A DNA stretch of 64,000 nt, from positions 18,595,379-18,659,378 of the forward strand of contig OX393571.1 in NCBI GenBank assembly GCA_947652115.1. Reading direction: 5' to 3'. The position numbers were made by a program, and so were the translations under genes. This stretch comes from Blastomussa wellsi (Eukaryota; Cnidaria; Anthozoa; Scleractinia; Plerogyridae). How positions within the stretch are numbered: position 1 is the stretch's first letter; each line of letters starts with the position of its first letter. This document shows positions 1 through 64,000 of the stretch, in pieces. The notes beneath the pieces are model-generated. The model made no database searches. It was not told the DNA's origin and saw nothing but the letters and a program-made list of their open reading frames with translations.

Positions 1-37
1 AACTTTTTTAGATAGAATTATAGAAAGATACAGGTTC

Positions 38-185
38 TATGTGGTAAAGCCTATCTCGGTTTCTATAGCATGAAGCGACAGAGAGTATTTCTACTCCCCC
101 CTGGGTGGGATGCTAGTCCATCGCAGGGTTACCCCCAGCATCAAATTCGAAGGCGCCTATTTATACACCTGAGTGGAGAATGGAA
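38..185 (+). repeat. SINE-like dispersed repeat, copy 1
   Basis: This stretch shares recognisable blocks with 18470-18612 (opposite strand) and 54128-54212: a 'gcatgaagcgacag' block, a 'gatgggatgctagt' block, a 'ggttacccccagcat' block and 'tatacacct'. It lies just downstream of the donor of gene A's second vWA exon, so it is probably intronic. I associate this motif combination with a common SINE-like repeat of coral genomes, from general knowledge and not from a search. Confidence 0.5.
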
Positions 186-228
186 CTACGCATCCCACTT
201 CTCTCTGAGTTAAGATAAAATTCCTTAC

Positions 229-505
229 CTTGGCAGACCAATCGTCTCATGCGAGACGCAAGACGATCTGCGATATCGTTAAGGTTAGCTGCAGAAAACT
301 CGACGTTTATGGCATCGTCTGGTTCTGATACAATGCCTTTGAGCTCCGGCAGTCGTTGTGAAGTTTGAGTGTTGGGAATAAGGGCACCAACTATTTTGAC
401 GTTGCGATTTACTTTCAACTGCTTTGCTGTTTTCTCAAGCAAGAATGTGTCCATGATCTCCCCATTCACATCCTTCGCGTTCCCGTCTGAGAATATGACT
501 AGAAT
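229..505 (-). CDS. Gene A exon 7: second half of vWA domain
   Basis: The frame opens after an acceptor ending 'ctcaag' and runs from ILVIFSDG to RLVCQ before a phase-1 donor 'gtaagg'. It holds the conserved FSDG strand and the GALIPNT strand of the vWA fold. The gene B counterpart is 18689-18968, and about two thirds of residues match by eye. Confidence 0.8.
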
Positions 506-3500
506 CTTGAGATCCATTAAGGGTTTTGGAATAAGCAGAAAAAGATTATTGTGAATACCAGGCTTCTGTATTTGATTCTTACTAAGCGCAGTTTATTTCT
601 GATTTTGCAACATATAACCAAAGTCCGACTTCAATAGACCAATCGAGGCCTAGAGATAAATAAATAACAAATAATAAATAATTTCTTTTGTTTTATTCCC
701 CCAAGCCCCGGTGCCATGTTAGAATTTAAATATATTGGAATTGGTCTATTGCTTGACCACTACAAAGTGTCGACACAGCAAAACGTACAATAGCCATGAC
801 TAAAACACACCTTTGCCGTGTTGACGTCTTTTCTATCGCCAGGACGCTTGTCAAACTGTTTTAAGACCATTTTACTCAAGGCGAGATTTAACAGGTTTTC
901 ACCGCTTCCTGTATGGAGGTACTTTGTATCTATGTTACTGCTTGTGTCTGCCGCGTTGTCAAAGCAACTCATTCGTCGAGTCGTAGAGTACGTTGCCAGC
1001 GCAAATTTGTAGTCTTGTGTCTCACTGCCTAGAAGAGTCATCAGTCTCTGCAATACAGTTTTTATGCTTTGAGCTGTCGCTGCGGAAATACCCTGACTGT
1101 CTTGAATCAGAACAAAAACATCCGCCTTGGTCTTGCAAAATTCAACTTCTGTAATAAATTTGAGAAAAATTTGCAATTATAGTGTGGACTCGAGTTGTAT
1201 ACTTATGGAAAGTAATGGCATACAGTATTTTAGATACAATAGCCCATAGAATATAGAATAAGGACTGGAAATAGTATATCATATCGTATTAATATATCAT
1301 TGGACAACCTCAACACCTTTCTGTGTTTCACGTTTCTGTTTTGGAAATGCGACTTTCTTAAAATGAACTTGTGATTTTGAAGACAGCTCTTCTTTTCAAT
1401 GCGGTCGATCCTACTTGAATCTGGCGAGCGGAAAGGCTCATTTCTTGTTGAGTGTGCACCTGTCCCAGGCGCATGAGCGGCGGACAACCTCAACACCTTT
1501 CTGTGTTTCACGTTTCTGTTTTGGAAATGCGACTTTCTTAAAATGAACTTGTGATTTTGAAGACAGCTCTTCTTTTCAATGCGGTCGATCCTACTTGAAT
1601 CTGACGAGCGGAAAGGCTCATTTCTTGTTGAGTGTGCACCTGTCCCACGCGCATGAGCGGCGGACTGAGCTTGACTTAAAGAAAAATCATTAAATAGAAC
1701 CCCTTTCCTGTCGAAAATGTTTCCAATCTTTTTATACACCAAATACATGTTTATTTCAAGAAAGGTAGGGAGCCCTATATACCAACCGTCTGCTAGCTAA
1801 AAAATACTGGAAACAACCTTTCAGTTAGTATTTGAGCTAAAATTCCCAACTACCCGGCCAACTATTGTTCTTCTTTCAGATTGATTCCCTCTCTGGGTGT
1901 ACAAAAAACATTCGCCTTCCATACCCTGGTAGAGCTGTCGTTGCTCTAGGCAACTATTCCCTTTACCCACCCCGAGAAGGGTTGATTTTGTCGCCACCTA
2001 GTCACCACGAAGATTTTGAATTTCGCGCTTGGAAATAAGCTACGCTCTAGTTCTTTCAAACCTTTGTTCTAGTAACAAAAGAGACTGAAAACTGCAAGCA
2101 AATACCCGTAAAAGGAAAGTGACGCCCTGCCATTGTATACCCAAAATTCAAACCCAACGTTTGATATGAGCTTGAAAACAAAATCTAAATTGGGAGTTTT
2201 ACTTTTTATAGTTTCATTTAGAATAATTAGAGTAGCTTTGAGATTGGAATTCAGTTTCCCCTGCTGATAATCATATGGGGTTTTAATAACCTCGGTGTAA
2301 AAACCTGTGACTTTTTTCTTTGTTTTTGAGCTATTGTTTTTCTGTTGCAAACTGTTTTGAGTTCTTTGTTGTCTTGTTCGTTCTTTGTTTTACGTCACTC
2401 GTGAGTTTCACAGGTTTTTACACCGAGGATGAGCCATCATATGGCATCGCCCTACAATGAAAATGTTACCTGCTACATCACATTGTCGATACAAAACGTT
2501 ATTGAAGTCGATTTCATTCTTGTAGTACTTCATACACCGAACCAGCTCCATGTCACACAAACACGTGGCATGCCGGCACTGCTTCTCGTCGGCGTCAGTT
2601 GTATCAGTATAGGCAGTCACTGAAGCTACAATAACAAGTGAACGTAAATAATTCGAAATATATTTACTAGTCGAACAGTCAGGATTGACCGCTAATGAGA
2701 TGCAAGCTCTTTATGACAAGCATCATAAAGTGCCCTCGTTGATAAAAGTTCACCAAAACACACACAGTACTGTCAAATATTAAGTAATGTGAAAATGGAA
2801 AATAACCCCGTGAAATATGAAGCAGTATTTGAACAATATCTGCGTTCAATCCTGGACATAAGAGGTCCCGGGGGCCCCGCCTCCTTATTTTGTTATATTA
2901 TTCCACGCATTCGGCGTCGCACACGACTCCCCACTTAAATTTGCAAACCTCCCCACCCTCCCCCTCCCCCTTAGCTCAAGGTCTGGATCCGCCACTGTCC
3001 AGTATATGCGATATGCGGACACCAAAGACGCACGCAGTGTCCGTTTCATCCGGGTGTCCATATTAAGGGGGCTGTGAGAATGAACGTCACAGAAAACGCA
3101 GCTGTTCTTCTCTGGATTGGCCTTCCGTCCACACTGAAATGGCGTTTTCGTTCACCGAAAAAGAATTTGTTAAGAACGCTCCCCAAAGTGGATAAATTTG
3201 ATGACGCCGGCTATGTGCTTAAGTGTGAACGGCGAAACTGTTTGAAAAGCATTTGGAATTCGTCAGGCTGGTACACAATGGTAGTATTTCATACAAACAA
3301 GCATTCTTTGTGCTATCAAATTACCGTATTTTTTGCCAAAACTCGGCCTTAAAACTCTTAAATTGTTGGGCTCTATTAGACCTATTACATTCTATACTAT
3401 CGTGCGGGTCCCCTCGTGTTGTTTCTGATGTATGTACGTATGCATACTTTGTTCTTGATAAAAATTCTTGTTTTGTGATCTTTACATGAAAGATCATCGT

Positions 3501-6500
3501 GGTATAAACCCAGATTTGACAATTGCAAAAAATAAGGTCTGAAAGTGATTCCATGACCTCTGCGATGGAGTGCTCTAGTAACTGAGCTATCAAGTCAACT
3601 GGGACTGAGCTTTGTCAGCTCGTAATATACAAGCAGATCAAAAAGACAAGCTTATTCGGTAAAAGGTTGTATAATATTCTACTAATTACCTTGCTTATTC
3701 AAAGTTTTTCCTTGGTGTAACAAGATGAAGATATTAAATTAATTGCTAATATGCATATGGAAGTAAGTCCCCCTTCCCCCACCCCCTCCTTGACTCAGCA
3801 AAAAGCCCTGCAAATCTCAGACAAAAAGAAGACCGAAGTGTTTAGACAACGTCCCTTTTATAGCTTCATTGGACCAGTGGTCTGATCATTTGTATCAAAC
3901 TGGTACAGTTTTAACACCAACATCAATTTTTGATTTTCACTTATGGAAATATGCTTTGAGATTATGTTCAAAAAAAGTGTTCTTTTATATATAGAAAACA
4001 AAAAAAGAGGAAGTGAGAAACACGGACAAGCCTTCTGCCAAAAGTATTTGATGACATGTTTCAATATGCTAGACATTCAGCTTACCTGCTGATCTGTACA
4101 TAACCAACTTAACCGGGGAGCTAACGCGACAACGTAATGGCTAAATTAGCTACCCAACTCAATAGCATAAATAATGAACATATATTGTGACTAGTATCTT
4201 TACTTAAATTGTTGGAAAATATGTCTGTATTTTTTAATAAATGCTAAATGGAAATTGTTGTTGTTGTTGTTCTTAAGGTGTGTCATCAATCACCTTGGTA
4301 GTAAAAGGAAGAATATTAGGGCTTTTAGGGCTGCCACTGCCCGGGTGAAATGCATTTGGGTAAATCAGATTTTTTGGGGGCAGCAAAAGAAAATTTGGGC
4401 AAGGCAACGTGAGAGAATTTTTTGGGCAAATGCTTCAACGCCCCCCCCCCCCCCCCCCCCCTGGCAAAAAGTTTCCCGTACGCCAATGGTGAAATGTTCA
4501 TTAACAGTGACCTAAAAATGAAAAGCAAAATATAATCTACAGAATATACATTACAAAACTTAAAATTGGTCTTAAAATGAATGATTTAAAAAGAATTCGA
4601 AGGAGTAACAAAACATGTTGCTTCACGTTGGAACAATGGGTGTGATAATAAGGCGTAACGAGAACAAAAGAAATACAAATACAAATTATAATAATTCTGC
4701 CATCTTACTTCCCAGTTCTTGGCAGAAAACCAAAAACTACCCTAAAAGTCGTTCTAAAAAAAAGTCCGCATTCCTGGCATTAACAGTAAAGTCATCAAAA
4801 AAGTCTGCATTCCCGTGAGGGTATCACTTGCTCTTTTTTTCCCTTTATAGAGTAATTTTTTTCTCACAAACAAAAAATAATAAGTGCTGAAAAAACTTAC
4901 CGCACTTTAAAGTGTTTTTGTTGTACTTGAATTTCTTTTTCATAATCTCACTACTGTTCCTAACAGCACACCTATCCGCACTTTCGTCTAGCTGATCTTC
5001 GCAAAAATCATGGACTTTGCAGCAGCTAAAAAAAATTGCAAAACGAATAATGAGCATTAACAAGCAACAAAAGAGAAACAGAAAAGACGAGTGACACAAT
5101 CAAAATGTAAGAAGGAAAGGCATATTGCAGTCGATTACTTTTCTGCGCCGCGTTGCGAAGTTCGTTGGGGAAAAGGCCACTTTCGCTACATTAAATAAAA
5201 TTGAGCTTGATAGCGAGGCCTCGAGGACAAAAACAAAAGAAATTAAAAAACATGCCTTTTTATTTTCTTTGTTTGTGTCTTCTAGACCTCACTACCAGTG
5301 GCCTTTTGCAGGGTGCTTCGTTACGAAATAGACAATTACGAACTTCAAAACAAAGTTCCCAACTTTGACCGGCCCGAACTTCGCAACTTTGTTAGTTAAA
5401 CACAGGCGAAAAAACAGCCGTTGCTCGAAAGTCATGGCGATGTCTGAACTTGACTGTTTTTATGGCATATTTGAGAGGAAACTGGATGGTGCCTCAGTAA
5501 AAAAAATGAACAAACGTTACAATTTAATTGCGAGCCGTGCTTCTTGAGATAAATCCAAGTCTTCCATGCTGAATCGCAATGAAAAAGTACAAAAATCGTC
5601 TTCACCAGATTAGCCGTTGAGGAAATATTTGAAGCGAGTGGCATGTTATTTTCCAAAGGAATGTCAACACCCTTTCGCACGAGCAATCATGAAGGTCAAT
5701 GATGTTGAATTGTCAGAACTGATGTCACCTGCAATTCGCCACTTTCACATCGCCCACAATACACCTTGTCTGCCTCCCCCCCCCCCCAAAAAAAAAGGAG
5801 GAGAAATAGGAAAAAAGGTTATGTTGGGGGGAGCAAGGTGTTTTATGGGAAATGTGGAAATGGCGAATGATAACTAAGCTTTATTCCGTGGCAACAATTC
5901 AATGGTGCAGATTATTATTAGATTATCAGATTATTATTACCGTAAATTCATCAAAATAGGCCTTCGCTTTGCTACCGCCGCAGCAATACCAGAAGTACAA
6001 AACTGATTTATGTTTAGCGAGCGGTTAACATGGCGCGACAGCAAGTCTGGCTGTGTCGGAACCCATTGAGTTAGGTCGATTATGTCTTAGCCAATGGGTG
6101 ATACGTGTAGCGCATACTGAAACAATCTATTCCAACACTGAACAGAACGGGAAATTATTTATTATTTTGAATATCATATCAATTCAATCAAACTTTCCTT
6201 CAAGTATTGATGTCCACTTTTTTATGTTCTCTTTTTCTGTGTGTTTGTTCTCTGTGTCTAAAGTATTGAAATATTATGAAAAAAACAATAAAATACAAAA
6301 ATATATGGCCATTTGTAAGGCAAAAGGAACAGACACAAACTTGCAAACAAAGAGGAAAACTGTTTAAATTCGGTCAGGTTCTATTCGGCTGTAAAAGATT
6401 CATAACATTTTGCTGACAAATTCTATAGATTCGTCTAAGCCTGGTTGTCTTTAAGAATGATTCCGAGATTACCTTTTTAAGAGTTAAATGATATTAGTAA

Positions 6501-9204
6501 TTTTTAATCGCCATGTCTTTGTGGTCAATTGTATTAATTTCAGTTTGTATTGCTTCTTTAACTATTTGTTCATGCTTCAGGGTGCAATATCGAGTTATGG
6601 TATTTTTCTAGGTCTGGGGAACCGAGAACGGCTCTAACTTCATGAGTACTCTCAAACATTTCCAAGAGCACCATTAAGTCGATATTGCCAGCACGAACCA
6701 ATTGTTTAGTAACATTGCTGATGGAAATTTACATCACAATTCTGCTCTAAATCTTGCGCGAGAAATCAGGTTTCTGGCGAAGCGATTTGCTTAAGCTTAG
6801 TTCCCACTAGCGACATAAGGACAATAATCATAATCATAAGCACGAACATAACGCTGTTATGTCCTTATGTCTTAGTGAGAACGTCCAGAAACATAATCAT
6901 AAAAGCGCCCTTATGATCGACATAATCACATCATAAGAAAATGATTGATCATCTTCTTATGATTATGAATATGTCTGTGACTATGACTATGTTGCTTTTA
7001 TTTGTAATGGGAACGCGAAAATCATAACGACATCATTCATTTCAAGATGGCGTTCAGCTTGGAATACCGTTTTTTAAGTTTTAGCGCGGCCGTTCCCACT
7101 AGAACGTAAGAAGCTTATGTTTATATTTATGATTATGATTATGCTTATGATCCTTATGTCGCTAGTGGGAACTAAGCATTAGGCTGTCAGTCAGATTTAG
7201 CTTGCACTATTGGATTTTTGTGCATGCTGAACGACAGTATACTGAATTTCACTGTGTGGCTCTGTCAGCTATGTTACAATATGTATTTAATTTGTTATTG
7301 TCGTTATGGATGTCTATGTAAACAATTTTTGTTTGGACCAGTGTAATAAGCTATACCTGCGTAATTCCGATTTATTCAGTTTACGAAATAAACCAAAAAA
7401 TATAAAGCGATGTCTGCATAACGACATAAGCACGGGCATAAGAACAACAAACACACTTGTTTTTCTTGTGTCCGTTTTTGTTGTGCTTGTGCTTATGTCG
7501 TTATGCTTATGCTCAAGTGAAAACCAGCCTTAAGAACTGAACGGAGGATATTTCTACTTAATGTCTATTTAACAAAAGGAGTCCATGTTGCCGTGCTTCT
7601 GTTCAGTAATAGATCACTGATGACATCAAAATGTGGTAAGAACCAAAACGTCACCACTGCGTGTGACCTTAAATAGATCATAGGTAGGAACCAACCAAAA
7701 TGCGAATATAAGTGCATGGGCTTATTATATTATACCATTTTGAAGTGCAGGGTAGAGAGAACGGTGATACTTACAAATCAATGTTGTCCACAACTTTGCC
7801 TTGTGAACGTAGACCACACCAGCAGCCGTAAGTGTAAAGACGATCCACTTCAGCCGACGTTTTACCCGTCTCACGCATCAGAATGCTATGCACAAGAAGG
7901 TTTTTTGGTGTTTTGTCGTAAGTGAACCTCTTCTCTACTTTCTTGTCTGAAAAACATAGTTTACAAACTGTCGAATTATCGCAGGGTTTGGACTCTTTGA
8001 TATGGCTGTTCTTTTATGGCATTAACAAATTAAGAGCAATGGCTAGGAAAAATTAATATCCAAAGATCAAGAGAGATTCCCGAGTTATCATTTATTTAGG
8101 ATCCGGAGAATACGGCTGCTTTGATACTAAATTTTCTTGGTCTCGAACATGACCGATGGTAGCCCACTACCTCTCGGAACGAGACATGCTACTGGTTCTG
8201 AAACAACAGATGAAACGTCACAACAATGCCTCCGAGTCTAACCCAAGGGAGAGGTAGTGCGATGGTAAGCTGCAGACAAGCAATTTAATCACTGTAACTT
8301 CGCCGAGCTAAAGAGCACCGCGATTAGCTTAAGGAAACATTCTGGTTTACCTAATAACTCATCAGCTAAGCCAAACAGCTAAATCCCAAATGGCTAGCTC
8401 TAAGGAATTGTAAGGGCTAACATGTCATGACATGACGTGGGCATTTGGCTCGGAAATTCACTCCGCGGGCTCAGATTTGATTCGATCAACTGGTTCAACA
8501 CGTTGGCAAAGCAAACCTCCCAGATGAAGATGGTAAATTTTAGGCTCCGTAATATAATGAGAAAAGTTGCCTACGTAGAAGGCGTCAAAAATGACCATAT
8601 CTCGCTCAAGAACTGCTTTATTATGTTTTGGTGTAATACCTAATGCCCAATCTTCTTTGTGCTGTTTGGTTAGCGTTTAAGAGAAGAGTTTATAATGATG
8701 AATTTTGGATGAAATTCAAGACTTCGACTGCGAAAAGCGACAGCAGAATAAACTATGTTTTCAATGTAGAAATACCATAACAATGATGGTTTACGAAACT
8801 TTAGGTCAAACTCAAACTTACCCTGGCTTGCACAAACAATCACAACTTACCGGTTATCAGGTCGGTTTCGTTAAGTCCATCATGCACAACAGATGATGCT
8901 TGGCCTTAAAAAGAACACGTTTTAATCATTAAAATTTTTTTAATACCATTGACCACAAAGAATAACACAAAGCAAAACTGTACAATAAGTAGAAAAACAA
9001 AGGGTGACGAGAACAAGAATAATATATATTTTGCCTTGAAAAGATTTTAATGTGACTGTTCCAAATTTGTGTGATACCTTATTTCCTTTTCATTCTGTTT
9101 ATCTTTATCAGGTTTATCAAAACTATTATTAAAAGCAGGTTACCAAAGCTCAAACACATTAGAAGTGTTGCCCATCCCACAAACACGACGAATGCAATGT
9201 TCAT
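229..9204 (-). CDS. Gene A: secreted PLA2-vWA fusion protein (3' end outside window)
   Basis: Predicted spliced gene with coding exons at 9144-9204, 8851-8904, 7775-7946, 4901-5025, 2470-2625, 811-1148 and 229-505. In order they encode a signal peptide, a short linker, a secretory phospholipase A2 domain over three exons, and a vWA domain over two exons. PLA2 marks are the calcium-loop cysteines (YGCWCG), the catalytic helix CCKVHDFC and the C-terminal CRHATCLCD. vWA marks are a first strand ending VLIQDSQG and the later strand ILVIFSDG. Intron phases run 1, 1, 2, 1, 1, 0, 1, exactly as in gene B at 17423-24656, which strongly supports the model. PLA2 enzymes hydrolyse the sn-2 ester of glycerophospholipids, and vWA domains usually bind proteins. 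The last visible donor is phase 1, so the gene continues past position 1; by analogy with gene B the missing part should be PLAT-like. Catalysis is uncertain because calcium-loop and Tyr52 positions deviate from consensus. Venom, digestion, defence and matrix roles cannot be told apart from sequence. Confidence 0.8.
811..1148 (-). CDS. Gene A exon 6: first half of vWA domain
   Basis: Enters in phase 1 after the acceptor 'tttattacag' and leaves in phase 0 at 'gtgtgt'. It begins with an FCKTKADVF strand and contains DSQGI where a canonical MIDAS motif would read DxSxS. The gene B counterpart is 19177-19517. Confidence 0.8.
1302..1661. repeat. 180-bp tandem duplication, two units
   Basis: Two head-to-tail copies of a 180-bp unit (1302-1481 and 1482-1661) differ at about 2 positions, so the duplication is recent. 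It lies in the gene A intron between the last PLA2 exon and the vWA exons. A 172-codon frame runs through it on the minus strand because 180 is divisible by three, but no domain is visible. Confidence 0.9.
2291..2427. mobile_element. Short MITE with CTCGGTGTAAAAACC ends
   Basis: Terminal inverted repeats of about 20 bp start CTCGGTGTAAAAACCTGTGA and end with the complement. The element is 137 bp and only about 43 bp past the donor of gene A exon 5. A relative lies at 23676-23790 in an intron of gene B. No clear target-site duplication was found. Confidence 0.7.
2470..2625 (-). CDS. Gene A exon 5: C-terminal PLA2 segment
   Basis: Enters in phase 1 after 'attgtag' and leaves in phase 1 at 'gtaaca'. 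CRHATCLCD matches the PLA2 helix whose Asp (Asp99 of classical numbering) supports the catalytic His; the following residues MELVRCMKYY end the domain. The gene B counterpart is 20045-20212. Confidence 0.8.
2626..4900. other. Gene A intron, no gene seen
   Basis: This 2.3-kb intron separates exons 4 and 5. It contains a C-rich segment 'ggtctggatccgccactg' near 2983-3000 that resembles the end of the small transposon at 31718-31878, and a 21-base C homopolymer at 4441-4461. The scattered short open frames carry no recognisable domain. Confidence 0.6.
4901..5025 (-). CDS. Gene A exon 4: PLA2 catalytic helix
   Basis: Enters in phase 2 after a long T-tract acceptor and leaves in phase 1 at 'gtaagt'. 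CCKVHDFCEDQ holds the His48-Asp49 pair of secretory PLA2. The residue at the usual Tyr52 position is Glu. The gene B counterpart is 21849-21964. Confidence 0.85.
6796..7176. mobile_element. MITE with CTTAGTTCCCACTAG ends
   Basis: The ends are inverted repeats of at least 25 bp (CTTAGTTCCCACTAGCGACA inward on the left; its complement on the right), and the interior is rich in 'ataatcataa/ttatgattat' palindromes. It is 381 bp, has no coding capacity, and lies in the large gene A intron between exons 3 and 4. Confidence 0.8.
7430..7507. repeat. Imperfect foldback related to the 6796-7176 MITE
   Basis: Left arm 'cataacgacataagcac' pairs with right arm 'gtgcttatgtcgttatg'. The composition matches the neighbouring MITE, so this is probably a decayed or related copy. 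Confidence 0.6.
7775..7946 (-). CDS. Gene A exon 3: N-terminal PLA2 segment and calcium loop
   Basis: Enters in phase 1 after 'tgtttttcag' and leaves in phase 2 at 'gtaagt'. YGCWCGLRSQGKVVDNID matches the PLA2 calcium loop, but Arg and Ser replace the usual Gly-Gly after the CGx triplet. The gene B counterpart is 23115-23280. Confidence 0.85.
8851..8904 (-). CDS. Gene A exon 2: short linker exon
   Basis: A 54-bp phase 1-1 exon between the signal peptide and PLA2 domain. It ends LNETDLIT, and gene B exon 2 (23420-23473, same length and phase) ends LNETSLIA. This match is the main reason to call so short an exon. Confidence 0.75.
9144..9204 (-). CDS. Gene A exon 1: signal peptide
   Basis: The ATG at 9204 lies 6 bases into the exon, after the acceptor 'ttcttttcacag'. 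Its 20 hydrophobic residues (MNIAFVVFVGWATLLMCLSF) end at a phase-1 donor 'gtaacc'. Gene B exon 1 (24596-24656) has the same length, acceptor and GWA core, which fixes the start. Confidence 0.8.
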
Positions 9205-10181
9205 CACTGACCTGTGAAAAGAAGACACGATAATATTAAGTGCAAGTTACGTTTTAACTTGTGATGCACACAGGTTTCAGATCAACGTTGTTATACGATT
9301 CCCAAACACGGCACAAAAAGTTGACTTTGTAATTTACATTTAATGTGAGATAAAAATGGATGACGAAATTTTAAAAAAGATGTCGTTGGTAGAGAAGTTC
9401 TTTCTTATCGTCCATGACAGTCTTTTCTTGTGATCAAAAGGCACTTTTGGCAAGAGTAGCGAGAAGTCACATTTAATAGTATCTTTCCCATATCTTTAGT
9501 AAGCGTCAAAGGCTACCATTTGTGATCAACATCATAGACCTCCACTGCCGCAATCAGATATGTGAAATGTTTCCTTTATACGACCATTGCCACCTCTATT
9601 CCCGATTCAAAGGAATTCGTCAAAGCCAAGAAAGCCAACCTCTTGTGCCTTTTGAGTTTCAGGCAAAAGCTATGGTCATTTCGGATTAAACGGCCAAATG
9701 CAATGGTAGTCATTTTCAGCCAAATATTAAAAGGTTGATTCTTAGAATCTTAATTACTGGTTGGGATTCTTTCTCTAAAGAACTACGTTAAACATTTAAT
9801 ATTTGTTTCTTTGACTAATAATTTCAACGTCCAAAAGTATTTGTGTCCTGTAGTTTATATCGAACAGCTTCGCACATTTATCGCTTATTATTTATTACAA
9901 TTCAGCTATAATTTACAGCATTAAAACAACAATTTACTTTCAGTATGAAAACACCACTGTTTAGTTTGTGCCAATAATTATAAAAGTGAAACAAAATCAT
10001 AATCAGTGTCAAGCAGCGATTTTAACATAAAAACAGATTATTCGCACTTTTTAAATGTAGAATTTCAGCAAAAAAAACTGATTCTTCTCTTAGAGTTCTG
10101 GATAAATGTTATTTTGACTTAAATACTAAAAAAGAAGAGAACATATCAGTCATAAAAGAACAAAATAAGGTAATAACTTAC

Positions 10182-10255
10182 GCTGGAAAAGAGACAATAG
10201 TTTGTTTTCTGAGTCTTCCTAAAGCGAAGTGTTCTTCTTGGCGTCTAATGCCAGT
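10182..10255 (-). other. Probable 5' UTR exon of gene A
   Basis: A strong donor ('ccagc' followed by gtaagttat) reads on the minus strand at 10181-10182. The first coding exon has an acceptor just upstream of its ATG, so an untranslated exon is needed upstream. The right end is an estimate from the TATA-like element at 10281-10290. Confidence 0.35.
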
Positions 10256-10280
10256 TCACAGTTCACAGAATAGTGAACTG

Positions 10281-10290
10281 AATTATAAAG
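10281..10290 (-). promoter_or_regulatory. TATA-like element, gene A promoter candidate
   Basis: On the minus strand this reads CTTTATAATT, about 30 bases before the proposed 5' UTR exon. The call rests on spacing only. Confidence 0.25.
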
Positions 10291-10299
10291 CAAGTGACT

Positions 10300-11560
10300 G
10301 TCATTAGCTCAGCAGATTTAAAATTTTTATAAGATGAAATGTAAATAGACATTTATGGGACAAAGTTCAACCTGCATATGAAGGCAGAATGATGTAACAA
10401 GAGAAATTTTTGAGGAGCCCGCATTTTGTCAATAAATTCTTAACCTATTATGTAAAATTAAGAGTATTATGACATTCATATCCAGAATAGCCTAAATGAA
10501 CCAACCTTAAGCCGACAAAAAGAATTGACGAAAATCTGAGTTTGATCCAGAGTTTGCAACATAAACGTCATTTATGGTTTCATTCATTTTATCTGAGGCA
10601 AAGTCAGCTACTTCGGCTTTTAGTGTGGAAAAGTCTTTATTGCTTTCACCTGAGGTTAATTTTATGCATCCGTTTCGAGATCCTAATTTCGATTTCATTG
10701 AAGACGCAGGAACTGGCTGAAAAGAAATCTGAACTTAGGGACCAATTTATTGAGAAGACATCTGTTTAGAAACAAGTTGTCAGGCTCATTGGCGTACGGG
10801 CAGCTTCGGACTTGAGGGGTGGGTAAGGGGGGAGGGGGCTGTGAAGCCCTCTTAGAAACAATTACACAATTCCCGAATGTGAAACCGGTATACAATTTTT
10901 GTTGCCCGAAACCCCCCAACCCACCCCACCCCCGGCTCGCACGCCTACGCTTAGGTCACACTTAGCCAGTATACTGTTGATCATACAAAGCTTGATAGCA
11001 TAATCTTATAGAGTGAATATATAAGAGAAACCAAAAATAGCACATTTTTCTTTACGATTATGTTATTTTTCAGATTAATCCCATTCATTAGTTTTTCTTT
11101 CCTAAGACTCAATAACTTCTGCTGGATGAATTCCGAGGAGGAAACTCTCGCAAAGGTGCAGGCAGAATATGCCAGAATTACTAGCCAGCAGCGTTTATTG
11201 AAGCGTAGTCTTGCCCAACAGCGTGGCTGAATTCCGACGAGAAATAGCGATTGTTATGCTCTCAAAGGCGCAGGCAGAATATGCCATTTATTGAAGCGTA
11301 GTCTTGTCCAACAGCATGAAGACATTACCCTGGTTTGTTAATCTGAAAACGTTATAAACTGGTGCTCAATTTAAGATGTTTTGTTTAAACGACTATTGCC
11401 TTGACATATCGCTCGCTTTATTAGCTTTTCCTGCCTTGGAAATTCTGCTGACAGAAATCCGAGCAGAATAGCTAATTTCACCACTCACAGGCCGGGCAGG
11501 CAGAAGTTGCCATTTTACGACGGAAAAGAACTAAACAAATAGTCATCTGTGAAAAATCCA
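10300..11560. other. Divergent intergenic region, gene A to CTLD1
   Basis: Separates the 5' ends of gene A (minus) and CTLD1 (plus), so both promoters should lie here. At about 11125-11320 two 'gaattccga...gaga...aggcgcaggcagaatatgcca' blocks are locally duplicated. No coding region was recognised. Confidence 0.5.
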
Positions 11561-11837
11561 TAGTGAACACAAGACGTTCCTAGGTGCCTTTGTCTGAGGT
11601 AATATAAATTTCTTTACTACCTTCACTTTACAACTGTAGTCTTTTCAAGCCTAAAAGTCAAGGTGCGTTAATCTGCCAACGTAAGTTAACACCTTTAATC
11701 TAAATATTTTTATAACAATATATTGAGGATCTGTCCTTGGTATCTATGGAGAAACTTGAAACTGTTTATTTTAAAACTTGAAGGATGGGTAAGAGAAGCA
11801 GCTATATATTTTCTAATTTTAGCTTGATCTGTTTCAG

Positions 11838-13619
11838 GTTGAAGATGAAGTCGGTGGCTTCATTCATCGTGGTACTTTTTTGTATTTTGCAGCTAATAAA
11901 AGGTTGGAGACTTCTTTAATAATTTGAGTTTTACGGAGCCTCTGGTTTAACGAGGCTTCAGTAATTATCGCATAACTGAAATGTTCCAGTAAATGCAACC
12001 ATGGAGATTGCCCATTCATGAGTTCGAGACAGGAGTTTGAGTAAAAATGCTGCATTACTATTTTGAACGTAATCGGTCTTTTTTTAGAAAATAACATTAT
12101 TTCATGGTTGTTTGCTAAAGGGTCACGCCATTGTAGCAAAATTTTTTTAAAAATCTAAAACTTGTCTTCGTTCAAAGGAAAACCAAAAATAATGGTTCAG
12201 TTATGTTACCGAAGACTATATTACTGCATTCAAACAGTCTACTGTCGTCTGTTGTTCTCGATGGTGAGGATGGAAGTGGATTGAAAATTGAAAAAAAAAT
12301 TGTTTTCAATTTCTCAAGTCATCTCCTGGAAAAACGTGAAACCAGCTTTTATGGTTTGCTCTCCCTGTTAGATTTTCATTTGATATCTTCTTCGCAATTC
12401 TGATTTAGCATTGTTTGCACAAGTAAAGGTACTGACTTAAGCACATAATTTGACCTGAACACCCCAAAATCACCATGACAATGCCCCTTTAAATAATAAT
12501 TGCAACATGGGTACGGAAATTCGACTAATATTATAGCATAGTACTAACGTTAAGAAAATAAAAGACACCTTAAACTAAAGATAAATAACAGTCAATTTTG
12601 AAGCTAGATATCTGCTTCAAGACCGCAATCATGAACATTTCCCCACCGACTCTCCCCATGTACTAGTCAGCCTTTTAGCGAATCTATTTTTAATGAAAGG
12701 CACTAAAGTTATAAGTAAGTTCTTTCGCTCACACACGTAATGCGCCTTGAGCCTCAAAAGAAAGACAATAAGCAATGAAGGACGAATTAACGTAGGACGG
12801 GGCAATCGTCATACGTTTTGAACTATTTTTACAAGCCACATGGGTAGAACTTGAAAACGTTAGCCTAAATTTTTTCCAGTTGAACTGAGATCTAAAGCTT
12901 CTGATAGTATCACAAATATATCAATCCTTTTAGCTTCAGAACACCGGATGACACTCTCGCGCGCTTCGCGACGAACACAATTGATTGGCCGACCCTGAAT
13001 TGTCTCTGTCTTATGTTATTTGCCAGATAGACTATTTTGGTTTTGGCGTTAAGGCTGCTCTGTGACTATGTGATTCAATATTTCAGCTCAGGGAAGTTCG
13101 CCTAGCAGCAATCCTACAAACAAGTGCTACACTTTCCATGACGTTGACAGTACATGGGAGGGGGCACGTGACGCGTGTCGTGAAATGGGAGCTCACCTGG
13201 TTACCATGGAAACAACAGACGAGTGGGAAAAAGTTAAGAGCTTTATCGCAGAAAAAGTGAAGAAAAGCAGTAGCTTCACTCACTGGTACATTGGACTCCG
13301 GAAAGAAAGTGGCACGTGGAAGTGGACCGAGGCTGGTTCGCCTGCTGTAGTTGTGGCTACAGGTGACAGCCGTTGGCAAACCGGCGAGCCCTCTCCTTCC
13401 ACCTCAGAAATTTGTGGAGAAATCAATTCTAACTATAAAAATCAGTTAGCGAAGTTTAATAATATTGAATGCAATGTTCAATATCAGGCCCAAGGAACAA
13501 CAGGGAGCGGTACTCCATCAGCACCACGTGGATACATATGTGAAAATAACTAAAGAGTGCCTATGGGCCAATTTAATTAGAGTTAAACTGTAAAAAGCAG
13601 CAAAGTTAAGCAAAATAAA
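11838..13619 (+). CDS. CTLD1: secreted C-type lectin-like protein, two coding exons
   Basis: Coding exon 11845-11902 gives a 19-residue signal peptide and joins in phase 1 to 13087-13553, which holds one C-type lectin-like domain and a TAA stop; the product is 174 aa. Domain marks are CYTFHDVD, GAHLVTMET, HWYIGLRKE (the WIGL strand), CGEIN and the terminal GYICE. C-type lectin domains bind sugars or proteins, often through calcium. Here the Ca site-2 signatures are altered: GEPS stands where EPN/QPD is usual and FNN replaces WND, so calcium-dependent sugar binding is doubtful. An acceptor just upstream of the ATG and a matching donor at 11598-11599 imply a 5' UTR exon ending at 11598. AATAAA occurs at 13614-13619. 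A paralogue lies at 30075-35533 and a broken copy at 14090-15780. Confidence 0.85.
11845..11902 (+). CDS. CTLD1 exon 1: signal peptide
   Basis: Reads MKSVASFIVVLFCILQLIK and ends in phase 1. The context 'caggttgaag' before the ATG is shared with the other two lectin first exons at 14421 and 30075. Confidence 0.8.
13087..13553 (+). CDS. CTLD1 exon 2: whole C-type lectin-like domain
   Basis: Begins after the acceptor 'caatatttcag' in phase 1 and ends at TAA. A single exon carries the complete domain, with four or more cysteines in the expected order. Confidence 0.9.
13614..13619 (+). terminator. CTLD1 polyadenylation signal
   Basis: AATAAA about 60 bases after the CTLD1 stop codon. A matching signal follows the CTLD2 stop at a similar distance. 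Confidence 0.6.
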
Positions 13620-13759
13620 CCGGGTAACTAAAAAATATGTCAATTTATTTCATTGGTTATCTTTGTCTGTTTAAATACGAAAGAGTCGTTGAAGACCTGA
13701 ACACCATTACTTTCCCACATCAGAACGTCATGTATGTACCGAAATTTCTTTCGCCTTGG

Positions 13760-14110
13760 CGTTGTATTAATTAGATCTCGGAGCCGAAGGAAGTGGAAAG
13801 GGTGGGGGAGGGGAGGACAAACAACGAAGGATTTGGGAAATACTGAATGGCAACATCACGAAATATTTTGCAATGCAAATAGGCAAAAAAGACGGGAACC
13901 ACTAAGAGAGTGCGGAAACCGAGCGAAAAAGGCACCACTTAGAATTTAACATTTCAGGTTTCCCCCCCCCCCCCCGCCCCACCTCCCATCCTGGGGCAAA
14001 CCATTAATAGATCCACAAGAGGAGGTTCAGACATGGTTTAAGGAGATGTTAAGATCGGAAATAAGAATCATGCGTAGCTCCCGCCTTGAAATTTTTGGGC
14101 ATTAATATGT
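13760..14110 (+). repeat. Downstream flank of CTLD1, duplicated at 15430-15780
   Basis: The blocks 'atggcaacatcacg', 'aatattttgcaat' and 'atcatgcgtagc' occur in the same order in both places. This is the 3' flank of a lectin-gene duplication. It also contains a C-rich run near 13963-13975. Confidence 0.65.
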
Positions 14111-14484
14111 ATGACAATAGTGAACTCAGGGTGGAATCAAACAAGAGTCGCGTTCCTCAGTGCCTTTGTCTAAGGTAAATAAATTTCTTTTGTACCGTTA
14201 CTTCGAAATTGTAGCCTTAATCTGCCAGCGTAAGTATACACCTGTTATACCGTTATACCGTATTAATTTATCATACAATTGTTAACCTTTTCAAAAACAA
14301 ATTTATTTAGTGTGCAAGATCTGCCCTTGGTATGTATGCAGTAATTTAATACTGTTACTTTGAAGGTTAGGTGAAGCTATTTTTATGACTAATTTCAACT
14401 TTGTCTTTTTCAGGTTGAAGATGACGTCAGTGGCTTTATTAATGTCCAATCTGATGCACTTTTGTATTTTGCAGCTATCGAAAG
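14090..14484 (+). pseudogene. Broken CTLD duplicate: 5' UTR and signal-peptide exon only
   Basis: The 5' UTR end ('gtgcctttgtctaag', donor at 14175) and a signal-peptide exon at 14421-14484 (starts MTSVALLMSN, phase-1 donor) match CTLD1. No lectin exon follows before the duplicated 3' flank at 15430-15780. The likely cause is a deletion that removed it. The exon could instead splice to a distant exon, but none is visible before the next lectin first exon at 30075. Confidence 0.65.
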
Positions 14485-15429
14485 GTTATAGGTTAGGATT
14501 TTCTTTAACGATTTTTGTTTTATGGAGCCTTTGGTTTAATGAGGGCTCAGTTATTGTCACGGCTAAAAATGTTAGAGTAAATGATTGGTCCATTGTCCAT
14601 TTAAGTATATTTTTTGAACACGGCCTCCATGAAAAGCAGTTTTTATTCTTTTGTATTTTATACCTTTTTTGTAGCTAGGAAGATAGGTAGTTAGTTGCTT
14701 ACCATACTTGACATACTTCTAAATAAGCTGATGAGAATACCGTGTATAAATAAAGTTATCTTATCGTCTTCTTCGTTACATAGAATGAGTGAGGATAATC
14801 TCGCGCGAGATTGATATATCCAGCCTAGAGCGGCCATGAGTTGCTCACGACTGTTCTCGTATTTTTTAATATGCAACGAATAAACAAAATATTTGCCTGC
14901 AAATAGGATTTTCATGTCCTTTCTTCCTTCTTAAATATTATTATGGCTTTCTTAAGTGGTTTTTACACTGGGGAGGAGTATATTGTAATTAGGCTCCCCC
15001 CTTTTAAGGACACATGACCTTTTAAGCCATGCGAGTGCAACTCATGTGGATTTCATCTTTTTGCAAGATTTTTTCACCCTCCTCCTCCCCATGTCCTGGC
15101 CACCTGTCTTGTTTGTAGGCCACTTTTTCTGTGGCGTTTTCTTTGCCCGCACCTTTACTGGGCTTAACTATGTACGAATCAGATGCTTTGAAGTTGATGT
15201 TTTAATAAAAGCGGCTATGGGTCTTAACTCATAGCCATTTTACTCCAGGTGCTCGTTTGTTGTTTATAGCCCAGTAAACAGAACTCAGGCAAGGCAGCTC
15301 ATTAGGAGAGGGCCATTTACAAGATAGGAAGGAAGGGGCATAAATGCGTTTATTTATTTTTCTGAGTAACTATCTGCAATGCGACTTATGGTACAATAAA
15401 ATGGCAATTGAAGGCACGCCTGTCAGTGT

Positions 15430-15780
15430 AGTGAGAGTGGGTGGGAGCAACAAAGGGTTGATATCTGACAACTTGGAAGTAAAAGATCGAGGAGGAAACT
15501 CTACGGAAAAGGGAGGGAAACGGCAACGCAGGATTCCCAAGGTGAACTGGCAGGGGAGAGATTGGGAAATATAATGGCAACATCACGTAATATTTTGCAA
15601 TACACATGACATAAAAAGACTGGAACGACTAAGAAAGGTGCGGAAGCTGAGCGATAAAGGCACGGCTAAGGGAAGGTTCAGAACCCTATTTTTCTGTCAC
15701 AGCTTATGCAGATGCTTAAAACGGATATAAAGATCATGCGTAGCCCCCGCCCTGAAAGATGTTTGGACATATTATTACTG
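15430..15780 (+). repeat. Second copy of the CTLD1 downstream flank
   Basis: Matches 13760-14110 in block order with moderate divergence. It marks the right end of the duplicated lectin unit and allows the loss of the lectin exon to be inferred. Confidence 0.6.
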
Positions 15781-17422
15781 GAGACCCCTCATTAATGCTT
15801 AACCATCAAATAGGTAATCATTTTTATGGAAGCTACGCTCTATACATTTTTTTAATATTGTCTTGTTATTAATAATAACAGGAGAAAAAAATCGAATTAG
15901 CTGATTAGTATGGAGGAGCCTCACTAATTTTGAGGTAAATTTTAATTTCTCAGGGTTAAATTTATTTTATGCCATACGCAATTGAGTAGGTGATAAAATT
16001 GTCTTCGGAAAAAAGCTATAATCAATTCTTTATTATGTTTAACTCAGTTCTTTCACGATGAGTTGCGCTCTTTGCGGATCCATTTCCTTTACGCTGATCG
16101 TTATGCCTCAATCGGTGTGCCTGACGTCGTTGCTCTAGCTATACAAGACAAAATTGACATTATTTTATTCAGAAGGTAAGAGCTTTTTCAGTTGTTTTAT
16201 TGAAAACATTAATCAGTTTAACACTATTTTATCCAGGCCTCGAGCATTCCCAAAATCAGTCCTGCTTTAACCTGTTTGAATTTCCACTGGTTAACTGGAT
16301 TCTCTGCGCCCTTTGTAATCGGTCAGAGTGATCCACCTCGTTCCTAGGGTCTTTCATCTGCCCGCCCACCTGGAGCTTCGGGATGGCGGGAAGATGAGAG
16401 ACCCTGGGAACGGACTTTGTCATGAATGACCTGAGGACTTCAACTAGCTGAGATATTTTTAAAAGATTTAAAGAATTCTTGTTAATTTATTTATTTATTT
16501 TAGCTGTTTAAAATGTAATGGTAGTAGATATATTTTTAAGGGAATTTTAAAGAATGTTGGTTACTTTATTTTCTTTTAGATAATTTTCTATTTTCTGTAA
16601 TATTGTGCTGAAAAGCCTTTTTAGGGAGTTACAATAAACGTTTTTGTATATATGTATGTATGTACTAATTTACTAACACTTTTAGCATTGTTTTTACTTC
16701 AGGTCTTACCAGAGTACCATTGGCCTAGAGGCCACGTGGGAATATCTCGATTGAACGCTGCAGTTACTGTTTGACCTCCCTTCTTAACCTTTATCTGGTA
16801 CACAAACAAAACAAATGTTTTTAAAGGAGTTGTACTTTGCAGGGATTGAGCCAAATTTAGCCAAATTGCATAATTGAAATATTGAAGTGGTCAGTTAAAA
16901 CAGCATTTCAATATTACAGAAGAAGGTAGAAGAACAAACAAAAATCGAAGAAAGCTGATATGGTCTTTTGGAAATATTTTAGGCTAAACAGTTTTCAAAG
17001 TTAATCTTGTTCTTTTTACTTAAATTAAAACGCCCAGCACATATTTTAGTTTGCTGTGAAAGGAAGCTATTGATTGAGTATCATAGCGAGTTTCATAGCA
17101 TCTGTTGTGAAAAACTTAAAATTTAAAAACATAGACTAAACTAAGCCTTTAGACACTCCCTAATATAAAAAGTCACTTTTACTCCGCATTTGGAATACAC
17201 ACGCAAGGCGACATGAATGGTACACTTTTAGATTAGGGGTAGTTATATAAATCAGTTATTGTTACTATAGATCGATTTGTAAAGGAAAAAATATTCTAAA
17301 AGAGAAAGCAGGCCGTTTCTTAAACTGCAAGGCTACTACTGCTGCTGCTTTCATTATTTTTTTTTTTAAATTACAGTTCAGCTTCTTCCTAAAGCTACAC
17401 AAGACTTAAGCACGAAATATTA
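15781..17422. other. Intergenic region, no gene seen
   Basis: Lies between the broken lectin copy and the 3' end of gene B. No convincing exon or polyadenylation signal was found on either strand. It holds the inverted repeat at 16340-16411. Confidence 0.5.
16340..16411. repeat. Short foldback element
   Basis: Arms 'gttcctagggtctttcatct' and its near-complement 'agatgagagaccctgggaac' flank a short GC-rich loop with 'cccgcc/ggcggg' pairing. It looks like a small MITE or a transposon end. Confidence 0.6.
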
Positions 17423-17546
17423 TCATAGTACCTCTTTAAGCCTCCAACCACGATCTCCTTGAATTTTTCTGCTGGGAGATAACTGAACTCTTCTGATAGT
17501 ACCCACATCACGATCAAAGAACTCGGCTTTTATCACGAGTAGGTCT
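17423..17546 (-). CDS. Gene B exon 9: C-terminal PLAT-like segment
   Basis: Enters in phase 2 after 'tttaatgtag' and ends at TGA. DVGTIRRVQLS followed by GWRLKEVL matches the pattern of the last PLAT strands (DLG...I...L...W.L..V). The frame stops two residues after KEV, and a GT lies just there, so the terminal status is uncertain. Confidence 0.6.
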
Positions 17547-20500
17547 CTACATTAAATCAAACAATCAAACAAGATGTTTTGCAGAAAAACTCAAATGCAT
17601 TATCCTTATCGTTATCCTTTTTAAAAAGGATCATCGACTTAATGAGCTTTTCCGCTTCTCTTTTTACAGAAAATTGAAATATTCGGTGGTTTTCCTAATG
17701 TTTGAATTTCAAGAGATATTCTCTCTGCAATCACTTGGAATTATTAGTCCCTATTATTATTATTAGTCACTGGAAGAGAAAGGCGGGAAAGGCCAGTTTT
17801 ATTGCACCATATATCTACCTGCTACCTTTGATTAAGGTTTCGTATAAGCGGCGTTAGGTGCTGCCCTTATGTAGACAGACAAATGTGGTCCAATCATTAA
17901 TTTGTATATTATTAGCAGTTTTAGAAATGTGTTATCATATCAATTGTAGATGGATGAATGAAACAAATACATGTAACATACCCTTGCATTTCTGTTGTTG
18001 GTTCACTCAGGGTTTGATCATCAGTTTGTTGGCTCCCTTGACCTTTTATTCTAACTTTCAGTCTGTATTCACTGTTCACATATGAGTTTGGAGTGTAAAT
18101 TTCGACTTCGTACTTAACTGTTAAAGTAAACATAACTATTATGAACGCAGCAAAATCTAAATAGACTTTCCATCAATCTCTTTTATATCAACAGAACTAA
18201 AAAAGGAAACTCCTCCTTAAAGCAATGCTCACACAACGCATCCCACGGTTTGGCTAAAACCTGTACGCATGTCAAGCCTTGTTAGCGTCAACAAGCTAAG
18301 GAACTTTGAAGTCGGCTAATCTCAAATTCCACATAACGTATTAATAAAGACAATTTTAATCAAGGGATATTGAAGCTGTGGCCAATTGGGTTCGAGCCAT
18401 CACCGGTGCATTGTCTTGACCTTCTGTTCTTAAGGTTACGTTACTCTTATATTTCCCTCCCAAGTGAGGTATACAAATGGAATGGGTACAGGCGACTTTA
18501 ATGCTGGGGGTTAACTCTGTGAGGAACTAGAATCCCATCCACGGGGAGTATACTCCTAGTAGCTTTGCGAAGGAGCCACGATAAGCTACGGCCTTGAAGG
18601 GTCACTAGTCAGGCTGAAAACTCGCGGCAGCTTGAGTTCTCCCCTTCCCAGGTAGCTGTGAATTAAAATGCAATATGTAAATTCTTACCTCGACAGACCA
18701 ACAATCGTCTTACTCGAGCCGCGAGACGATCTGCGATATTATTAAGGTTCGCAGCGGAAAACTCGGCGTCTATGGCATCATCTGGTTCAGAGACAATGCT
18801 CTTTAGCTCTTGTATTCGTTGTGTATTTTGCGTGTTAGGAATAAGTGCGCCTATTATTTTGACATTTTGATCGACTCTCAACTGCTTTGCTTCTTTCTCA
18901 ATCCTGAAGGTGTCCATTACGTGCCCTTCCTTATGCTCCGCTCTTCCGTCTGAAAACATTACTAGAATCTGGAGATTTGAAATCGATTAAAAGAAAAAAA
19001 AATTAGATGATTAATGTTTTACATAATAATTCACTTTCGTATTTCAGACTTGGTAACTGGCAGTTTGTTCCTATTTATACGGCAATGGAAGAGATCTATT
19101 ACTTTAACCACATTTGCTCGAATCTTCTTAAATGTATTTAATTGTCTGGTAACGAAAGCCATGAAGTAGTACTAACCTTTGCTGTGTCTGCACCTTTTCT
19201 GCCTGCGGGACGTTTATCAAACTGTTTCAAGATCATCCTGCCCAAGGCACGTTTCAAGAGGTTTTTGGTTCCGCGTCGTTCGTGGACGTATTCTCTGTTC
19301 ATGTAACTGATTGTCTCCGCTTTGCTGCCAAAACAGCTCATCTGCCTCGACTTAGCGTATGTCGCCAGTGCAAAGTTGAAGTCTTGTGTGTCACTGTCCA
19401 GAAGAGTCAGCAGTCTTGTTACTATGGTTTTTATGTTTCCGACTGTCGTTGTGGAGATACCCTGACTGTCTTGAATTAGAACAATCACATCCGCCTTGGT
19501 TTTGCAAGAATTGTCACCTGCAATTTTTCATCAATTATGAGTGATTGGCCTGGTGGGTTAATGGTTAGCACGCTGGACTGATCTAAGCAAATAGATATAC
19601 TGAATACATCTGGATAGAAACGAAATTCTCGATTAAACCTCAAATTCTTTTTTTCGCAAGGCATTATATATCCTCGGCCCTGATGTACCGACGAAGACGG
19701 CCACATCGAGAAGAGTACTCAAAGCCTTTTGTAAAAGAACCACTCATATGAAACAAAACAAATGAATTGAAGCCAAATTCCTTTCACAGAGAAATTTTTT
19801 CAAGAAGTTTGTATTCTCAAATTATACCGTGAACATTTGTGCATGGCATTGGAAAATTGTTTCTTTTTACGCAAGATAACTATAACGATCAGTTGCTATA
19901 AAATAAAAAAGCATGTTAAAAATAAGAAAAAGGATCTTGCAACTGCAAGTATAGAGCTCTTATTTAAAGCATCGCTAATTTATTGTTTTAAAAATGAAAC
20001 TATCATCGTGCTGCTCTGATCGTGCTGAAAATAGCACTGGTTACCTGTTTTGGCACATGATCTCTGTTTTGGTGTTACCCATCCAACGTTATCCGAGTTG
20101 AACACGTCTTTGTAGTGCTTCATACACCGGACCATCTCCATGTCGCAAATACATGTGGCATGCCTACATCTCTTCTCCGCGAAATTGTCTGTACGATATT
20201 CGCTGACTGGAGCTATAACAGCAAGCATATTGCATCTAACTCAATAGTTTACCATTTAAGCTGTGTTCTGAATGTTATCGATCAGCTATCTATCGACAAT
20301 CTTGTTCTCAGTGCCGCATTTCTTTCTGTCAGAACCAAAAACATGGACTCTGGCCAGACTCGATCCTGGAGTCACACTACCGATTGACTGGCTGGGAACG
20401 AAAAATAAGCAGCACGAGCATACCTCAAAAATTAAGGTATGGATAGAGTCTGCGTGCTTGGTGCTGACCCAAAGAAAAGCAGGCTCCGCGTACGTGATTG

Positions 20501-23500
20501 TGTTTTAATAATAGTTAATAGAGTAGTTGGCAGTTAGTAGTGTTTTAATTGATTTGCATCGTATCAAGTCTTTGTAAACATGCATGCAAATCAGTTTGTG
20601 ACGTCAAATCTAGAATAGACCCACGCCCCTTCTGACTCGGTCGTGGAACAAATGATGAACAGTTTTTCGAAACTTTTAAACGCTATAAATAGAGGAGAAA
20701 CGAAAGGTGGAATGTGTTTCGAACTGGTACAAAGGTGTATTTTAGCGAAAAAAATATTTTGGTGGTAGGTGCACTTTAATAGTTACTAGTTATGACTTTA
20801 CGAAGAAACATTCCAATAAATTATGAACAAAAAGTTAGCCCCATATGCTACGGACATATTTTATTAACAGAGAAAATGTTTACGGGTGAATGAACAAGTT
20901 TTCTAAAACGATGGTAGCTGTACTTGCTTACTCGATGGACTTTGATCTCCCTTTTTCAAGAAGATTTATCATTTATCGTCTCAGAACTATCAAGATGACA
21001 TTTCTATTTTCAAATTTATTTAAAGTACATTTATTCGCCTATTTTCTTAATATAACAAAAACTACATGGTTTGATATGCGGCGAGGTGACCTCTGGAAAC
21101 CACCAGGCTTATAATTGAGGCCACCTCGTACATCACAATATGTTAAATAAGGTAGTGTTATTTTACTAAAAATTCAAGCAGTTTATTCTTAAAATTAGGA
21201 GTTCTGGTGTCGTAGCTATGGATTTGATTATTTGTAGAAAACAAGTTGAGAGACACCGGAGGTAACAGATTATTATGATAGTCTGCGATAATTGTGGCAG
21301 TCTGCGGCCTTTCCCATCACCAACGAAGCACGGAAAGCCGCAAAACTCTAGAAAAAAATCCATTTTTCAAATCGGCACTCTTAATCTTCACGGTATCAAC
21401 CAACGCTTTTCATGCAACTAATTTATTCCGTTGTTTTCACGTTACCAGGCACCAACCAATAGCGAAGCTCCATCTTTCTGTATATTACCACACACGACCC
21501 ACAATTCCTTGATTCGCTACGACGAAGGGCTAACGCTCGAAACGTCAGCTCTCGAATCTCTTTAAGGTCACATTATCAACCCAGTTGATAAAACCAAATT
21601 ATATTATTATGATAGTAATACATGAATTTAGCTATTTAAAACGTATTTATTTGAAAAACGTCTAAAAGTTCTTAATGGAGAGATAACTACCTCAGGATAG
21701 TCCATAATTTCCAACCGTTCTCTTGAACCTGCATGTGTATATATATCGCATTATACCCTGGTGTTTTTTCATGCTTAGTCGTTAAAAAACGCCAAAGAAA
21801 CAACAAAGAAAAAAATAAGTTTTGCAATTCTGCACATAATACACTTACAACATCGGTTAGTAGTTGCGTTGTATTTGAAGTTTTTGTTCATAGCCTCCAA
21901 ATTACCGCCACACTTGTCATTGCTTTGGAGTTCTGCTTCGCAAAAATCATGGGCTTTGCAACAACTAAAGGAAATAGAGGTTATAAATAAAAAGAAAGAG
22001 GAGGGTGGCAAGAAATATGATGAAAAACAGTTAAAAATAGAAGAGAGAGAAGCCAAAAATTCCGAAATGGAAGGAACGAGAATGAAAAGAGAAATGGAAA
22101 TGAATGGATATGAAGTGAGTGAAGAAATGGAGAGAAGGGAAGAAAATTAAAGTGAAGAAATGCATCAAAATTTTCTATACATCATGAGGTGTTCGCTTAT
22201 AATGTTTTTGGTTAGGTTAAAGGGGAAGTATCACGGAGTTTATCACGACTTTTGGTCAGAATTAGCTAAATTTAAACTTCCAGCGCCTCGTCAATATTCA
22301 AATCGTTTCTAAATTACTAATTTTATAACATCAGGTGAATTCAAACCAAAAGGACGAGGCAAAACATGTTGGTACTCATTTCATATGAGATGCAATGAGA
22401 ACTTGAAAACGTCGGCCCGACATTTTCAAGCTGGCATCAATCGCGATCTTGGCCATCAGCCCGCGAAAGCATCTATAATTATTAATAAAAATTTTCTTTA
22501 CATTACGATAGTCTAGCAAAGAATTTTGTATCATTATCATGCAGTTTCTATTAACCGAAAAGCGCCCCTTGGATTTTCGATGAGTTACTAAAAATAGCGT
22601 GATACTGCCCCTTTAATGTGCAAATGACTTTTAAGTATGGACCGTAATTGATATGGCTTCAAATAAAAACGCTGATGAATCTAAAGTGAACCAGTGCCTT
22701 TGTGAGTCCACAGTCTCTTTCTATTACGGCGTTGAACATGAAAAAGCACCCAGCAAGGCGTAAACGTGATTGCGCATAAAGGTATTGACATATTACGTCA
22801 TAATCTCGCCTTGGAATCTTTCTCGCGACAACTGAAAACGTGCGACAAGAATCACCGACTACGGATCAAGGAATTCAAACCAACACTGAATACTGCAATA
22901 TTTTCCCACGAAACTTTCAATAAATACACAAGGGAATTTGAAATGTATTTTTAAAAATCTTAATTGGGTTTTAGTAGCTAGAATTAAAAGCAAAACTACT
23001 ATAACAACGTGGAATTTTTGGACCAAGGTAATTTTAGTTTGAACATGTACTTGTTTAAGGACAAGCCCGATACTTATGTAAGCAATTTATAGCGAAGATT
23101 ATACTTAAGCTTACTAATCGAAGTTGTCGACATATTTCCCTTCTCCACGCGGACCACACCAGCAACCATAGTTGTAAACACCAAGGACATTTGTGTCACT
23201 AAGACCTGTCACACTCTGCACCAAATTTTTCAGTAGAATTAGTCGTTGCGTAAGTGCTGTCCTCTTCTCTCCTTTATGCTCTAAAAATATTTTTAAAACT
23301 ACTGGAAGTAATATCACAGGCTGTTTGTCCTTTAAATAGAAATGAAGTTCTTTCAATCATATCGACCCTTTAGAAATTCGTTTATGAAATTTCTGATCCA
23401 ACATGTGAGAAGTACTTACCAGCTATCAGACTGGTTTCATTTAGCCGATCATTCAATAAAGATGACGCCAGACCTAGCAAAAGAAAAATTCTAATATTAA

Positions 23501-24656
23501 AACGCGGTTTGGCCCGCTATTGACAGCTCTTGCCGATAAATACCTAAACATATATTTTCGTTCAGGTAAGACAATTCAGTTGGCCTGGCACTTGCGTTTG
23601 TAATACAAGCTTCAGACTACGTACTGATAAGTGTTGTTCAGGGTGGGGCGGGGGCGTGAGTAGAGTTGGCTCATCGTCGGTGTAAGAACCTGTCAAATTC
23701 ACCAGTGACGTAAGAACGAACAAGACAACAAAGAACCTCGAAACAATATAGGACAGAAAAACAATAGCTCAAAAAGGTTCTTACACCGAGATAAACCCCA
23801 TATTTTAGGAAATTCCTTCAATATTTTTGGGACAGGCTGTTTCCCTTGCTACCACTTTCCTCTTTCTAAACGACAACTCAGTTTTGCTTAATGTGTCATC
23901 TCCTTTTTTAGATATTAGACCTTGATCTTTGCCAATCGTATTGCACAAAGCACTCCGCAAAAGGAAAACGTATTCCGATTAATAAGTACTTTCAACGCCT
24001 CAAGTGCAGGTGTTATTTTGGCTCCTGAAAGTTTGAATGTGCGATCAATTGTTTTTACGTCACCATTTTGGACGCCTGCCTTCTGCGCGTTTCCTCATTC
24101 AAGATGGCGGCCGTAACAAGTGGACGTATTTTTAAGGACGTTCGCGCAAAAATTTTCTATCATTTATTTTTTTCTGAAACTCTCACCACTGTAAGATGAT
24201 GAATAACTGATGTCAGAAATGCAAAAAAATTTGGGGTCACCGACTTCGTTTTGAAGATAACATGCCCAGAAGAACACCCTAAATCTGAAAACTCGCGCTT
24301 CTTTAGCGGATACGGCTGCCGTGTCTGTAAGCATGGAAAAAAGTAGGGGTCACCGACCATTTAAGAGAGTAAACTACCAGCAAAGCTACGAAACGGCTTC
24401 TGGCCCTTTGTTTTTCCTCAGCGCGCGCGCTCGATGGATGTAGTGGCGTGACGAATTCCGTGCGCAGTAACAAGTAACTGATCAAAGTGAAAAGCAAAAC
24501 ATATGACTAGGATAACAACCAAATCCTCTCCCCCAGGCCATCAGCTTTTAGACACAATACTCATTACTATATAAAACAACTCAGGTTGTAGTTACCAAAA
24601 CGTAAACATATGAAAAGCATTGCCCATCCCGAAAAATAGGTTGAGACAAAATTCAT
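17423..24656 (-). CDS. Gene B: secreted PLA2-vWA-PLAT-like protein
   Basis: Predicted spliced gene with exons at 24596-24656, 23420-23473, 23115-23280, 21849-21964, 20045-20212, 19177-19517, 18689-18968, 17982-18117 and 17423-17546. They encode a signal peptide, linker, PLA2 domain (three exons), vWA domain (two exons) and two exons resembling a PLAT/LH2 beta-sandwich. PLA2 marks: YGCWCGPRGEG, CCKAHDFC, CRHATCICD. vWA marks: VLIQDSQG, VMFSDG. PLAT-like marks: KYEVEIYTP, then FFDRDVGTIRRVQLS and GWRLKEV. All exon joins keep frame, and the first seven exons match gene A in order and phase and nearly in length. PLA2 cleaves phospholipid sn-2 esters, PLAT domains help lipases attach to lipid surfaces, and vWA usually binds protein; a secreted lipid-surface protein is the inferred role. 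Whether the stop at 17423 is the true end, or a weak donor 'gtacta' extends the gene, is unresolved. Confidence 0.8.
17982..18117 (-). CDS. Gene B exon 8: N-terminal PLAT-like segment
   Basis: Enters in phase 1 after 'actttaacag' and leaves in phase 2 at 'gtatgt'. VKYEVEIYTPN and RLKVRIKGQGS resemble the first strands of a PLAT/LH2 domain. The domain call is by pattern only. Confidence 0.6.
18470..18612 (-). repeat. SINE-like dispersed repeat, copy 2
   Basis: Read on the minus strand it repeats the blocks of 38-185: 'gatgggattctagt', 'gttaacccccagcattaaag' and 'gtatacctc'. It lies in the gene B intron after the second vWA exon, the same relative place as copy 1 in gene A. Confidence 0.5.
18689..18968 (-). 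CDS. Gene B exon 7: second half of vWA domain
   Basis: Phase 0 entry after 'aaatctccag', phase 1 exit at 'gtaaga'. Begins ILVMFSDG and ends RRLLVCR. One codon longer than gene A exon 7. Confidence 0.85.
19177..19517 (-). CDS. Gene B exon 6: first half of vWA domain
   Basis: Phase 1 entry after 'aaaaattgcag', phase 0 exit at 'gttagt'. It carries the same DSQGI variant as gene A at the MIDAS position, then FALATYAKSR and LKQFDKRP. Confidence 0.85.
20045..20212 (-). CDS. Gene B exon 5: C-terminal PLA2 segment
   Basis: Phase 1 to phase 1. CRHATCICDMEMVRCMKHY keeps the CxCD motif, and a short CAKT linker leads to the vWA domain. Confidence 0.85.
21511..21603. mobile_element. Half-copy of the foldback element seen at 52033-52303
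   Basis: Contains 'gacgaagggctaacgctcga', 'aacgtcagctctcgaatctc' and 'cagttgataaaaccaaatta', all found in the right half of the element at 52033-52303. It lies in the gene B intron between exons 4 and 5. Confidence 0.75.
21849..21964 (-). CDS. Gene B exon 4: PLA2 catalytic helix
   Basis: Phase 2 entry after 'atttcctttag', phase 1 exit at 'gtaagt'. CCKAHDFCEAELQ has the His-Asp pair; Glu follows the next cysteine where Tyr52 is usual. Confidence 0.85.
22221..22612. mobile_element. TTAA-type MITE
   Basis: A 392-bp non-coding element with ends AGGGGAAGTATCACG and CGTGATACTGCCCCT, flanked by TTAA at 22217-22220 and 22613-22616. A TTAA target duplication points to the piggyBac or Kolobok type. 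It lies in the gene B intron between exons 3 and 4. Confidence 0.8.
23115..23280 (-). CDS. Gene B exon 3: N-terminal PLA2 segment and calcium loop
   Basis: Phase 1 entry after 'atatttttag', phase 2 exit at 'gtaagc'. YGCWCGPRGEGKYVDNFD is a clear PLA2 calcium loop with Arg at a position normally Gly. Confidence 0.9.
23420..23473 (-). CDS. Gene B exon 2: short linker exon
   Basis: A 54-bp phase 1-1 exon matching gene A exon 2 in length and in the LNET motif. Confidence 0.75.
23676..23790. mobile_element. MITE related to 2291-2427
   Basis: Ends 'tcggtgtaagaacct' and 'aggttcttacaccga' are inverted repeats, and the interior shares 'cgaacaagacaacaaagaac' with the complement of the first copy. It lies in gene B intron 1. 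Confidence 0.7.
24596..24656 (-). CDS. Gene B exon 1: signal peptide
   Basis: The ATG at 24656 lies just inside an exon whose acceptor 'cttcttttcacag' equals that of gene A. Twenty residues (MNFVSTYFSGWAMLFICLRF) end in phase 1 at 'gtaact'. Confidence 0.8.
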
Positions 24657-26457
24657 CTCTCTCCTGTGAAAAGAAGACATGATACGTGGTTAGTGACATT
24701 GTGGTTTAACTTGGTAGATCGCTTGGGATCGCAATATTTGTGGGTTATGTTCTTCATTAAGGTAGTTCTGTTCAGCTTATTAACCAACCACAGAAAAAAG
24801 GGAAGAAATATTTTTGGATCAAATGATCAAAATGCAAATTTTGCATGTCGTTTGTCATTTTAATATGAAAAACTAAAATTATAAGGCCGAACGTTATGAT
24901 GTAAATGTGCAAAAAGTACAGTTTTTGCTCATTCAAACTAGGTTCCACTCGTGTGAAGTTCGACGTTTGGCCTCGGACTTATTTACCACTTGTGACCTTC
25001 GTTATACAATGGTTGTTTTACCCATTCAAAAGTTATTGAAGGATTCCGGACTCTACACACACAGTTCCAGACTCTACACAACTAGTTACCAAAGATCAAA
25101 GAAAAACATCATGAAGCTTTCCTATTTCGTTGTATCGGCTGTCATTATTGAAAATACAGATATGAAGTATGGCATTAGCAAAATATCCCTCAGTTGGCAT
25201 TATTTTATTTCAAACAATTGCTTAAGCTCTTAATTTAATATACTATGTGAAGTGTCTTTCACAAAATATATAAAAATCTCAATAAACAAAACGGAAACTT
25301 ATAATTACAGGCCGGACGAAAGGGACAAGAAAGTTACTGAAAATATGCAGGACGTGTTTCATATTACTCCTACGAAGAGATAGTTGGCTTGAAATTGACA
25401 AACAAAGAATTTTTCGATAACTGCGGATATCCAGCAGTTAAACTCTTGTTCTTTCATTGATCAATATTACGACTGTTTATTGTATTGCGCTACAATATTA
25501 CGATTAAAAGACTGCTGAATTGTTAGTGTAAAAGCTGTGTTTCTTTCGTGCCTTAAAAGGTTATCATAAAAACGTGATGGTATGTCAATCCTTTACTTTT
25601 TAGTTTTAAGTACATAACTCAAAAAGGAGCACAATGACACTCATTTGTCACCACTGAATAATTATGGTAAACATGTAAACACAGTGTTTTTAATAAAAAA
25701 AATTCTGCCGATAGATTCAGAACCACAGAAATATTTTTCAAACCGGAAAAGAACGGCGACAAAATTAATTTAAATAAGAAAGTACCCCGTTGTTGCGTTT
25801 CCTGGTGGCACTGCAGTGCAAGCAGGCATCGACCTGCACTCTTTCAACGTTTAGCGAGGAGACAGAAACAGTTAGTGCACGGTTTGATTATATACAATAA
25901 CAGATTATATAAGAATACATGTAAAGACTAAGCTTATATAATTTCAAAAAAAATGTGTATAGCTAGTGGCTTTTTGTAAGTACTTTTAGGTGATGAAGGA
26001 TTAAATGTATAGCTATTATCAGGGTTCCTCATTTATTAAGCTATAACGTGAAATCGATAACATTTCTCAACTGCTTCGTGACGACTTCGCTTTTTGTGTT
26101 GTTAACATTTGTTAAGTTTATGTTTTATCAGCCGGTGAATGTTATGATTATCTTCATATGTAGGCGTTTGCATAAACGTTTTCATGAATACGCCGCCCAC
26201 AGTTCATTTAAGCGGATCTCACAGCCGGCTATTCGAGGAGTACGGTATAACATTAAGACAGTTTATTCTGACTGTTTTTCTATTTTGATTTGCTGTTTTC
26301 AAGCGGATGAAATATTGATGTGTGCCAAGAATAAATATTACCTTGATTTCGGAGAAAAAGGTGTTCAATGTACTGAAAGGAATGCAACCATAATAAGACG
26401 ATATTACATGTATTGAGGGAAAGAATCAAAATATGGTATTTCTTACTCCTGACTCAC
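24657..26457. other. Upstream region of gene B, no firm gene
   Basis: Should hold the gene B promoter and a 5' UTR exon, by analogy with gene A; neither was pinned down. A 122-codon plus-strand frame at 26048-26416 starts with a hydrophobic stretch but shows no known domain and may be chance. Confidence 0.45.
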
Positions 26458-26937
26458 GAGGGTCCCCAATAGGTTTTTCGGGATGCGGGATTTGGCTTAT
26501 TTTAATGCCGGGATCCGGGATTTGGGAGTGAAAAGGCGGCGAGATTCGGGATTGAAATTGTGAGCGGGACACGGGAATTGGCAATTTTACGGGTCGGGAT
26601 ACGGGAAATCATGGTTACAAGAACCGAGATCCGAGAAGGACGGTGACAAAAATTAACAATAAAATCATGTTGTGCCGATTTTTTGATCATCCCAAAAGTT
26701 ACGCAAACAGGAGTTGGTCTTGTTTCCACGTGCCAGTCATGCGCCTTGTTGCTCTATTGTGACCCCTATGGTGATATTTGGCAATTTTTTGACCTTGACT
26801 GTAACAGGATCCTCATGTTATCCTGTAACACAAAGAAGTCTTTGAAACCTTTCATTCTTGATTGACCGACACACGCGACACTCGAGACATATGCGATCAT
26901 TTGTAAGAGCGTTGACCTTTAGGAGTTATAGGTTATA

Positions 26938-27303
26938 ATGTCAAGCGATTTGGAGGATAGTGTGGATAGGATATGGTGTGTGGCCCTTTTTTATGAAAAG
27001 GGGAAAAGCGGAAATTCATATTTGCGGAAAGAGAAATTCCGTGCTGAACTTCGACGATCCGCAATTTGTATCAGAGAAGAAGTTGACAATTTACCAAAAA
27101 CCCTCAACGGTCCCCAGGGTAATGTGGCATCCAAGACTGTTACATCAGTTGAAATGTTGAAATGTGGCCTCGAAAAGCTTCAGCAGGTCTCAGAGACTCA
27201 CGGATACGATGCCCTGAATCTGTTAAGCTGTATGACACTTGACGTTGAGAATATTCACTCCATCGTTCATCACAAGGATCCATTATGTACAGTGTTAGAT
27301 TAA
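26938..27303 (+). CDS. Transposon copy 1 ORF, first part (decayed)
   Basis: Starts MSSDLEDSVDRIWC in the same place as copy 2 (31289). A deletion relative to copy 2 changes the frame downstream. The stretch EMLKCGLEKLQQVSETHGYD is intact in both copies. No domain recognised. Confidence 0.5.
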   Translation: MSSDLEDSVDRIWCVALFYEKGKSGNSYLRKEKFRAELRRSAICIREEVDNLPKTLNGPQGNVASKTVTSVEMLKCGLEKLQQVSETHGYDALNLLSCMTLDVENIHSIVHHKDPLCTVLD

Positions 27304-27388
27304 TTTCGAAAATGCAGCTAAAGAAGGCCTTAAAAGAAGCACCCACTGGTCGGCGCATTATTTTACAAACCGTAAGTCTTGGTATCCT

Positions 27389-27862
27389 GTGCCAGAACGT
27401 GCGATTAACCTGTCGGCCATACCAGTCCTTCCACCTTTACCGGCTGTACCAATGACACCACAACGCATACAGGCCATGAGGGACTGGGCGCAAACGTTTG
27501 GTGCAGCGGTGCGTCAGCGATCTGTCCGACAGGAAACCACGATGGCAAGAGCCGGAACTCTACCTTCCTACCTCTATCAGAAGGAGATTCAACCGGGTGA
27601 ATGGGTTTCCCTTGATCAATCCACCTTCCAAGAACAACAGAGAAACGGAGAGCAAGACGATGACAGCGAAGACGGGATTTTGGAGTACGATTCGCCGAGC
27701 AGTGGAGAAGAATCGGGAGATGAATCATTTTCCAACAACGACAACGAGGCCAACGATGATACTGGTGCAATTCCAAGTTTGGAACGCGAGGCCGACGTTC
27801 TTCTCGGAAGGGTTTCTCGGTTTGGAAGAAGTATTCGCTTTAATAGCAGAATATTCTTTTGA
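27389..27862 (+). CDS. Transposon copy 1 ORF, C-terminal part
   Basis: 157 codons with a proline-rich start, a central QETTMARAGTLPSYLYQKE region and an acidic tail (EQDDDSEDGILEYDSPSSGE). Only about three residues differ from copy 2. It overlaps other long frames, but this one agrees in length and sequence between copies. Function unknown. Confidence 0.55.
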   Translation: MPERAINLSAIPVLPPLPAVPMTPQRIQAMRDWAQTFGAAVRQRSVRQETTMARAGTLPSYLYQKEIQPGEWVSLDQSTFQEQQRNGEQDDDSEDGILEYDSPSSGEESGDESFSNNDNEANDDTGAIPSLEREADVLLGRVSRFGRSIRFNSRIFF

Positions 27863-28575
27863 GAGTTTGACTTACCTATTCAGTTATTGTTACCTTAGGT
27901 ATTTGAAAAAATGGGAATGCGGCAAAGGGAAAACAATAAACTGTGACCCTCACGGGTGCACACGTGGGGCTACAGAGGCTATCCATAGACTTCATCCCAA
28001 AAATTAACGTCAATAGGAACAATGGAATCGAAATTCTCGAAACAGCCGATATATAGGACAATGCGGTCTATAAGAGAACAACGTCTAAATATCAGAATAA
28101 TAAAAATGATCGAATTGTCCCAAAAGTAGCGACCAAACGTGCTTCAGATAACGATACGTACAGATACCTGACCTTAGAACTGTCATGGCTTTCCGTGGCC
28201 TGACGAAGACTATAGCAGTATTGCAGTCAAAACATCGCCAGCTACACCTCAAAGTAACTCTATCGTGCGAAAAACAAATAATAAAGTTCATCTTTTTGAT
28301 GGCATTGCAAACCCCATGATGCGTTTCTCGGCCTGCCATGATTCCTGACAAATAAGCAGAGAGAAAGCGTATTCTCTATGAGCAAACACTTGGAGACCTG
28401 TGCAGGGAGTGAGCGTGTACCCACTGAAAATGCCCTCTCCATTGAGGTAAGGAATACGGTATATAAACAAATATGGTCGGGATCGGGATTACTCGAAAAA
28501 AGTGTCCGGGATTACGGGATTGGGCGGAAATTTTGGTCGGGATAGCGGGATTGAAGAACCCTATTGGGGACCCTC

Positions 28576-30060
28576 ACTCACGACAGCTCAATTTGCTTTG
28601 TACAATCCTCCTTCCACAAAAGTGTTCCACGGTCGCTCCTAGGGTCATATGGTTAATGCCAGTTAACAATTTAGCAGTTATATGTTCACTCAGAGTTAAA
28701 ATAACACTCACAGTTTAAAATTTTAATGATATGAAGTGTAAATAAATGGTTAAAGAACAAAGCCACAACCTGCAAGTCAAAGCAGGACGAAATATTCGTT
28801 AGTGACCCGCGTTTCTTTTGGAGGATTCTTGATTCTCTGAGCTCTAAATGAAGGGACGTTTAGCCAACTGAAAATAATACTCCCCAGAATATAAGAATTA
28901 TTTAGCCGGACGATTGCGTCTTCATAAATTACAAATTGCAGATAAATCTCGCAAATTCTTTTAAACGTGGGTCAACACAATCACCTTTCAAATCACTATA
29001 TCAATTCTCATTTATTCAGTCACGAAACAATAACCTTTTTAGACAACTCTTTTTAATACTCTTTATTTATACACAACACGCCACAAATTACAAAAAAAAA
29101 AGATTTACAGCACTTACAAATCGTCCAGTGACACTAATTACAATAACTTGACAAGTGTTTAATTTGGCTCCGATACTTCACTTCCCCAAAAGCAAATACT
29201 GCAATATTCTCTTTGATTACAGTACACTCGTACCCAGTACTGTCGATCATCAAACTCGCACTAACGCGACCACAAATAAAGTTTTGTGAATAGATAGAGT
29301 AACAAGAGAATATTTTTATTGCCAATACGTCTGAAGGCATAGCGGATAATGTTATTACATAACGTTAGTTTTTCTTGGCCTAGCTAATTAGTTAAATGAA
29401 TTCTGCCGACAGAATTTCAAACGGAATAGATATTTTCTATGCCCATAAACCGATCGGGTAGAATAGGTAAATTTACGAGCACAATTTATTCAAGCGTAGT
29501 CCCGACAGCACAAAAAGACACAAACCTGTTTAGTCTTAAAACAGACGGGTAACCAGAGTAAGACATAATAAAATTTTAAAAAAGGCGATTTTCTGGCTAG
29601 ATTACAGACAAACTCGTAATTTTTATTTTTTTAACCAAAGACATGATCACCTGGTTAAATTCTATTGTGCAAACAAACATGCCACCAGTAAGCAATTTAT
29701 GAGCAAAAGAAAAAAGCCATATTCTCATTGTATAAGGTTAGAATATTTCGTGAGTGCATTGACGTCTTTTCAATTTAAACCACGACACAATGATGATGAT
29801 AAATCTTTCAAAGTAAGTTAACACTTTTCCATTAGTTGCGTGTTTGTTGTTAAAAAATTAAACCACTGTTGTAAGTTAAAGAAAATTTATTCAGCCGGTA
29901 TCTGCCCTCGGCTTCTGTGAAGAGACTAAACGGCTGTTGATTAGTGAGACTAACTGGTTCTTGTCGAATTCCGAGGATAAGAAAAAAATCCTATAAAAAA
30001 GCTTTAGTGAGGACATAAATCGACCCGCATTAATGTGTGATTTCTACTCTCCTTTCAGGT
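28576..30060. other. Intergenic region upstream of CTLD2
   Basis: No coding region recognised. Sequence near 29810-29900 resembles the intron upstream of the CTLD1 and 14421 first exons ('aagtaagttaacac', 'atctgccct'), so it is probably part of the CTLD2 5' region. Confidence 0.5.
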
Positions 30061-30074
30061 TGAAGACGAAGTCG

Positions 30075-30129
30075 ATGGCTCCATTCAAGTTCCTTATGTT
30101 GCTCTTTCTTGTTTTGCAATTATCAAAAG
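30075..30129 (+). CDS. CTLD2 exon 1: signal peptide
   Basis: Reads MAPFKFLMLLFLVLQLSK and ends in phase 1 at 'gttaaa'. It aligns with CTLD1 exon 1, including the upstream 'tttcaggttgaaga' acceptor. Confidence 0.7.
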
Positions 30130-33100
30130 GTTAAAAGTCTCAAGTTGTTATTTATTTCTTTGAGTTTTACGACGCCTTTCGTTTAATGTAGGTTTAGCTC
30201 TTGCCATCAGTTATACTGTTACAGTAGAGGCAATGTAGCTAGGGCGTTCCGGTTTAATTTTGTGGGGGGGGACAGGGGGGCGGGAGCCCGGGAGAATAGG
30301 GGGCGGGAGGGGTACGGGAGGCGGGAGAGGAAAGGGCGGGAAGCGGGAGTTCTAAGTGGGCGGGAAGCGGGAGAGAAACGCGAGACGCTAATTTTTTTTG
30401 TTCAACAGTGCGTTAGAATACTTCCAAAAACAAGAACCCAAAATATATTTGACTTGCATTTAACTTCTTCTCAATCACTTCTGAGACTTCTGAGCAAACG
30501 AAATTTGCGCCTGGGCTGAATAACAGGCTTACTTCCGGTGAAATAGTAAACCCGTTTAAAGTGGTTACGTCATAGGTCATGAAATGTCAAGCGGCATGTG
30601 TCGCGTAAGCTATCAAAGTGCAAAAGAAGTAAGACGAGCAGGCGATCTTAATTCAATGTCGTCCAAGACAATTTTGTTAGGTCTCAGTATTTTTCGGTGC
30701 GGCAGTGAAAGGTCCGTGCATGGAAGACCTTCTTGGGAGTTTGCTCCTTACGACCGTGAATCAGAACGGACGAAAGATTTCACCGCGTGGTGTAGAGATG
30801 CCTCAACTGAGGGTCCCCAATAGGTTTTTCGGGATGCGGGATTTGGCTTATTTTAATGCCGGGATTCGGGATTTGGGAGTGAAAAGGCGGCGAGATTCGG
30901 GATTGAAATTGTGAGCGGGACACGGGAATTGGCAATTTTACGGGTCGGGATACGGGAAATCATGGTTACAAGAACCGAGATCCGAGAAGGACGGTGACAA
31001 AAATTAACAATAAAATCATGTTGTGCCGATTTTTTGATCATCCCAAAAGTTACGCAAACAGGAGTTGGTCTTGTTTCCACGTGCCAGTCATGCGCCTTGT
31101 TGCTCTATTGTGACCCCTATGGTGATATTTGGCAATTTTTTGACCTTGACTGTAACAGGATCCTCATGTGATCCTGTAACACAAAGAAGTCTTTGAAACC
31201 TTTCATTCTTGATTGACCGACACACGCGACACTCGAGACATATGCGATCATTTGTAAGAGCGTTGACCTTTAGGAGTCATAGGTTATAATGTCAAGCTAT
31301 TTGGAGGATAGTGTGGATAGGATATGGTGTGTGGCCCTTTTTTATGAAAAGGGGAAAAGCGGAAATTCATATTTGCGGAAAGAGAAATTCCGTGCTGAAC
31401 TTCCACGGAAGGCTAAGACTTTAAAGGCTGTCAAGGAAACAGTGTGGTGAGTTCTATTTCTTGTTGTTACTATTTAAAAACCTTGTAATCCTGGACAATC
31501 TGGCTTCATTTTTTGCAACAATCGACGATCCGCAATTTGTATCAGAGAAGAAGTTGACAATTTACCAAAAACCCTCAACGGTCCCCAGGGTAATGTGGCA
31601 TCCAAGACTGTTACATCAGTTGAAATGTTGAAATGTGGCCTCGAAAAGCTTCAGCAGGTCTCAGAGACTCACGGATACGATGCCCTGAATCTGTTAAGCT
31701 GTATGACACTTGACGTTGCAGGGGCGGATCTAGGGGGAGGGTGCAGGGGGTGCGCACCCCCTCCTGAGATGACCTGTGGCTTTCTAATACAGCTAGTAGT
31801 TTGCTTACGTCACCCATCAGTTACCTCATTTCTTAGTGGTGCACCCCCTCCTGAGAAAAATCCTGGATCCGCCCCTGCGTTGAGAATATTCACTCCATCG
31901 TTCATCACAAGGATCCATTATGTACAGTGTTAGATTATGCCATAAATTTCGAAATGCAGCTAAAGAAGGCCTTAAAAGAAGCACCCACTGGTCGGCGCAT
32001 TATTTTACAAACCGTAAGTCTTGGTATCCTGTGCCAGAACGTGCGATTAACCTGTCGGCCATACCAGTCCTTCCACCTTTACCGGCTGTACCAATGACAC
32101 CACAACGCATACAGGCCATGAGGGACTGGGCGCAAACGTTTGGTGCAGCGGTGCGTCAGCGATCTGTCCGACAGGAAACCACGATGGGAAGAGCCGGAAC
32201 TCTACCTTCCTACCTCTATCAGAAGGAGATTCAACCGGGTGAATGGGTTTCCCTTGATCAATCCACCTTCCAAGAACAACAGAGAAACGGAGAGCAAGAA
32301 GATGACAGCGAAGACGGGATTTTGGAGTACGATTCGCCGAGCAGTGGAGAAGAATCGGGAGATGAATCATTTTCCAACAACGACAACGAGGCCAACGATG
32401 ATACTGGTGCAATTCCAAGTTTGGAACGCGAGGCCGACGTTCTTCTCGGAAGGGTTTCTCGGTTTGGAAGAAGTATTCACTTTAATAGCAGAATATTCTT
32501 TTGAGAGTTTGACTTACCTATTCAGTTATTGTTACCTTAGGTATTTGAAAAAATGGGAATGCGGCAAAGGGAAAACAATAAACTGAGACCCTCACGGGTG
32601 CACACGTGGGGGGGCTACAGAGGCTATCCATATTGGAGCCAAAGACTTCATCCCAAAAAATTAACGTCAATAAGAACAATGGAATCGAAATTCTCGAAAC
32701 AGCCGATATATAGGACAATGCGGACAATGCGGTCTATAAGAGAACAACGTCTAAATACCAGAATAATAAAAATGATCGAAATGTCCCAAAAGTAGCGACC
32801 AAACGTGCTTCAGATAACGATACGTACAGATACCTGACCTTAGAACTGTCATGGCTTTCCGTGGCCTGACGAAGACTATAGCAGTATTGCAGTCAAAACA
32901 TCGCCAGCTACACCTGAAAGTAACTCTATCGTGCGAAAAACAAATAATAAAGTTCATCTTTTTGATGGCATTGCAAACCCCATGATGCGTTTCTCGGCCT
33001 GCCATGATTCCCGACAAATAAGCAGAGAGAAAGCGTATTCTCTATGAGCAAACACTTGGAGACCTGTGCAGGGAGTGAGCGTGTACCCACTGAAAATGCC

Positions 33101-35533
33101 CTCTCCATTGAGGTAAGGAATACGGTATATAAACAAATATGGTCGGGATCGGGATTACTCGAAAAAAGTGTCCGGGATTACGGGATTGGGCGGAAATTTT
33201 GGTCGGGATAGCGGGATTGAAGAACCCTATTGGGGACCCTCTCAACTGAATGCTGCTTTAATGCGCGCGCTGGAGAGTGTGGAGTGGTTCGTTTTACGTC
33301 CCAGTTTTTTGTTTTAGACAAGTCGAAATCGATTCCAATTAGAATAGGCGGACAAACAGCTTGGGAAGCAGTCAGGAACGACTTCATCGAAAACAAAGAG
33401 AAGATTTTTTCAAAAGATTACGAATTGCACGGTAGGTGTGCTTTCCTGTTTTGTTAACCATTTTTTAATAACTTACCACAACAATCACTGTTAAGCTTAA
33501 CTTGTATTTTGAGTTTTTCCTTGTTTCCTTGCATTCGCTAACACTGTAGTACTGTATCACACGATAACTCTTCAAAACACAACAGCACCAAATTTCTAAA
33601 TTCTTAAAGAACAGTCCAAAACAGGCGCTTGTTGACGCTCGCAATTCCGTCAAATCCTACTTCCATGATTTAATTGTCTGATCGCAATAAACGCCGGACT
33701 GGTTACTGGAAATGCGTAAATGTATACTTTACCAGAACAGGAGACAATTTAGAATTAACTTTTGAGACCGTCACCACTGAAAACGGATTTCAGAAACAAA
33801 TCTGAAGAGCCAATGGAAATGAGCTGAAATGCTGAAACTCAAAGAAGATAAACGGTAGGTCAAAACTTCATTGAATTGAAACATATGGCAGTGGTAATCT
33901 TGTTCAATTGTATTTAAAAACAAAGGAAATGCTTAAGAACTGCGAAGCTAAATGACTAGGATGTGTTTTCACTCGCCAAGTTACAAGGGACGGGAGCAGC
34001 ACGGGAAAGGGCGGGAGGTGGGAAATAAAGGTACGGGAACCGGGAGAGCAGGGTACGGGAGGCGGGAGATTTTGACCCCCCTGTCCCCCCCCACAATTTT
34101 GGGAAGAATCTGCATTTCCTGCATTGTTCGAGCACGAATTTCAGCTGAAATTTCGAGTTACTCATGATTTTGAACCTTACGGACACCCAGTTCGCATGTT
34201 ATTAGTATGATTTGTCGCTACGAAAAATAACAAAAAATATTTTTTGCCAGAAGTATATCTAGCTTGAAAATGTTCTATCTTATAAGCATAATAATTGTTT
34301 TCTTTGAAATTGGACCAAAAACGCCTGACTCTTACTTGATCGATATTCTAGCGTAAAGGTCGAGCTTTTAAGCATAAAAATTGAAAAACTCTAATCTTAT
34401 TTTTAAATTGCCTTATTCTGCGAGCATTCCTTCGCATGACCGAGGCTCGTTTTTCTATCAAAACTTCACGTATACATTCTCATATTCTCTCCGTCAGCTG
34501 TAAGTTTCGAATTTCTTGTGGACTTCCTCATACATACAAAAATTCATTTTTCGAATATTGAAGCCTGTTCTTGTGAATTCGGTTACCGTAAACATATATA
34601 ACATATCTTCATCATTTGGGTTAGCCGTTTTAAAAAAGCACGTTCTTTTATGTTTCTATTTGGAAGAGATGCATTTTTAGTATTACTGAACCTAGGCGCC
34701 TCAATGATCAAACAAAAAAGAACATTTAAGGTGCGAACACAAAGAGGGACACGTCACAGGTACATGTCATAGCAACAGGTAGCTGGGAAAAAATCACAAC
34801 ATGCACGGATACCGCAAGATAATGAGACGGAAATTAGGAGAGATAGAGAGGAGACGAAAATGAAATTGCGTGGTGCATGTAGCGGTGACGTATTTCAGCT
34901 CAGGACAGTTCATCAAGCGATAGTGTTGGGTACATGATTGATGTGTGTGGTATGAGTCAGAATAAATAAAAAACTAAGGAAAGGGTAGATAGATTAAGAT
35001 GAAATCGCATGTTCCATGTGAAAAACAACTATGAAATGACCAAGCGGTTACGTATTTCAGCTCAGGACAGTTCATCAAGCGACAGTGTTGTGAACAATTG
35101 CTACACATTTTATGACGTTGACACCACATGGGAGGAGGCCCGAAAGGAATGTCGAGAAATGGGAGCTCACCTTGTCACCTTGGAAACGACAGCGGAGTGG
35201 AACAAAGTGAAGAGCTTAATCGCGGAAAAAGTGACGACGAGTGGTAGCTACACGCACTGGTACATTGGACTGCGTAAAGAAAGTGGCGGGTGGAAATGGA
35301 AAAAGCGAGGCTCGCCTGATATCAATGTGGCTTCAAATGACAGCCGCTGGCAACCTGGTCAGCCTTCTACCAACACACCAGCAGAAAATTGTGGTGAAAT
35401 TAACTCAGAGTACCCACAAAATGTGCACGGGAGGCTTAATAATGTTAGATGCAATGTTAAATATCATGCTCAAGTGACCACATCAGACGGCAGTAACGCA
35501 CCACCACGAGGATACATCTGTGAAAACTATTGA
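30075..35533 (+). CDS. CTLD2: secreted C-type lectin-like protein, two coding exons
   Basis: Exon 30075-30129 (signal peptide, phase 1) joins exon 35061-35533 (one C-type lectin-like domain, stop TGA); the product is 175 aa. The first ATG of CTLD1 is ACG here, and translation is expected at the next ATG, which still gives a good signal peptide. The domain has CYTFYDVD, GAHLVTLET, HWYIGLRKE, GQPS in place of EPN/QPD, and GYICE. LNN replaces WND, so the Ca site is again incomplete. The coding intron is about 4.9 kb, mostly filled by nested transposons at 30256-34101. AATAAA follows at 35619-35624. Confidence 0.8.
30584..30808 (+). pseudogene. Outer transposon ORF, 5' piece before the insertion
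   Basis: An open frame (starts MSSGMCRVSYQ) runs up to the 6-bp target site of transposon copy 2 and resumes in frame after it at 33248. Disruption by insertion is therefore visible. Product unknown. Confidence 0.5.
31718..31878. mobile_element. Nested 161-bp MITE, 3-bp TSD
   Basis: Ends GCAGGGGCGGATCTAGG and CCTGGATCCGCCCCTGC; GTT is duplicated at 31715-31717 and 31879-31881. Copy 1 has the empty site, which proves the insertion. Confidence 0.85.
31920..32504 (+). CDS. Transposon copy 2 ORF, C-terminal part
   Basis: 194 codons whose last 157 match copy 1. The preceding part of the protein reads in another frame up to about 31935, so a small frameshift separates them. The acidic tail is kept. 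Function unknown. Confidence 0.5.
   Translation: MYSVRLCHKFRNAAKEGLKRSTHWSAHYFTNRKSWYPVPERAINLSAIPVLPPLPAVPMTPQRIQAMRDWAQTFGAAVRQRSVRQETTMGRAGTLPSYLYQKEIQPGEWVSLDQSTFQEQQRNGEQEDDSEDGILEYDSPSSGEESGDESFSNNDNEANDDTGAIPSLEREADVLLGRVSRFGRSIHFNSRIFF
33248..33431 (+). pseudogene. Outer transposon ORF, 3' piece after the insertion
   Basis: Continues the 30584-30808 frame after the duplicated target site, and includes SIPIRIGGQTAWEAVRNDF and ENKEKIF. A donor-like gtaggt follows at 33432. Family not recognised. Confidence 0.5.
34860..35060 (+). repeat. Local duplication of the CTLD2 intron-exon boundary
   Basis: The block 'gacgtatttcagctcaggac' with the following 20 bases occurs twice, with acceptors at 34898 and 35060, 162 bp apart. 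Use of the first acceptor would meet a stop codon soon after, so the second is the working site. Confidence 0.75.
35061..35533 (+). CDS. CTLD2 exon 2: C-type lectin-like domain
   Basis: Phase 1 entry, ends at TGA. It carries the whole domain and aligns with CTLD1 exon 2 along its length. Confidence 0.9.
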
Positions 35534-35618
35534 AGCTTAATCTTAAATATCATTACTTGTGACCTGTCTTATATAGTATATATCCCAAATGCTGTAAAAC
35601 GCAGTAAATTGTTAGTAA

Positions 35619-35624
35619 AATAAA
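35619..35624 (+). terminator. CTLD2 polyadenylation signal
   Basis: AATAAA about 85 bases after the stop codon. Confidence 0.55.
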
Positions 35625-35639
35625 ACGACTAACTGAAAA

Positions 35640-38257
35640 AAATCGCCATATTTCTTATATCTTACATTTTGTAGACAATACGAAAAATAATTAGCCTTGG
35701 TTTTCTTTGTTTGTTCTAGCTCACCTACGAGTTTTTACAAAGCCTTATTATAATTGACGATTCGAAAAAACTTGAGGCGTAGTTACGGTTATATTTTTTA
35801 GAAAGTGGAGCCAACATTTACAAAGTTAACACGTCGATAACTTGTTTCGGTACTTCGACAGGGTAGGATTTGCTGGTTCCTTTGCAATGCAGGGTTTTTT
35901 CTTAAATTTTTGTTTTGCAGGCTATTTTGTTTTTGTTTCCCCCTTCACGTTTCTAATGGTGCATTCCTTATGTACCAGGAGACAAGCTATTCTTTTAGCC
36001 TTCCAGAGGCTGGCTCGCTGAAAGAAGGAAAAGTCAAAACATGCTATTATGACTGGTTTAAGAATTATAACAATCCCAGAATGTCGTGCGTTTGGCTTAT
36101 TAATTCCTAATTGCATTTTCACATGTGTCTCTTTTTCTATGAGAACGTTCCTGATAATTAAATTAAATTAAATTAAAATAATAGAGAGTGCCGGTGCCCA
36201 TGTTGTCAACCCAGAATGCCATTCGGTCTTATCGCTCATCAAAGGGACAACGACGAATCACAACAAAGTGTACATTACGCGATACAATTGATTGGTTTAT
36301 TATCTTTAAACGATTGGCGTTATTTGAAGTATCTTTAAGCTTACCTCAATCAGTCTTTCTGAAGTCGTTCTAAAGTTTACTGGTGTTTTAATTTATCCAA
36401 CCCGAAATCAGCGAGCTGTGTGCTGTTAATCGGGTGTACTCAGATTTTAAATAGTTTCAAAAATATTTCATGCTCTAAATACCGTAAAGGTATGTCGTAC
36501 CGAGAACTTTTAAACCATTACCGATGGCCACAGATGCTACGGCGCTGTGAAACTCCAGAGAAGGCAATGAGAAACTATTAATAAGGCGTTTTTGCAATAA
36601 GTGAATGTCACTATGACTTAAATGAATTTATTCAAACGGTGCACGTGATAGATATGAGAAGAACATTTTATTGGTCAAGTAGCAACTCGATTGAAGAGGC
36701 AATACCGTTGGGCGTGGAGACAATAGAGAACAATTATAAACAAAGCCTCTAGCCCTGGTAACAATGAAGTCTATTGCAAAGGAGAACGAATGAAAAAATA
36801 GGTTTATAGGAGATGCTGGACTACCCAATTTTGTTTGTCGTCCAATAATGCCACTCCCTGTATTGCTGTTGAATCATTCAAAGCTTCTCGTCTTATTAAA
36901 GATCATCAGTGAAAGTTAGAAGGAGCAGACGAAAGGTGAGTAATAGCTCGAATTAACAGCCGAATATACTTTTCTTATACACAGTAGTCTACTGAACTCA
37001 ATAGTGTGTTTGCATGCATACGATTCGTCCTAGTATTAACATGTTCGTTTTGTTTCGTTTTATTGTTTCATTCAGCATGTTACATTATATTACAGGATAT
37101 ATTTAAAGAAGGCAAGAATGTAGGAGGGCACAATATAGTAAAAGACTAATTATGGCCCTTAGCATTAACATAAAATAATAAAGCAAACTATAGCTACGAG
37201 CAGAGATTGTTTGTAGGTGCTTGGGGTTGAGGGGAGAGGCACTAAGATAGTTGCAACAAGCATAATGCTAGTAATTACTGTGAGTAAGTGTAATGCTGCC
37301 GATAGGTTGGTGCAGAAACAGCGCTGATAAAAGTACATGCCTTCCTCTTGACACGACATCAAAACGTTCCGTTGGCCCTGACGAATACTTCCACGAGCAA
37401 ATATAGCACATAGCTGATCAGTCGAAGTAGAAAAGAGAAAATAAACTTTTCGGGAGTTTGTTCAGTCACCCTTTCCTTTCTTACAATCGCAAATATCGCA
37501 GCAGCTCAGAGCGATCGGAGAGCAAAACTGGTCAAATGAACCATGAACTCTTACGCTGCACTTGACAATGCGGGCTTAATGCGGACATCCAGGAAGCTGC
37601 GCACTTTGATGAAACAGAATTAGAATGGCTACCTTGTAAACTCTGCAGCAATAACCCTATAAACCTTATTCCAAAATGGCCTTTGATATATGCACATACA
37701 AATTGGCCCTTGTTGCCTCGTTCAAGATAAAATATTCTTTTGATTTTTGAACTTAAAAACGAGGAAAGAAGGGCTAATTTGAATACCAACAAAAGAATAT
37801 TAAGATGGTAGCCATTTTGGAATAAGGCGTATAGGTTTACTATTGTTATTAAAAGCTAGCCATGATTCAGGTCATGGTATGTGAACTCGTACTGGACCAC
37901 AAATGTGGGAGGTGTACGAACTGATTCCAATAAAGGACATTGGATTAAACACATCATGCAAGACGTTCGTGGAGTGAATTTAAAGCGCCATTTCAAACGC
38001 CTTGGATTGCTTATTAAGAGTAGAACAATAAAAAAGGTAAAGAAAAAGCCGGTTATAAAGTTATAATACAAAATGGAAGCTAAAGCTTTAAGCTGAATCT
38101 CAACGAGAATCTCACTTCTTCTTTGAATCAATTGCTAGCCGCTGCTCGAAAGAGTGAGCTTGCGCACTCATCGCAGACCACAACCGAAGGAGCGGCAAAA
38201 ATCGATCCTAACCTTTTCTGAAATGTTCATACTGAAAGGGATAAGCTAAGAAGAATT
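35640..38257. other. Intergenic region between CTLD2 and gene D
   Basis: The 3' ends of CTLD2 (plus) and gene D (minus) face each other here. No gene recognised. It includes the foldback element at 37651-37840 and a short 'aaatt' run near 36159-36177. Confidence 0.5.
37651..37840. mobile_element. Small MITE with TTATTCCAAAATGGC ends
   Basis: Left end 'cttattccaaaatggc' and right end 'gccattttggaataag' are inverted repeats, and the flanking 'aaccctataaa/tataggttt' extends them imperfectly. About 190 bp, non-coding. Confidence 0.7.
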
Positions 38258-38387
38258 TCATGTATTCGCCTCTGGCGTAGAACCGTCTTTAGAACGTGGT
38301 TCAAGTACAAGTTTGACTTTGTTGTTTTCATTCCCATCCATGAAAGGTTTCCATGAAGAATACAATGCCTCTGAAGCCAACTCGTCA
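38258..38387 (-). CDS. Gene D exon 5: cytoplasmic tail and stop
   Basis: Phase 2 entry after 'cttcttatttag'; begins DELASEALYSSWKP and ends at TGA (38258-38260). Confidence 0.5.
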
Positions 38388-41300
38388 CTAAATAAGAAGA
38401 ACATATACTGTTAGAATACAAATTGCGGCTACGATCAAAATCAATCAATAAATCAATGAATCTTTATTTAAACACGAAATCCTATCATAAAAATGGTCTT
38501 CCTAGGAGTCGTGTAAAAAATTACAAAGAACAAATTAACTTTATCACCAGAATAACATTACATTAACTAACAAACTAATTAACTAACCTTCAGTAAAAAC
38601 CTATGTAATAAAAATTTCTCTAATATACAGTGCAATATTTTTCCCAATTAGTTCGGTTCTAAACCAGTAGTATTTTAAAATATGGTGTAAATAACTAAAT
38701 ATGACATTTTTAGCACTGAGGAATATAACTCTCGAACGAACTACGGCGTGAGTAATGTGGCATCAAATGAATAAATAAAAAGATATTTGGAGAGGAAGCC
38801 ACATCAGCCTCAGCTGGTTTCCATGTGAGTCCTCTATCCAGGTAGAATTGGAATTTAGAAATGTTGGTTTATGAAGAGGGAGGATAACCGCAGAACCAGG
38901 AGAAAAACCCTCGGAGCAAGGAGAGAACCAACAACATTCTCAACCAACATATGGCAGGGAGGCGACCGTTCTAAATACCACTGCACCACCCTCGCTTCCC
39001 TAACAATGCAACTATAACTTTCGAGTTAGTCATAGGATAACCAGTGTGCATGTTATGGAGAATGTTTGTGAATCATGCAAGTTATTTATGCAAAAAAACA
39101 GTATTAAACAGGGGTTAAGGGTAAACGTCTATTTAAGGCTTAAACTTAAACAATTAGCTGGAAATGTCAGTACATTCTGGAGTGTCTTATGTCTTAACGT
39201 ATAAAAAGTAGTAACGTACTGGAGACAAATGACTGCCATTTCCTCTTGAAATCCTTGTTTCATCTTCTTAATTCTAAAACCAGAAAAAAAGCTACTTATA
39301 ATATAACACAAGCTACCGTTCTCCCCTAACAACCACGTGCACTCGCTCACTCAAAGCTTCCGCTCTCTACTGGTCTATATTATGCTTGCGCGCTCTGGAC
39401 GAAACACGTGCCGCCAACTGGCCTAAATTAGAGCAGATACATAAGGCAGATGAATTCATTGAGCTACTTGCTCGGAGCAAACCGGTTTTCGTAGTATACG
39501 GGTAGTATAGGTGCAAGAGGGATTTAATAGATGCATGTGACGTCTGTGCATGTCACAATGGCCAATGTATCTTGTGAAGAATCAGGTGAAGCTGGCAGGG
39601 AGCTAATATAAAATTATTTCAAAATTATCACTGAATATTACATGAGTTTTAAGGAGAGAGATGTGTACTGCAGTGGTGCTTACGTTCCGCCAAACCATCC
39701 GGGTAGTGTTACACTTATATAGGGAAATAACAAAGGCTTGACTAACAACCAATTAGGAAGCACGGTCAATCCGGTCAATTTGGGAAGACCTTACATAACA
39801 ATATGGCGTAGCAATGAGAACAGCAGATCATTAACATACGATTGTCGGTTGGTTCCAGTTGAAAAAATTTGGGTTTCTGGCAGTTAGCGTCCAGTTGGTA
39901 TAGTGGTAAGTGAGTGTATCCCGAGTAGAATTTTTCAATTCCCAATGTTTGGAATAAAATATTTTCTTTCTTTTTTGAAATAAAAATAGTGCAGAATGAC
40001 CTTCATGTAAAAATAAGTATGTGAGTAATCTGGTCCCGGTCAAAATTAAGTAAGGTCTTCTCTAATTTGATGCGAGGGCCCCCCGTGCTATACCGCCTAA
40101 TTTTTCGCAAGATACGTTGGCCATTTTGAATAATCAAACTCATGCATAGACGTCATGTGCATCTCAATAAATGACTCCTCCTGCGCCTACACGACCCAGA
40201 TATCGAAACCCGGTTTGCTCCAAGCAAGGTGCTCAGTGAATTCGTCTGCACAAATAAATAAATAAATTGGTCTACTCATCTGAAGAATACCACTGTTACC
40301 TATAATGGCATAGACCGTTTAATCAGCCTGTATGAATTTTGTAGAAAATAAAGGATAGTGTTATCCTCTTATGGAGTAATTCATCACAAGAGTACAAGAG
40401 TGCAAGAGTATTTAGCAAGTTGTACTTCGAGAACGAGTGACCTGAGTTTCGAGATCCACGCAAAGTCATCGTGTCGTGTTCTGTCTGGTTTAAGGTGATT
40501 TACTCTCACAGTGCCTAACCCACCCAGGTGCATAAATGGGTACTGGTGAATAAATTGCATGGTTTAACCCTATAAGTGACTTGCCTCCCATCCAGGGAAT
40601 GCCCTGTGAGGGAACAATCAAACCGAAGCACAGGAAACAGTGCCGGTTGGCCTAAAACAGTAGCAACTACTATCAAGGAGAACGGTGTAGGGACGGTCTT
40701 ACAAGGGCTGCTACACAGTTTGTCGCTGTCATCGTAGTAGTTATCATCAATGCATAACAGGTAATGGGTAAGTGGTAAGATTCAGAGGCGACTCACCGTT
40801 TCCAGCGTACAAAGATTGCGGCAGCAACAACTCCCGCCGTTGAAAGACATAACACCAATACAAGGGACACAGCGAGTACTGTGCTGCTCTTTCCCGGCTG
40901 TAAACTGGGGCTATCCCTGTTTGATTCACTTGGACCCGGGGTGTCCAGTAAAGGTTCTGATGATTTAGAATGTTCCGTGCTACGTGATATAATTGTCGAA
41001 GAAGTAGAAGTAATACTACTATTTTGTCTTTCTCTTTTTTGGGTAGATAATAAATTTGACGTGGCGGTGCTTTGTAAGTTTGTTCTGTTGCTCGCAGTCC
41101 CATTATTTATTTGTGAAGGTGTCGAAAAGGTTGAAAACAATTCTTTTTCTAGAGTAAAAGAAAAAATATTATTATAGCTGGTTACATAAAAGAATTACAA
41201 AAAAGTGATATCTTTCTACCTGAACAACTGTCGGGTATGGCAGCACATTTTAGATTGCAACACAAATAGATCTCTTCCAAAGTGAGGTACTTCCTTCATA

Positions 41301-42158
41301 AGTCTTGAATAACTTATGATATCCGAGATTACAAATTAAGCAAGCACACAACAGGATTAGTCTATTCTTATATTGCTTTACAGGAACCGGTTTCAGGACA
41401 AAATTAAGAAAAAATCGAAAACAGTGTTACTGTAAACTGCAAAAGAATTCTGATGTTCCCATAGCAGCGACGACGCATACTGCGATAAGTTTATATATGT
41501 TTTATCTTCTTCGAAAAATTTCCACTACCAATTGAAGCAAATTATTTAATAGTATTCTGGGTTGCGCTTTAGTCATATCTCTCGCTGCATATAGTTTAAT
41601 ATGATAATAAGAACAACGATAATATTTTACAATATTGCGGCACGTGTGTTAAATTTGCAGCGGAAATACAATCATGTATGTGCGCGCGCGTCCGGATACG
41701 AAGCATGCCACAAAACAATGTTTCCAAAAAATTGGAATTGCAGGTCATAAAGTTACTGAATGAGTATAATGAACACTGATGCACGGTCCTCGTCAAATCA
41801 TACATACTCGTGATCCTTAAAGAAACAACGAGGCAAAGTCTTCAGTCACTGATATTTCGTATTAATAAAATCCCGTTATATAGCGTGTATAAATGAATAT
41901 GGTTATAAGAAAACCTGATCAATAGCAATAACTGAGCGCACGCTTAAATTATGACTGTAGTTACGCAGCCAAGCTTTGAGTACAATACAATCATCTGGCT
42001 GCTTTCGTAAACGCACTCACACCACATAACATCGCTGAAATATTGTCCTATGTCTTACCTGACATTTTCGTCCTGTTCTTAAATGATCCTGACCGTGAAG
42101 AAAAGAAAAGCATCGATGTCATTAAGAGGGTGGCTAACAGTTTGGTATACAGCGACAT
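38258..42158 (-). CDS. Gene D: predicted small type-I membrane protein
   Basis: Five proposed exons, all joining in frame: 42059-42158 (signal peptide), 41220-41273 (short cysteine-containing piece, weakest), 40797-41148 (Ser/Thr-rich stalk and transmembrane helix), 39220-39273 and 38258-38387 (cytoplasmic tail to TGA). Intron phases are 1, 1, 2, 2. The stalk is rich in Ser, Thr and Asn, as in O-glycosylated receptors. The helix is LAVSLVLVLCLSTAGVVAAA, followed by a basic RWKR stop-transfer motif. The tail has about 60 residues, with a KKMKQG segment and an acidic-basic end. No known domain is seen, so ligand and function are unknown. Phase agreement across weakly conserved exons is the main support, and extracellular exons may be missing. 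Confidence 0.55.
38810..39000 (+). repeat. Dispersed repeat with 'gagaaaaaccctcgg' core
   Basis: The string 'gagaaaaaccctcggagcaa' followed by 'gagagaaccaacaac' is one I associate with a repeat widely dispersed in marine invertebrates; this is from memory and only one copy is seen here. It lies between gene D exons 4 and 5. Confidence 0.35.
39220..39273 (-). CDS. Gene D exon 4: juxtamembrane cytoplasmic segment
   Basis: A 54-bp phase 2-2 exon after 'tttctggttttag', encoding IKKMKQGFQEEMAVICL, with donor 'gtacgt'. Confidence 0.5.
39449..40248. mobile_element. Old foldback element with about 150-bp arms
   Basis: The left arm (about 39449-39600) and the complement of the right arm (about 40095-40248) align over their length at perhaps 70-75% by eye, sharing 'gaattca.tgagc', 'ggagcaaacc' and 'tgacgtct.tgcatg'. 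No coding sequence between them. It lies in the gene D intron between exons 3 and 4. Confidence 0.65.
40797..41148 (-). CDS. Gene D exon 3: Ser/Thr-rich stalk and transmembrane helix
   Basis: Phase 1 entry after 'cttttactctag', phase 2 exit at 'gtgagt'. About 80 residues of Ser/Thr/Asn-rich sequence precede a single hydrophobic helix and RWKR. Confidence 0.7.
41220..41273 (-). CDS. Gene D exon 2: short cysteine-containing piece (tentative)
   Basis: Phase 1-1, encoding IYLCCNLKCAAIPDSC. Its acceptor lacks a good pyrimidine tract. It is kept because frame and phase fit both neighbours. Confidence 0.35.
42059..42158 (-). CDS. Gene D exon 1: signal peptide
   Basis: Starts MSLYTKLLATLLMTSMLFF, runs 33 residues and ends in phase 1 at a perfect 'gtaaga' donor. 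Confidence 0.55.
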
Positions 42159-43006
42159 AGTGGGAAAACTCCTCTCGAAAATAGACAAAAATGGCAATTT
42201 ATGAGCAGAGAATCGTGTCCACAGTTGCAGGATATCTCTTGGCGTGCAAGCAGAGACTGATATTAATCTTCTTTTTCGTTTATTATTGTGTCGGTAGATC
42301 AAGAGGGTTCGCAACCCTCTCAGATATCCTGTCGACGTCACAACATACCATCAGCCAGCTCGCATATCAAATTTGGCTTCACAAGGCCATCAGGTCAGTT
42401 CTTGCACAAACATTTTGGTTTCAACTTTCCTTGTGTTACGACATTCTACCCTTGTAAGATTCTGGCACTAGAGCGTGAAAATTTCTACAGGAAGAAGATC
42501 AGGTGAAACTGAGTTTGGCTATTGACGTAACCATCAAGAAGCATCACTCAGTGTGTCGTATGCGCGTGGGTTATGATGTACACCCCACTACTATATATAT
42601 ATATAAGGCACTCTCAAATCATTCTGCTTCCCAGACAACTTCAACAACAACCTTTGTCCTAATCGAAAGGCATCTTTTAGCCCAGCTGAGATCTGGTTAG
42701 AAAATAGATGGCTATTGATATTTTCTGTTGTCAGTTTGCGCTTTGCATCAATATCTTCGCCAAATTATTTTCTTTGAAAATTACCACGTTTTCAACCGAG
42801 TTTCAACTTGACACTGCTTTTCTGAGTTGTTAGTGGGGTAGGTTGAGAGAGAGAGAGGTGATTGATTGTTGATTATATTACAGGTTCTGCTTTTAAATAG
42901 GTTATTTTACGGAACAGGAAACGAGAATTGTGCGCGTAATTCATTGTTCCCAGCTGAGGGTGTACAATATAATCAGCTGAATGTCAATAATAATGCCCCC
43001 TCGGAG

Positions 43007-43014
43007 TATAAAAA
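43007..43014 (+). promoter_or_regulatory. TATA box candidate
   Basis: TATAAAAA followed by about 150 bases without an upstream ATG and then the candidate exon at 43164-43223. Confidence 0.35.
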
Positions 43015-43163
43015 CAGCCGCGATCATCTTCACGGTCCTCTCCACCGTGAGCCCTGAAGGGCATTAGGGCGTTTTGATTTCCAAACGAAATAGGACTTGT
43101 CCAAAAAGCATATTTACCGGATTTGTCGTCGGTCGAGACCCAATTGCAAGTTAAAAAAGAAGC

Positions 43164-43223
43164 ATGTTTATACAATATTTACGTGGATTTTCGTTTTTGT
43201 ATCGTGTGAGCCTCCTGGTTCAG
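43164..43223 (+). CDS. Candidate first exon (signal-peptide-like), orphan
   Basis: First ATG downstream of the TATA candidate. It encodes MFIQYLRGFSFLYRVSLLVQ and is followed by a strong donor gtaagc. No matching downstream exon was found, so this may be chance. Confidence 0.25.
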
Positions 43224-44795
43224 GTAAGCGTGCATTGAGGTGCTCCAAATTCATTATAGTGTCTATTAACGTCGGATATTGAGAAATAATTGTTTAACTT
43301 TTATCCATAAACATGTATACAAGTTCAGATTATGGAGAACACCACGATTTTATTGGGATCGCCTTGCATGTTGCACGCGCGTTGCGGTTGACTTTCAAAC
43401 AATCGGGTCTATCGCTACTGAAAGGTCAACAAATGACCTGAGTATTTTTCTGTCTGTTTGGATAATACAAATATTTCTTTCACCAGATTACCTTCGATTC
43501 TCTTCTGACGGGTTAATAATTTTTAAGACGGATAATTGTTTCAATGTAGGCCTAAGTGTCTGTTCGGTATATCTTTGTCCCTTGAAGTTTAAACACACCC
43601 AGTCCGACCTACACAGTTACGTATGTAAACTCTTTTTTTCTGATTATCGTTCGCCGGATGACTGAACATGCGGGCTGTGAATAAATAATGAAAGTTTTCA
43701 AGTTGATTACATATCCTAAACTATTACGAGGAATCATAAAACCAAATGTATGAAAGAGACCTTTTGGGTCAAGCCAAGTTTGTGATCTTGCATATTTAGA
43801 AATATCGATAATTTAGGATGTAAAATTACGCAACTTCAAAGTGGCCCACCTTGCAAGTAATTTGATGTATTGAAGTGAAACTTTGTCAGACAGACTGTAG
43901 CAGATTATTATTATATATTCAAGTCCCAAAAAGCTCCTCGCTTGTATTCCGTTTATTTTATTAGGTTGAAAATTACAGGTTCAATATCAACAAATATGCA
44001 AATTTATGACTTCGCAACGCCATTGGGGTTCATCTGTCAATCAAAAACCTATCAAATATGGAAACAAAATTATATAGTTTTCCATGCTTCCATTTATTTT
44101 TGATGCTGTCAGTACCGGTAAAAAACTAGCCATCTTTGAATAGCCCTAAAAAAAGAAACGTTTACGGGTTAATTAAACCAATGTTCACGGACGTAGGTAA
44201 CGATTTATATATTTAAAAAAAAATTAAATCCACCAAAAAAATTACCGCGATGCAGATTTTGCAGCCGTCAATTTGTTTAAACCCTCAGAATTGTGGACAT
44301 AATAAATTATTGTGAAGCATGTGCATGCCCTCTACATTGTCTTATTGTGCACTGTTGAAACTGTATCACTGCAGAGTTGTGAAGAATAAAAGGGAAATAA
44401 TGTCATTGACAGATTTCTGAAAGAAAATAGTGTGCAAAGATGAAGGCTGGCAAAGCCCAGAGGGATTAAAGGTGCTTTTTTCCCTTGATCTGAAGGTCTG
44501 TATCTGCTACTGCATGCCACCCAAACAGAATAATTTTTATGTTTGTAAAAGGAAAAAAACATTTATTGCTGTGGTAGCTCCTTGTCCATACAAGCCAATC
44601 CATTCCTGACTTGGAAATATAAATAAATGTGACCATCCTATGAGGCCTTTGGATGCGTTGAGCTAGATGTGTCTGTTGCATGTGTTGGTGAAAGTGTTTT
44701 ACCCTTCTTATCTCTGTTTTTCAATGCTAAACACCATTCTTCTTCACTTTGCACTTTTAAAGGTCGTTCAATAGCTTGTTTTTTATTTCATTTCG

Positions 44796-44836
44796 TACTG
44801 CTACTGCTACTGCTACTGCTACTGCTACTGCTACTG

Positions 44837-44909
<73 letters not shown>

Positions 44910-44925
44910 AACTACTACATGAACT
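44796..44925. repeat. (CTGCTA)n then (CTA)n microsatellite
   Basis: About 130 bp of trinucleotide repeat that changes from alternating ctg/cta to pure cta. The poly-leucine frame through it is an artefact. Confidence 0.95.
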
Positions 44926-46147
44926 TTAAATTCTAGCTTGTTGCCACCAACCAGCTTGAACAGGCAGCTTTGAATCCCGAAACCATTCAGCGCTTGATGT
45001 CGATGGCTGAACTCCAGGCCCCAAGAATAAGATCAAGGACCATGGAGAGCCTCCAAATTTATACTTGAAGCCCATCACCTGATGTGTTGCCATGAGGAAC
45101 GCGGCAGGTCAGAGAGATTCTACCGCTATTACGGATTGATCCTCTGCTGCATGTTCAGCCAAAGACAACTCCCATAAGTGGCCACATACAAACACTACAA
45201 TTTTAACCTTACCTAAGCAGACACTCCTTCTTAGTGGATGCTTTTTCTTGGACCGAAGGTGTGGTGTCCTCCTATGGGAGGCCTGACTGTACATAATGAG
45301 TAGATGTAGGCTGCTGTAACATGTAAACTGTAATGGATCTGCAGCTGTACATTCAATTCAATTCAATTCAATTCACCACATACTTACATCATTTAATTAA
45401 AAAGAAAAATAGAACAAAAGATAACAGAAGTAAGTGGTGAGGAGACCTGAAAAAAACCCCAGGGCTTATACTAAGAGGTCCCCTCGTTGATACATAACAA
45501 ATTCAGATATATGAATTGTAATATTTGAATAATGAGGTGGTGGGCTGCTGATGAAATTCGCAGTGAATCTAAAAGTTCTAAGGCAAGGAGAGGGTTGAGT
45601 TGAGCTAATGCATATGTGGAGCATTTGGTCTCTGTTGACATCCCCTCCCTTAAGGTCACTTCCCACTTTCGCGGGTGTCCTTCGGGAAAAAATTCGTACG
45701 CGTGCTAGTTTCAATAAAATCTTAACAAACTATACATCAGAATAAAGCTTAATAAATGAGTTAACGATAAAAATATAGCTTTAGCAATGTTTCCTTTTAG
45801 TAAATGTCAGGAGCCGGTAAGACGTGAAACGACTGAGGTTTATTCTAGTGTATCGGATACCGCAGCACGAGCAAAATGACTGCACAGTGTTATTCACAAG
45901 GCATCAATGTACAAACGTGTGTCAGGCTTTTACGATATTAATTATTCTTATTGGTTGTCTAGATATCCGCATATAAAGTTGAAGTAGCTAAAAATGAGCA
46001 AGACGTATGTCGTAAATGGATGCCACGGGAAAAATATTTTAAATATTAGAATTTCCCGTAGGACAAAATAATCGAACCCTAAAATTTACTCACCGCATTT
46101 TCACGCAGAGTATTCAATCCGACCAAATTATATTTCATCACAAAATA

Positions 46148-46222
46148 TGTAGGCTCGATTTCCGCCGCTCTCTCGAGTCCAGGCTCCGATTCCCGAACAG
46201 CGGCTGGTAATCGAGCCTACAA
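46148..46222. repeat. Short inverted repeat
   Basis: Arms 'tgtaggctcgatttccgccgct' pair with 'agcggctggtaatcgagcctaca' (about 20 of 22 positions). Loop about 30 bp. Confidence 0.65.
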
Positions 46223-47305
46223 AATATGTGGATACCAAGGCCGCTGGGATGCATAATATAATTACAGAAGTGAAATCTTAAAATTGAAAACCACATCGGA
46301 TACCAAATCCAAGAAACCGCTACTATTTTTGCCGAAAACCAAAAACCAAGTGCTAAAACGGGAAAATGCCGCAAACTGCTAAAGAAACCAAAAATTGATG
46401 CATTGGTACCGCTTAGAGTTGTTGCGGTATCTTTTTGGGTATCGGGCAAAGAAATGCCAGGAATTGTGTGTGATTCCGCCGATGCCGTACCTTTAAGTGT
46501 TGAAAATGTTTGGGGAAACGCCCACCAATCGAGATTCTGGTATCTTTTAGGGGTTCTTTTCGAAGTTTCCAACGAGCACCCCGTCATTTTCATAGGGGAG
46601 CAGTCTGTCCTTAAGTTGCCTCCTGCCTTTTCCCCAATACTGTCAAACTTAGCAAGGCCCCTGCACCTGTTGTTCTTTACCTTTACATTTTCCTATTTCG
46701 AAATGTTTTATGTTTGTTTCCACAGGCTGTTCAACATATGTATATGAGAACGAAACATAGAGAGGAAGAAAAGAAAAACAATAGTTTTATGAGGTGTAAT
46801 ATTAACTGGATACCAAAAAACATAGATAGACAGACAGACGTGTAGACACAAAAGAAGGTTGGTTAACCCAGGATATGTCTTCAATGTGAACCACAACATG
46901 GATATGACTTACATAAAATGTGACTGCAATTTATTGTCATGAATGACAATAAAAGTGTTGTTTAAAAACGACAGTGCAAGTGTTATTGTTTAAAGAAATA
47001 TCTATACTAGGGTTTGCAGGCATGTACCTGTAAAGAGTTGTATGTAGCCTGGTGATGGTCCCGGATTTTTGTCAAAAAACTGAGAGAATCTGGGTATGAG
47101 GCTGAGGGAGACCTACAGCATGATATCCTTGATATCTGGGGGTAGTGGTGGGGACAATTACCCTACTTTTGCTAGGAAATTCCATATTTACTGTTGAATG
47201 GACAGAATTGAACAGTTTAAGACGTCATTTTATGAAAAATCCAGTTGAATATTTTTTTAACTTTTTTCCTGCTGTTTGACCGGAATTTGACCTGAATTTG
47301 AAGTA

Positions 47306-47610
47306 ATATATCAAACACGAGATCCAGTAGGTATGGTTTTTATGCGAATGCAGCCATAACACTACTGGAACAAAAACGTGAAAAAAAATTATCTTCAGGT
47401 CTTTGTTCCAGTAGTGTTATGGCTGCATTCGCATAAAAACCATACCTACTTAATTGCTACTGTTGGACATTCATTAACGAGATACAGTGTGTCATCACAT
47501 TTCCAAACACCGAGAATAGAGTTGAAAATACGACGCGCAGCGGAGTATTTTTGACGAACTTCGAGGTGTGTGGAAAAGTGATGAAACACTGTCTCGAGTG
47601 TTTGATATAT
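47306..47610. mobile_element. MITE with ATATATCAAACAC ends
   Basis: Left end 'atatatcaaacac' and right end 'gtgtttgatatat' are inverted repeats, with inner paired blocks such as 'catcacatttccaaacacc' against 'ggtgtgtggaaaagtgatg'. It contains the perfect hairpin 47326-47450. Confidence 0.65.
47326..47450. repeat. Perfect 49-bp inverted repeat with 27-bp loop
   Basis: Arms 47326-47374 and 47402-47450 are exact complements over all 49 bases by eye. Perfect arms imply recent origin or gene conversion. Confidence 0.9.
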
Positions 47611-48646
47611 CTTCTCAATCGAAACTAGAGGTACGGAGAAAACGAAGAAATAAAATCGTAAAAATCTATGCTAATTAAGATCACATTTCCAAACCACGTT
47701 TACGGTTCTGATTTCCTTTGTTTTAACATGATGAATTATTAATGAGTGTGAGAATGAAATTTTGAGAGATTTAGAGTAGGTTTAAAAACAAGAAGAATTA
47801 GTTTTGAAACACCCACAGACAGTTGACCCCCACCCAAGAGCAACCAGCTTGGTAGGGGGACTGTTTGGGAGTACATAATTTTACAATTCAAATTCGAATT
47901 TAACACTATTTCTTATTTCTCCCAATTTTCCTTCTCCTTTAAAACTCGCTCATCTCAAATACATCCAAAACTCATCCAAAAATAATCCAAAAATTTACAA
48001 AACACCACAAAACATTGCTCAGTGTTCTGAGCGAAGGGTTTTGGTATTCGTTGAAACGCGAACGAGATATTGGCATTAAACCCATTCAAAATGACGGAAA
48101 AACGGCTTTCAAGTAGACCACCGCCTTAACGAAATCAGAGAAAGGAAAACCACGGGTCCCGCCTTCGTCGTCATCTGAAAAATTGTTCCCGCCTCGATTA
48201 CCTTTGTTGCTATTTGCGGGACAAGCAATGCTTGTAAAAAATCTTGAATTTGAATAGAGTTCAAAGGGATACTCTACACTCCAAAACAAAATTTCAGGAA
48301 AAGGAGGCTCAACCTAAGAAAGAAGAAACACCGCCAAGATTTCTTTACTTTTCGTTTGCGAAGTTGGTGCTCTGAGCATAAACCGGAGGTGACGCAGATG
48401 TGCGAAAGCGCAAGCCCTTTCCGGTTCTAAATGAAACTGACAAAAAAAATTATCGTGCCTCATGCTGTGTAGTTGCTCGTGTTTCGTACTACAGGCTTCG
48501 TCCACTGGCAAGCAACTTGAGGACTTCAAGCAAACTTTTCAGAAGTCAAGTATCTGACGATATCATTTTTAATAAAACAAGTTAGTTATTGCTCAGTCAC
48601 CAGTATAAATGGGAATAGAATTAAGTGTAGAAAAGCACACCTAGCT

Positions 48647-48794
48647 TCTGACTCGTCCCCAGTCATGTCCTATTAGAAAATAGTAAGACGCTGTTATTTT
48701 TCTCATAGAAGACGACTGGGGACGAGTCAGCACCTAGCCTCCCACGCAGGGGAAGAAACTCGTAACGAAGCCCAAAGGACGTCTGCGTGGGAGG
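48647..48794. repeat. Two adjacent foldback sequences
   Basis: 'ctgactcgtccccagtc' near 48647 pairs with 'gactggggacgagtcag' near 48715; 'gcctcccacgcag' near 48737 pairs with 'ctgcgtgggaggc' near 48782. They abut and look like the ends of two small non-coding elements. Confidence 0.7.
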
Positions 48795-49385
48795 CCGGCA
48801 TAAACACAAGTTCTCAGATCTACGTCATTGGTGACGTTTTGCCTTCAAGGCATTTCCACTTCCTGTCTTTCCGGAGCTTTTGACGACTGATTTTCTTCTT
48901 TTAACCTTCTATTCTCCACGTTTTTCGTCATTTAGCCGACATTATAGGGTAAATACTACCTTTTAAACAAAGCTTCAAATTAGGTATAGAGTATCCCTTG
49001 ATGCGTCCTTTAACGTACTTTGTTTTTCTGAGAGATGTACTGAGACTTCACTTTTACTGAATTGTATACAACTCTTATGTTATGTACTGTGAATAATTTG
49101 TCTGACTTGATTTAGCCTGCATCCACTTTCAAAAACAGGATGCTTTTGCGATCAAAGGAAGCCCTTGAACTTCCTGTATCCACTGTTTTCTGAATTATGA
49201 AGCATGAAGCTATCACGTACAACGTGACCTTGGATCTTACGTCAAACAGTCAAGTGATTTGGTCGCTGAATATCCGGTCTACTCAGTCTACCAGTGTGCA
49301 ACATTCAAGACGCGGATATCTGTTCTTTTCTTGAAGCAAGATTTTGTTTGTTCTAGCTGTACGGCCGAGCGTCTTCGGAGAGGTG

Positions 49386-63733
<14,348 letters not shown>

Positions 63734-64000
63734 GTATTTTCCAACGTTTTTTCGTTGATATAATAACGGTTTCACGAATATCAAGTTAGCCAGTGAGTTG
63801 ACAGTTTTGCCAACCTTACAAGCATCGTCTTTTAATTCAGTTTATAAAAGTAATAATGTGGAGTTTAGTTAATCATTGAACCTGAAAAAATACATCCTGA
63901 TAGACTTTGCAAGCAGGTTCTTCAATAGTTACTGCAACATGCGTACAAGCCGGCGACACGCCACTTAGTTTCTCGCGCAAAACCAAAACGGAGAGTTTCC

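Follow-up and report, generated by a model that had tools for sequence, protein, structure and literature searches.

Tandem genes of a stony coral predicted to join a secreted phospholipase A2 to von Willebrand A and PLAT domains

The stretch of Blastomussa wellsi DNA analyzed here (64,000 nucleotides, hereafter the window) carries, head to tail on its minus strand, two genes, each of which, as read from its predicted exons, fuses a phospholipase A2 (PLA2) domain to a von Willebrand A (vWA) domain. Judging from protein models of other species, the PLA2-vWA(-PLAT) combination is conserved in stony corals. A preliminary description of this DNA had recognized the first two domains; that architecture was incomplete, as it missed a third, PLAT, and the order in the second gene (gene 2) is PLA2-vWA-PLAT. 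Our best explanation, which we regard as probable, is a secreted multidomain enzyme made by exon shuffling and composed of a signal peptide, a KR propeptide, PLA2, a vWA with a degenerate MIDAS and, in gene 2, PLAT. If reef-building corals do possess a conserved and duplicated form with three domains, a known kind of enzyme would have gained a new architecture.

Gene 2 runs from 24656 to 16699 on the minus strand in ten predicted exons, with a product of 510 aa. Exon 1 (24596-24656) supplies the start codon and a hydrophobic segment that resembles a signal peptide by hydropathy only, and is followed by a linker in exon 2 (23420-23473). Exon 3 (23115-23280) encodes a KR site (GEKR), the region of the PLA2 N-terminal helix and the calcium loop YGCWCGPRGEG, exon 4 (21849-21964) the catalytic His-Asp (CCKAHDFCE), and exon 5 (20045-20212) the C-terminal half of the PLA2 (CICDMEMVRC). 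The two halves of the vWA lie in exons 6 (19177-19517) and 7 (18689-18968). Gene 2 had been thought to end at 17423; this was wrong, as three further exons come after the vWA, namely exon 8 (17982-18117) with the first part of the PLAT, exon 9 (17432-17546) with its middle, both assigned partly from the fold of the matching stretch of a relative (P0001, below), and exon 10 (16699-16794) with its end and a TGA stop, followed by an AATAAA at 16570. Gene 1, also on the minus strand, has seven exons within the window, from 9204 to 229: a signal-peptide-like segment, again by hydropathy only (exon 1, 9144-9204), a linker (exon 2, 8851-8904), a KR site (VEKR) with the calcium loop YGCWCGLRSQG (exon 3, 7775-7946), the catalytic His-Asp (CCKVHDFCE; exon 4, 4901-5025), the C-terminal half of the PLA2 (exon 5, 2470-2625), and the first and second halves of the vWA (exon 6, 811-1148; exon 7, 229-505). 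Since a donor site follows exon 7, gene 1 probably runs on past the window edge. The exons of the span first given for it, 229-9204, stand, with position 229 marking only the last exon inside the window. The gene 1 intron that separates the PLA2 from the vWA part holds, at positions 1302-1665, two copies of a 180-bp unit that are 98% alike.

The splicing of both genes is predicted, and the introns between the shared exons all have GT/AG borders in gene 1 and gene 2 alike. The phases at the ends of the seven shared exons (1, 1, 2, 1, 1, 0, 1) are identical, which confirms for both genes the common layout of signal peptide, linker, PLA2 and vWA exons proposed earlier, and the boundaries then given for the exons on either side of the junction (20045-20212 and 19177-19517; 2470-2625 and 811-1148) are exact. 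Alignment of the two proteins gives 56% identity (223 of 401 columns; E 3e-152). Because this identity extends throughout the genes and their intron phases agree, they are duplicates, and independent fusions in gene 1 and gene 2 are rejected; the two copies, previously counted as independent evidence of fusion, are tandem paralogues of one ancestral fusion. Between them dN is 0.29 and dS 0.91, and purifying selection acts on the pair. By domain, over the PLA2 and vWA, which both copies show before gene 1 reaches the window edge, dN/dS is 0.30 in the PLA2 (bootstrap 0.13-0.51; 287 of 300 resamples usable), as compared with 0.26 in the vWA (bootstrap 0.17-0.38; 300 of 300 usable), and since it is low in both domains, both copies have been retained as coding genes there. 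Phase-1 introns flank the PLA2 block (exons 3-5) as well as the vWA block (exons 6-7), in agreement with an origin by exon shuffling.

To these genes a sequence search of 5.8 billion proteins added nine relatives among the best 7,997 word-sharing candidates scored, and a profile search returned the same nine among the best 7,998. They come from Oculina patagonica (six), a scleractinian, and from Montipora foliosa, Pocillopora verrucosa and Pocillopora damicornis (one each), which are likewise stony corals. These hits agree with a stony coral as the source of the window. All nine are labeled "uncharacterized" or "hypothetical" by a source, P0009 also being called VWFA domain-containing in one. 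The best database models reach 74% identity to gene 2 over all 510 aa, the value of the Oculina protein P0001. Both PLA2 and vWA exceeded their cut-offs in six of the nine (P0001, P0002, P0003, P0005, P0006 and P0008), so that the fusion expected from the two Blastomussa genes recurs, with PLA2 before vWA, in proteins of Oculina patagonica (five) and Pocillopora verrucosa (one). From the remaining three models the PLA2 is missing, mostly or partly. Since the P0008 model (Pocillopora verrucosa) lacks the stretch of exon 5, its PLA2 is incomplete; P0004 starts in a part corresponding by alignment to the PLA2 end, and its vWA domains number two. A third search, using the PLA2 part of P0001 as query (66 candidates), returned six Oculina proteins only and was not exhaustive, since it missed P0008, a PLA2 carrier. 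In bacterial and archaeal genomes, none of 260 pattern matches was confirmed as a relative. The gene numbers of P0001-P0003 are close together and their contigs are of equal length, which suggests a tandem cluster in Oculina too. In a phylogenetic tree, gene 2 groups with Oculina P0001/P0002 (support 89/91) and gene 1 with P0007 (83/83); since these forks fall below the mark of 95/80, which two of eight inner branches reach, the tree only suggests in what order duplication and speciation took place.

The same comparisons bear on whether the fusion could be an artifact of gene prediction. Accidental joining of neighboring genes was rejected, given the junction phase common to both copies and the coral database models. 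That the PLA2 and the vWA-PLAT are separate adjoining genes merged in the model is, in our estimation, very improbable: the copies do not differ in the phase at the junction, the Oculina and Pocillopora verrucosa models join the same parts at up to 74% identity over 510 aa, and inspection by eye showed no start codon leading into a signal-like stretch at the head of exon 6. In favor of separate genes, reading past exon 5 meets a stop in both copies (the ORFs end near 19980 and 2408), and since the following intron thus holds an in-frame stop in each, a PLA2-only transcript is possible.

As the preliminary description had led us to expect, PF00068 and PF00092 both pass their Pfam cut-offs in both genes, the former at 63.3 and 61.3 bits against a curated cut-off of 32.1. 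The catalytic His-Asp and CD motifs are present in gene 1 and gene 2. Of the 11 proteins compared, nine cover the catalytic stretch, and CCK[AV]HDFC is present in all nine (the other two models begin downstream); the CD motif, CxCDxExVRC, occurs in eight, the other three being without that stretch, wholly or partly. PLA2s of groups I, II, V and X share six disulfides, hence 12 cysteines are expected, and 12 occur in the PLA2 part of each gene; one has been lost from that of P0002. A KR-ended propeptide is a trait of group IB and X zymogens, and KR lies ahead of the PLA2 in all eight rows with that region. The consensus calcium loop, CGxGG, is visible in the alignment to 1ozy; its second Gly is replaced by Arg (CGxR) in seven of eight rows, including gene 1 and gene 2, and P0008 keeps an intact CGFGGMG. 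Furthermore, Glu or Asp follows HDFC in 9/9 rows, at the position after HDxC where PLA2s usually have Tyr. Because of the loop Arg and the Glu/Asp, PLA2 activity could be altered or lost. These substitutions, together with a vWA close to that of collagen VI, a matrix protein, count toward a reading in which the PLA2 has ceased to be an enzyme and serves as a scaffold or binds ligands, within a protein of the extracellular matrix or one that acts in recognition; otoconin-type PLA2 homologues offer a precedent. We consider this unlikely, since the His-Asp, the CD motif and the propeptide-like KR are kept in the proportions just given and the loop of P0008 is intact. In the full fold model of P0001, the first 191 residues, which include the PLA2, have a pLDDT below 50 and are uninformative.

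The second domain matches the PF00092 profile and has the vWA fold, of the collagen VI / integrin I type. Among the matches listed, full-length fold searches supported vWA only; some of their top Foldseek rows are alignments to pilus adhesins and integrins that are long but of poor quality. In integrin I-like vWA domains the MIDAS motif is DxSxS. With the register in the coral vWA taken from alignment to collagen VI, each of the 12 vWA copies in the 11 proteins has Gln in place of the first Asp of this motif (QDSQG in exon 6 of gene 2). The vWA had earlier been proposed as a docking part for the enzyme; since Gln replaces the first MIDAS Asp, this idea cannot rest on the classical metal site, and what stands of it is possible metal-free binding or assembly.

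The PLAT is matched weakly by profile. Its stretch in gene 2 scored 16.0 bits against PF01477, below the cut-off of 23. Two of the nine relatives exceeded this cut-off (P0008 with 31.0; P0003 with 27.8, in its second PLAT), P0007 scored 16.0 bits, and the other six gave no PF01477 match at E 1 or better. The matching stretch in the model of P0001, an Oculina relative and not a protein of the window, is predicted to adopt the PLAT beta-sandwich fold. Scanning exons 1-9 of gene 2 against Pfam gave no PLAT; the domain emerged once exon 10 was included and the relatives and the fold were considered. A KH domain was nominally the better match on this stretch (E 0.0033 as against 0.02 for PLAT), and was rejected because it fell below its own cut-off (17.7 bits; cut-off 30) and the fold is that of PLAT. 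Searching PDB sequences with the PLAT alignment returned nothing significant, the best E values being 0.12 for a ribosomal protein and 0.62 for coral lipoxygenase.

Considering these features together, the secreted enzyme that we favor would most likely work as follows. The protein would be secreted as a zymogen and cleaved at the KR; the PLAT would bring it to a phospholipid surface, where the vWA, by contacts outside the MIDAS, would anchor it to a partner or within an assembly. The PLA2 would then free fatty acid from the membranes there, be they of injured tissue, microbes or captured material. Its roles might include substrate supply to lipoxygenase pathways, or alternatively defense or digestion. 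One polypeptide would then unite a fatty-acid-releasing enzyme with a domain of the type also present in coral lipoxygenase. Corals are reported to produce eicosanoids from arachidonate through active lipoxygenase pathways (PMC5793058), and because of this, supply of fatty-acid substrate is one natural role, with the coral PLA2-vWA-PLAT family a candidate PLA2 feeding the eicosanoid pathway.

The target could also be prey: in a nematocyst (venom) component, the PLA2 would attack prey membranes while the vWA and PLAT would aim or store it. Venom genes are commonly tandem-duplicated, which agrees with this reading, whereas venom PLA2s are small and single-domain, unlike the large multidomain coral form. 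The presence of PLA2 in the venoms of cnidarians is described in a review, which tabulates PLA2 catalytic activity for the stony coral Pocillopora damicornis (PMC7600780). However, the main text of the Acropora digitifera nematocyst proteome study has "phospholipase A2" eight times and "von Willebrand" or "vWA" not once (PMC4604070), and altogether we judge a venom role to be distinctly improbable.

Returning to the secreted, membrane-directed enzyme, we would tentatively extend it, short of calling the extension probable, to a stony-coral family of self-targeting PLA2-vWA-PLAT enzymes, built of three shuffled modules and constituting a separate class of PLA2, which has expanded in tandem beside C-type lectin genes and provides fatty acids at a selected surface for coral lipid signaling or immunity. 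The domain combination is already present, unnamed, in automatic annotation. Among the matches listed in full-text literature, mostly outside subscription journals, there was no recognizable description of PLA2-vWA-PLAT, in keeping with the first impression that the architecture is absent from described PLA2 groups. Likewise, we recognized none in passages of PMC4604070, PMC6214176, PMC7600780, PMC7663992 and PMC12549020; lists in PMC6214176 name a PLA2 family and a VWA-like DUF that is unrelated.

Two C-type lectin ORFs (PF00059) lie on the plus strand of the window, the first between the PLA2 genes (13074-13550; E 2.1e-11) and the second past gene 2 (35003-35530; E 2.4e-14), and are 64% identical over 160 residues. 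Since they sit alternately with the PLA2 genes, a two-gene PLA2-lectin block was perhaps duplicated. Positions 26458-28575 and 30809-33241 form a recent duplication, with pieces 97-100% identical; two ORFs of its first copy gave no Pfam match at E 0.001. Further along, a CUB domain and three F5/8 type C domains on the plus strand (50713-51318, 54691-55116, 56472-56975 and 62772-63266) possibly belong to one or more long genes for secreted proteins, and about 49 ATT triplets (50712-50859) stand immediately upstream of the CUB stretch. Between F5/8 type C stretches sits a Ty3-like retroelement (57150-61802) with a 1351-aa frame encoding reverse transcriptase, RNase H and integrase; since the 151-bp direct repeats that bound it are 98.7% identical, it is probably a recent insertion. 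Rfam and tRNA scans of the 64-kb window found nothing.

Secreted PLA2s rank with the most thoroughly studied enzymes, and the described groups are mostly small single-domain proteins. With groups I, II, V and X, the coral proteins share the PF00068 match, the His-Asp and CD motifs, the 12 cysteines and the KR-ended propeptide, and differ in the loop Arg, in the Glu/Asp after HDFC and in two extra C-terminal domains. Compared with the vWA of collagen VI alpha3 and the integrin I type, that of the corals has Gln for the first MIDAS Asp and is fused to an enzyme domain. The PLAT of pancreatic lipase and coral lipoxygenase (PF01477) is matched weakly in sequence by the coral stretch, which sits behind a vWA; P0003, P0004 and P0007 have another stretch that resembles PLAT. 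Finally, the coral allene oxide synthase-lipoxygenase fusion joins other enzymes in another domain order, and outside the PLAT a relation to it is neither seen nor expected.
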